Translations under genes and position numbers: made by a program | In this document: in pieces, positions 1-64,000 of the stretch | Position numbering within the stretch: the stretch's first letter is position 1 | Layout: the number at the start of each line of letters is the position of its first letter | The notes under the pieces: model-generated | What the model was told of the DNA's origin: nothing | What the model saw: only the letters and a program-made list of their open reading frames with translations | The model's database searches: none | Assembly (NCBI GenBank): GCA_003024785.1 | Contig: PUQB01000242.1 | Span: 1 to 64,000, forward strand | Direction: 5' to 3' | Source: Selaginella tamariscina | Taxonomy: Eukaryota; Streptophyta; Lycopodiopsida; Selaginellales; Selaginellaceae | Length of the DNA: 64,000 nt

Positions 1-3000
1 AAGTAGAAGCTGTGATGTGAAACTTGTGTGAAACTCAGCAAGTTTGCTATACTGTTTGGTAAACATGAATTGTGATCCAAGCCGATTTGAATACCTTGGT
101 ATCTATTGATTACCTTGTATTGAATAAATTTTTAAATAGTTGATTAATTATTAGTAACTTTTTCAGCATTAAGTCGTAATTTCTCTAGTTTTTGGTTTTA
201 CTTATTACAGAATATGTTTTGTGGGTGCGCGCGCGTGCACCAGTGCCACCGAGTGTTTCCAAATAAAGGCTTAAGGTTGTAAATAGGGTCGTTATACCTG
301 TGTTAAGTGCCTTAAATAATAAAGAATACCAGATTAAATAATAAAATTAAATTAAATTATCAACGTGATTATATTTTTTAAGAATATTAATAAATTGTAC
401 CTGTGTGCTTATGTTACGATAATGTAAGCTATATATGTACTTGAGTGTACGATATACACACAACCCTAATAAGTTTATGTTTAAACGGAAACTCTGTCGT
501 GTATAAATTTATTAAATTATCACATTTAACTAACTTATTTGCTCATAAAGCGAATTTAATAAAATTAGTAAACTTACTATTTTGCCTAAATTGGCTTTCT
601 TTTATATTAAATTTAATTGATGAAAGCACGGCTAGAAAATTTAAATAAACATAAATATACTACACTTTGTATCCGGACTTCTTGAAAGCCTCCGATAATC
701 GAAACATATTATACAAATGTCATATAGATAATTTATATACACACACTTTTCTAAATAGACAAGCTTGTAATACATAAAGACAGAGCACATAATGTACCAA
801 TATATTATTACAATCTGATACAAAGACACCTGTCTGTGTGCTTGTGTGCCAGTTGTATTATATATTCACGTAAATATAAAAATACTATCCTTAATAAAAT
901 TTAAATTTGGTGTGTTTATCTAATCTTTTAATAAATCATAAAATTAATATATAAGCTGAATGCCGTACAGTTTATAAGAACGCAGGAACTTTCATACAGC
1001 TCTTATACAGACGATTCCAGTGTCACTCACTTAGGTATATTAATGTGTGTGTGTGTGTATATGTACGTATGTAGAGATATAAATTCAATTTATATATGGT
1101 ATCCAATTATATAATGTTTCTGCTGTGTGTGTAAAATGCCTAGTATTTAGTGGATAGAACGTTGATCGAGTGACCAATCTGCAATTCAATCTTGACGCTA
1201 AGGACATGCAACGACGGAACTCTTATATTTATATTTGGCAAAAGGTTTTAGGGTGCCTATGGTATATAAGAATGTATTCAAACTATTTATGTAATAGCTA
1301 TTGAATATTATGTTCGAGAAATATTTCATTGAATTTATTAAAAAAATTCTAGTAAAGCTAAATATGACTATTAGGTATGCTAGTCCTAATAATGAATTAC
1401 AACTACCTAATGGAGTGCAGGTGAATATTAAATTGATTTGCATGTGTATATAATATACATGCAAATATATTAAAAATCAAACAACTCATAGTGATGTTTA
1501 AAGAGTTTTTATGTTCAAACAATTTTTGCATTTGTGTGTATATATTATGTACACGCCTTACTTATATATTATGATCGCGTCTGTGTTTTATTTAAATTTT
1601 GTAGCATGGACCGGGTGAGTTTGAATTAAACATCATACAAGCATGTTCTATTAACTTTATTAAGATTTTAAATTAAATCTTAATTATAAGTTTTAAGTGT
1701 AGTTTAAATTTTTATAAAGCTTAAAGAATTTGATTTTATAAGTTTAACTATGCTCAATGTTAAGAGGTTTGAGTTGGCATGTATCTCTTATGCGTGTATC
1801 ATATATTTTTATTTATGAATAAAAGCTTCAATATTAATATTATCGTTAAATTTTGTATAGTTTTTAAGTTATTATCTTTCAGATTCATTGGATAAATTAA
1901 ATAATCCATAATTTACTAAAACGAAAAAATCACATTTTCAAATTTAATTTAAACATATATCACTTGTACATATATTACACACACATGCATATTACTGATA
2001 TAAATTATGTATATGCATTTACATAATATGAAAATGACGCACGCATGTGTGTTTGTATCGTTTATCATTCATAAAGTAGAAGTTTAAAATGAGCGCATGA
2101 ATATACGCCAATATATATTACAATATAATAAATATATTATCTATCTGTGTACAGTTATTTATATAGGACATTAATTTATATAACTATATATTCATATTTA
2201 GATATATTTAAAATTTAATTATATTTTAAAACAAATCACTTACAATTTTATAATAAATTTATGAAGCCTCAACAGGAATGCACTTCTGTCTTACATTTAA
2301 ATTATTAAAAAAACATTTAAAAAGTTTACTTTTTTTACAGCGTTAATTAAACAGTAAATTTATATATATACTGCATATTTGTGTCTGGATTGTTCAAAAG
2401 CATCTATTTAATGCTAAAATATAATTAAACATTTAATCAAGTGAATAATTTAATACTTACAAAAGTTGATGCCTCGGACAAGTTTGGAACCGTCAAGGTA
2501 ATTAACAGGTGTAGGCAAACCAAGATTCTAGGATTTCAGAAAATACATACATGTACATGTGTAATATTGTTATAGCTTTGATTAATTTGAAATTAAACTT
2601 GAGGCTACCGCTAATATCATCAAATTTCATTTAAAGATAAATTAATGTACATATATTATAGTAAAATCCATGTATATACTGTTATTATTTATTATGAATT
2701 TTGTGGACACTAATAATTAAAAAGGGTAAAAAGAAATTTTTAATTATTAAAAAGGTAAAAGAAATTAAAATCGTAATTCAACATTATAAAACTCTTTCTT
2801 TCTTGTGTTCTATCACATACAAAACATGCATATGTATAATTGCCTTGTGGTTAACACAAGAAATAGCATTGCTATTATCATGTGTTGTATATACATTATA
2901 CACACATATACATATATATGCATATGGATATATGATATTTATTTAATGTGTTTTAAGATATCCGTACCAAAATAGGCTAAGAAATTTGTTATATAACATG

Positions 3001-3220
3001 TTCATACACTGCATGTTAATATTTACAAGAGATTGAATGTATATATGATGACCACGGTGATAATGTTCTACATCCAGTAGTGTTTGCAATATTAAACATT
3101 GGATATCCATTGTACATAGGATGTCAATTAATCCACATATAAAAGTCTTAATTTCAATATATATGGTATTATATATATTTTGTCTTACTTAATATTATAA
3201 ATGATTTTAAGTCGATGGAG
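1..3220. other. AT-rich region without recognisable gene
   Basis: This stretch is very AT-rich, with short TG/TA microsatellite runs (for example near 1,047-1,070) and many stop codons in all frames. The few open frames of 60-90 codons have low-complexity composition and show no domain I recognise. I see no RNA gene or transposon terminus before 3,221. Confidence 0.6.
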
Positions 3221-3229
3221 TGTCCATAG
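3221..3229. repeat. Left 9-bp target-site duplication of MULE copy A
   Basis: TGTCCATAG here is repeated exactly at 9,706-9,714, immediately outside the two ends of the element. Nine base pairs is the usual target duplication of Mutator-like elements. Confidence 0.85.
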
Positions 3230-3312
3230 GAGTGCCGCCATTTTGGAGGCTTGGGCCCAGGAGGCCTGGGCTCGAATATTCAAGAATATTCTAGAATATT
3301 TTGAATATTCTT
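3230..3312. repeat. Left terminal inverted repeat of MULE copy A
   Basis: The terminus is GC-rich for about 60 bp (GGAGGC repeated twice) and then changes to AATATTC repeats. The GGAGGC-N9-AGGAGGC pattern pairs with the reverse complement of about 9,665-9,690. The arms are imperfect, and the outermost 15 bp match only partly. Confidence 0.65.
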
Positions 3313-3414
3313 TCTGGTCGGCAGTATTGGCCTCAGTCGGCAAAAATTCTATTAAAACTGTTGTATTTACTTATTTTTTTTTATTAGCTTAATTTATTAC
3401 TCAATACACATTAG

Positions 3415-6400
3415 CTAAAGTTTCTTCTTCATCTTAAGTAAAGCTGCAGTTCTCGAACCACCAGTGCTTGGACGTGTGTTAGTAGGTATTTCCTCTGGTC
3501 TAATGTTCTCTGCGAGCTTGTTTGTTGCCAACCTAGAGAGTTCGAAACTCTTCTCGGTTCCTATAATATTCCTTCCGAGCTCGACGGCAGCTAACAACGA
3601 TGACCGGTTCCGAACCAATATCCCAGACTAGGTCGCCAGGTCTACTGAGACGCTCGATCAAAAGCTGCATGAGTCGAACACTCTTCGGTTGAATCATCAT
3701 CCTGCACAAACTTCCATTAGGATAAACAAACAAAGTACTTCCTTACCAAGCCTCCTGAAAACGGTCGGCAGTCGACGAGGATCGTGTTCGTCAACGCCAG
3801 AGGGTTTGGCCTCTTCGACTTCTTCTCAGAGCTTTGCAGCACCAAGAGAATAACAAGTTATCCTGCCACATAGACCAAGTTAAACTTGAACTTGAATAGC
3901 TAGCTTACCTTAATTTTGTCACGGTATCCCCAGCCTCGTGCACGGTAGACGCTGTAAGTCCTGCAACCTCCAAGTTGATTACCGCAGCCGCCTGAATCAC
4001 CGCCGAAAAGAAGGAGAACTCGCAAGACGACCATGAAACCACTCGCTGCCAAGTGCATTCCACTGAACTGCAAGGCCTCCTCAAACTTCACCGGATCTAG
4101 CTGCACAATGTCCTTGTTGATGCTAGCACCTCCATATACAAGCTCATTGGGCAAGTCGAGGATGATGAGGTTGAAGCCGTATTCACCTACCACTTCCTGG
4201 AACACCGTTTGTGACTCACCGTATGTAGTCTGTCAACCTGTTGTCGGAGCTTGGTGTACACCTCTGTCTGGGAAGCACCCGGCTCGAAGAAAGACCTGCT
4301 CATCTCCTCCATATCGCACACAGCTAGGTCGTAGGATCCACGGGATGCAGCCAGGGTCGGGATGAAGGTCATCAGGTCGTCCTTGATGTCCAAACTAGCT
4401 ACAAGTGGCTGCACCTCATTGATTGTAAAGTCGATTGCTGGTCCCGCTCCCGATCCCTTTGCAGGTGTAGTTGTCTTCCGCACCGTCTTCTTCATCTTGC
4501 TCTTCTTGATAGCCTCTACTTCGTCCGGCTCCCAAACAATCGCTGGAATCATTGCATGAATAGTGAGCTCTCCCAAGCTGGTGGCTGTTGACGGACAGTC
4601 GAGCCAGAATGGAACATGCTCCCGTTCGAACGGTGTTAGAGCTCCTCTGCTCTTCGACCACATGTGAGGCTCGCTTGTATGATCTGTCCACAGCTTCATC
4701 GTCTGAGACGGTGCCATTTTCTTCGCCAGTATGAACCTGTAACACAAAGTCAGAGTAGCAATGCTGGAATGAAAGCTTACCTCCATATCATCCGACGCGC
4801 AGACTCCTCACGCTCCAGAAACTCATTCGGCTCCATCGAATAAGTGAACCGTATGCAGTCATGGAAGGGCTGAAAGACCAGGCACTTGCTCCGAGTTCGC
4901 ATCTCGTCAAACCAGCTCATGAAGTCGACATCCGTTCCAACTTCTTCACCATCCTCTCGCAACCCCTTAAGGATCTGAATGGCTTCCTCGCGCACAGCCT
5001 TCCAATATAAGTCCAAGGTGAACCACTTGATCCACTCTTTGTCCTGCATGCCTGGTAGCCCAAGTGTCTGTTGTTCTGCCTTGGATTCGAGACGAGTGAG
5101 CTTGTTCAAGTATCGGAGTCGCAGCATGTTTGAAATCTTCGCCTTTGACATCGCATACAGCTTCTCAATGCCCATCCAGCGACACTGCTTATGAGAGATG
5201 TTCGTCACCTTCTGGAACCACTCCTCCCCCAACTCTGGGTCTATGATGAGAGGAACTTGTGCATACGCTTGTCATGCTTCTTGTACACTAGCTGCTTCAG
5301 GTTCATCAACTGTGGATTGCCTTAGCACTGGTGACTGCTCTGTCGAGATCATCGTCGATCTCGTTCTGCACATAGAATAAGTTAAAAACTTCTTTCCTAT
5401 AATTAAATCGGAGGTTACCTTGAAAAGGATCTTTGCGCAGATCAGGTTTGGAAGAGGATGCCAAGCCGTCTTTCCTGTTGAACTCTCCTTCCACTTCCGC
5501 ACCTCAAGACGATCAACCTCCGTGAGTGACTCGAGGATTTTTGAGTTCCTTCGTACTAGTGCAGACCGCCTTTACAGCGAGGAGAATATGTGGTAGCGTT
5601 GTTTCCACAGATGTTGCTGAAGATCTGTTCATGAAACTGTAAGTCTAGACCTTAACAAAAAGAAAAGAAAATACTCACATGTTATCGATTGGAACATCGA
5701 AACCAGTTGAAGATTGTCGAGGTTCTCTGTGGAGATGAAACTCGATCGAACGTGAATAGCCCATCGCTGGTTGTCCTTGCATCCTCTCGGTAGAGCTTCT
5801 GCAAAGCCTGTAGCCTATGGTTCCCGTCCCAGCAGCTGAACTTCCGTTTGAGAGCCTCGAAGCCCACTGTTTGTACTCCGGCTGAGTAAGAGCTTGCTCG
5901 AAAGACCGGTGCTGCTCGTACTGAACCGTGTCCTTCGACAGCTCCGATAGCTCCTCAGCAGTGAGTGATCTCCGATGGACAGAATGAACAAGGCCGTGTT
6001 GCGTAGATAACCAGCCTTCTTCAACGATGACACCAGCCTGTCCAAGTCCCCTGGGTTCACTCGTCGAACCACCTCGTTGAATGCATTCTACAGATGGGCA
6101 CATCAGGAGGATCACCAAGTCCCTTGATAGTAATTTTGTCGAGCAGGTTCGTGAGCTCTCCAAATGCAGGCTGCCGGTATGCTGTATAACTCCTTCGGCT
6201 CCTTATCGCTCTTCGCCTTCTTGCCTTTTGGATCAGCTTTCCCGGCCTCTCTTTTTGCTGACTGCCTCCTCCAAGTCGTCCTCGCTAGCTTCAACTGCCT
6301 CTGTCATCTACTTGCTCGTTCAGGACTGCAACCTCAGCGGATGAAGGAGGCAACTGCGACGAGCTCTGGGAAATCTGTGATGGTTGATGGAGGCTGCTCT

Positions 6401-6561
6401 GCTCAATTGGTACTACTTGAGACTGAGTCACTGGAGGATCCTCCTTTGCTACATTAGATGGTTCTCCTCTCTTTCCTCGCTTGTGCTTCGATATCCTCTT
6501 CTCTTTCCCGTGGCTCTTCATCAGGCACAGTCTCTAGTAGACGTTTTGAAGCTCTCACCAT
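3415..6561 (-). pseudogene. ParB-domain / N6-adenine methyltransferase-like gene, decayed, inside MULE copy A
   Basis: The minus-strand gene probably starts at the ATG at 6,561-6,559, just after a splice acceptor. A lysine-rich segment follows (6,291-6,540). Next comes a ParB-like region: VNPGDLDRLVSSLKKAGY (about 6,010-6,065) and DGNHRLQAL (about 5,810-5,840), the glycine-histidine-arginine signature of ParB-like domains. A helical middle part (4,777-5,232) leads to a methyltransferase in beta-class order: LIILDLPNE near 4,145-4,175 stands where DPPY/DPPW is expected, then GDLVWDIGS and LLAAVELGRNIIGTEKS (3,550-3,650), which match the SAM-binding motif I. Short introns are visible, for example at 4,741-4,781 and about 5,348-5,418. 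Several frameshifts, including two one-base losses within motif I, make it a pseudogene. The domain assignment is my reading of motifs, not a search result. Confidence 0.65.
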
Positions 6562-6635
6562 TTTGTAAACTCTGGAAAGCAAACACACAAGTCAATTGAT
6601 TCGGAGACAAAAAAAAAATAAAACAAAGATGACTA

Positions 6636-7260
6636 ACCTTGTGGCTGCCGACTCAGCTAGTGGTGCCGACCCTCTCAGTCGGCACAGAAAAGTAGAAGAG
6701 CAAATCCTGCCGACTGAGACCGGTTGGTGCTGACCCTCTCAGACGGCATAGATGAGATGATGTAAGAAGTATGCGACTGAGTAGGATGGTGCCGTCCCTC
6801 TCAAAAGGCACAAATGGGAAGACCCTTTAACTCTAAAAAAAAAAAAAGAAAAATTGTGATATGGATACTTCAACCGCAAATCAAAAAATAAGCAAATTGA
6901 AAGAAATTGACAAACCTTGTGGTTGCTAACTGAGCAGGAAGGTGCCGTCTCTCTCAGACGGCACAAATGGGAAAACCCTTTAACTCTGGAAAAAAAAAAA
7001 CATTGTGATATGGATATTTGAGCCACAAATCAAAAAATAAAGAAATTGAATAAACCTTGTGGCTGCCGACTGAACTAGGATGGTGCCATCTCTTTCACAC
7101 GGCACAAATGGGAAGACCCTTCAACTCTGGCATAAAAAAAAACATTGTGATATGGATACTTGAGCCGCAAATTAAAGAAAAAGAAATTGCACAAACCTTG
7201 TGGTTGCCGACTAAGCAGGATGGTGCCGACAATCTAAATCAGCACAGAAATTCTGATTGG
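6636..7260 (-). repeat. Tandem block of about 140-bp units resembling a repeated 5' exon
   Basis: ACCTTGTGG starts at 6,636, 6,915, 7,054 and 7,195, and CCCTT(T/C)AACTCT starts at 6,823, 6,976 and 7,117, so the better copies have a 139-153 bp period. Read on the minus strand, each unit has a T-rich tract ending in AG, about 70-80 bp, then ACAAG followed by GT. It therefore resembles an exon with its splice sites, repeated just upstream of the ParB/methyltransferase start codon. Each unit also holds a small GCCGTCT...AGACGGC hairpin. Confidence 0.6.
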
Positions 7261-7599
7261 TTTACTTGGGCGCTATACAAATCGACTCGAAATGAATGGC
7301 GCCGCTAATCTCAGGCCCCTTGGAGCAGATTTCAGATATCAGATTTGAGATAGAAAAACCCTAGCTGCAATGGAAACAGTAAACCCTACGGAATAAATGT
7401 GACATTAAAATTTAGGGTTAATATTAAAATATGTGAATAATTGGTAAAGGTGAAGATATTTCAAATCATAAAAGGTAATAATTAAATTACATCGGTGATA
7501 CTAGAGAGGACACCATTAAGAACACTGTGAGCTAGGCAGTGTAGAATTAATTATATATAAAAGTGTGTTTACGTTTATTATCAACGATTATAATTTTTT

Positions 7600-9450
7600 T
7601 TGGCGAATGAGAGTGTGTTTAATCTTTTGCTTTGCTTTCCTAAACCACCGAGCTTTCTCCTTGCGTTGTCACCTCTGAAGGCATTGACAAAGATTTCCCA
7701 GTCGATGAAGATGGAAATGCTTTTATGTTTGAACATGATCTTCACTTTGCTTTCAACATTCCTTGTTGGTTCAATATACATGTGGTTCAATTGATGTCAG
7801 TTTTTGTGAGTTCTGGAGAAGATGTGGAATTGTAACCAGAAGGCAATGCATCAAACCAGTTTGTCTTTTATATATTGTGCCCGGCAAAGGGCCCGTTGTT
7901 CAAGTTGCAAACAAAGGAGCGTGAGGAATCCATGTTGGTGTGTCTTCTAAGAGAAGACAAATGTAAGATAGGGAAGGATCTCATTGGTTCGTCTGAAGTT
8001 AAACGAGTCTCTGAACTACCAGAGATATACAATGGAAATGTCATTTATGAACTTCCTTCAAAGAAAGAAAGCACAGAGAAGTACTTGGGGATGAATCGTA
8101 AGGATGGCTACTACCATTGGACACACCCGAGCACAACACATTAACATGTTTCGATGCGAGTCAATTGAAGTTCATGTGTCGGACATCTCAAATGCATCAA
8201 TCCTACCTGCCCCTACTTGGCTTTTGAGAAGAAAGCAAAGTAAAAAGGCATGAAATGTAAATTGAACATTCTGCTAGCCGCAAATTAAAGCAATGTCACT
8301 GCTGAAGGTGACAATGTTAGACCTCACTGATGCAGTTCTGCAGAGTGCGAAGGTGAAAGCGGCAATAGAAGGGAGGTATACAGGGTCAGGTCCTTTGAAG
8401 GAAACTCTGTTGAAATGAGTGCAACGCAAACTCTCTGAGGGGAAAGTGTATCTCCATCAACAATTATCAATCTGATGGAAGACGAGGAACACTTGACCAG
8501 CCCGGAGTTCACGAGTACCACTAACGTTCGAGTGTAAACTGTCAGAAGAATAGTCACATGAATAGAACAGTCTGATGCTTGACGTTCACACAGACATGAT
8601 GTAGAGTACACAGAGCGGGTGGTCCAAAACAACAGGAGAAAGAGGTTAAGGTTTGAAGAGGTTTTGGAGAGAGAGATTGCACAAATAGAGTGGGCCATCA
8701 GACAAATCGAAGCATCCAGTAAGGTTAAGTGTTTGGGGATGAATCAGGAAGGAACTGCTCTGTGTGGAAAACCAATTAGTTATCCAAGCAGAGTGCCAAC
8801 ACCAGGATTCTATAGAAAATGAATGTACAGTGATGCCTTGGGGAATGAGGAGTATGTACATCAGATGATGTGGTTCTACCCAAGAGATTCAGGGTGTTTC
8901 ACGTGGCCAAACGGCAAAATTCTTCAGTCAAGAATTCCAACACCACCAACGGTTTGGCTTGTGCTCAAGGAAACAAAGTTGACAAGTGAGGAGGTCAGAG
9001 AACTACAGGATGCAGGCTTTGTTCTGGAAAGTTTACAGGGGACGGCAGGAAGAGTAGATGAGGGATAGAAAGACAAAACACCATCGCCACCACATGGAGC
9101 TGAATCTACAACAATTCCACCTTTCGAAGGACGCATGGTTCGGACTCCAACAAAAATGTCTAAGGAACAAGAGAAGAATTTCACAAGGCCAAGACATTTT
9201 TAGGTCGAGTGAGAAATGTTGAGTTAGAGGAGGAAGGAGGCTTTCGTTGTGTCAGCAGGAAATGACTCTGCAAAGGTGATTATCAGTACTTATCCATGCA
9301 GTTGTTCTACCTTTCAGAAGAGCAAAAGTTGAAGCCCATGTGTACACATGTACTTCGTCTACAGCGGCGATCGCTCAGTGAGATGGAGGTCCACCGTTTG
9401 CTGGTGAATTGCAACAGAGTTCATGACCCACCGGTGCTACAAGGATAAAT
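7600..9450 (+). pseudogene. MULE transposase, catalytic core deleted
   Basis: The first part (7,690-8,230) contains a DGNAFMFEHDLHF-like segment, then GYYHWTHPSTTH followed by a KCINPTCPYLAFEKK-like segment, reminiscent of the N-terminal zinc-binding (WRKY/FLYWCH-like) domain of MULE transposases. At about 8,290 the sequence jumps into the part matching 55,130 onward in the second copy, so the DDE catalytic region is missing. The C-terminal part runs to a SWIM-type CxC...CxH motif (about 9,297-9,345). In-frame stops are present, one of them a TGA replacing a TGG codon inside the SWIM region. Similarity to 55,130-56,330 is close to base-for-base. Confidence 0.7.
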
Positions 9451-9539
9451 GGTATACATAAAAACGCTTTGTTTGAATAGTAACTTATTGAACTTTTTTA
9501 TAAAGTAATCAAAACTTTTCTAAAAATTTAAATGATTTA

Positions 9540-9705
9540 TTTGTTGGTCGGCAAATATTAAGTCAGTTGGCATATTAAAAAAACTTATATCAAAAAATAT
9601 TCTTGAGAATATTCTAGAATATGCTAGAATAAATCTGGAATATCCGTGAATATACTAGAATATTACGACGCCTCCTGAGCCGGAGCCTCCTTTTCGCCAA
9701 GACCC
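9540..9705. repeat. Right terminal inverted repeat of MULE copy A
   Basis: AATATTCTAGAATATGC-type repeats (9,598-9,660) pass into a GC-rich end containing GCCTCCTGAGCCGGAGCCTCC and terminating in AAGACCC. The same end is seen at 56,400-56,534 with few differences. Confidence 0.7.
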
Positions 9706-9714
9706 TGTCCATAG
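9706..9714. repeat. Right 9-bp target-site duplication of MULE copy A
   Basis: TGTCCATAG is identical to 3,221-3,229. Confidence 0.85.
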
Positions 9715-12700
9715 CACACAAGTACTATTGAAGAAAGAATAAAATATAAAAATATATTATAATATTTTATATAATAAATTCATCCAGTGTGTACTCTGTT
9801 CGTATGTTGGTCACGATTGCTTATTGATGTTCATCTTAAAAATTATTTAAAGGCCATTTTAAATTTTATTTAAGAATCATCTTAAGTTACCCCGTAAATA
9901 GCCAATGACATCTTAAATCTTATTCAATTGCCATTCTAAATCATATTAAAGGGTTATTTAACATCCTATCGAACGGCCATCATAAATTCTAACCCAATTT
10001 AATTATTATAACTTCTTTTATAATCATGATCAGACAATTATCTTAACCTCCCTATGTAATTCATTTGACATTATTTTAAATTATTTTTACAATCCACTAA
10101 ATTTTTGATATAATTCATTTGATGGTTATTCTAAATTATTTTAATAATTTATTAAAACTCATATAATTAAACTACCTTTATAATTTATTAAACTTTCTAT
10201 ATAATTCATATGACAATTATTTTAAACTATCTTTATAATTTATTAAACTCTCTATATAATTAATTTGATGGTTATTTTGAACTCCCTGAGAGATTTGATA
10301 CACTAATAACTTGAGAGAAAAAGAGATTGAAAGAGTTGACATAGTGAGAGATATAGAAATTCCATATGTTATCACATACACATTAACTTAAGTTGTAAGT
10401 CTCTTTAAATGTATTAGAGTATTAAAGAAATAAAGACAATTAAGTTATTACATACTTAAGAGAGACAGTTACGTATACACAATACCTTAAGAATAAATTC
10501 ACCAAGTTAAGAATAGCAACAAAGTTAAGGATGTAGCTTATAAATAAACTCACTAAATTAAGGATAATAATTGGGTTAAGAGTCTAGTTTACACCAGGTT
10601 AAAGGATAATAATTGATTTAAAGGTCCAAATTAAGGTATGTGATAACTTTTCTCTTAACCCATAGTAACTTATCATAGTGAAAGAGAGACAAAAAGATTC
10701 CATGTGTTATCACATATATGTAAATTGAGAGAGAAAGACATTTAAGTTATCACATACACAAAATAATTAAATTATCACTTACACATAATAATTTAATAAA
10801 GTTAAGAGAGAAGTTATCACACACAATAACTTGATAAAGTGAAAGAGAAATATAAAGATTCTATATGTTATCACATACACATAATAACTTAGAGAGAGAA
10901 ATTTAAGTTATCACATACATACAATAAATAGAGAGAAAGAGAGTGGAGAGAGTTAAATTATTACATATACATAATAATTTGAAATTATCACACACACAAT
11001 AACTTGACACATTAAAGAGAGATTTTATGATAGAAATTCCTATGCTTGGAGGCACCCAAATGGAGACAGGCAATAGCGATTTGCCCACCATACTTACCAA
11101 ACTATGTTGGCGAGCTTTAGTTTATAGTGGAAAAACAGTCTGCTTAGTGCACTTAAAATTAATTAAGCTATTACATATACGTAATAACTTATAAAGAAAG
11201 ATTCCATATGTTATCACATATACACAATAACTTAAGTTGTACAACTATTTAAATGTAATAGAATATTATATATAGAGGGAGATATTACATACTTGAGTGA
11301 GGCAAAAAGTTATTACATACACATAATAATTTGAAAGAGTTAAGAGAAAAGTTACATAATAACTTGAGAAAGAGAATTAAGTTATTAAGGATAACAATTG
11401 GATTAAGGGTTCAACTTAGATAATAACTGGGTTAAGGATCCATTAATTAATAAAATTATTATTAAATAATGAATTCTACCAATGATGGGCATGTATACTA
11501 GTATCATTTGGAAAATTAAGTAATATATATTATTAGTATTATATACTTAATAATATGATGTGTTCTATAAATAAGTTCATCTAATATTTCTTGTAACGGT
11601 TTCACAATTTAGCTCCCTTTTGTATTAATAGTAATTAATATTGAGCTGAAATTTTCCTATGCCTAGAAAATATTAATGGTTGCCATTGCCAACTGTAATA
11701 AGGGATGAATGGAATAAAGGGAATACAAAATAAGATATAGATTAGACTTCAGAAGGCTGGAATAGAGTAAGGATGGTAAGGTATATAGCAGATAGCAGTA
11801 TTGTGGATCCCATCACAGTAGCGTAGAGAGAAAAGTATACTAGGAAACAGAGAAACAAGTAGAAAGTTGTAATGAGAGAAAGATGAAAACTTATATTATG
11901 TCCACATAAGGCACATAGTACAATAAAACAGTATACTCGGGATCCCTTCCTAATCCTATTCTAGTCTATTTATACCCGTATTCTTGGTCCAGTACTATCA
12001 TTTATTGTAACTTCTTCTCATTCTTATCCAATCAATTATATAACCTCCTCATTGTTGTTATGATAAATTTTATATAAGCTGTATTCTGCTAACCTTGCTA
12101 ATGCGTATTTTGTCCCAGTCTCCATATTACGGTGATAGCCCGTAATCTTGTTTTCTCATCTGACTCTTGTATTTTCACAATATGTATTGTTTTTGATGTT
12201 TTTTCCCCATTATATGCCCCAAAGAAAAAAACATAACTAAAAATTTCTTAAGTGACTAATTGTATATTTAAAATTAAAAGTATTTGTCTCATGTAAACTT
12301 GGTTGCATGGACACCATAGGCTAGATGAGGGGTGTATGAATGCAGGTAATTCCAATGGTTGCCAAGACATTGTTGCCAATGTCCAGTTCTGAGGTTTCGA
12401 GTTGAAGGTCCCCTTGGAGTGTATGGAATAGATGGTGGTGGCCTCTACCCAAACACTATGAGGGTCCGTATATGGGGGACTGGGGAAGTATAGAGTTCTA
12501 CGGGGGAGTGCAAGCACGAGTTAGTTGAGAGAGAGAGAGAGATTTCTTTTACTTTATCGATAATTAATGTTGTCAAAGAAAAATCACTCGGGGACTCATA
12601 TGTTCAAAACTTGATGGCTTTAGTGATAGTGCATCGTAATAGTCCTTGGTAATGATCATACACATGAAAAAAAAGAAAAGAAATGAAATGAAAAACATGA

Positions 12701-13440
12701 GATAAAACTCATGACACAAAAGATACACTAATTAATTTTTATATTTTATCATAAAGAGCATATATAAAATAATCTCATCACATCTATTAACAAAGTAAGA
12801 AAAAAAAAAAAAAACTTGAAACAATTTATTTATCTATATCTCTCTCCTTTATATCCCTATGTATCCTCAAACCCTTGAGCCTTGGTTCCTTATATACCCA
12901 AAATAATATAAAATGCATGTTGTAATTAAAATAAGCATGTCTATAGTCCCATTTCTTAATAATTAACGATTTTAGTTATTTAATTAGCATTTTTTAATAT
13001 TAAAAGAATATTCTTTAGAATATATGTTTGAAGACAGAATATTCTCTAATTTTGTAATCGACCCTTTAATAAATTATAGCATTCATGGACAAAAAATTAA
13101 TAATATTATAAAAGTAAAAAGTATTAAGTTATATAATATATTATTTTTAAGATTATATGGGCCTAATATAAAAATTAAGGAAGAGCATAAGAGGTACATT
13201 ATATAAATATTAATGTTGTAATTAAAATATTAATATTTAAATATAACATTAATTAAAAACTTGTACTAGTAATAATATATATATAATATACAAAATCCTA
13301 TAATAATATAGTCAATCTTCCATATCTGTTTATAAATTTATATAGTTAAGTAAATAATTTGGTATTATTATTAAAGAGTTTATTATAATTATGAATATTA
13401 AATATACAATATTTTATAATTTTGTAATTGCTTTAAGCTT
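9715..13440. repeat. AT-rich degenerate repeat region
   Basis: From 9,820 to 10,290 variants of TTTATAATTTATTAAACTCT and CATTTGATGGTTATTTTAAA recur about every 50-65 bp. From 10,300 to 11,420 variants of TTATCACATACACAATAACTT recur many times with AGAGAGA linkers. From 11,430 to 13,440 I see AT-rich single-copy-looking sequence with no supported gene; the longest open frame (12,248-12,517, minus) has no recognisable domain. Confidence 0.55.
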
Positions 13441-13779
13441 CAGAAAACATACATTCTTTTACAGTTTTGTTAATCGTGACTTTATCAATGCTTATTGACA
13501 TCCACCTATATCGAATGGATTTAACATTTATAAAACATATTGGGTCTTTTTGATTAAGAGACCATGTTTTCTATAGGCATTCATTATATCTTTCACTCTC
13601 CTTCTCATGTCGCTTTTTTTGTAGTTTGAATCATGCAACTTTAACCATACTATTTTTTGTGATTATTTCATGTGTGTCGATAATTTGACCCATCCAAATA
13701 GGCTGATTATATGACACATCTGGAGTAATGAGGACCATCATTAGTTTTTAAAGATCCTTGCAGTAATCAAAGTATGTTT

Positions 13780-16700
13780 TCGGTTTTTTGTTCCTTTGTC
13801 CAACAAAGTGTGGGGTTTGCACTTCCATCACTACTAGTTTTTATGTCGTCTGTGCTCATTGATGTCATTTCAATCTCCTCTCGCCACCTTGTTTTAGGCC
13901 AAAAAGGGTGTTGCAATTCTGTACTTGTGATAGTAGGCCCTTCTAACTCTCGAACAAAAGTCTCCTAATAGTTGACCACATGCTTATATAGTTCTGAGTA
14001 ACCAGTTGCCTTATTAAAATTCTTTGGCATTAATTTTTGATCCCATGCCACATATTTTTTGATGTCATCAATAATAAGCTCTTGTTCCTTGAGCTAGGCA
14101 TTCAATGGAATAGGGTCTAGTTGTCCTTCTGGGAGAAGTGGCTTTCCATCCTCTCCACTTTTGAAGAGCATTAAGCCCTCTTTCGGTAACCACTTCTATT
14201 CTATGGCCGTAATTTATACTACATAATAGGTATACCATCTCTTATGGAGAAAAAGAATTGTAGTGGCACAACGTGACCAATTAAAGAATCGCTCCCCTTT
14301 TTTATATACTCCTTGAGAAACTTTTTGAAGTCTGGCACCTTAGTCACAAGCAAAGCACAATTTTTTTTTAAGATGAAATTTTTAAAAAGATCCATCATAT
14401 GCGGTAAGGTAAGTGCACTTGTCCTTTTTGTAGAGTTGGAACCTTGCTAAAGAATGCATCAATATCTTCATAAGTGTGACTGTCATACTATGACTCGACC
14501 TTTACTTTGGGGTTTGATTGTTGTTACTTACTGAGTTGTGTGACGAACCCTAGATGTAGTAGGAAACATGCCTATTTAGTGCAATTGGGTATCTAGTGAT
14601 GGTTAGGCCGGGTGTCATTAGGTATTTACAGGAAACTCTAGGCGAAGTTAGAATTTACCTTCTAGAAACTCTCCCCCGTTTTTACATTCCAGGTTAGGGT
14701 TCTTTACAAATATAGCTTGTCAAAATAAGGGTTAGGGACACCCCTAGGGTTGACCTAACCCTAGGGTTGCCCTAACCCCATGCCCTAAACCCCCCTAGGG
14801 GTTAGTTTAGGGTTAGGTTAGGGTTAGTTAGGACAACCATTTTCTCTAAGGGCTGGCATTTCCGTGCCAACCCACTTACTTAGGTAAACAAGGGGGGGGG
14901 TCCGTCACATAAATAAAGTAGAGTATATGTAGTGAGGCTTCCTGGGTTCAAAAGAGAGCTCGTTAACCTCCTACCGGTGCAAGCTAAGCTTGTGTCGTCA
15001 AGGCGCAACCCTCTGTTGTGCCGCCCTAACTACCATACGACAGGGGTACGTCCCACATTTGGGTTAGACTATCCTTATCGTTGGCAGGATCATGCCTTTG
15101 TGACGGGAGTACGTTACTTCCAAGGAGTTAGTTAGATTCCTTGGCCCGAAAACCTGTTCACAAGCTCAAAGGCATTGCCTGAGTTCACATTCCACAAAAC
15201 TAGTGGTTGAGGCCTTCCTCCGGCCGCCTCAACCACGCCAAGCTAGGAACGATACTCATAGCTCGGCTAGTCCATGTGTCCTGATTCACAAGGTGAGACT
15301 TGGTCAGCTAGGGGCTTAAGTTCCTAAGAGTCGGGTTCCTAATACGGGTTACTTTACCAGATTCCGTGGGGTTTCCAGAGAGGGGATTCCAGGGTTGGCA
15401 CTGGCAAGCCACCTTTGTGGCACCAGATAAAAGCTCTGACATTAACCAACCATAAGGAAACTCAGCGTGATTGTCTCAAACACACCTTTGGCAACAAGCA
15501 TTGACAAGTATGCTAGTACATATAAAAATAAGTAAGTATTAGCTTGAGAAACCCTTTAACTAAAATGATTTACTTATTTTTGTTCTCGCCCGCACAATTA
15601 TCCATTTATAAAAGCAAATGACGAGGAAGCTTATTTAATGTTGAGGACACATGTACACTATTTGAGCTAGATCCCTCCACTGAACCAGAACTCTCAACAT
15701 GGCCATCTATTTTTTGTGCAGGCTATTGACAATGCTTCTCATATTCCTAAGTAGCCTCAGGTGCAGACGTGTGAGACTGGCAAGTTTGTTGTGCAATCAT
15801 GTGGGCCTCCATTATCTTTTGAATGGTAGTGATCTCCACCAAGGTTTTTGCACAAGCCTCATCCTTTAATGATGTACAAGTGTCATACTTGGAAAAGCTA
15901 AAGTGTTTTGCAATCTCCACATCCTTAAAATGAGTATTCCATATGTTGTTGAAGGTACCAGTGCAAATTACTTGCAGCCCCATCAAACTAAGGCACTTGT
16001 TGACATGTTTACACAACTTCAATTAAGTGTAGATTGAAGGCAAAACCTTAAGATTTTCCCTGACCCCTGAATTTGTGGTGAGGCATTGGTGAGGCATCTT
16101 ATCTTGCATTTGCTTCCACAAAAGCCTTGAGTATCTCTATGGCTGCCATAATGTGAGAGCGGGTTTTGATCATGCGAGTGTTCCTATGTATTGAGGTTCG
16201 TGCTCCATCTAGCCACTCATCCCTCCAACCGTAAAACGTGGTCTTTGGGATCTCGTATATAGTGTACCAAGCCTTGAAACAAATGGCCACTTTATTAAAT
16301 ACCATGGATGTACTCTGATAACCTGTGTCCAATGCCATTCCATCAATACACCCAGTTAATGCAGCATATACAAACTCATGCCTTTGCTTTTGGGTGAGTA
16401 TACGAAAGACATGTCTACATTGAGTAATTTCATTCCGGTTTGCCATCTGACAACACTTCTTCTTGCAATAGCCAATCGTGGAAATGTTAGTAACACTAGG
16501 ATCCATTTTGACCTTCTTGCCGAAACTTACAGGAGAAGATCTGCAACTCATGAATCGCCTTTTTCTTACTATAGGACTAATGCAAGGAACCTCTTCAAAT
16601 ATGGATTGTCCTTCCAGGTTGTTATTATTGAAATCCAACCCAAAATATGTTGAACCATTTCGTCGTCTTAATTCAGATGTTTGCCACCTCACAAGGGATC

Positions 16701-17150
16701 CAGAATGCAATGTGTCATTAAGTGAAACCTCTGTCACAACTACACCCACGAAGTCAGCCCCTAGTTTCTCTTTTGATATGGCTTCTATTGGATTTTATCT
16801 GTGTTGATGCCTCTCCCAACCTCGATCTTATGAAGAAAGAGAATCACCTCATCCATCACAGCAGGCAAGCCATCATCTGGTGAACTCGTACTATTATTTG
16901 TTTGTGACTCTACATATTCTGTGTCAGCTTTGACTTCATCCATATTCCACAATACAAAAGAACCCTCTTCAAATTCCATTTTCGAAACCTTAACATGCTT
17001 GCAAATGGTGTTCACCCATACGTACACAAGAGATCCTTGGTAATATTGTGACATAATGCATTATCATCTCGAACTTCCATAGTTCCAATGCCACTTATCT
17101 CATTGTTCTGAAGAAGACATACTTTATCTCCAGTATTAAACATATTATCC
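13780..17150 (-). pseudogene. DUF7869-type (transposase-like) gene, copy A, internally deleted
   Basis: Reading leftward from 17,150, the protein starts with a segment resembling NNEIVGTGTVE of copy B. A zinc-ligand-like region, CKKKCCQ (about 16,455-16,475), is followed by KQRHEFVYAALTG and FYGWRDEWLDGARTS (16,190-16,400), which match the conserved N-terminal half of DUF7869-type proteins. The part carrying the first catalytic-type aspartate, present in copy B as LIHDKMDHS, is missing: the sequence jumps from QQTCQSH to the TSAPEAT region at about 15,760. A solo LTR (14,481-15,441) interrupts the GHTHED motif. Stops and frameshifts are common in 13,780-14,480. Members of this family occur in many eukaryotes; a DDE-transposase origin is an inference. 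Confidence 0.65.
14481..15441 (-). mobile_element. Solo LTR inserted in DUF7869 copy A
   Basis: The segment begins TGTCATACTATGAC, ends AGCTCTGACA, and is the reverse complement of sequence related to the LTRs at 34,506-36,273 and 39,997-41,765, with a shorter middle. It separates GTGTGAC from CAACCATAAGG, which are contiguous in the second DUF7869 copy near 33,980. The flanks GTGAC and TTAAC are a plausible decayed 5-bp duplication (two differences). Telomere-like GGTTAGGG tracts inside are part of the LTR. Confidence 0.7.
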
Positions 17151-17284
17151 TGCACATAAATAATTGTGTTATTTATGATATCTATTTATGCAATATTTCT
17201 AAAAAATCTAAATCGAGGGTGCTTAATAATATGCATGTGTAATAATATATAATTATATATAGGAATAATATCTCTTGCTTGATT

Positions 17285-18140
17285 AATACAACTAGTGGCG
17301 GGATTAATCACGCCACCCCTTTCCCGCCTCCACCGACTCCCTCTAACAAGAAAGAGTCGACGGGATTAATCTCGCCACCGACTCCCTCTAATAAGAAGAG
17401 TTGACGGGATTAATCCGCTGCTGACTCCCTCCAACAAGGAAGAGTCGCGGGATTAATCCGCCACCGACTCCCTCCGACAAGAAAGAGCCGGCAAGATTAA
17501 TCATGCCGCCACTCTTTCTGACTAGGAAGAGCCGATGGGATTAATCCTGCCGCCAACTCCCCCAATGAGGAAGAGTTGGCGGGATTAATCCCGCCAACGG
17601 CTCTTCCCCATTGGAGAGAGGCGGCATGATTAATTTCATCGTCGACTCCTTTCGATGAGGAAGAGTCGGCGGGATTAATCCCGCCCACAACTCTCACCGA
17701 CGGGGAATAGGTGGCGTGATTAATCCCGCCCACAACTCTCTTCGAAACTATGATTTTAGAGAGATCTCGAGGGGGTGGCGGGATTAATCTCGCCAATGCT
17801 TTTCTGCATCCTAAATTGATCGGCAAGATAAATCTTACTCACAAATCTTTAAAACAGGGAAGTGGTGGCGAGATTAATCCCGCCACCCCTTCTCTGCCTT
17901 CTAAAATGGTTGGCGGGATTAATCTCGCTGACAACTCTTTTTAATAAATTCTGTTAACTCTTCATCATTTCAGAGAGTTATCGACAGGAATAATCCCGCC
18001 GCTCTTTTTAAAAAGCGGAGAAGCATTAACCGGATTAATCATGCTATGGCTTCTATGTTTCAAAGAGTTGGTGGCAGGATTAATCCCACCACCTCTTCTA
18101 AGAAGCAAAAAAGAAATGGCTGAATTAATCCTGTTGCCCC
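17285..18140. repeat. Palindrome array 1 (about 18 degraded copies of GGCGGGATTAATCCCGCC)
   Basis: About every 40-50 bp a variant of the 18-bp palindrome occurs. Well-preserved copies lie at about 17,578 and 17,667, and degraded forms such as GGCAAGATTAATCATGCC at about 17,490. The linkers frequently read GACTCCCTCYRACAAGRAAGAG, so the linker is itself bounded by GACTC/GAGTC. The array lies about 130 bp upstream of the DUF7869 copy A coding start, on the same side as array 2 does for copy B. Confidence 0.9.
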
Positions 18141-20395
18141 GCTAAGTGGGAATATTAAGTAAAAAAGATGTTTAAACGGGATAAATCCCTAATGGAATAT
18201 AATGTAATCCTAATGAATTCCTAAACCCCTAAATTCTAATTTAAAAAAAGAATGTAAGAAAGTGAATCTTTATAAGTTTTTAAATTTATTTATAATACTT
18301 ATAAACAACACTAAAGGTGTCATGCTTTCCTATAAACAATAGCACTCAATTTAATGTCAGTCCGAAGGTGAACACCTATCAATAAAAAAAAAAAATCTGA
18401 AGAATGAAAATTATAAAAATGAAGAATCCCTTGCTGGAGAAAGAACCAAATCTGAATTTAAGTGGGAAATTAAATGCATTTTTTAAATTTATATGTCAGA
18501 CCGACAATATATATGTTAGAAATTCAAAAATTTGAGAAAATAAAAAAATAAAAAAATTTAAGATGAGTTGACACAGACACTCTAACATATATATTCTCTA
18601 TTCCAATGAGTTTTATAAATTGTATTTAATGTGATTCAAGCTGTTTAATATTACGAAATTTTAATAATTATTCTACATTCTTATTATTCCAGTATATATT
18701 ATTAAATATATATTATAAGTATATACTTATACAATAAAAAAAATTGATAATTATTACGTATCATTTAAAATATATTCATAATGTGTTTATTAATATTATT
18801 TCTTAATTACTCGAGTAATTAATTTACATTTCTTTATATTAATGGGATATTCTTTATTATTTTCTTATTCCAAGAATATTCTAATATTAAACCTGATTAT
18901 CATAATTAAATTAGTTTATATTCTTAATGATTTTAGTAATTATTCTACATTTGTATATATTAATGGATTTTCTCAATTAATTTCTTATTATTTTAAGAAT
19001 ATTGCATGTCAAACCTTATTATCAATATTAAATTAATATTATTATTAAAACTATATATGACTATATATTAGATAAAATGATATTTATTATGTATAATTTA
19101 AAATATGTTATAGTGTGTATATTAATATCATTCTCTTAATTACTCGAGTATTTAATCTATATTTCTTTTTATTAATGGGATATTCTTTATTATTTTCTTA
19201 TTATTCTAAGAATATTCCAAAATTAAACATGATTATCATAATTAATTTAGTTAGCTTTGTATTTATGATTTAGAGTTTAAAACTCAAACCAAACATTTAT
19301 AATTACACACACTCTACACTGGGACTTACATATGTTTAGTGTTTAGAGTAAATTTATATTAAATAATTAAAAAAATGTGTATGGATTTAGTTTATATTAG
19401 TATAAAGATTTTATACTAATATATATATTATGTGCTATGATTGCTTTCAAATGTGTTTTAATATCATTATGTCATTTTAGTTAAAATTGAGTAAAATTCA
19501 AATATATACATATAATTTTAAATTATGAGCAAATTATAATTTGCATTTTTAAAAATGAAGTTTTTTAAATTAATTGACAAATCAGTAAAATGATTTGTGA
19601 TTTTATTTATCTACTTGACTATCAACAATTCTTTATGCGTGTTTTCTTATGTATTTATATACGAATAATAGACTTTTTATACAAATATTAAAATTTAATA
19701 ATAAATTATTTGCATTAGATTTAAACCCTAAACCAAACTCGAGAAATATGTTGCTTCTTTATTGAAAACATCCTGTTCAAACACATGTATGATCCACAGT
19801 CCATGTATATGTAATATATTGAATTTACACATGTAATATATGTATGTCTGTGTATACACGTATATAGGTATATATGTGTACTAATATATGCAAATTAATT
19901 TTTTAACACTCTCTCTCTTCTCTCATACATACACACCATGCATGATCCATAATATGTATTTGATGTGACAATATTATGTACTATGTATGTATATCTGTGT
20001 GTATAATATTATATGTGTGTATATATGTATTGCTACACATGAAAATTTAACACTCTCATGGACACACACATGTTAAACCCCTGCATGATTTATATTTTTA
20101 GGGTGTATGTGATGCACCCACACACCCACACACGCACACAAATTTAAAATTATGTAATATAATGAAAAATATTCGTTTAGGGTCAATATATATTTTATTC
20201 TTTTTAGGGTTTACGTATATTCTTAAAAGGTAAGGTTAATATATATTTTATTCCTTTTAGGATTCAAGTATTTTCTTAGGGTTTGAAGAAGAAAGGCGGC
20301 GGCAGTGGTGGAATGTGAGAGCAGCTGTGCCATAGATTAATAGATCTCTTTCTTAGAAGGCAAGGCGGTGCAAAAAGGCGCGGCGATGCAGTAGG
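18141..20395. other. AT-rich spacer of duplicated unit, copy A
   Basis: This segment parallels 44,291-46,680: both begin with AATATTAAGT then TTTAAACGGGATAAATCCC, share repeated AATGGGATATTCTTTATTATT blocks, and end with GTTTAGGGT...TATTCTTA. No gene is supported. The homology stops near 20,290, and the retroelement array follows at 20,396. Confidence 0.6.
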
Positions 20396-20975
20396 TGTCA
20401 AGCCACGATCCAGGAACCATGAAGAGAACGGATTCCAAGGACAGGAATGCTTGACTTAGGAGTAGGACCAAGAGCAGGACAGGAACTAGGAATAGGAATA
20501 GGACGGATCTAGGAGCAAAACAGGATCAGGATAGGATCCGGGAGCAAGACAGGAAGTGCAGGATAGGATCCAGGAACAAGACAGGAGCAGGCAGGATCCA
20601 GGAGCAGGACAGGATCCAGGAGCAGGACAGAAAAGGAGCGAGACAGGAGCAGGACAGGAAACAAGACAAGAACAAGACAAGACGAGATTGATCGTAGTAA
20701 GACTGGTGTTGATAGTAACTGATTGTACAACAATTAGGTCGGAGCTTTTATGCTCACAACTCCAAGAGCTAATCTAGGCATGAGTGCTAAAAGTGGTTGC
20801 ATGCATGCAAAGTGACTGCATGCATGCAGAGGCTAAGATGAGTCCACATGTCCCTTATATCCTGTGGCATATCCTGTAGGAATATCCTGTCCGGAATCCT
20901 GTAGGAATATCCTGTAGGAAATCCTGCAACCATATCCTATATCCGGAATCCTGTATCCTGTATCGGGTCGTGACA
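20396..20975 (-). repeat. Left LTR (3' LTR of gypsy copy 1)
   Basis: The 580-bp LTR is bounded by TGTCA...TGACA. Next to its inner edge lies GCACCTCCTCCCTAAAGACG, which on the minus strand is a purine-rich polypurine tract directly before the LTR. A purine-rich stretch of GGAGCAGGACAGGA variants and a stretch of ATCCTGTAGGAAT variants are low-complexity parts of the LTR. Confidence 0.85.
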
Positions 20976-20989
20976 GCACCTCCTCCCTA

Positions 20990-23900
20990 AAGACGAGTTC
21001 CACGAGTCTTGGGACCTGGTTTAGCAGGATAATGCCGATGGAAGGCAGCAACCTTGGAAGAAGCATGGAGTAAGTTGGATGCAGGTTCCCAAGTGCGATC
21101 AGTAGGCAAATAACCTTTCCAATCCACCAAGTATTGGAGTTGGCGGTGATGAAGACGATGGCTGCAACTTCGTACTCAGGTTCAGTGTCAATGACCACAG
21201 GAGGGAGGAGAAGAAACACGACCGGGAAGAGAAGAAGGATGATACGGCTCCAACAAGGAGGTGTGAAACACAGGATGAAGTTTCACCGTGGATGGTAACT
21301 CGAGTCGGAAAGCTACAGGATTTACCTCGCCAATCCTGTAAGGGCCCAATCGTTGAAAATCCAACTTAGAAGAAGGCCTGTTGGTGCGAATGTGTCGACG
21401 AAGAAGCCACACGAGATCACCAATCTTGTATGCAGGTGCCGGCTGACGGTGAGCATCAGCATGATGCTTGTATCGTTCCTGTGCCTGCTGAAGATGAACC
21501 TGGAGATCATCCTGTACCTGACGAAGATGCTGGAGACGATCCTGTACTGCAGGAGCGGAAGAAGGAGAAGCGGGAGGAGCAAAGTCAAAACGTGGATGGT
21601 GCCTGTAAGAGCAAAGAAAGGTGTCTGTCCTGTAGATGCGTGAACGGAGTTGTTGTAGGCAAACTCCGCCATTGGAAGAAGGTCCAACCAGTTGTCCTGC
21701 TGGTAACTGATGAAGCAACGAAGATACTGTTCCAAGGTCTGAATTGTGCGTTCGGACTGCCCATCAGTTTGCGGATGATATCCTGAAGAAAGATCCGCTT
21801 TAACCTGTAGACTCCGAAGAAGCTCTCGCCAAAACTTGGACATGAATTGTGGACCTCGATCGGAAACAATGCTCTCAGGAAGACCATGATGTCGGAACAC
21901 CTCACGGATCACCAACTCGGCAGTTGTCTGACCTGTAGCTGTCTTGTTGCAGGGTAGGAAATGAGCCTGCTTGGTGAAACGGTCAACCACCACAAGAACT
22001 GCATCGAATCCACGAGAAGGAGGAAGATCTGTGAGGAAATCCATAGAAATGGATCTCCAAGGAGCAGAAGGAACAGGAAGAGGACGAAGAAGACCAGAGG
22101 GTGCATGATGAGGCATCTTCGACCTGTTACAAGTGTCACAACTCCGTACAAACCTCTCCACAAAACCTCGCAACCCAGGCCACCAATAGTTGCGAGTCAC
22201 CAACTCCACTGTCTTGGCCACACCAAAATGTCCTGTAGCCGGGGTATCATGACAATCCTGTACCACACGAGTCCTGGAAATACCAACAGGAACGTACAGG
22301 AGACCTTCCCGGTACAGGAGTCCATCCTGTATGGTGAACAGGTTGTAGTCTGACGGGAACTGGAGGAAGAGGAACTTGCAACGTCAGGATGAATGTGTGA
22401 GAACACATTCTTTGCCAAGTCGTCTGTAGCCAACTGCGAACGGACGTCCTGTAGGAGTGTTGAATTTGCTGGAGCCTGATGAACCTGCAGTGCCGCAAGC
22501 CGGAATCGATCAGGACCCAACAACACTTGCCTTTGACAGTCAAATGCAGGATCGCCGGGCTTGGTGCAAGGTAAGAGCCTAGACAATGCGTCCGCCTTGC
22601 CATTCCGAAAACCGGGCCTGTAGACGATGACGAAGTCAAAACGTGATAGGAACTGCCCACCTAGCCTGTCGCCGACTGAGAACTCGAGCCTTTGAAAGTA
22701 CTCCAGGTTCTTGTGATCCGTAAGAACTTGTACAGGATGTGCAGCACCTTCCAGGAAATGCCGCCACTCCTAAACGAATCCACAATGGCCTTGAGTTCCT
22801 TGTCATGAATCTCGTAGTTGATCTCCGCCGACAGGAACTTACGAGAGTGGAAAGCTACAGGATGAAGCAACTTGTCCTCTCCAACTTGCGATAGATGGAT
22901 CCTACTGCAAAATCCGAGGCATCTGCTTCAATGAAGAAAGGATGAGAAGGGTCAGGATGTGCTAAAATTGGAGCTGTCGTGAAGACGTCCTTAGTGTTGT
23001 GAACGCGTGTTCCGCCTTGTCGGACCAAGAGAAAAGTCCTGTGCGCTTGGTGAGTTCTGTGAGTGGAAGTACACGCTTGGAGAAGTCCTGTATGAACCGC
23101 CTGTAGAAGTTTGCAAAGCCAAGGAAACATTGTACATCTCGTACCGACTTGGGCCTCTCCCACTCCACGATGGTCTTCACCTTGTGCATGTCCATGGAAA
23201 CGCCAGCAGGAGAGACGATGTAGCCCAAGAACTCCACCGAATCCCTATCGAAAAAACACTTCTCCAACTTCGCGTACAGGCCATGCTCGCGAAGCCGCTC
23301 TAGAACTAGTCGTACATGCTTGTCATGTGCCGCCTGGTCCTTGGAGAAAATCAAAATGTCGTCGAGGTAGATCACCACAAACTGGTCCAAGAAGTCACGA
23401 AAATGTCGTTCACCATGTGTTGGAACACAGCTGGGGCATTGGTAAGGCCGAAAGGCATTACCGTGTACTCAAAATGTCCATACCTTGTACGAAAGGCAGT
23501 CTTCCACTCATCGCCGGACGAATCCGTACAAGGTTGTAGGCCCCTCGTAAGTCGATCTTCGTGAACACCTTTGCTCCTCGCAGCCGATCGAGAAGTTCCG
23601 GGATCAATGGCAACGGGTACCGATTCCGAATGGTGACTTGATTCAAACCCCTGTAGTCCACAACCAAACGTAAACTCCCATCCTTCTTCTTGACAAAGAA
23701 GATAGGCTCCTGCAGGGGACTTTGAGTGACGAATGAAGCCGGATGCCAAGTTGTCCTCGATGTACTGACGAAGAACCTCCAACTCTGTGGGTGACAATGC
23801 ATAAATCGGTCCGAATGGTGGAGTCTTTCCTTCCGCAAGATCAATAGGACAGTCGTAGGACCTGTGAACAGGAAGAACTGCAGCCTTGTGTTTGTCAAAA

Positions 23901-25907
23901 ATCCTTAAAGGCATGATACTTGGATGGTAGGAAGAAGGAGGAGAAAGAAGAAGGAGTAGGAGAAGGAGATTGAAAATAGGAGAGTCGGATACAGGAAAGG
24001 TAGAGGACGTAGGAGTTACTTGAAAGGCAAAGAGGTGGAAAGGAGCAGGATCAGTGGTGTTTAATGCATGGTAGTGGTAAGAACTCGGAGAGGAGAAGGA
24101 GGGAGCTGTGACTGAAAAAGAGGAAGGATCTTGGGGGTGGAACAGAAGCAGGGTAACAGAAAGGCAGGATTGGAAAAAACCTGTGTGGTGTTGATGAGTG
24201 TACAGGATTGGAAGAATCCTGTACAGGAGTCCGTGGTTGCGCAGGAGTGGGAAAAGCCTGCGAATGTGCTGACGAATCAACAGGAGGTGGATCCTGTTGA
24301 GGAGGAACCTTCGACACTGATACAGGATTGGAAGAACCCTGTACAGGACACCGCAAACTTACAGGAGTGGAGAGAGCCTGCGGATGTGCTGAGGAACTGA
24401 CATGAGGTGAATCCTGTCGAGGAGGAGTCTTCAACACTGGTACAGGAACAGGCACGGTCAATCCTGTAGCTTGTACTGCCTCAGATACTAAGGATGTATC
24501 CTGCACACAGGAAGGTACAGGATTGATCCTAGCTGTCGGAGAGGAAAACGTGAGCGTCCTAGACCTCCAGTCGATCTGCGGATTTGCAACAACGAACCAT
24601 GGCATGCCCAAAATGATGGGAGTCGACCGAGTCTTGATCAAGTTGAAGGAAATTGAACAGTTGAATGTGCCATAACTGCAGGAGAGAGGTTCGGTAGCAT
24701 GGGTAACTGCGCCAGAAGCAATCAGACGCCCATCGGCCACCTCTACAGGAACTGCACGCTTCAACTTCACCACCGAAATGCCATGTTGAGTTGCAAACGT
24801 GTCATCCATGAAGCATGCATTTGCACCAGTGTCTAACAAGGCAAACTCCATGAGCTCTCGATTATTAAGATGAATGTGTACAGGAAACTTAAGTGATGGG
24901 ATGGTATGAGCAGCACCAATGGAGCCTGCACCTACGTCCAACTTCGCGGCTCCTAGACGAAGTGGACATTGGAGTTTTCCGACTGAACTTCAGCTTCAAC
25001 TTCACGCGTCTTGAAGTTCCTGGCTTTAATAGGACAATCTGCCACCTTGTGTCCTGCTCCACCACAATACAAGCACAGGTTCTCACTGCGACGACGTTGC
25101 TTCTCAGCAGCGGAAAGAGAGCCACGCTTGGATTTCTCAACCTCCATAGGAACTACTCCAGAAGGTGGTGCAGAACATGTATCACAGCTGCAGGATTGGT
25201 TTGCAAACTGCTACGATCTTTCCTGACACGCTCGAACAAACGGTTGTCGCAACGAACAGTTTGCATGATCTCCGCTAATGTTTGGGCATCCGTAACGTAA
25301 GGAGAAGGTCCTTCACTCATCCCTAACCCAAAACGAAGTTCGATCAATGCAGTCTCGTCCCATGGAATGTTCGTGCAAAGTTGCTGAAATTCGGATGCAT
25401 AGACGGAAGCTGGTCGGATCCTTGAGTGAGCTTCCTAACTTCGTGCATGCAGAACAGGTACTTATCAGGATCTCCAAAACAGGCTTCAAAGCAGCCACGA
25501 AACCTTCGAAGTCTTCCATCAATGGTCGTCACGCTCCAGCAAGGGGGCAACCCAAGCCCGTGGAGATCCACTTAGTAAGGATGCCAAAAGACCCACCTTT
25601 GAGCATCAGTCGAGTAGCGCCGTGGTTGCATACGGATCAAGAGCCGGATCTGATTCAGGAAACCTTGGAAATCGGCACGATTGCCACTGAACTTCTCTGG
25701 CATGCTAACCTTCGGCTCCGAAGAAAAGTTGATGAAGAGGAACCACCGATGCCTGGGAGAGAGCCTGCGCAGCAGCCTTGGAGGATGCATCAGCAGCTGC
25801 ATGTGCCGCAGTGGTGGAACCTTGCAGGTCGGTGACCACTTGGCGCAAAGTGGCCAGCTCATGAAGTAACATTTGGTGCTCGCTTGAAAGCGCTCAAAAT
25901 CAGCCAT
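20990..25907 (-). pseudogene. Gypsy copy 1 gag-pol with C-terminal chromodomain, frameshifted
   Basis: Gag begins at the ATG at 25,907 (MADFERFQ). A CX2CX4HX4C zinc knuckle, CLYCGGAGHKVADC, lies near 25,030-25,075. The protease LLDTGANACF is near 24,815-24,845. Reverse transcriptase motifs include [11 protein letters not shown] (about 23,640) and YLDDILIFS (about 23,350). RNase H has [13 protein letters not shown] (about 22,910-22,940). Integrase spans 21,585-22,266, with CDTCNRSK and the core D/D/E context VSDRGPQF and YHPQTDGQSER. A chromodomain-like end, EPEYEV then LVDWKGYLPTDRTWEPA, is split by a frameshift at 21,040-21,190. The domain order identifies a chromovirus. Multiple frame changes mean it is not intact. 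A proline/serine-rich stretch separates protease from reverse transcriptase. Confidence 0.85.
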
Positions 25908-25996
25908 GATCTAGGAAAGAAAGAGGAAAATGAAGGAAAAGAATCAAGAAAAAGGTAGCTGGAAAACGGAGAACTATGAAGCAGTTACTATCAAAC

Positions 25997-26582
25997 TGTC
26001 AAGCCACGATCCAGGAACCAGGAAGGAAGGATTCCAAGGACAGGAAGGCTTGACTCAGGAACAGGACCGAGAGCAGACAGGAACTAGGAATAGGAACAGG
26101 ACGGATCTAGGAGCAAGACAGGAAGGTAGGACAAGATCCAGAACAAGACAAAGCAGGACAGGATCCAGGAGCAGGACAGGAAACAGAGCGAGACAGGAAA
26201 CAAGACAAGAACAAGACAAGACGAGATTGATCGTAGTAAGACTGGTGTTGATAGTAACTGATTGTACAACAATTAGGTCGGAGCTTTTATGCTCACAACT
26301 CCAAGAGCTAATCTAGGCATGAGTGCTAAAAGTGGTTGCATGATGCAAAAGTGACTGCATGCATGCAGAGGCTAAGATGAGTCCACATGTCCCTTATCCT
26401 CTAGGCATATCCTGTGGCATATCCTGTAGGAATATCCTGCAACCGAATCCTGTGTCCGGAATCCTGGTAGGAATATCCTGTAGGAAAGTCCTGCAACCAT
26501 ATCCTGTATCCGGAAACCTGTAGGAAAGTCCTGCAACCCATATCTGTATCCGGAATCTTGTATTCTGTGTCGGGTCGTGACA
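25997..26582 (-). repeat. Middle LTR, shared by gypsy copies 1 and 2
   Basis: This 586-bp LTR is the 5' LTR of copy 1 and, at the same time, occupies the 3' LTR position of copy 2. Its body (26,220-26,400) is almost identical to 20,690-20,870. Confidence 0.85.
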
Positions 26583-29500
26583 GTCCTAAGACCTGGTTTA
26601 ACAAGATAACGTCAATGGAAGGCAACAACCTTGAAAGAAGCATGGAGTAAATTGGATGCAGGTTCCTAAGTGCGATCAGTAGGCAAATAACCTTTCCAAT
26701 CCACCAAGTATTGAAGTTGGCAACGATGAAGACGAGAATCGCAACTTCGTACTCAGGTTCATTGTCAATGACCATAGGAGGGGGAGGAGAAGAAGCACGA
26801 CCAGGAAGAGAAGAAGGATGATACGGTTCCAATAAAGAAGTGTGAAACACATGATGAAGTTTCACAGCAGATGGTAGCTCTAGTTAGAAAGATACAAGAT
26901 TGACCTCAATCCTGTAAGGGCCCAATTGTTGAAATCCAACTTAGAAGAAGGCTTGTTGATGCGGATATGCCGATGAAGAAGCCACACGAGATCACCAATC
27001 TTGTATGTAGGTGCTGGCTAACGATGAGCATCAGCATGACGCTTATATCGTTCCTATGCTTGCTAAAGATGAACTCAGGGATCATCCTATACCTGACGAA
27101 GATGTTGGAGACGATCCTGTATTGCAGGAGTGGAAGAAGGAGAAGCATGAAGAGCAAAGTCAAAACATGGATGGTAGCTTATAAGAGAAGAAAGGTGTCT
27201 GGCATGTAGATGCGTGAACGAAGTTGTTATAAGCAAACTCCGCATAGGAAGAAGGTCCAACCAGTTGTCCTATTGGTAACTAATGAAGCAGTGAAGATAC
27301 TATTTCAAGGTCTAAATCGTGCATTCTAATTGCCCATCAATTTGTAAATGATATCTTGAAGAAAGATCCGCTTTAACTTGTAGACTCTGAAGAAGCTCTC
27401 GCAAAAATCTGGACATGAATTGTGAGTCTCGATCAGAAACAATGCTCTCAAGACGACTATGATGTCAGAAACTTCGCGGATCACCAACTCAACAGTTGTT
27501 TAGCTTGTAGCCGTCTTGTTACATGGTAGGAAATGAGCCTGTTTGGTGAAACGGTCAACCACCACAAGAACTGCATCAAATCCACGAGGAGGAAAATCTG
27601 TGAAAATCCATAGAAATGGATCTCCAAGGAGCAAAGTGAACAGGAAAAGGACGAAGAAGACTAGAGGGCACGTGACGAGGCATCTTTGATCTATTGCAGG
27701 TGTCACAACTCCGTACAAACTATTCCACAAAACCTCGCAACCCAAGCCACCAATACTAACTCAACTGTCTTGGCCACACCACAATGTCCTGTAGCCGGGG
27801 TATCATGACAATCCTGTACCACACGAGTCTTGTAAACACAAACAAGAATGTACATGAGACCTTCCTGGTACAAGAGTCCGTCCTATATAGTGAACAACTT
27901 GTAGTCTGTACTGGAACTGGAGGAAGAGGAGCTTGCGATGTCAGGATTAATGTGTGAGAACACATTCTTTACCAAGTCGTCTGTAGCCAATTGCAAATGG
28001 ATGTCCTGTAGAAGTGTTGAATTTGCTGGAGCGTGATGAACTTGTAGTGCCGCAAGCCGAAATCGATCAGGACCCAACAACACTTGCTTTTGAAAGTCAT
28101 ATGTAGGATCGCCCGGGGTTAGTACAAGGTAAGAGTGCTTAGACAATGCATCCGCTTTGTCATTCCGAAAATTAGGCTTGTAGACGATGACAAAATCAAA
28201 ACATGATAGGAATTCCGCCCACCTAGCCTGTCGCCGACTAAGAACTCGAGTCATTTCAAAAAACTCCAGGTTCTTGTGATCCGTAAGAACTTGTACAGGA
28301 TGTGTAGCATCTTCCAGAAAGTGCCACCACTCCTCGAACAAATCCACAATGGCCTTGAGTTCCTTGTCATGAATCTTGTAACTAATCTCTACCAAAAGGA
28401 ACTTACAAGAGTGAAAAGTTACAGGATTGAGTAACTTATCTTCTCCAACTTGTGATAGGTTAGAACCTACTGCAAAGTCCAACGCATTCGCTTCAACGAA
28501 GAAGGGATGAGAAGGATCAGGATATGCTAAAATTAGAGCTGTCGTGAAGGCGTCCTTGATTGCTATGAATGCATGTTTCACCTTATCGGACCAAGAGAAA
28601 TCCCCTATGCGCTTGGTGAGTTTCGTGAGTGAAAGTACACGCTTGGAGAAGTCCTATATGAATCGCCTGTAGAAGTTTGCAAAGTCAAGAAAACATTGTA
28701 CGTCTCATATAAACTTGGGCCTCTCCCACTCCATGATAATCTTCACCTCGTGCATGTCCATGAAAATGCCAGCAGAGAAATGATGTAGCCCAAGAACTCC
28801 ACAGTATTTCTATTGATAAAACACTTCTCCAACTTCGCATACATGCCATGCCTGCGAAACTTCTTTAGAATTAGTCGTACATGCTTGTCATGTGCTGCTT
28901 GGTCCTTGGAAAAAAATCAAAATGTCATCAAGGTAGATCACCACAAACTGGTCGCAAAAAGATGTCATTCACCATGTGTTGGAACATAACTAGGGTATTT
29001 GTAAGTTCGAAAAGTATCACCATATACTCAAAATGTCCATACCTCGTATGAAAGATAGTCTTCCACTCATCTCCTAGACGAATCCATATAAGTTTGTAGG
29101 CCCCTCGTAAGTTGATCTTCGTAAACACCTTTGCTCCTTGTAGCCGATTGAGAAGTCCCGAGATCAATGGCAATGGGTATCGGTTCCGAATGGTGACTTG
29201 ATTCAAACCCATGTAGTCCATAAACCAAACGTAAACTCCCATATTTCTTCTTAACAAAAAAGATAGGTGCTCATGTAAGGGACTTTGAGTGACAAATGAA
29301 GCCGGATGCCAAATTGTCCTCGATGTATTGGCAAAGAACCTCCAATTCTGTAGGTGATAGGGCATAAATTAGTCCAAATGGTGAAGTCTTCCCCTCCGTA
29401 AAATTGATAGGACAGTTGTAGGACCTGTGAATAAAAAGAACTGCAGCTTTGTGCTTATCAAAACGTCCTGGAAGGAGTGTGATACTTGAATGGCAAGGAA

Positions 29501-31567
29501 GAAGTAAAAGGAGGAGAAGAGGATTGAAAAACAGAAAAGTCAGATACATGAAAGGTAAAAGAGGACGTAGGTGTTACTTGAAAAGCAAAGAGATGAAAAG
29601 GAGCAGGATCAGTGACAAGTTCATGCATAGTAGTGGTAAGAACTCGGAGAGGAGAAGGAGGTGTGAATGAAAAAGAGGAAGGATTTGGGGGATGAGTAAT
29701 GAAAAGCAGAGTAATGAAAAGAGGCAGGATTGGGAAAACCTATGTAGATGTTGATGAGTGTACAGAATTGAAAGAATCCTATACAAAAGTCTATGAATGC
29801 ACATGAGTGAGGAGAGCCTGCGAATGTGCTAACAAACTAACAGGAGGTGGATCCTGTTGAGGAGACACTAATACAGATTGGAGAACCCTGTACAGGAATC
29901 TGTGAACTTACAGGAGTGGAAAGAGCCTGCGGATGTGTTGATGAGCTGACATGAGATCCTGTTGAGGAGGAATCTTCAACACTGATACAGGAACATGCAC
30001 GGTCAATCCTGTAGCTTGTATTGCCTCAGACACTAAGGTTATATCCTGCATGCAGGAAGGTACAAGATTGATCCTGGTTGCTAGAGAGGAAAACGTGAGC
30101 GTCTTAGACCTCCAGTCAATTTGAGGATTTGCAACCACGAACCATGGCATGCCCAAAATGATGGGAGTCATTCGAGTCTTTATCAAGTTGAAGGAAATCG
30201 AACAATTGAATGGCAAAAGAGAGTGTGGTAACATGGGTAACTATGCCAGAAGTAATCAGATGACCATTTGCAACCTCTACAGGAACTGTACACTTCAACT
30301 TCACTACTAGAATGCCATGCTGAGTTGCAAAAGTTTCATTCATGAAGCATGCATTTGCACCAGTGTTTAACAGGGTAAACTCCTTGAGCTCTCGATTATT
30401 AAGGCGAATGTGTACAGGAAACTTGAGTGATGGAATGGTATGAGCAACACCAATGGAGCCTGCACCTACGTCTAACTTTGCGGCTCCTAGACAAAGTGGA
30501 CATTGAATTTTTCCAATTGAACTTCAGTTTCAACTTCACACATTTTGAACTTCCTGGCTTTAATAGGACATTCTGCCACCTTGTGTTCTGTTCATCACAA
30601 TACAAGCATAAGTTCTCACCGTGATGATGTTGCTTCTCAGTAATTGAAAGTGGGACATGCTTGTATTTGTCAACATTCATAGGAACTACTTTAGAAGGTG
30701 TCGTAGAACATGTGCTACAACTACAAGATTGGCTTGCAGGAACTGTTGACGGATTTTTTCTATCAGCATTTCACTACGACAACAAATGGTTGTCGTAGTG
30801 AACGGCATGTTGCATGATCTTTGCTAAGGTTTAGGCATTCTGTAACATAAGGAGAAGGTCCTTCATGTCATCCCTCAATCCAAAATGAAAGTGTTCGATT
30901 AATGCAGTCTTGTCTCATGGAATGTTCGTGCAAAGTTGCTGAAATTTAAATGCATAGACGGAAGCTGGTCAAAATCCTTGTGTAAGCTTTTGTAACTTCG
31001 TGCATGCAAAATGGTACTTATCGGGATCTCTAAAGTAGGCTTCAAAGACAGCCATGAATCCTTGAAAGTCTTCCATCAATGGGTCGTTATGCTTTAGTAA
31101 AGGGGCAATCCAAGTCCGTGGAGATCCAACTAGTAAGGATGCCAAAAGGCCAACCTTTTGTGCATCAGTCGAGTAACGACGTGGTTGCATGTAGATCAAA
31201 AGCCTGATTTGATTCAGGAAAACCTTGAAAATTGGTGCAATTGCCACTGAACTTCTCTGGCATGCTGATCTTTGGTTCTGAAGAAGAGTTTGATGGAGAG
31301 GAAATCACATATGCTTGAGAGAGAGCTTGCGCAACAGCCTTGGAGGATGCATCAGCAACTGCATGTGCCGCATGGTGGAACCTTGCAAATCTATGACCAC
31401 TTGGCACAAAGTGGCCAGCTCGTGAAGTAACATTTGATGCTCACATTGAAATTGCTCAAAATCTGCCATGATTCGTGAAAGAAAGAAGGAGGAAAACAAG
31501 AGGGAAAGCTAAGGGAAAAAAAAAAGTAATTGGAAATTAAGGAGCTATAAAAGGATTACTATTAAAC
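26583..31567 (-). pseudogene. Gypsy copy 2 internal region, heavily mutated
   Basis: The region parallels copy 1 throughout. Gag starts at about 31,469. Protease remnants lie near 30,310-30,370, reverse transcriptase at 28,928-29,365, RNase H at 28,400-28,581 (FFVEANALDFAVGSN), and a shortened integrase at 26,900-27,760. Many substitutions, stops and indels distinguish it from copy 1, including loss of most of the integrase catalytic core. It is older or longer inactive than copy 1. Confidence 0.8.
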
Positions 31568-31950
31568 TGTCAAGCTATGATCCAAGAGCAAGGAGGCTTG
31601 ACTCAAGAACATGACAAGAACTAGGAACAAGAAGAGAACATGAGGCAAGGAGCAAGACAAGAACAAGACAAGAATGATTGTAAAATGACTGATGTTGATA
31701 GTAGTTGATTGTACAACAATTAAGTCGGAGCTTTTATGTTACAACTCCAAGCGCTAATCTAGGCATGAGCTAAAAATATACTCCAAGAGCTAATCTAGTC
31801 ATGAGCTAAAAATAATGTCCCTTATCCTGTAGGTATATCCTGTAAGCATATCTTGTAGGTATATCCTGTAGGCATATCCTATAGGTATCTTCTGTAGGCA
31901 TATCCTGTATCCCGTATCTTGTATTTTGTATCTTATATTGGGTCGTGACA
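31568..31950 (-). repeat. Right LTR (5' LTR of gypsy copy 2), diverged
   Basis: It begins TGTCAAGCTATGATCC and ends GGTCGTGACA, 383 bp against about 583 bp for the other two. The CCTGTAGG(T/C)ATAT repeats inside are in a different arrangement. Confidence 0.8.
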
Positions 31951-31954
31951 ATTA

Positions 31955-32170
31955 CTATCTTTAATGGACACCCAAACCTAGTGACAATGTTCTAGATGAT
32001 GAATTTATTGTGATCTCTTTGGTACAAGCTCGAATAGAGACTGCTTCCACCCACCTCGTGAGATAGTTAGTATGCATAATAATGTATCTGTTTTGGGAAG
32101 AAGCCACTGGCAAGGGACCAACAAAGTATATTCCCCACTTCTAGAATGGACCTATTGGTAAAATAAGATG
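31955..32170 (-). pseudogene. Integrase fragment of another gypsy element
   Basis: On the minus strand the sequence reads YFVGPLPVASSQNRYIIMHT and then NYLTRWVEAVSI, matching the central Asp-region pattern (DFVGP...Y.LV.TDYLTKWVEA) of Ty3/gypsy integrases. Only about 70 codons remain, and the first catalytic Asp positions are changed. Confidence 0.65.
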
Positions 32171-32194
32171 TAAAGGTCCCTTGCATAACACTCT

Positions 32195-33036
32195 TGTCAG
32201 AGTTTTAACCCGAAGGGCCAACACGTGGCAACATGTGGCTGCCAAGTGGCCATTCAGCATCATCACCCTGTGTGAGCAACACTAAGTCTTCCAAAGATAA
32301 CCCTAAGAGTCTGACTCAGAGGCCCAACTAGGCAGAAGACTTAGAGTCCTACCCTGACATCGCAAGTTCCTCTTCCTCCAATTCCCGTTCAAACTACAAG
32401 TTGTTCACCATACAGGATGTAGAGTTTTACTTGGTGCCACAAAGGCGGCTTGCCAGGTGCCAACCCTGGAATCCCCTCTCTGGAAACCCCACGGAATCTG
32501 GTAAAGTAACCAATATTAGGAACCCAACCCTAGGAACTAAAACCCTAACTGACCAAGTCCACGACGAGACTCACCTTGTGAATCAGGATGCGGGCTGGCG
32601 AGTTATAGGTGTTGTTCCTAGCTTGGCGTGGTTGAGGCGGCCGGAGCAAGGCCTCAACCACTAGTTCTGCGGAACGTGAACTCGGGGCAATACCTTTGAG
32701 CTTGCGAGCAGGTTTTCGGACCAAGGAATCTGGCTAACTCCTTGGAGTGACGTGCCTTGTCTCAAAGGCAAGATCCTGCCAACGATAAGGATAGTCTAAC
32801 CCTAGGGTGGTTGTACCCCTGTCGTGTGGAAGTTTGGGCGGCACACAGAGGGTTGCACCTTGACGACACAAGCTTGGCTTGCACCGGTAGGAGGTTAACG
32901 AGCTCTCTTTTGAACCCAGGAAGCCTCACTACATACACTCTACTTATTTATGTGACGGACCCCCCCCCCCTGTTTACCTAAATGAGTAAGTGGGCTTGGC
33001 ACAAAATGCCAGCCCTTAGAGAAAATGGTTGTCCTA
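32195..33036 (+). mobile_element. Partial LTR of the large-LTR family, truncated by the assembly gap
   Basis: It starts TGTCAGAGTTTTAACCCGAAGGGCC, like the LTRs at 34,506 and 39,997, and follows in detail the reverse complement of the solo LTR at 14,481-15,441, including the C-run near 32,957-32,970. It runs into Ns at 33,037. If it matches that solo LTR it would end inside the gap. Confidence 0.75.
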
Positions 33037-33377
33037 NNNNNNNNNNNNNNNNNNNNNNNNNNNNNNNNNNNNNNNNNNNNNNNNNNNNNNNNNNNNNNNN
33101 NNNNNNNNNNNNNNNNNNNNNNNNNNNNNNNNNNNNNNNNNNNNNNNNNNNNNNNNNNNNNNNNNNNNNNNNNNNNNNNNNNNNNNNNNNNNNNNNNNNN
33201 NNNNNNNNNNNNNNNNNNNNNNNNNNNNNNNNNNNNNNNNNNNNNNNNNNNNNNNNNNNNNNNNNNNNNNNNNNNNNNNNNNNNNNNNNNNNNNNNNNNN
33301 NNNNNNNNNNNNNNNNNNNNNNNNNNNNNNNNNNNNNNNNNNNNNNNNNNNNNNNNNNNNNNNNNNNNNNNNNNNNN
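33037..33377. other. Assembly gap (341 N)
   Basis: The gap is a run of Ns. By comparison with 13,440-13,870 it should hold the end of an LTR and the 3' end of the DUF7869 copy B gene. Confidence 0.99.
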
Positions 33378-34499
33378 AATCTCCTCTCGCCACCTTGTTT
33401 TAGGCCAGAAAGGGTGTTACAATTCTGTACTTGTGACAGTAGGCCCTTCCAACTCTCGAACAACAGTCTCCCAATAGTCGACCACATGCTTATATAGTTC
33501 TGAGTAACCAGTTGCCTTATCAGAATTCTTTGGCATCGATTTTTGAACCCATGCCACATATTTTTTGATGCCATCAATAATAACCTCTTGTTCCTTGAGC
33601 TGGGCACTCAATGGAATAGGGTCTGGTTGTCCTTCTAGGAGAAGTGGCTTTCCATCCTCTCCAGTTTTGAAGAGCATTAACCCCTCTTTCGGTAACCACT
33701 TCTGCTCTGATGGCCGTAACTTGTATTGCATAATAGGTATACCATCTCGTATGGAGAAAAAGAATTGTAGCGGCACAAGGTGACCAACTAAAGAATCACT
33801 CCCTTCTTTTATATACTCCTTGAGAAATTTTTTGAAGTCTGGCACCTCAGTCACAAGCAAAGCACAACTTTTTTTGGAGATGCAATTTTCAAAAAGATTC
33901 ATCATATGCGGTAAAGTAAGTGCACTTGTCCTTTTTGTAGAGTTGGAGACCTTGCTGAAGAACGCATCAATATCTTCATGAGTGTGACCAACCATAAGGA
34001 AACTGAGCGTGATTGTTTCCAACACACCTTTGGCAACAAGCATTGACAAGTATGCTAGCACATATCTAGAAAATAAAAGTAAGTATGAGCTTGAGAAACC
34101 CTTAAGTAAAATGATTTACCTATTTTTGTTCTCGCCTGCACAATTATCCATTTGTAAAAGCAAATGACAAGGAAGCTTATTTGATGTTGAGGACACATGT
34201 ACACTATTTGAGCTAGATCCCTCCACTGAACCAGAACTCTCAACAGGGCCATTTATTTTCTGTGCAGGCTGTTGACAATGCCTCTCATATTCCCAAGTAG
34301 CCTCAAGTGCAGACGTGTTCATGAGAGCATTATGTAAAGGTTGAAGGTGTTGTTTCTTCACTTTGAGATCACTGATAGGACTTGTCTGTGAGTGGGCTTC
34401 AAGGTTTCTGAAACACATGGCTAATGACCCAATAGTGAAATTGGAGTCGCTAGACCAATGTGGAAGTGAAAAGTGTCCATATGACTCACAACCGTGTCC

Positions 34500-34505
34500 A
34501 TGTGT
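34500..34505. repeat. Left target-site duplication of the large-LTR element
   Basis: ATGTGT here equals 41,766-41,771. The duplication is 6 bp, or 5 bp plus a T shared with the LTR edge. Confidence 0.75.
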
Positions 34506-36273
34506 TGTCAGAGTTTTAACCCAAAGGGCCAACACGTGGCAACACGTGGCTGCCAGTGGCCATTTGGCGTCATCACCCTGTGTGAGCAACGCTAAGTTTC
34601 CCAGAACAACCCCAACGACCCCTAGGGTTAGACTCTAATGCCCAAGTGGACAGGAGACTTAGGGTTTAGCCTAAGTCTCCCTAGAATGTCTGCCCCCAGA
34701 ACCCTTGAGGGATAACCCTAGTTGACTTAGGGTTTAGCCTAAGTCTCCCTAGAGTGTCTGCCCCAAAACCCTTGAGGGATAACCCTAGTTGACTTAGGGT
34801 CTTGCCCTAGAAGACCTAGACAGGCTCATGCCCTAACCCCCATCAAGGAGACGTGTGTTCCACACATACCCCTGGACAGAGCTAAGGCATCGTCACTTAC
34901 CCCTTGAGGAATCACCCTCATCCGGGAGTACAACCCCTTTAGGGCGACAAGGGGTACCCTGAACCACGACTAACCCCTAAGGGTTTGAGTGGCCAAGTTA
35001 TACCCTAGACCTAGGGCTAGTACTTAGTGAGGACACGAGTGTGCGCCGTAGGCGGACACGAGTGTTCTGCTAAGCAAACTCCCTAAGGCTAGGTTTGGGA
35101 TAACCCTAAGCACATGACCTTGCGAGTGCCTCACGAAAGGGCTCCTGCTAACAGTTAGGTTGTTCAACCCTTGAATTCCAAGGAGAACACTCCCCTAGCC
35201 AAGTGTGCCAAAGCACACCTAGTTATGAGACCTAACCTCCCTTGAGCGGATGCCCAAGGCTTAGCACCCTAGTGCAAGCACAAGCATGTCTGTTTGCTAA
35301 GTATCCAACCCCTTGGCGACAAGCCCATGACATAACCCCAAAGGGCGTGCCTCGGCGTTGTACCATGTGACGTTTAGCCCAGTGTCACATCTCCATGTGA
35401 CACTGCCTTCCCCGATGTGGGCTATCATGCCATAGCCCTTAGATTCAAGAGTTGCACCAAGTGCCACAAACGTGGCTCCTAAATGCCAACTCTAGAACCC
35501 CTCAATGAACCCTCAGGAACTAAGGAACGTGAACCTGTCAAACAAGATCCCACGCCCACAGTTGGACAAGGACACGGATGTGCCTTGCTTGGCCTGAGTG
35601 CTACACCTAGCTTGACGTGGAGGAGGAGGCTGGAGACAAGCCTCAACCTCTGCCTCTTGGAACGTGCATTCCGACAAGACCTCCCAGGCATGGATTCGCC
35701 AACGTTAAGGGTAAGCTACCCCGAAGGTGGGACGTACCCCTGGCATCTGGAAGTTAGGGCGGCACAACAGAGGGTTGTGCCTTGACGACACAAGCTAGAG
35801 CTTGCACCGGGAGAAGAGTAACGAGCTCAGTCATGAACCCAGGAACCCTCACTCCTATACTACCTTATTTATGTGACAGAGCCCCCCCCCCTGTTTTCCT
35901 GTTTACATAAGTGGGCTAGCACTGAAATCTCATTCCCAGAGGGAACATACTTGGTGAGTTATCCATCGACCCCTAAACCCTAACCTGTCAAACCTGGGGT
36001 ATTTCTAAGCATATCCGACATGCCGAACTCACCGGAACTAGCCATTAATCCAACCGGGACACGGAAAACCAAGGTAAGAGTTTTCTAGATGGAAGTGCTA
36101 GCTTCGCCCAGAGTTTCTTGCAAATACCTAATGACACCGGCCGGACCATCACTAGATATCCAAGTGCACTAAGCGGGCCTGTTTCTTCTACACCTAGGGC
36201 TTATCAACATAGTACAGTAGGTAACAACAGTCAACGTCCAAAGTAAAGGGGAGTCATAGTAAAAACTATGACA
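34506..36273 (-). repeat. Left LTR of the large-LTR element
   Basis: It begins TGTCAGAGTTTTAACCC and ends AAAACTATGACA. It contains duplicated TTAGGGTTTAGCCTAAGTCTC blocks at 34,660-34,790 and a C-rich run at 35,882-35,892. Confidence 0.85.
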
Positions 36274-39200
36274 CACTCCCCGCCTTTGAAAATGTCAACG
36301 TCCTCGTTGACGTCCAACTCCAAGACTAGATAATGTTAGAGAAAAACCAAAACTAACATATCACTCTATGCGGAGTCAGCCAAAAGTTCACATAAGTTTT
36401 ATTACCCCCTTGCATTACGCGAAACCAAGTACTTCAGAACCGTCGTTCACTAGTTATAAACCTAGCTGCCGGAGGCACCACCTGCGACATGAAGTCACTT
36501 GGAGACCTTTTGCACGTCTGCAAAGTCTGTCACCCGACGCACACAACACAATGGTTAATTTCTTTACTTAACTAGAATTTATATTGGAGGCCTCTAGTTA
36601 GTGTTGTTGCCGGCCCCTTGGTTAACAAGAAATAAAGACTTGCTTTATTCCTTAATATTAAATGCTGTTGACGACCTCTGTCGTCTAACACAAACAAGCA
36701 CTTCTCAAATGCTTGACCAAACACCTTCGCATTTCTTTTGATTTTCCAATGGTCCCACATCTCCATGTTACGATATTATAGCTTACATCTCTGCATCCCT
36801 CGGTGTTCTCATTACCCCTTTTCATAAGGGTCTGCTACTATACCTATCTCTCATTAGTATATAGCTACGCCAGACTAAGTATGAGACTTTTATCGGAATC
36901 AAGCTCTTTTCCGATTAAGAGTACAAGTCGTAAAACCCTGTTCTTTGTAAACATGTCAATCTGGCCAGAGGCGATCACAGAGGCGCATGGCTGTACACAT
37001 GTATACAACAAGGTCTTGCCAATCTACCAATGCCATTCACTTGGTGTGTTATTAACATAAATTTATTCCCGATAGGAATCAAATTCAGTCAAATGCGACC
37101 AAGTGTGATAGCCTTACCATTTGTCCTTCGCAACCATCTTTGTACTCTTTCATAACACCGACCAGTTCAGGGACCAGATAAGCTAACATACCTTTCTTAC
37201 AAAAATGTGGAAACCAGGAAATTCAACCCATCTCTAGTGCCTCAATCGACAACTTTAGATAACACTCTCTTAATTGTCACTTCATTGTACTCATTCCCAA
37301 AGAGCACATCATACTAGATGCCGTTCAATAATTCCTAACTCTTATCTACTAAGTTCAAAATACCAATTTTAAAACTTAGTTTCCACGATAAGAGTCTCTC
37401 TGAATTCGAATACTGCACGCCTCCATAACATTATATTTATTTCCAACTCTTAAATTGATTTCGTAAATGTTTCTCAACACTATACCGAAGTATAGCATTT
37501 TCACTAATTGAAGCAATAGTGTTTTGATAAACATCTTTTAAACTAATCCTTATTCTATAAATAGTCGCAATTTCGATATTGATACTCTTGAATGGATAAT
37601 GATCGTTTTAACGTTCAAATCCTAAGCTTATCAACTAGTTGTTATACTAGTGGATATAAACTTACAATCATATCAATTTATCAAAATGCTACAACTAATT
37701 ATAGATATGGTCTTAGTTTACATGAACCGAACTTCAATTTTGAGATGGAAATATAATGTTATGACAGTATTTGAGGAACTTTTTCAGAGACTAAGAGGAA
37801 TCATGAACTAGTGTCTGGTTCATCTAATTGATTTAGTAAGATATCAACCTCCACATAAATGTTATCATAACACTGAAGTGTTATATCAACTTCATGTTTT
37901 AGTCATACCTTATAATTCAATAGATCTCCCCAAACATGAATAAAATATCTAGTTCAGTACATTGAACTAAGATACATTATTCACTCTAGACACCTAGCAA
38001 TCCAGAAAGTACATTGCCCCTCAAGCAATGTATTGAGAAATGCCATTTCTCAACTAACTTGAAAACACGTTTCAAGTTATAACACTAAGGTAGTGCCTTA
38101 CCAAAGTGTCAGACTCAAATCCACTTGAGTCTTTATATTATATGATTATGGCCACCTCATGTGATCATAACCAAGTTTATATTGAGCGCTCCAAACTCAA
38201 TATTGAAGAGATATCATACATACTTTGACAAGTCATTTATAACAATCTTGAAAAGATTGTCACAAATTCTGCCAAAGTTTAGAATATAAATATCTCAACA
38301 GATGAGGTGATAGGAAACCTCATATTCTCGAACCGGATATTGGACGAACCTTGAACTACAATCATCAAGAAGGGACACCATCTTCTTGAGCTAATCCCGC
38401 TACACAATATCATACTTACAAGAATATTGAACCAACTCAAGGAACACCATCAAACCTTGAGATAGAACTAACAACTAACCCAAGGAATACAATCAAACCT
38501 TGAGTCAAGAATAGTTCTATTTTTCAATATTCCGAAAGATTGAAGATACATACTTTATTTGTTCTTTAAGTGCCCACATTTGCGACCATGATGCAGAGTC
38601 AAGAAACCGTCTTTTGAATAATCGTATTCGACTCTAAAATGAAATTGATATTGAAAATCAATATCAACTTTAATTCTCATCGAACACCGACTCTCTGAGG
38701 AGGTACATGCACTTAAACCTCCAAAAATATCCGACTAACTTGCTCATTTGAACCAACATAAGTTATCAAACTTAGCAAGTTTCCTTACTTAGTCATAAAC
38801 AAAGTGAAAATCCCAAATCATGCTCTTCTTAACCAAGGAATCACCCTTGTTCAAGAGCTTATCCCCACATTGCAAACAACGTTACAATTTCAAGATTAAA
38901 GAGTTAAAATGAAAATGCACAAGTGTGCGCCGAACGCCTTCACTATGCAAGTCCTTATTACTCAGTAAACTGAAAATGTAAACGTATGTTTCCAACATTA
39001 CTCTTTCTGATAGATCATGCCATCTATCCCAAAAGTTGCATTGATAGGGATGCAACATTAAATCCGTCTACTGCCAAAATATATTATTCTATCCATTCTT
39101 AGATCCCACATGAGATAACTTCATAATCAAGTTAGTTGAGTAGCTAACTTGAATACAAAGTGCGCGCTTACAACTAACTAAGGTTTCAAGTTGTACTTTG

Positions 39201-39996
39201 TTCAAATTAGGACTTGAACTTAGTAAACTATTTCACCTAATGTTACTTGCAGCTAGCGTCATCAAAATATTGCGAACATCGGACAATACTTTGATTACAT
39301 TGGATCTTCGAAAACTTAACATATTCATCATATGTTAATATTTGACATTCTTGTATTATAAGTTCATCACCATAGTCTGCTTCTAGAGTTACACTCTCGG
39401 AAACATTAATTTTATTTTATGTCAAAATGTAGTGTTCATTCTTATGTTTGAATATGCCCCTTCTCCCGAAGTCAAAGATGCACTTCTGAACATAAGTCTT
39501 TCCCCGTTTGAACACTATTGCTGAAACGATATTGAATCTTGACCTAAGCCAAAACTCAATGGACATGTCTGTTTCAAATCATGTGTTATCCCAAATTCAA
39601 ACACCTTAAAGAAAAAGAAAAATTTTCAATAATGTGTAGAATTAGGATATCACAAGGCCCACTTCACAAGACTTAGTTTGTAAGCCAGAACAAACTAACA
39701 TGCCTTGTCTTGTGGAAGTAATGGTAAAGTAACCTGGACAACCATAAGGTAAAATAACCTGGCATACAACTTGGAAGTTGCTTCCAAGTGCTACCTTCTA
39801 AGTCCATAACCCACACCCACTTATGAAGTAGGTGTACTCTGAAGAGTTATAGATCTCAGGACCAACTCTCCACGCAGAATTCAGACATTAGCCGAAAGTG
39901 ATAGAGTACTTCAAGAATTTAGAACTAACTAAACCCTAAAATACACTACACTTTAGGTAGTCCTACTGACCGCAGAGAATAGGCTCCGATACCAAT
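36274..39996. other. Non-coding internal region of the large-LTR element
   Basis: No gag or pol motif is seen on either strand in this 3.7-kb AT-rich stretch. Open frames at 36,368-37,060 are short and featureless. The minus-strand primer-binding site is at about 39,982-39,995. Confidence 0.75.
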
Positions 39997-41765
39997 TGTC
40001 AGAGTTTTAACCCAAAGGGCCAACACGTGGCAACACGTGGCTGCCAGTGGCCATTTGGCGTCATCACCCTGTGTGAGCAACGCTAAGTTTCCCAGAACAA
40101 CCCCAACGACCCCTAGGGTTAGACTCTAATGCCCAAGTGGACAGGAGACTTAGGGTTTAGCCTAAGTCTCCCTAGAATGTCTGCCCCCAGAACCCTTGAG
40201 GGATAACCCTAGTTGACTTAGGGTTTAGCCTAAGTCTCCCTAGAGTGTCTACCCCCAAAACCCTTGAGGGATAACCCTAGTTGACTTAGGGTCTTGCCCT
40301 AGAAGACCTAGACAGGCTCATGCCCTAACCCCCATCAAGGAGACGTGTGTTCCACACATACCCCTGACAGAGCTAAGGCATCGTCACTTACCCCTTGAGG
40401 AATCACCCTCATCCGGGAGTACAACCCCTTTAGGGCGACAAGGGGTACCCTGAACCACGACTAACCCCTAAGGGTTTGAGTGGCCAAGTTATACCCTAGA
40501 CCTAGGGCTAGTACTTAGTGAGGACACGAGTGTGCGCCGTAGGCGGACACGAGTGTTCTGCTAAGCAAACTCCCTAAGGCTAGGTTTGGGATAACCCTAA
40601 GCACATGACCTTGCGAGTGCCTCACGAAAGGGCTCTGCTAACATTAGGTTGTTCAACCCTTGAATTCCAAGGAGAACACTCCCCTAGCCAAGTGTGCCAA
40701 AGCACACCTAGTTATGAGACCTAACCTCCCTTGAGCGGATGCCCAAGGCTTAGCACCCTAGTGCAAGCACAAGCATGTCTGTTTGCTAAAGTATCCAACC
40801 CCTTGGCGACAAGCCCATGACATAACCCCAAAGGGCGTGCCTCAGGCGTTGTACCATGTGACGTTTAGCCCAGTGTCACATCTCCATGTGACACTGCCTT
40901 CCCCGATGTGGGCTATCATGCCATAGCCCTTAGATTCAAGAGTTGCACCAAGTGCCACAAACGTGGCTCCTAAATGCCAACTCTAGAACCCCTCAATGAA
41001 CCCTCAGGAACTAGGAACGTGAACCTGTCAAACAAGATCCCACGCCCACAGTTGGACAAGGACACGGATGTGCCTTGCTTGGCCGTGTGCTACACCTAGC
41101 TTGACGTGGAGGAGGAGGCTGGAGACAAGCCTCAACCTCTGCCTCTTGGAACGTGCATTCCGACAAGACCTCCCAGGCATGGATTCGCCAACGTTAAGGG
41201 TAAGCTACCCCGAAGGTGGGACGTACCCCTGGCATCTGGAAGTTAGGGCGGCACAACAGAGGGTTGTGCCTTGACACAGCTAGAGCTTGCACCGGGAGAA
41301 GAGTAACGAGCTCAGTCATGAACCCAGGAACCCTCACTCCTATATACTACCTTATTTATGTGACAGAGGCCCCCCCCCTGTTTTCCTGTTTACATAAGTG
41401 GGCTAGCACTGAAATCTCATTCCCAGAGGGAACATACTTGGTGAGTTATCCATCGACCCCTAAACCCTAACCTGTCAAACCTGGGGGTATTTCTAAGCAT
41501 ATCCGACATGCCGAACTCACCGGAACTAGCCATTAATCCAACCGGGACACGGAAAACCAAGGTAAGAGTTTTCTAGATGGAAGTGCTAGCTTCGCCCAGA
41601 GTTTCTTGCAAATACCTAATGACACCCGGCCGGACCATCACTAGATATCCAAGTGCACTAAGCGGGCCTGTTTCTTCTACACCTAGGGCTTATCAACATA
41701 GTACAGTAGGTAACAACAGTCAACGTCCAAAGTAAAGGGTTGAGTCATAGTAAAAAACTATGACA
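39997..41765 (-). repeat. Right LTR of the large-LTR element
   Basis: It matches 34,506-36,273 almost base for base, with small indels. It is followed directly by the ATGTGT duplication and by the resumed DUF7869 coding sequence. Confidence 0.85.
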
Positions 41766-43459
41766 ATGTGTTAGCACACACTGTCAATGAAATCGGAAGT
41801 TTCATGACATTTCCAAGGCACTTTGGTGTTGCAAAGAGCTTTGGAATGCTGGTCTTGAATGATCCATCTTGTCATGGATCAAGCACAGGTACTCTGATGG
41901 GCGTGACACAAAAAGCATGCGGTGTGCATAGTACTGAGACCGGCAAGTTTGTTGTGCAATCATGTGGGCCTCCATCTTCTTTTGAATGGCAGTGATCTCC
42001 ACCAAGGTTTTTGCACAAGCCTCTGCAGCCTTCAATGATGTACAAGTGTTACACTTGGAAAAGCTAGAGTGTTTTGCAATCTCCACATCCTTAAAATGAG
42101 TATTCCATATGTTGTTGAAGGTACCAGTGCAGATTGCTTGGAGCCCCATCAAACTGAGGCACTTGTTCACATGTTCACACAGCTTCAATTGAGTGTAGAT
42201 TGAAGGCAAAACCTTGAGATTTTCCCCTGACCCTACATTTGTGGTTCGGCATTTGTGAGGCATCTTGTCCTGCATTTTGCTTCCACAAAAGCCTTGAGTA
42301 TCTCTATGGCTGCCATGATGTGAGAGCGGGTTTTGACCAAGCGAGTGTTTCCATGTACTGAGGTTCGCGCTCCATCTAGCCACTCATCCTCCGACGGTAG
42401 AACGTGGTCTTTGGGATCCCGTATATACTGTACCAAGCTTTGAAAGCAGATGGCCACCTTATTAAATACCATGGATGTACTCTGATAACCTGTGTCCGAG
42501 GCCATTCCATCAATACACCCAGTTAGTGCAGCATATACAAACTCATGCCTTTGCTTTTGTGAGCATACGAAAGACATGTCTACATTGGGTAATTTCATTC
42601 TGGTCTGCCATCTGACAACACTTCTTCTTGCAACAGTCAATCGTGGAATGCTCGTAACACTTTCGAAAGATGTAGGATCCATCTTACCCTCTTGCTGAAA
42701 CTTGCAAGGGAAGATCTACAACCCATGAATCGCCTTTTTCTTACAATAGGACCAATGCAAGGAACCTCTTCAAATATGAGTTGTTCTTCCGGGTTGTTAT
42801 TATTGAAATCCAACCAGAATATGTTGAACCGTCTTGCCGTCTTAATTCAAATGTTCGCCACCTCACGGGGATCCAGGATACAATGTGCCATTAGGTGAAA
42901 CTTCTGTCACAACTACACCCACGAAGTCGGACCCTAGTTTCTCTTCTGACACTGCTTTCATTGGATTTATAGCTGTGATGATGCCTCTTCCGACTCAATC
43001 TCACGAAGAAAGAGAATCACCTCATTCATCACAGCAGGCAAGCCATCATCTGGTAAACTCGTGCTACTATTTGTTTGTGACTCTGCATATTCTGTGCACT
43101 TAACTTCATCCAAATTCCACAATACAGGAGAACCCTCCTCAAATTCCATTCCCAGAACCTCAACATGCTTGTAAATGGTGTTCACCCATACGTACACACA
43201 AGATCCTTGGGCAATATTGTGACATGATGCATTATTATCTCGAACTTCCACAGTTCCAGTGCCAACTATCTCGTTGTTCCGAAGAAGACATACTTTATTC
43301 CAGTAAAAACATATTGTCCTGCACATAAATAATTGTATTATTTATGATATCTGTTTATGCAATATTTCTAAGAAATCTGAATTACGGTTACTTAATAATA
43401 TGCATATGCAATAATACATAATTATGTTTAGAGATAATATCTCATGTTTGATTAATACA

Positions 43460-44290
43460 ACTGATGGGCGGGATTAATCCCGCCCACGAATCCCTCCGAC
43501 GAGGAACGTCGGGGGATTAATCCCGCCGCCGACTCAACCCCTTCGGAGAGAGTCCGGGATTAATCCCGCCTTGGACTCCCTCCGACAAGGAAGAGGCGGC
43601 GGGATTAATCCCGCCGCCTCTTTCCTCCTCGGGGGAGTCCGCGGATTAATCCATCTCTAGGGAGTCCGGCGGGATTAGGGAGTCCGGCGGGATTAATCCC
43701 GCCGCCGACTCAACCCCTTCGGAGAGAGTCGGCGGGATTAATCCCGCCTTGGACTCCCTCCGACAAGGAAGAGCCGGCGGGATTAATCCCGCCGCCTCTT
43801 CCTCCTCGGGGGGAGTCCGGCGGGATTAATCCCGCCGACTCTCTCCGGCGAGGATGAGTCGGCGGGATTAATCCCGCCTTGGACTCCCCCGAGGAGGAAG
43901 AGGCGGCGGGATTAATCCCACCCACAATTTTTACGACGGGGAATGGGTGGCGGGATTAAACCCGCACATAACTCTCTCCAAAACTATGATTTCAAAGAGA
44001 TCTCGGGATAAATCCTATCCCCAAATCCTTAAAACAGGGATGTGGTGGCGAGATTAATCCCGCCACCCCTTCCCTGCCTCCTAAAATGGTTGGCGGGATT
44101 AATCCCGCCGACAACTCTTTCTAATAAATTCTGGTAACTCTTCATCAGTTGAGAAGGTTATCGGCGGGATTAATCCCGCCACTCTTTTTCAGTGGCGGAG
44201 AAGCATTGCCCGAGAGATGGTGGCGGGATTAATCCCGCCACCTCTTCGAAGAGGCGAAAAAGAAATGGCCGGATTAATCCCGCCGCCCCG
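43460..44290. repeat. Palindrome array 2 (about 19 copies of GGCGGGATTAATCCCGCC)
   Basis: Many copies are perfect 18-bp palindromes, for example near 43,603, 43,736, 43,778, 43,822, 43,862, 44,095 and 44,164. Spacing is about 40-45 bp, with one locally duplicated stretch at 43,665-43,690. Linkers such as GACTCCCTCCGACAAGGAAGAG and GACTCAACCCCTTCGGAGAGAGTC are bounded by GACTC/GAGTC, so linker and core both fold back on themselves. Copies are closer to the consensus than in array 1. Confidence 0.93.
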
Positions 44291-46680
44291 GTTAACCTAG
44301 AATATTAAGTTAAAAGGATATTTAAACGGGATAAATCCCTAACGGAATATATTATAATCCTAATGCATTCCTAAACCCCTAAATTGTAATTTTAAGAGAG
44401 AATGTAAGAGAGTGAATCTTTATAAGTATTTTTAAATTTGTTTATAATACTTACTTGTAAACAGCACTGAAGGCGCCGTGCTTTCCTATAAAGAATAGCA
44501 CCCAATTTAATCTCGCTCCTGAGATGATCACTATGAAGAAAAAAGAAGATCTAAAGAGTGAAAAATACAGAAATGAAGAAACCCTTGCCGGAGAAAGAAC
44601 CAGATCTGAATTTGAGTGGGAAATTAAATGCATTTTCAAATTTACATGTCAGACCGACAATACATATGTCAGAAATTCAAATTTTTTAAAAAGAACAGAA
44701 AATAAAATTTAAGATGAGTTGACACAAATATCCGACACTCTGACATATATACTCTCCAGTTCCAATGAGTATTTTAAAATTGCATTTAATGTTATTCAAG
44801 TGATTCAAGCTGTTTAATATTACGAAATTTTAGACTATATTTTACATTCTTAGTATTGAAGTATATTTATATTATATATATATAAATATATACTTATACA
44901 ATAAATAAATTGATATATTATTATGTATCATTTAAAATATATTCATAGTCTGTTTATTATTTATTTTCTTAATTACTCGAGTATTTAATTTTCATTTCCT
45001 AGTATCAATGGGATATTCTTTATTATTTTATTAATATTTGAAGAATATTCTAATATTAAACCTGATTATCATAATTAAATTAGTCTTGTTCTTAATTATT
45101 GCAGTAATTATTCTACATTTGTATATATTAATGGGATTTTCTCAATTAATTTATTATTATTTCAAGAATATTCTTGTGTTAAACCTTATTATCAATATTA
45201 AATTAATATATATTATTAAAATTATATATGACTATATATTAGATAAAATAATGTTATTATGTATAATTTAAAATATGTTCATAGTGTGTATATTAATATC
45301 ATTTCCTTAATTACTTGAGTAATTAATCTTCTTTATATTAATGGGATATTCTTTATTATTTTCTTATTATTCCAAGAATATTCCAATATTAAACATGATT
45401 ATGATAATTAATTTAGTTAATTATTTGAGTACTTAATTTACATTTGTATATATTAATGGGATTTTCTCAATTAATTTTTATTATTTCAAGAATATTTCAA
45501 TGTTAAACCTTTTATCAATATTAAATTAATATATATTATTAAAACTATATATGGCTATATATTAGATAAAATCATATATTATTATGTATAATTTAAAATA
45601 TGTTCATAGTGTGTTTATTAATATTATTTTCTTAATTATTCGATGTTTGTTTTGCACACATATATAAACACAATCATAAATTTACACACGCATTACAAGA
45701 ACTTACAAAAACACATATGCACATATGTAATATTTATATTAAGCTTGTTGGGAGCAAACCGTAAACCCTAAACCCTAAACCCTGTGTATACATGTGTGTA
45801 CAAAAATAATTTTTCAACACTCTCTCTTCACACCATGCATGATCCATCCTAAACCCTAAACCCTAATATGTAACACAATGAATTTACTCATGTAATATGT
45901 ATGTATGTCTGTGTGTATACACGTGTGTATGTATATATGTGTACTCTGTATGTATATATGTGTACTTTCTGTCTTCTCTCATACATACACACCATGCATG
46001 ATCCATGTTAATATGTATTGTGTCTCTTCTCTCAAACATACACACCATGCATGATCTATAATATGTACTCGGTCTCTCAAATATTATGTACTAATATGTA
46101 TGTATGTCTGTGTATATAATACACACCATGCATGATCCATAATATGTACTGTCTCTCTTCTCTCATATACTATGTATGTATATCTGTGTAATAATATGTG
46201 TAAGTATATATGTGTACTAATATATGCAATGTGTACAAAAATAATTTTTCAACACTCTCTCTTCTCTCATACATACACACCATGCATGATCCATCCTAAA
46301 TCCAAAAACCCTAAACCCTAAACCCATGTAATATGTATGTATGTCTGTGTGTATATACGTGTGTATGTATATATTATGTGTATTAATATATGCAATGTGT
46401 ATGTATGTATTGATACACATGAACTTTAACACTCTCATGGACATACACATGTTAAATCCCTGCATGATTTATATTTTGGGGTGTATGTGATACACCCACG
46501 CACACGCACGCGCTAATAATATAATGAAAGAATATTCGTTTAGGGCGAATCTATATTTTATTCTTTTTAGGGTTTAAGTATATTCTCAGAAGGAATATTC
46601 TATTAGGGTTAATATATATATTTAATTCCTTTAGGGTTTAGGTATATTCTTAGGGTTTCAAGAGGCGCGGCTGTGCACAC
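44291..46680. other. AT-rich spacer of duplicated unit, copy B, with telomere-like tracts
   Basis: The spacer matches 18,141-20,290. It holds repeated AATGGGATATTCTTTATTATT blocks (45,005-45,500) and then a TATGTATGTCTGTGTGTATA-rich part with short CCCTAAA runs at about 45,769, 45,850 and 46,307. No gene is supported. Confidence 0.6.
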
Positions 46681-46689
46681 AGGTGAGAT

Positions 46690-46692
46690 CTG

Positions 46693-46729
<37 letters not shown>

Positions 46730-46796
46730 ATATGTATAGGAGTGTGTGTATAATTTTATTTATTAGTTTTATCTCTCGCACACACACGCACACTGC

Positions 46797-46880
<84 letters not shown>

Positions 46881-47606
46881 CAATGCATATTAACAAATAG
46901 TATACAACACTAGTTTATATATATGCTTATATATTCATATGGGTTATATATATACACACATATATATATGTGTGTGTTTATCTGTATAATTTTATTTATT
47001 TATTAGTTTTATCTCTCGCACACACACGCACACTCCTGTGTATATATATGTGTGTGTGTGTTTGTTTATCTGTATGATTTTATTTGTTTCGCTCACACAC
47101 GCATACACACAATATACATATACACATATATATACCTATACAATATATACATACATATATTATGTGTACTAGTATCTATATAATTTTTTTTATTGATCTA
47201 TCTCTCCCACACACACGCACACTGCTTTACATATATAATATATATAATCAATGCATATTAACAAATAGTATACAACACTAGTTATATATATGCTTATATA
47301 TTCACAGACTCTCTATATCTATATACACACATATATATGTGTGTTTTATCTGTATAATTTTATTTATTTATTAGTTTTATCTTTCGCACACACATGCACA
47401 CTCCTGTGTATATATATGTGTGTGTGTGTGTTTGTTTATCTGTATGATTTTATTTGTTTTCGCTCACACGCATACACACAATATACATATACACACATAT
47501 ATATACCTATGTACACACATATATTATTGTGTACCAGTACTGTATAATTTTATTTATTTATCTATCTCTTGCACACACACGTACACTCCTATACATACAT
47601 ACATAC

Positions 47607-47664
<58 letters not shown>

Positions 47665-47735
47665 TATGTGTGTGTTTTATCTGTATAATTTTTTTATTTA
47701 TTAATTTTATCTCTTGCACACACGCTAAGCCCCTC
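46690..47735. repeat. Microsatellite-rich tandem repeat block
   Basis: (GT)n and (CA)n runs (46,691-46,714; 46,801-46,852) and (TA)n runs (46,853-46,878; 47,610-47,654) are embedded in a larger unit. That unit contains CTGTATAATTTTATTTATT and CTCGCACACACACGCACAC and recurs four to five times (about 46,745, 46,980, 47,180, 47,350 and 47,545). Open frames here are repeat translations. Confidence 0.85.
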
Positions 47736-49350
47736 GAGCGGCGTTATTAATCCCGCCGCTATAGGTTTATGGCCTCGGCGGCGGGATTAATCCCGCCGCT
47801 ATATGGTTGGGGCCATGGCGGCGGGATTAATCCGCCGCCGAGGCCCTTCACGCAGGCTTATGGGCGGCGGGATTAATCCCGCCGCTCTAGGACAAACCGA
47901 AGAGCGGCGGGATTAATCCCGCCGCCCATGGCCTGCGTGAGGGCCTCGGCGGCGGGATTAATCCCGCCGCTCACCCATGCCCTGCGCGGAATGCGGCGGG
48001 ATTTATCTCGCCGGCAATGGCCTGTGTGAAGGCCCTAATGGCCGGGATTAATCCCGGCGGATTCCGCGCAGGCATTTACAGGGATGGGCGGGCGGGATTA
48101 ATCCCGCCGCTCATGAGGCTAACCGAAGAGCCTGCATGAAAGATCCTGCACGGAAGGCTAACCGAAGAGCCTGCATGACATGTCCTGCGCGTAAGGCGGC
48201 GGGATTAATCCTGCTGACCAGGGAATTCACGCAAGACATGAACGGCGGGATTAATCCCGCCCCACGCTCATGCCCTTCGCGGAGGGCGGCGGGATTAATT
48301 TCCGCCGCTCAGGCACTTCCGCAGGATATAACGGCGGATTAATCCCGCCCCCACCCATCCCTGTTCAAAATGCCGCAGCCAATATATATGTGTAAGCGCA
48401 TGATTTACGAAAGGGCGGCGGGATTACTCTCCGAACCTTCATTGCCCGGTGGCGGGATTAATCCCGCACCCTTCTTTTTTTCCTCCATTGGTATGTTGAA
48501 TCAATCCCGACTAACTCTGTCTGAGACGGAGAAGGTTTACAAAATACCAATGGAGGGAACTGAGAAGGGTGGTGGGATTAATTTCACCATCCCTTACATG
48601 GTGGGCGGGATTAATCCCGCCGCGTACGCATGCCCTGCGCGGAATCGGGCGGGATTTATCCCGCCGCCATTGGCCTGCCTGAAGGGCCTAGGCGGCGGGA
48701 TTAATTCCGCAAGATTTCGCACAGGGCATTGGCGTTCGGCGGGATTAATCCGCCGACTAAGGCCCGAGTGAAGGGCATGGGAGGCAGGATTAATCCCGCC
48801 GGACGCCAATTCCTGCGCAGAATCGGGCGGGATTTATCCCGCCGCCATTGGCCTGTCTGAAGTGCCTAGGCGGCGGGATTAATCCTGCCCGATTCCGCGC
48901 AGGGAATTGGCGTCCGGCAGGATTAATCCCGCCGCATAGGGACCGAGTGAAGGCCTTGGGCGCGGGATTAATCCCGCCAAGTCTTCAATGCCTGTTGGAG
49001 GAATGAATCCCGCCACCCTTCGCTTTTTTCTCCATTGGTGAGTCGGACCAATCCTAAACGTTTCTGTCTGAGACGTAGAAGGTTTTCAACATACCAATGG
49101 AGAGAATTGGGAAGGGTGGGGAAATTCATTTAACCATCCCTTACATGGTGGGCGAGATTAATCCCGCCCCTTTCTGGAGTCACTGAAGGGGTGTGAGAAA
49201 TAAATCCTGCCCATTCTCTCTGAGACCGAGAAGGGTGGCAAGATTAATTCCGCACTCCCGTTCAAGGCCTCCAGAAAGGTGGCGAGATTAATCCCGCCCA
49301 CTCTTTCAGGAGGCATTGAAGGGGTGGCGAAATTAATCCCGCCGCACCTT
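47736..49350. repeat. Palindrome array 3 (about 31 copies of GGCGGGATTAATCCCGCC)
   Basis: The core recurs about every 37-50 bp from 47,745 to 49,345, usually extended as GGCGGCGGGATTAATCCCGCCGC. The linkers differ from those of arrays 1 and 2: they are variants of GGCCTGCGTGAAGGCC and CATGCCCTGCGCGGAAT, and several occur in both orientations. Two TCCATTGGTAT hairpins interrupt the array. The array ends about 530 bp before the start codon of the ParB-like gene at 49,883. Confidence 0.93.
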
Positions 49351-49458
49351 CCATGTGAATATATATGTGTATTAGTATATATAAGTTGCATATCTCATTT
49401 TATTTACTTTTATCATCTTATCATAATATTTCGAGTAAAAGCTAGGAATCTATGTAAA

Positions 49459-49545
49459 AACTGTCCAGAGCTCACATTTGTGGTAGTTCTAAAACGAAAT
49501 GTTATCTTTCTTTTGCACTAGCACAAATGTGAGCTTCGGACAGTT
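49459..49545. repeat. 24-bp inverted repeat (hairpin) upstream of the ParB-like gene
   Basis: The arms 49,459-49,482 and 49,522-49,545 (ACTGTCC..GCTCACATTTGTG and its complement) pair with two mismatches around a 39-base loop. It lies between palindrome array 3 and the first exon of the ParB-like gene, so it may sit in the promoter or 5' leader. Confidence 0.75.
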
Positions 49546-49882
49546 AATTACGTCTACTTCTCTCTGTGTATTATTTTTGTATATTCGGGTTTATACAAGT
49601 GTGTGTGCGTTTTTATATGATTTGTATTCATAGTGTATTATTTTGCAGAAGGACGATTTGATCAAACAAGGAGATCGAGTCATTAGTATGGAGTCGTCGT
49701 GAAATTCTGGGTAAGAATTAAAATAAAATCTGTTATACTCGGATACTTGAACTAATCATTTTTGTATTCAGATGTGGAATTGAGGTGACATTAAAGACAA
49801 GAGCAGGAGAAGAGATGGGCAGGGGGATTCTGGAATCAACTTGGCCATATTTTAAGATAAATGGAAGCGCATTGGAGCAACC

Positions 49883-52791
49883 ATGGCTGCTGTCAAATTA
49901 ACCTCTGTCACATCTCATGGACAAGCAAAACAATGGAAAGTAGATTCGCTAGTCAAGCACCCGAAAGCAGGCTGCGAACCCAGATTGGACGATTCTCGAC
50001 ACATATGCCTTGTTCCATCCAATGTCACGTTCTCGGATCCAGAGGTCGTCAGTTACAACATTAATTTCGGGTGGTTTTGTCGACTTGTGGATAATGACGT
50101 TCACGTGTTCACTAATGATGTTGACCTTGGAGTTCTTCTTCAACTCAACGAAAGCCCATCTATGGAGGGGATTCATCTGGATGTCTACTTCGAAAATCTT
50201 CAGACTCATCGAGTAGGTGTATTGTCAGGAGATATTGCTTCACAATACAGAAAATCAGCAAGTGAAGCAATCTTCCCTCTTCACATTGAAGAAGAACACA
50301 GCGACATCATAATGGAGATTGAGAGGGTGGCTCGGTCTCAGGTTCTCTACAGATCACGTTCAATTTGCTTAGGGAGCTTTGGGAGCTGGAAGAGTGTACC
50401 GAGAACACTAGAACAGCTGCAGTCGGGGATCACACATGTTGATTCGGATCGCAAAAGAAAATCATCAATCGTTTTGTCAGCTGCACCTGTGGCATCTCAT
50501 GCTGCAATAAGTCACAAGGAAATGATGTTGGATGATAAGATTTATCCTTGTAGGGTTAAATATTGCAGCGTCAACCCAAACTTCAATTACAGGCCACTCA
50601 ACCAGGAACGTGTAGCTGAGCTCATGGAGAAGATGAAGGACGACAATTCTTATACCGTTCCACATAATGCTGTTTTGTGTCCATACTATGAAAGAAGGAA
50701 GGGCGCTGACAAAGTCTGGATCACAACACCAGAACAACTCATGAAGATTCAGACGGAGAATAAAAATCTATCAAGTACTACATCATTAGTGGCCAGCACA
50801 CAATAACGGCAGCCCAACGACTTCTCGATGAACACAACAAAGGAACGATGGCAACAAAACTTTCCGAGCATACCCGTGAGAAGCTGACAAAAAGATCGGC
50901 GTTTTTAGCTAAGCCGAATCTCACAATCGAGCAGTACCATAAGTTATCGGCGGAATGGGACGCTGCCGACACCAACCACTACAACAGCAAAATATGGGAG
51001 AAGTTTAAACACACGCGAGCCGTGTGGGAATCTCTTCAGCGACCACAAAGAGCTACCGCAGGGAATACACAATCTGCGGAATACCGGGTAAGCAAATTGT
51101 TTGGGCGGGATTTATCTCGCCGGTATATTAATCTGTCTTTTTCCTCAGAGAGTTGAAGAAATTGCAGCAGTTGATTTTGCCCAGGTGGGCGGGAAGGAAA
51201 CATCCTTTCTGATGATGTTGATTTCTTGCCCCGAAGATAGGATCTTTGCCAAATGGTTGGGGATTATGGAATCCTTTTCAAAAGGAACACTGAAGAAGAA
51301 GCAGACAAGTGAAGGGGAGCCCTCAGAAAAGTCTGCAAAGAAACCCAGTAAGACGCCGAAGGCTAAGTCTGTTCAATCTACAAAGGATGTAGACAACGAT
51401 TTCAAGCTCACATGGTTGAAGCCTTTAAATGGAACAACGATGGAGGAGATGGAAGTCTTGGCTGATTTGGTGATCGATGGCAAACTACAAATTAATAACA
51501 GCAGCCCAACCTCTCCTTTTCATCTCAAGGCAATGGAGTTGAAGACGGTCAGGCATTTCAAGGAGTGGTTGGGAATACACTGCCACAAACTGGGTTGGAC
51601 CTCGACTTCAACATATGAAGAGGTCAGCAAATATTTGCATGTGACGAACGATGATATGCTTGTCGAATGGGTGAACCAATCGGAAGATCTAGGCAAGAAT
51701 CTATTGCACGCCAACGCCAAAAAGGAGAACATTGGGATGACGCCTTCTCTTATGGCAGTCCTTCAGCAGCGGAGAACCGAATTGAACCTTATAAAGGAGG
51801 ATGCTACGAATCACGACAAGCCCTACAGATGTTTGTTGTTAGATTCGGAGACTTTATGGGGTAACATCACTGCTTGTAGGAAACCGTTTCAATTGTTCGT
51901 GATGGATCGGCGGGTGTCAAAAAATCTTTCGACAGATAGGGCACTAGAGGATCTGGTGGAGAAACTTAGCCGTGCAAGCATATACATAGAAGGTATTTAT
52001 TATTGAATTCATGCTTGCGCTCTTCACTGATACCTACTTTTTCAGGTATTTATTTCTTGATTCTTGCTCATGTCACCGATACTTTTGCCTTCGCCTTCGC
52101 CAAGAAGAATAGACATCGTTGGACAGGATTTTATATGAACGATGCTAATCCCAAGTGCATTGATACCGTTGTTCACTTGGTTGTTAGGAATGCGCCAAAC
52201 AATTTCAAGCTTCCAAATGACTGGCCAGGCATCTGTTTGCACTCCAACGGCCCTGAACCTCCATCCGATACACCGATAGGTATGAGTGACGTATTCGGCA
52301 ATGTACGTTATCCAAACATTACAAGTCAAGCGGCACGGAGCATCGTCAACTTGATTAGGGGTCCTGACAGTGATGCGTGGGTTTTTGACTACTGCACTAG
52401 GGGGTCCGTCTTGAAGGAGTGTTACCTTCGGCATACATGTGTGTTTGCCGTTGAAAAGGATAAGACCATGGTTGAGGACCTGAACAAGTGGATAGATTGG
52501 GTCTCAACTGAGTACCCCAACGAATCCATAAAGGCGTATTTGAGAAAGTTCCCTCCAGATAAGTGCGATAGCTCTGAAGGTGAATCTGGTTCAATCTCGG
52601 AGTCTGAGAACGAACTTCAATCAGATATTAGACCGGAAGTTATCTCGAGGAGTACAGAACATTCGCACACTCCAGGACCCATGGAAACATCAATAGAAGA
52701 TGCAGAAGATCTTGAACCATCTCACAAGCGGCTTAGACCTTCTTCGCCTCACTCAGAAGGTAATAGCGAAGAAGAATTGATAATGAATTGA
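49883..52791 (+). CDS. ParB-like domain protein with degenerate N6-methyltransferase-like C-terminus
   Basis: The likely product is about 931 residues. A non-coding first exon and an intron (about 49,715-49,770, GTAAG to TTCAG) precede the ATG at 49,883. Around residues 230-310 lies a ParB-like pattern: RPLNQERVAELMEKMKDDN, then YYIISGQHTITAAQRLLDE, where SGQHT takes the place of the G-x-H/R-R signature. The two parts are in different frames, joined across an A-run at 50,761-50,765; one missing A would explain it. GT-AG introns of 61 bp (51,088-51,148) and 53 bp (51,993-52,045) are clear. The C-terminal part resembles a beta-order adenine methyltransferase, but the catalytic motif is LLLDSETLWG (about residue 628) and motif I is WVFDYCTRGS (about residue 792), so activity is probably lost. 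The tail is acidic/serine-rich with HKRLRP. It shares this architecture with 3,415-6,561. Confidence 0.6.
51088..51148 (+). other. 61-bp intron carrying a palindrome core
   Basis: The intron starts GTAAGC and ends TTCCTCAG and joins codons in phase 0. Positions 51,104-51,121 read GGCGGGATTTATCTCGCC, two changes from the array consensus; the core is 18 of the 61 bases. Confidence 0.85.
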
Positions 52792-53084
52792 TAGAGTGAT
52801 GAATAGTTGTAAATGAGTGTAACATAAGGCATTTTTGTATATTTCTTTTATATTTGTACAGAAAATAAATTCTCAAGGATTAATGAAGCTTTTAGTTCAA
52901 ACATGGGTCACACATTAACAAGGTAAATAATATACCTTGATAATTTTAAGGTCAGCTAATTATCATTTTGCAGATGTAATGAAATAATTGAGAACATGGA
53001 TTTTCAGCATTGGCATGAGGTAAGAGAGGGGTTTGGCGACAATTTCTTGTGCCACATGTCAGAATGACAGAGTTCATGCAGGAA

Positions 53085-54225
53085 ATGGATAATAATGCAG
53101 CTCAAAACATCGTTACCATGGGGGCCACTTCATCATCATTTTTATTGGCTTCAGTTCCGAAATCAATTTCTTCAGCGCATGCAATATCTGAATCTTGTAA
53201 GGATGATGACAATTAAATGATGAAGGGATAGGCAACGAGATAGTGGCAACGGATAAATGTGAAAGGGAGCAAACAAGTGATTTGCAAAGTATTCAAGAGG
53301 CAACGCTATCTCATGTTACTCATGGCCATATTGTGTTGTTGGATGTCAATGGTGTTCTGCTTCATCGACAAAGGCCCCAGGATAGAAAAAAGAAATCAAA
53401 CAAGGAGATTTCATTCCTTGTCATGGTAAATTTCGATATGATATTATTTTTCGTCCAGGGTTGGATCGTCTCTTTCAAAAGCTTAAGGAGATGGGTGCGC
53501 TTGTGGGGATTTGGTCATGCATGCAGATTCATAACTTAACACCGCTGTTGAATTTACTTAAGAAACATTGTAGTGTTGCAGAAGAGGTGATTCGTAAAGA
53601 TTGGATTTTTGACCAGCGAATGTATAAACCTCTCGAATTTCACAATATAAGAAAGGAAAGCAAGCCATACTTCTTCAAGAATGAAAGAATAATTGGGACT
53701 CATGGGGAGATCAGTCGCTTAAGGATAACGAAGAATGCACATATCTTAGTAGTAGACGACTCTCCTCAGAAGGCTATGCTCAACCAAAACATTGCTTGTA
53801 TTCATCCAATCACTTTCGATCCATATTCTGATACCGATATCATGGATGAGCTAGTGAACTACTTGGATACGTGCCTCAGAAAGAAGAATCTCGAAAATTT
53901 TTGTGAGCAGTATCCACCGTATCATACATTTCCTGAAGCTTTTCTTTCTCGTGATATTGAATTTTATAAAATGAAGGATAGCAACCGGGCGCTTTATAAT
54001 ATTATTCTTAAGGAACGTCAGTTTTTAGATGAGCCTTTATGCAGACCTTCTCTTATCACATCTTATGTATTAACAAGGATGGCAACTCCCAATTGCATTC
54101 GTGAGAGTGTTAAGTGGTGGCAACAACATCAAGATATTGACCAAAATGATTTGATTAATCCGGAGAGTGATGATTTAGACAAAATGAAAAGATTTCTTTG
54201 TATGATAGAAAGAAAGTATTTATAA
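53085..54225 (+). CDS. FCP1-like HAD-family phosphatase
   Basis: HIVLLDVNGVLLHRQRP (about 53,324-53,375) matches the plant FCP1-type nucleophile motif, where D-x-D/N begins DxNGxL. Further on come FRPGLDRLFQKLKE (from about 53,449), GALVGIWSC, and ILVVDDSPQKA (about 53,742-53,776), the usual RPGL, WS and VDDS motifs of FCP1/NIF-like phosphatases. The C-terminal 150 residues have no motif I recognise. The nucleophile part and the RPGL part are in different frames; the change falls in the A-run GAAAAAAGAAA near 53,385-53,395. The start is uncertain: an ATG at 53,085 opens a serine-rich leader in yet another frame, and no ATG occurs in the nucleophile frame itself. It may be a captured host gene or transposon cargo. 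Confidence 0.6.
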
Positions 54226-54563
54226 AAAATTAACATGTTGATAAGAAAATGATTTCATTTGTAATTATGTTTGATAGTATTTCTTCATTATTGTAAACTA
54301 TTTTTAGAATAATATGAATATTCTAAGATATTTTAGGAATATTCCTTACTAAGTAAGGTTATTGAAGGATTAATTAATTAATTAATTAATATTTAAGGCT
54401 TAATTACATATTAATTAAATGATTAATTAATAATTAAAACTTAAGTATTAATTAGTAATTTATTTTATATTCCCATTTTCACGTATCATGCCCACTTTAG
54501 TTACAACGTGCATCATTGTAAGTTGTAAAAATCTTCATAACACTTTCTAATCTTCATTATCTA
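54226..54563. other. AT-rich spacer with possible splice acceptor
   Basis: It contains ATTAATTAATTAATTAATTA and AATATTC repeats. It ends in CTCTCTTACAG at about 54,576, a good intron acceptor, so the following transposase exon probably lacks its upstream exons. Confidence 0.5.
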
Positions 54564-56330
54564 ATGCTCTCTTACAGTGTCAGATCCATGGTGACTATAG
54601 CTTACGCAGATATGTGCCGCGAAGACAATGTTGTAGTGCTGAAGTTCTTGAACACAATACTAAAGGTTTGTAAGAAACAGGGTTTGGAGAATGTCAACTT
54701 TGCTAGTTTTATGTCGGATGAGGCTGGAGCGATATGGATAGCCTTGTGCCAAGTATTCAACAACGGAGCAAAGATGAAAGGGAGGGAAAGAAGCTGTCTG
54801 TTTCACTTTATGCAATCCGTGCGTCAGGTGACAAAGAAATGGATCGCAAAAGAACATCGCGAAGAACACATGAAGCTTGCTCGTGCTTGGCCTACAGCAC
54901 TGAATGAACAATCTAAGAAAGAACAACTAGCAATTCTTGAGTCTTTTTGGGAAGGACGAGCGTCAAACATTCGAGCTTTGAAGACATGGCTATCTTGGTG
55001 GATCAAGCATGAGGACCACATCTCCATGGTGGAACTAGGAGACATGACAGAAGAAGGACTCGCGAGCGTTCCAACTACAAACAATGCTGAAGTGATTCAT
55101 GCGAGAGCAAGATTGGCCAAAAGAGTACCACTGCTGGAGGCGACAATGTTAGACCTCACCGATGCAGTTATGCAGAGTGCGAAGGTGAAAACGGCAATAG
55201 AAGAGAGGTATACAGGGTTAGGGCCTTCGAAGGAAACTCTGTTGAAATGAGTGCAACGCAAACTCTCTGAGGGGAAAAGTGTATCTCCATCAACAATTAT
55301 CAATCTGGTGGAAGGCAAGGAACACTTGACCAGCCCGGAGTTCACGAGTACCACTAACGTTCGAATGCAAACTGTTAGGAGAATAGTCACAGGAACAGAA
55401 CAGTCTGATGCTCGACGTTCACACAAACATGATGTAGAGTACACAGAGCGGGTGGTCCAAAACAATAGGAGAAAGAGGTTAAGGTTCGAAGAGGTTTTGG
55501 AGAGAGAGATTGCTCAAACAAACTGGGCCATCAGACGAATCGGAGCATCTAGTAAGGTTAAGTGTTTGGGGATGAATCAAGAAGGAACTGCTCTGTGTGG
55601 AAAACCAATCAGTTATCCAAGTAGAGTGCCAGCACCAGGATTCTATGGAAAACGAATGTACATTGATGCCTTGGGGAATGAGGAGTATGTACAACAGATG
55701 ATGTGGTTCTGCCCAAAAGATTCAGGGTGTTTCACGCGACCAAACGGCAAAATTCTTCAGTCACAAATTCCAACACCACCAACGGTTTGGCCTATGCTCA
55801 AGGAAACGAAGCTGACAAGTGAGGAGGTCAGAGAACTACAAGATGCATGCTTTGTTCTGGAAGGTTTACAAGGGACGGCAGGAAGAGTAGATGAGGGTCA
55901 GAAGGACAAAACACCATCGCCACCACGTGGAGCTGAATCTACAACAATTCCACCTTTCGAAGGACGTATGGTCTGGACTCCAACAAAAATGTCTAAGGAA
56001 CAAAAGAAAAATTTCCACAAGGCCAAGATGTTTTTAGGTCGTGTGAGAAATGTTGAAGTGACAATTAGAGGATGGAAGGAGGCTTTCGTTGTGTTGGCAA
56101 AAAATGACTATGCAAAGGTGACTATTAATACTTATCCTACATGCAGTTGTTCTACCTTTTAGAAGAGCAAAAGTTGGAGCCCATGTGTACACATGTACTT
56201 CATCTACAGCCATGTGCTTGGCTTGAACCCAGACGTCACATATTTTCTACAAAGGCGATCGCTCAGTGAGATGGAGGTCCACCGTTTGCTAGTGAATTGC
56301 AACAGAGTTCATGACCCACCGGTGCTATAA
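54564..56330 (+). pseudogene. MULE transposase, 5'-truncated, with SWIM zinc finger
   Basis: FASFMSDEAGAIWIALCQVF followed by CLFHFMQSVRQ (54,700-54,830) matches the second catalytic Asp and the C..H element of MULE transposase domains. NNAEVIHARARL (about 55,080) fits the region after the last acidic residue. A long charged segment follows, then TCSCSTF...PCVHMYFIY (56,138-56,210), the CxC/CxH pattern of a SWIM zinc finger. The frame is open except for a TGA at 55,248 and a TAG at 56,160 inside the SWIM finger. Upstream exons, including the N-terminal zinc-binding domain and first Asp, are absent. The copy at 7,600-9,450 shares the C-terminal half. Confidence 0.75.
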
Positions 56331-56399
56331 GGATAAATGGTTTAGGGTTTAGGATAATGCTTTATTAAGCCAGTCGGCATATATTAAGCCAGTAGGCAT

Positions 56400-56534
56400 A
56401 TTAAAAAAAACTTATATATTCTAGAATATTCTTGAGAATATTCTAGAATATGCTAGAATATACATGGAATATCTGCGAATATACTAGAATAATATGAAGC
56501 CTCCCAAGCCGGAACCTCCTTTTCGCCGAGACCC
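56400..56534. repeat. MULE right terminus (copy B)
   Basis: The sequence matches 9,570-9,705 closely: TTCTAGAATATTCTTGAGAATATT, then GCCTCCCAAGCCGGAACCTCC, then the end GAGACCC. The base after it starts ATGTATTGG. I found no matching 9-mer or left terminus upstream, so the left end of this copy is lost or rearranged. Confidence 0.7.
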
Positions 56535-56600
56535 ATGTATTGGCCCTTAATTGGGGAGTACGAAACAATGTCTTGGCCCTTAATTAGGGAGTACGAAAAT
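56535..56600. repeat. 33-bp tandem duplication abutting the MULE end
   Basis: 56,535-56,567 and 56,568-56,600 are near-identical (ATGTATTGGCCCTTAATTGG versus ATGTCTTGGCCCTTAATTAG and so on). The first unit starts exactly at the transposon boundary. Confidence 0.8.
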
Positions 56601-57340
56601 TGCTCGAAGAAACACTTGTCGATTTGTTATATCGACATGAGTGATTTCTATATTTCTAAATTGTTGTCAAGCGTTATCTTAACAAATGAAGACATTGGAA
56701 TTCAGAAAAGTCACAAAACCACATTTTATCTGCTGAAGTTTAGGGTCGAGAGCGTCAGCATGGATTTCTCTGGGTTACTCAGCTTATTCGCGACCTGGCT
56801 TTCTTGTGATGACCTGGCTCAATGAACTGGCATTTAACAATCCGTGCTTCAGGCCGGGTCATCATCATAGATGCAGCAGAAGCTTTGGCGAGAGGAGTAG
56901 GTGCAGACATTGATGGGTAACCTGATTGCCATGACTAAACAGGAGAACAAAGCAGCGGTGTTCGGGCGATTTGTTTAGATTTTGGTTCAAGAAGCATGTC
57001 AATGCACCGGAGTGGAAAGCCATTGGTACATTTCAGTGAAGAGAATGCCAAAGTGTTTCTGAGGAGGCTACTGAAGAGGTATTATGATGCTACGGGCAAG
57101 GTTCCGGACAACTGGCCAGAGCAGAAAATCTATGAGGTGTGTGGTGGTTGTCCTTTGCTGCTGCAGAATTGCGTCAAGGAGATGTTTCAGACAGGCGGTC
57201 GTTTTACAGGGAATGGTGGAAGTTGAAACTGCCAGCATAGAGTTGGGATTGGTTGGTGGGGGAACAAGTTCAAGCAGTACAGGGAGTTCTTGGATGGAGT
57301 TTATGACTGGTCACTGATCACATGTGTTTTTAATTTTTGT
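56601..57340 (+). pseudogene. Unrecognised coding fragment
   Basis: An open stretch (56,996-57,226) encodes HFSEENAKVFLRRLLKRYYD and then KIYEVCGGCPLLLQNCVKEM. The GGCPLLL context resembles the lid region of some P-loop ATPases of the STAND type, but that is a weak match. The upstream frame (FRFWFKKHVNAPEWKAIGTF) is in a different phase and there is no start, so it is probably a fragment. Confidence 0.35.
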
Positions 57341-58120
57341 TTGTATTTTGCATTTAGCATTTTACAAAGGGAATCATTGTACACTTAACAATCCAAATTT
57401 CAATAAATAGATGAGGAGCCATGTTCACCGTTACGTCAAAAGCAGTTTTTCTTTATATAGTCCGAAGAACCGGCTGATCAATTTTAGTTTGGCAATGACG
57501 ATGTGAGATCTAGATTTTTTGTGCTCTACATCTAGAATCTAGATCGGCTTGTATCGGTTTTGATTGCAGTTCATGCAGAACGTCCAAATCAAGAATATTC
57601 CACTTTCCAAGCTCTGTACTAGCCAAATTTAAAAGCAGTTTCCCATACATGATTGACAAGACGTAATGAGACTTCCAGTTTCTAAGCTAAAAAACATTCT
57701 TCAAAATTTTCTAAGAGCTTGATCAACAACATAGTTCAAGAGCTTTTTTATTCGATTCATTAGGGTTGGTTTGCATTCCATGGCTCTTTTGTGTCCGCCA
57801 TCTTCACCAGGTACTTCATGTCCTTAACATAAATCATGATGGGAGAATTACATAGCTTCTCATCAAAACATGCAGGAGGTTGCATGTTGATTTGCTGATA
57901 ATGTACGGGAGTTGAAAGTCTCATGACAAATGGAACCAGGAAAGTCTTCTCAAGGACTGCCTATGATGCTAAACTGCAGAAAAATTTTGCTCCTTTCGAG
58001 GAGGTGAAGTCAGTGAATTATCACATGCTTTAAGCTCATCACTTATATCTTTAAATACTATAGATTATTATTTTCTTTAAAGACCTTTTTGCCGACAATG
58101 ATGTAACATTTTGTGCTATA
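57341..58120. other. Intergenic region, nothing recognised
   Basis: The stretch is AT-rich with no open frame of note, and I recognise no repeat or RNA gene here. Confidence 0.5.
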
Positions 58121-59745
58121 GCAGATGGAGTTTTACATCCTTACCAGCTCGCTCGAAGGCTTGAACTTTCTTCGTTTTGCGTGGCAGCAAGAGAAGCATG
58201 TCATACTTGCAGACATATGGACACCACACATACATATTGAACGTCAGAAGTTTCTTTCTTCGAGTGATATGGCTTCATTTTCTTGACGCTTGCAGGTTGT
58301 GTATACTGGAAATGCAAAGGCACGTTCCATAATCAGAGAGTTTGAATTTTATCATCCAAAGCCTAAGGACCACCAGAAGGTGAAAAAAAGGGACAAGGTT
58401 TCGAAACAAGACCGCATCAAGTTCGACGTGCTTCTAACTTCCTACGAGATGGTTACCTGCGATGCAGCTCTCTTGAAATCCATCATATGAGCATACACAA
58501 TACTCCTTGATTTACAGGTAGTTGACGAGGGACACCGATTGAAGAGCAAAGAATTTAAACTATTCCAAGCTCTACTAAATTATTCGAGCCACCACCCAGT
58601 TCTTTTGACTGGAACTCCGGTACAGGTTAGCCAGAATAACTTCGGTGTACCTGCTGCTTACCATTTTCTGTTTCCGCAGAACAATTTGATGCACTTTCTG
58701 GATGCTAGCAAGGTGATGATTCTGGTTTCATTACTAACTCTGTTTGGGCAGTTTTCGAGTCTAGAAGACTTTCAACACGAATTTAGAGACATAAATCAGG
58801 AAGAACAAGTGCGTAGGCTGCACCAGATGCTCGGTTCGCATTTGCTTCGAAGTCAGTATATATAACACTTAAGATTATGAACAGGAGTGAAGAAAGATCT
58901 CCTCAAGCAGCTGCCTCTGAAGAAGGAACTAATGCTACGTGTACAAAAGGAATATTACAAAGCAATTCTTACTCGGAATTATGAAGCACTTAGGGACCTC
59001 AGGTGTGTTTCACTTATCTGGGGAACGCTATAGTATATATGATGTGTATGTATTAATATTTAACTGTATCTAAAGATGCGTGTTTATATGTATACGACTA
59101 CTATTCGGATGCAGGTTTCTTTGAATAATGTAGTAATGGAGCTTCGAAAGCTATGCGGACATTCGTATTGAACCGGATCGCAATAACGAGAACAGGTAAC
59201 GATGTTTCCATTTGTTATATATGTGTATGTTCTATAAGCAGAATAGTTATTAGATCAGACTGTAAGAATGGAGAATATGAGAATAGTTGATGATGTCTGT
59301 ATATGTCAGTGTTCCGTACATTCTATATAGAGAGAATTTTGGACAACAGTGTATTTGCGTTTTAATATTTTATATAGATCTATATTTGAAATGTACAAGA
59401 AGAACAATGAATATGAATACACAAACGTAACAATTACATATTAACTTTGCAACGAATTGAGGCGTCTGGAAAGCTTGGTTAATCTAAAGGCGAGCGGACA
59501 CCGGGTTCTTATTTATTCACAGTTTCAACGTATGCTTGATATCCTAGAGGATTATCTCATGTCCAAGGTATCCCTTACTTCTTACTTCAGTAATGTAGCA
59601 ATGTGTGTGAGATGTATCTATATATGTATGAGTGCAAAATGGAGTGGTAGTATCACTGGAATACGCATAGACCGATTCAATGCTCCCCACTCGAACCGCT
59701 TTTGTTTTCTTCTTTCCACACGAGCTGGTGGTTTGGCGTCGTAAA
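58121..59745 (+). pseudogene. PICKLE/CHD3-like SNF2 ATPase, degraded
   Basis: Scattered exon remnants follow the order of a CHD3 helicase: LHPYQL then EGLNFLRFAWQQEKHVILAD (58,137-58,205), RIKFDVLLTSYEM (about 58,420), VVDEGHRLKSKEFKLFQ (58,519-58,570), LLTGTPVQ, NNLMHFLDA, FSSLEDFQHEFRDINQEEQV (58,752-58,810), KKELMLRVQKEYYKAILTRN, NNVVMELRKLCGH (59,125-59,163), GHRVLIYSQFQRMLDILEDY and FCFLLSTRAGGL (to 59,745). The DEMGLGKT Walker A stretch that should follow ILAD is replaced by unrelated sequence, a 4-bp duplication (CTCGCTCG, about 58,148-58,155) shifts the frame, and stops separate exons. The chromodomains and PHD finger are not present in the window. It is a pseudogene or relic of a duplicated gene. 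Confidence 0.75.
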
Positions 59746-59925
59746 TGATAACGGTGACCGCGGTTGCAAGGTTAATGAGGTGCATATGCATATACACGCA
59801 TATATAGAATTACTTTTGCAGGGACTGGAATCCTTGTGTGTGTGTGTGTGTGTGCAAACAGAAGTATTCATAGATTTCTTCGATTGAGGCAAACTGCACC
59901 ACAAAGTACCTATCTAGCGAGCAAA

Positions 59926-61449
59926 TCAAACCGTGGATACTGCTGCACTGCAAACAGGGCACACCTACAACAACAGCAATAACAACTTAATAACCACAAA
60001 CACAAGAACATGAAGCTTTTTGACTAACCTTATTGATTTGGAGCCACTGCTGAATGCACTCCGAGTGGTATTTATGCTTGCATGGCAACGTCAATACCAT
60101 ATCTTCCTCCTCGTAATCAACCCGGCATATGACACACCTGCATTTCCACATTCATCACACAGCTGCATGCACATGCACACAAACACGAAGTACTCAACAT
60201 TTAGCTTCGCAACACAACTTCAGCATGCTCGTGCACGTGGGAGAGGCACACAAACGTAAACGGGTGCGTGTGGGACTACTAAAACGTGCAGAATACACTT
60301 TATTACTATGTTATATTTTCTAATTATTCGAATATTCTGTACAGCTACTCATGATAAACAAACTTGTCCGTGTTTGCATGTGTACATACATACTGACATC
60401 GTACGCATGCACGCACACACTCAAGGGTGCCGTGCACCCTTACTGTTCGCTCTCGCTGCTAACGCTGCCTTCTTCATGCTTAAAGGAAGAAACTGGAAGT
60501 GCCGCGATTGCCTGCGGAGTAAGGCCCTTACTTTCCACACCTACGACCTCCCCCAATGCTATGAGTTCCTAAAAACCATCCATTCATTTTTAAATGAAGT
60601 TCATCACATCAGCTAGTTAAGCTATTATATGAAGAAATTACCTCGTAAGTCATATTGTCTGGATCAACATCCTGCCACATATCCTGCATAACTTACAAAT
60701 AAGCACACACACACACACGTACAAAAGATATACCTGTGATTCATCACTTTCATCATCCTCATCCTCATCTTCGTCGTCATCGTCTTCTTCCTCGTCTTCT
60801 TCTTCCTCTCGTTCCTCTTCTTCATCACCTCCTACTTCATCCTCATCCTCGTGACCTTCCTCCACTACATTATAGACACAATCACCATTACCATTTAGAT
60901 GCACATTAATTTATCTCTTGTGCAGACATCACTCATATTCGTGGGGAACAGGAACATAAGAAAAAGTACTTACAATCGTGAATCCCTGCTAGAGCCATCA
61001 TTCGAGCAGTAGTTTCACGATCCTCGGCTTCCTGGAGAGCACGAGCAAAAGCCTCATCATTTTCAAACTGGGAACCATCAACAGCAGGGGTATTCGTGCG
61101 ATCAAATTCCTCCTCGTCTCCATCGGATTCATCCTCGTCTTCTTCATCGCCGACAATAACATTATTGCCATAGCCGTAACCTGTCCGCAAGAGCATGTAC
61201 GCTCTCTCCTGGCAAGAAACATGAGAAATTGAGGAGAATCGAGGGGAGACGACAACCCACCTGTTCTTGGAGAGCTTTGGCAATAGCCATGTCGGACTCG
61301 AATTGGGTTAGCTGGGTGAATGGCTGCCGGCCTCGAGCAGGCGCATTTGCATTTTGGGCAGCTGCGGATGCGCTGGATTCCACCTCCTTGTTGCTGCTGT
61401 TCTCCTTGGAGGCGACGGCATCGCTGTTCCTATCCGCTTCGCCCTTCAT
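59926..61449 (-). CDS. BIG BROTHER-related RING-H2 E3 ubiquitin ligase
   Basis: Seven exons join in consistent phase: 61,449-61,261; 61,208-60,974; 60,864-60,734; 60,683-60,642; 60,568-60,444; 60,137-60,029; 59,964-59,926. They give 289 residues ending in TGA. All introns have GT-AG ends, and several are 50-70 bp. The protein has an N-terminal half with two ALQE segments (MAIAKALQEQ; AFARALQEAEDRETTARMM), a long acidic Glu/Asp stretch (residues about 105-145), and the family signature LIALGEVVGVESKGL. A C-terminal RING-H2 finger follows: CVIC...LPCKHKYHSECI...W...VCPVC. The RING finger would recruit an E2 enzyme. In Arabidopsis BIG BROTHER limits organ growth; the same role here is inferred. 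The ATG choice is supported by an in-phase acceptor-like TTTTAG upstream near 61,512. Confidence 0.88.
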
Positions 61450-61604
61450 CTCTCCGAGCCAAGCAACCCTAGCAGGTTTGCGACGTTTTAGGCACACTAA
61501 TTCAAGCAAGGTACCTAAAACAAAGATTAGCAAGAAAGCCGGGCCGTACACGTGCCCTTGTACCGTATGCTGCAAGAACGTGAGCATAACTATCGTACTC
61601 TGCA

Positions 61605-62297
61605 CAAATTAATAAACATGTTTAACTTCAGACTATATACTATGTTAAATTTTTCTATATTTAAAGTATATTTTAAGGAAATAATTAATTAGATGGTTTA
61701 AATTCTATTTTAACTTTCAAATGGTACACATATAAAAATTAAAAATCCACAATAATATTTTATATTTATATTCAACGTTTATATCTAATTATATGTTAAA
61801 ATTGAGAATAAATGTTCCATTCATAATATGATATGTATACTTCATTATATCCATAAAATATGTGTATGTTAAAATGGTTATGATCTACTATTGAAAACTT
61901 TAATATGAATATACATGTATGTTTTATATATATTATATGTAATATCATTATGTTTTCAAGTTTAAATTATGTGTGTAACGTGAATGAACTTGTTTAATAT
62001 GCATTCACCTCTGTCTATATACATGATTTTATTTCTAAAATACGTATTTGTTTTCTTGCTCTTTAATGTTAACTAATTAATCAGAAAATAATAATATTAT
62101 TAATATAAATGAAAGTGTCCATAGAATACTTTTTACTTTCAAATCTAAACGTCTTGCTCATATTAATGTGCATTACTTTTTATACACGTCAAAATTTTAC
62201 TACCAATCCGATTTGACACGTGGCATGTACATCTATATTCGTGTAGTTGACACATAGAGTTCATAAATATATTAACCCACAAACATTGTTTAAAGAG
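61605..62297. other. AT-rich intergenic region
   Basis: The sequence is about 75-80% AT, with no coding sequence or recognisable repeat. It separates the RING gene from the MITE. Confidence 0.5.
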
Positions 62298-62300
62298 TAA

Positions 62301-62748
62301 GGGCTGGGTCGCACTGACCCTTAAAACCCTTAACTTATGTATTTTAAGGGTTTTGCAGGGTCGCACGGACCCTTAAAACCCTTAGTGCACCCTTAAGAAT
62401 ACATAAAATTAAGGATATTTGAAGGGTTTTTGTGTCGCACTTACCACTAAAAAATTCTAACTTGTGACGTCATTACATAAAAAATGCACTTTTTCCACAT
62501 AACTTAAGGGTAAGAAAATAGGTCCTTTAAGTACCCTTAAGGAAAAAACATCATTTATTGCTTGTGGGACAGTGTCACCCTTAATATGAATATTTTATAT
62601 GTTTTAAGTGTTTTAATGCGACACTAAAAACCCTTAAAAATTTATTTATCATTGCATTTTAAGGGTGAATATGATAGTAATACTACATAAAAATTTATGT
62701 AGTAACCCTTAACGCTTAAGGGTTTTTAAGGGTCAATGCGACCCAGCC
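62301..62748. mobile_element. Tourist-like (PIF/Harbinger-type) MITE
   Basis: The 448-bp element has terminal inverted repeats GGGCTGGGTCGCACTGACCC / GGGCTGGGTCGCATTGACCC, continuing into TTAAAACCCTTAA, and is flanked by TAA on both sides (62,298-62,300 and 62,749-62,751). The TWA target and GGG-starting ends are typical of PIF/Harbinger elements. Sub-terminal copies of GGGTCGCACGGACCCTTAAA occur inside. It has no coding capacity. Confidence 0.85.
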
Positions 62749-62785
62749 CTAACTTTATATCTATCCTGAGGACGTTTCCCCATCG

Positions 62786-62832
62786 ACCCCATAGCACTCC
62801 CTAACACTCCAAGTTATGGAGTGCTATGGGGT
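62786..62832. repeat. 15-bp perfect inverted repeat
   Basis: ACCCCATAGCACTCC (62,786-62,800) and its complement (62,818-62,832) flank a 17-base loop that contains another ACACTCC. It lies just outside the MITE. Confidence 0.85.
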
Positions 62833-63679
62833 AATTTCCCCTACACCGGGTGTCCCCTTAGTGCTCTGGGGTGCGTTGACTGCTAAGTTGGGTTGCCCTC
62901 ACACCAAACATATCTTAAATTCTTTTTTTAAGGGGTGAAACGGCGGCCTTTGTAAATTTTAGGGGGGTCAAAACATGTCCCAAAGTCACACGTGTGAACT
63001 GTAGTGCTTGCAAACCCTACCTGCAAGTGCCAAAAACTTGCTTGGAGATGGAGTGCCGAATGGAAAGCAAGGGCAAGTAAGCATCAATCCATCCTCAATC
63101 CGTCTCTTGCATGAATGCATCTAGTGAGGGTTTCATCAACAAGGGTTTTGATCCCTTCACTCTCCCAGCTCCTCTCTCTAGCTCCTTGGCACGGCAGTAA
63201 GCAGCATAGCAGCTCTGCTCTTTGGCAGCTCGGCTCGACTCAACAGCAACAATAGCAGTAGAAGCAAGCTTGGTCCCCTTGGCAATTTAGTAGCTCAATT
63301 AGCTCAATCAGTAACAGCAGTAGCAGCAACCTTCATGGGCTCTTGGCAGTAGCATGGATTTGATCTTCATCTTGGTGGCTCTCCCAGCAATCAACCAGAA
63401 GGCTTCTTCAATTGCACAATTGAAATTGGATGTTCACAACCCAGTCCTTTTGCTTATTCACAAGTGAACTTAGCTAGTTTCTCACAGTCAACTCTATTTG
63501 GTTGTTCACTTGCAACAGGAGTCCAGATCTTCAATAGCAGCAACAAAGTAGCAGCAATCCAAATCAATATCAACCACAAATTAATAATAGTCCAAATCAG
63601 CAGCAATAACAGCAAAACAATAACATACATTTGTAGCCTCAGCAGGAGGGAACACTACTTCCCAAATTCATGATGGGGG

Positions 63680-64000
63680 ATCTGCTTCCCATGGCCAGTG
63701 GTGGAGGATGTGGACGATGAAGAACAAACATGTGGTAGCAACCAATAGGAGCTAGTGGCAGTGACGTTGCAAATGGTGCTGTTAATAGCAACTCCAACAA
63801 AAGACAATGTGGCCCAAATTGGATTACTCGAGAAGTGTATGCACTTGGGACTCAAACATTAAGAGCACTCAGGAATGAATGCCTCGTGATTTGGTTGCAT
63901 AGACAACAAATGATCGGTGAACACATTGCCCAACAACTTGCTACACAGAGTTTTCCTCCAAGAGATTGGAGACATTGTTAGAAAGAAGTGGGAGACATGA
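63680..64000 (+). pseudogene. Trihelix/Myb-like DNA-binding domain fragment, cut by the window end
   Basis: From about 63,758 the frame encodes NSNSNKRQCGPNWITREVYA, then LATQSFPPRDWRHC, resembling the first helix tryptophan and the RT-x-x-CRKKW end of trihelix (Myb/SANT-like) domains. The last motif is broken by TAG; deleting one T would restore a CRKKW-like reading. The upstream part (63,250-63,650) is rich in CAG/CAA repeats. No start is evident. Such domains occur in GT factors and in Harbinger-associated Myb-like proteins. Confidence 0.35.

Follow-up and report, generated by a model that had tools for sequence, protein, structure and literature searches.

The window, the whole 64-kb stretch of DNA that we analysed, carries two copies (A and B) of a transposon with a DUF7869 gene, a second gene and a HAD/NIF-type phosphatase ORF, together with three arrays of the 18-bp palindrome GGCGGGATTAATCCCGCC, which we call the core (Table 1). 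Three arrays had been reported at about these positions by the first-pass annotation, and they are real repeats, but their context had been missed: the arrays are internal parts of a high-copy, recently amplified DNA transposon with terminal inverted repeats (TIRs). Nor are there three independent arrays, as arrays 1 and 2 belong to one duplicated segment (15,772-19,253 and 41,935-45,419, 83% identical). The DUF7869 gene of copy A is broken at about 14,480-15,445 by other repeat DNA. In copy B, the downstream part of the gene comprises exon 2 and the end of exon 1, with a putative intron.

Table 1. Features of the two transposon copies in the window
Feature	Position	Strand	Basis or remark
Left TIR, copy A	12913..12939	+	4 mismatches to ATGCAAGTTGTAACTAAAATGGGCATG
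Decayed DUF7869 gene, copy A	13872..16794	-	homology to 33,378-34,318 and 41,935 onward; ORF 16,099-16,794
Array 1, left array of copy A	17297..18138	.	15 cores, 2 exact
AT-rich spacer, copy A	18139..20289	.	homologous to parts of 44,285-46,663; then Gypsy-type LTR sequence
DUF7869 gene, copy B, downstream part	33417..34505	-	PF25273 at 2.5e-26 and 3e-9; reading frames
LTR-type element inside copy B DUF7869 gene	34505..41765	.	1.77-kb direct repeats, 98.8% identical; other copies uninterrupted
DUF7869 gene, copy B, upstream part	41766..43341	-	homology to uninterrupted gene of other copies
Array 2, left array of copy B	43467..44284	.	16-18 cores by criterion, 10 exact
AT-rich spacer between arrays, copy B	44285..47739	.	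GC 0.263; ~325-bp repeat, AC/AT microsatellites
Array 3, right array of copy B	47740..49343	.	30-31 cores by criterion, 7 exact
Second element gene	49883..52788	+	putative introns about 51,088-51,148 and 51,993-52,045; frame broken near 50,760 in copy B
Single core in second-gene intron	51104..51121	.	2 mismatches; scan
HAD/NIF-type phosphatase ORF	53386..54225	+	PF03031, 1.6e-08; also in other copies
Right TIR, copy B	54487..54513	-	reverse complement ATGCACGTTGTAACTAAAGTGGGCATG, 0 mismatches

The host transposon and its proteins

Structure, ends and gene order were taken from six near-complete copies, representing five independent insertions, together with copy B of the window. The transposon is 13.6-14.8 kb long, has inverted ends of ~27 bp starting with ATGCA, and carries in order the DUF7869 gene, an array, an AT-rich spacer of ~3-3.6 kb, another array, the second gene and the HAD/NIF-phosphatase ORF. 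All six near-complete fetched copies have both arrays, which lie between the gene blocks: about 3.8 kb separate the left end from the left array, and about 5 kb the right array from the right end. The left array starts about 150 bp upstream from the start codon of DUF7869, and the right array stops about 540 bp short of the putative start of the second gene. Inverted repeats at the constant ends of dispersed copies place the element among the TIR DNA transposons. The scan of the fetched loci found 15 ends (13 with 0-1 mismatches, 2 with 4), to which the right end of copy E4a, with a one-base length change, is additional, and genome-wide we counted 1,284 right ends and 1,558 left-array starts. 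The target duplication is apparently 4 bp, as seen in two independent insertions, E4 (ATAA) and E5 (TTAT), with E4a and E4b counted once as one duplicated insertion. Other target-site comparisons gave 5 bp (ATATA) in an AT-rich context at E1, 3/4 at E3 and none at E7, where the right end is damaged. Array length varies among copies, with 10, 11, 18 and 18 cores next to an identical adjoining flank of 90 bp.

Named homologues of the DUF7869 protein came from a liverwort, a sea anemone and two bivalves, and alignments of 42 and 15 sequences show D and H/E/D motifs that are invariant. Searching PDB sequences by profile with DUF7869 returned two chance-level matches only. The TNP1/EN/SPM family PF03017 was matched at E up to 0.1 by 3 of 15 DUF7869 proteins; the best match to a homologue (E 6.6e-4, 19.9 bits) lies below the curated cut-off of 21, the DUF7869 family consensus reached 0.01, and the Pfam scan of the element's own DUF7869 protein gave no PF03017 match. 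For the second gene, whose first exon has 134 scored genome matches at 94-100%, neither a family match by profile nor a homologue of the protein was found. The label 'ParB-like' in the first-pass annotation found no profile backing: searches of Pfam (E up to 5) and of NCBIfam and PHROGs (E up to 1) gave no ParB/Spo0J match. Profile, PDB and homologue searches gave no support for the second gene as a ParB protein or a methyltransferase. A perfect palindrome close to a gene with a short ParB-reminiscent motif resembles ParB-parS, but the element differs in having tens of sites per copy, in being a multicopy eukaryotic transposon and in lacking a ParB profile match.

The palindromic core and its linkers

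Within the window, 54 sites lie at up to three mismatches from the core, against 0.02 expected in shuffles, and 53 of them are within the arrays. The exception is the core in the second-gene intron, which was kept in all seven fetched copies examined (two of them being one duplicated insertion). With a looser rule, requiring the inner 12 bp with up to three mismatches, arrays 1, 2 and 3 hold 15, 18 and 31 cores; this makes 64, where roughly 68 had been estimated, and only 19 of them are exact (2, 10 and 7). The proposed spacing of about 45 bp describes most units, which are 40-47 bp apart, but there are longer gaps too, many near 90 bp. Linkers follow one another in mosaic order; a number of linker types appear repeatedly, and some of them run in both orientations. 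The statement that linkers differ completely between arrays 1/2 and array 3 applies to the young blocks but not to the fixed-end linkers of either array kind, which are homologous to those in a third array type (z 4.5-6.5). GC content is about 0.57 in arrays 2 and 3, 0.483 in array 1 and 0.263 in the spacer.

The first-pass annotation had called for a genome-wide count of the core against a control, and this gave 27,128 exact occurrences in the 300.7-Mb host genome versus 0 for the reversed sequence. Of these we located the 100 listed exact cores, and all 100 lie in arrays: 95 in transposon copies, 4 in a diverged relative that shares the transposon's left end, and 1 in an array fragment. The expected association with particular genes thus held at 100 of 100 listed sites, in one transposon family carrying DUF7869 and the second gene, and for these 100 element-linked cores scattered sites beside host genes are ruled out. 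Viral origin was also rejected, as IMG/VR contained a single exact site, no paired cores and no DUF7869 relative.

In main-type arrays the mean pairwise identity was 0.78-0.94 for cores and 0.62-0.65 for linkers (shuffled-linker baseline about 0.57), though such comparisons of cores with linkers are biased because cores were found through their similarity to the canonical core. Conservation of the core alone, unlike that of an ordinary minisatellite, had been claimed for the arrays at large; it stands for the main type but not for the relative E6, where conservation extends over the full unit (0.847 in cores, 0.818 in linkers). For the E6 array type, linkers conserved almost as well as cores are one of the outcomes that the first-pass annotation had named as refuting its claim; main-type linkers mostly differ. 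Nor did core-only conservation hold across orthologous units of nine copies, where mutation was 0.0688 in cores versus 0.0660 in linkers; since cores mutate there as fast as linkers, nothing points to current selection on individual cores. Tandem units of ~45 bp, variable length, local homogenisation and the conserved whole unit of the E6 type are all minisatellite-like, but most main-type linkers are unconserved, some are flipped, and the arrays occupy fixed places in near-complete copies.

Both arrays of the main element have the same 18-mer consensus beside unrelated young linkers, and this consensus is unchanged in E6, whose second gene has diverged by 22-24%. In both main-element arrays the oldest linkers are related to E6-type linkers, which show strong self-complementarity (z 6.9 and 6.5); the four oldest are 0.69 identical to E6, and the cores beside them match the E6 core consensus with an identity of 0.93. 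The most constant part of the core is ATTAAT at its centre. A second relative, a fragment in L023, has a different core consensus, GGCCGGATTAATCCGGCC, of which E6 also holds 2 copies. Because GGCCGGATTAATCCGGCC has 44 copies only in the whole genome and changes were symmetric in 2 of 43 two-mismatch cores of the main family, symmetric (compensatory) change of both half-sites finds no general support. Methylation decay of the arrays was set aside as well, there being no clear signal in the CpG-transition tallies: an excess was absent in cores (66/1,456 vs 146/2,912) and present in four pooled coding blocks (55/2,353 vs 242/16,766), where it was weak and one block went the opposite way.

What the arrays may do

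CACTA (En/Spm) elements are defined by CACTA ends and a 3-bp target duplication, and TnpA acts on Spm by controlling transcription or silencing in cis. The element resembles them in its clustered repeats and in the weak PF03017 similarity of DUF7869 homologues, but it ends in ATGCA, its target duplication is 4 bp where clear, its arrays are internal (at least about 3.8 kb inside the ends) instead of subterminal, and no CACTA transposase domain is among its Pfam matches. Clustered repeats of En/Spm type, some of them forming palindromes, have been proposed as sites of an element-encoded DNA-binding protein, and CACTA ends and a 3-bp target duplication are given for Tgmt* (PMC2613891). There is also a likeness in layout to VANDAL21/Hiun, an Arabidopsis MULE with the anti-silencing protein VANC21, whose short motif is repeated in introns and in the non-coding DNA before the transposase gene. 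Its tandem motif repeats vary in unit number between related copies, and the motifs are strongly enriched in one TE family (PMC5735166, PMC10398659). Our element likewise has family-specific arrays in non-coding DNA upstream of a transposase-like gene and a motif in an intron, though there as a single core and not an array. The VANC21 motif, YAGTATTAY, is 9 bp, non-palindromic and in one orientation, as against a palindromic core of 18 bp here; VANC domains (DUF1985, DUF287) were absent from the Pfam matches of the element's scanned ORFs, and termini and genes look unrelated.

A dimeric protein-binding site is the best functional reading of the palindrome. By analogy with these systems, we give an even chance to the arrays being binding sites for an element-encoded protein that controls the element's expression or silencing. 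The palindrome would be the dimeric recognition site of a DNA-binding protein, for which the DUF7869 protein (some relatives have a weakly TNP1/En-Spm-like N-terminus) and the second protein are candidates, and the multiply bound protein would act in cis on the element's transcription or its silencing by the host, in parallel to TnpA on Spm and VANC on VANDALs. Arrays apparently gain and lose units and invert linkers, probably via exchange between cores, which would resupply intact cores while old units decay. A more far-reaching reading, which we put forward tentatively and with some doubt, is that the element stands for a transposon superfamily not yet described, which has DUF7869 as its probable transposase and palindromic anti-silencing arrays of its own, the third such case after TnpA/Spm and VANC/VANDAL; here the symmetric site would let array segments flip and duplicate, renewing intact sites as linkers turn over. 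Among the papers listed by our literature searches, we recognised none that describes the transposon, DUF7869 or the palindrome. Should the palindrome prove to be bound by an element protein, the transposon would add an independent example of an element with dense arrays of its own control sites, the 27,128 exact sites would open motif turnover, protein co-evolution and silencing escape to statistics in one genome, and DUF7869, without mention in the literature searched, would have its first function-related clue.

The main rival is a neutral satellite, in which a hairpin-prone unit of ~45 bp, made of two palindromes (the core and a self-complementary linker), expands by slippage or template switching and hitch-hikes on the transposon. 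Self-complementary linkers and minisatellite-like conservation of the whole unit in E6 speak for it, as do the like mutation of orthologous cores and linkers and the mosaic, partly inverted linker order; we nevertheless consider it unlikely, given the same 18-mer beside unrelated young linkers in two arrays of one element, the presence of both arrays in 6/6 near-complete copies and the persistence of a lone core in an intron. The position of the arrays, which is not subterminal, speaks against the proposal that a transposase binds them to build a transposition complex, as with CACTA/hAT subterminal repeats, and so does a 4-kb right-end segment at C182, perhaps immobile, that has no core; we regard this proposal as very unlikely. 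Least probable of all, we think, is an action through a host factor or DNA structure, with the arrays serving as insulators or as chromatin boundaries on either side of the AT-rich spacer, as a replication origin or as hairpin RNA. The sharp GC contrast between arrays and spacer, the paired placement of the arrays and the serial palindromes would suit it, but the 100 listed cores are all element-associated, so that in the listed part there is no host site outside the element.

In our weighing of protein binding to the arrays, the points counted against it were the equal orthologous mutation, the whole-unit conservation of E6, the L023 consensus GGCCGGATTAATCCGGCC, the PF03017 similarity being below cut-off, in 3/15 and without an own-protein match, and the second protein being without family or homologue. 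Counted for it were element structure, the element-linked position of the 100 listed cores, core abundance, the shared 18-mer, the constant ATTAAT, the intron core, PF03017 similarity, array-length variation and the E6 comparison (linker 0.69 vs core 0.93). The CpG contrast between cores and coding blocks was added on the same side as a weak point.

The palindrome and the element that carries it

The 18-bp palindromic core described in the first-pass annotation is present in the window well beyond chance, with 54 sites at up to three mismatches against 0.02 expected; a looser rule gave 15, 18, and 31 cores in arrays 1, 2, and 3, and 19 cores in all are exact. All three arrays it reported were found, but arrays 1 and 2 are a single array seen twice, since they sit in copies of one segment (window 15,772-19,253 and 41,935-45,419, 83% in self-comparison). 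Across the genome (300.7 Mb, 1,391 contigs, the window belonging to C552) there are 27,128 exact cores and not one copy of the reversed control. Individual sites were inspected for the first 100 matches listed (C1:8,634-2,083,358), the window, and five further arrays (L058-L062). All of those first 100 were recovered on recount in the fetched loci. Arrays within copies of one element (E1, L026, L027, E2, E3, E4a, E4b, E5, and E7) account for 95 of the sites, another 4 belong to E6, a diverged relative sharing the left end, and the remaining one lies in an array fragment adjoining E7 and similar only in spacer and array. Among these matches, the suggested tie between the core and particular genes holds.

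Comparing the window with loci on contig C1 gave constant borders for this element, which ends in inverted repeats (left ATGCAAGTTGTAACTAAAATGGGCATG, right ATGCACGTTGTAACTAAAGTGGGCATG) and measures 13,556-14,798 bp end to end in six fetched copies, E4a and E4b being one insertion duplicated with its flanks. Target duplications are ATAA at E4, TTAT at E5, and ATATA at E1 (flanks AT-rich), with 3 of 4 bases matching at E3 and none at E7, where the right end is damaged; from these few cases the duplication is tentatively read as 4 bp. The order is left end, DUF7869 gene (minus strand), array L, an AT-rich spacer of 2,963-3,619 bp (n = 6), array R, second gene, phosphatase ORF, and right end. The DUF7869 start codon lies 154 bp from the first core in E7, and ~540 bp separate the end of array 3 from the inferred second-gene start codon in the window. 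A further core with two mismatches lies in a second-gene intron, identical in all 7 fetched copies looked at (two being the duplicated E4). Copy A (array 1) is truncated; in copy B (arrays 2 and 3) an LTR-type element intervenes and the reading frame is broken near 50,760. Open frames are longer in other genome copies. The phosphatase ORF could be a host-type gene that the element captured, or else a functional component of it.

The right-end pattern (59 bp, up to three mismatches) has 645 + 639 = 1,284 genome matches and the array L start pattern (37 bp, up to three mismatches) 809 + 749 = 1,558; the element would total some 18-22 Mb if most copies were complete, though many are incomplete. 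We infer from two sets of matches that its amplification is recent. A 195-aa segment of DUF7869 exon 2 is identical in 13 of the 30 best-scoring loci (of 300 matches, with 150 of 4,249 candidates scored). For the second-gene first exon, 134 of 5,787 candidates were scored, and 27 of these matches, the window included, tie at 100% identity for the highest score. At L016-L019 (C1:895001-935000) two copies of the element, ~18.6 kb from each other, have identical flanks and represent a segmental duplication, not two insertions. At L025 (C182:14400-19000) a 4-kb right-end piece without cores adjoins a second, like-oriented right end, as a tandem or nested truncated copy.

Array turnover and conservation

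In array L the block toward the spacer is fixed and that toward the gene varies; in array R it is the block toward the gene that is fixed. The recurring linker types form a mosaic, and some are found in both orientations. In four of five recent copies the adjoining 90 bases are all identical, but the core counts are 10, 11, 18, and 18, the two highest being lower bounds since 921-bp windows cut those arrays short; the fifth (10 cores) is shifted by one base in this comparison. Because a palindrome is a direct and an inverted repeat at once, exchange between cores could delete, duplicate, or flip a linker.

The view that the core is kept and the linkers are not stands for the main-type arrays, where cores score 0.783, 0.938, and 0.830 against 0.617, 0.653, and 0.621 for the 3, 11, and 18 linkers passing the filter (shuffled-linker baseline ~0.57). 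It fails for E6, whose linkers (0.818) are conserved nearly as well as its cores (0.847), which counts against a purely core-based view. The complete difference proposed between the linkers of arrays 1/2 and 3 holds for the young blocks, and the likeness of array 2 linkers to those of array 3 exceeds the shuffled level only a little (mean score 0.027 vs -0.010, sd 0.008). But of twelve linkers tested against E6 linkers, two from array L (H and K) and two from array R (U and V) are E6-like (z 6.4, 4.5, 6.5, and 5.8), while none of the other eight exceeds z 2.9. Since linkers of both arrays resemble those of E6, arrays L and R probably descend from one ~45-bp unit of two palindromes, and the younger linkers have probably drifted from it while the core stayed. 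These four oldest linkers average 0.69 identity to E6 and neighbouring cores 0.93 to the E6 core consensus, a comparison biased because cores were chosen by similarity.

Linker self-complementarity is strong in E6 (z 6.9) and the L023 fragment (z 6.5), and reaches z 2.1-3.5 in the window arrays. The L023 fragment has another core consensus, GGCCGGATTAATCCGGCC, a symmetric variant occurring 44 times genome-wide. L022 (C1:2054336 onward) and L023 1-2811 are diverged relatives of the arrays with linkers that are themselves near-palindromes.

At short range, in the array L fixed block of nine copies, cores were not better kept than linkers: mismatch to consensus was 0.0688 (66/959) in cores, 0.0660 (111/1,683) in linkers, and 0.0531 (48/904) in the flank, counts raised by a foreign stretch in E1. 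Single copies seem to decay neutrally, as transposons should, and constraint on the core, if any, would act at the lineage level.

Proteins of the element

The window has two PF25273 (DUF7869) matches, at 2.5e-26 and 3e-9. Of 47 homologues, seven come from the liverwort Riccia sorocarpa (35-41% identity) and make up all those from named plants; unnamed metagenome proteins are up to 52% identical. Residues Q351, D353, N354, K360, GHTH 388-391, D393, and D395 (P0001 numbering) are invariant in 42 homologues, as is an I-H-D-K-M-D motif in 15 longer sequences; the invariant residues look like RNase-H-fold transposase motifs. A profile search of PDB sequences gave only two matches, at chance level. 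At E up to 0.1, 3 of 15 members have an N-terminal match to PF03017 (TNP1/EN/SPM transposase), the best at 6.6e-4 (19.9 bits, below the cut-off of 21), and the element's own protein has no such match at that threshold. The family consensus gives E 0.01 against PF03017 and 1.4e-4 against Phage_Mu_Gp27, likewise below its cut-off.

A ParB or methyltransferase identity had been proposed for the second gene from a short motif read by eye. We set this aside, as the protein matched nothing significantly in Pfam, NCBIfam, PHROGs (best 0.041, to a family of unknown function), or PDB, nor among 5.8 billion proteins searched for candidates sharing exact words.

Possible roles of the arrays

We favour reading the arrays as putative control sites for an element protein, because their layout resembles arrays used by transposon proteins to act on the element that encodes them. 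According to PMC5735166 and PMC10398659, VANC21 binds YAGTATTAY repeats, often gained and lost, that lie in introns and in non-coding DNA upstream of the transposase gene, an arrangement of motif arrays like that seen here. CACTA repeats, some palindrome-forming, are proposed TNPA/TNP1 sites in PMC2613891; they too are alike in layout, but are subterminal whereas the element's arrays are internal. That internal position makes a direct role as transposition sites less likely. In the Spm system, TnpA also activates and demethylates the promoter.

A serious rival to control sites is neutral spread of a hairpin-prone unit, which would fit both the near-equal conservation of E6 linkers and cores and the similar mismatch of the two in nine copies. 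Cores have no surplus of CpG transitions (66/1,456 vs 146/2,912 at other C/G sites); four coding blocks pooled give 55/2,353 vs 242/16,766, the phosphatase block being opposite in direction (1/347 vs 21/2,842). This pattern is weakly compatible with unmethylated arrays.

Our literature search, with most subscription papers outside it, found no description of the element, DUF7869, or the palindrome, and the DNA transposon family is apparently undescribed. Transposon-internal motif arrays are already known as a kind; those seen here differ in their long palindromic core.

Further features of the window
Feature	Window coordinates	Location	Details
LTR-type element, young	34505-41765	Inserted in copy B DUF7869 gene	Direct repeats 1.77 kb, 98.8% identical
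HAD/NIF-type (CTD-phosphatase-like) ORF	53386-54225	Beside element right end	PF03031, 1.6e-08; other copies carry the ORF
Inverted repeat CTGTCCAGAGCTCACATTTGTG ... CACAAATGTGAGCTTCGGACAG	49465-49545	Between array 3 and second gene, in the latter's likely leader	
Run of N, 341 bp	33037-33377	Where left part of copy B should continue	
Two related Gypsy-type copies	20396-31950		Head to tail, 5.7 kb, 83%; tandem TATCCTGTAGGA-type repeats near ends
Another repeat, two copies	8297-9705; 55129-56534		89% and 86%; no profile match; ORF ends with cysteine-rich stretch, MULE-like by eye
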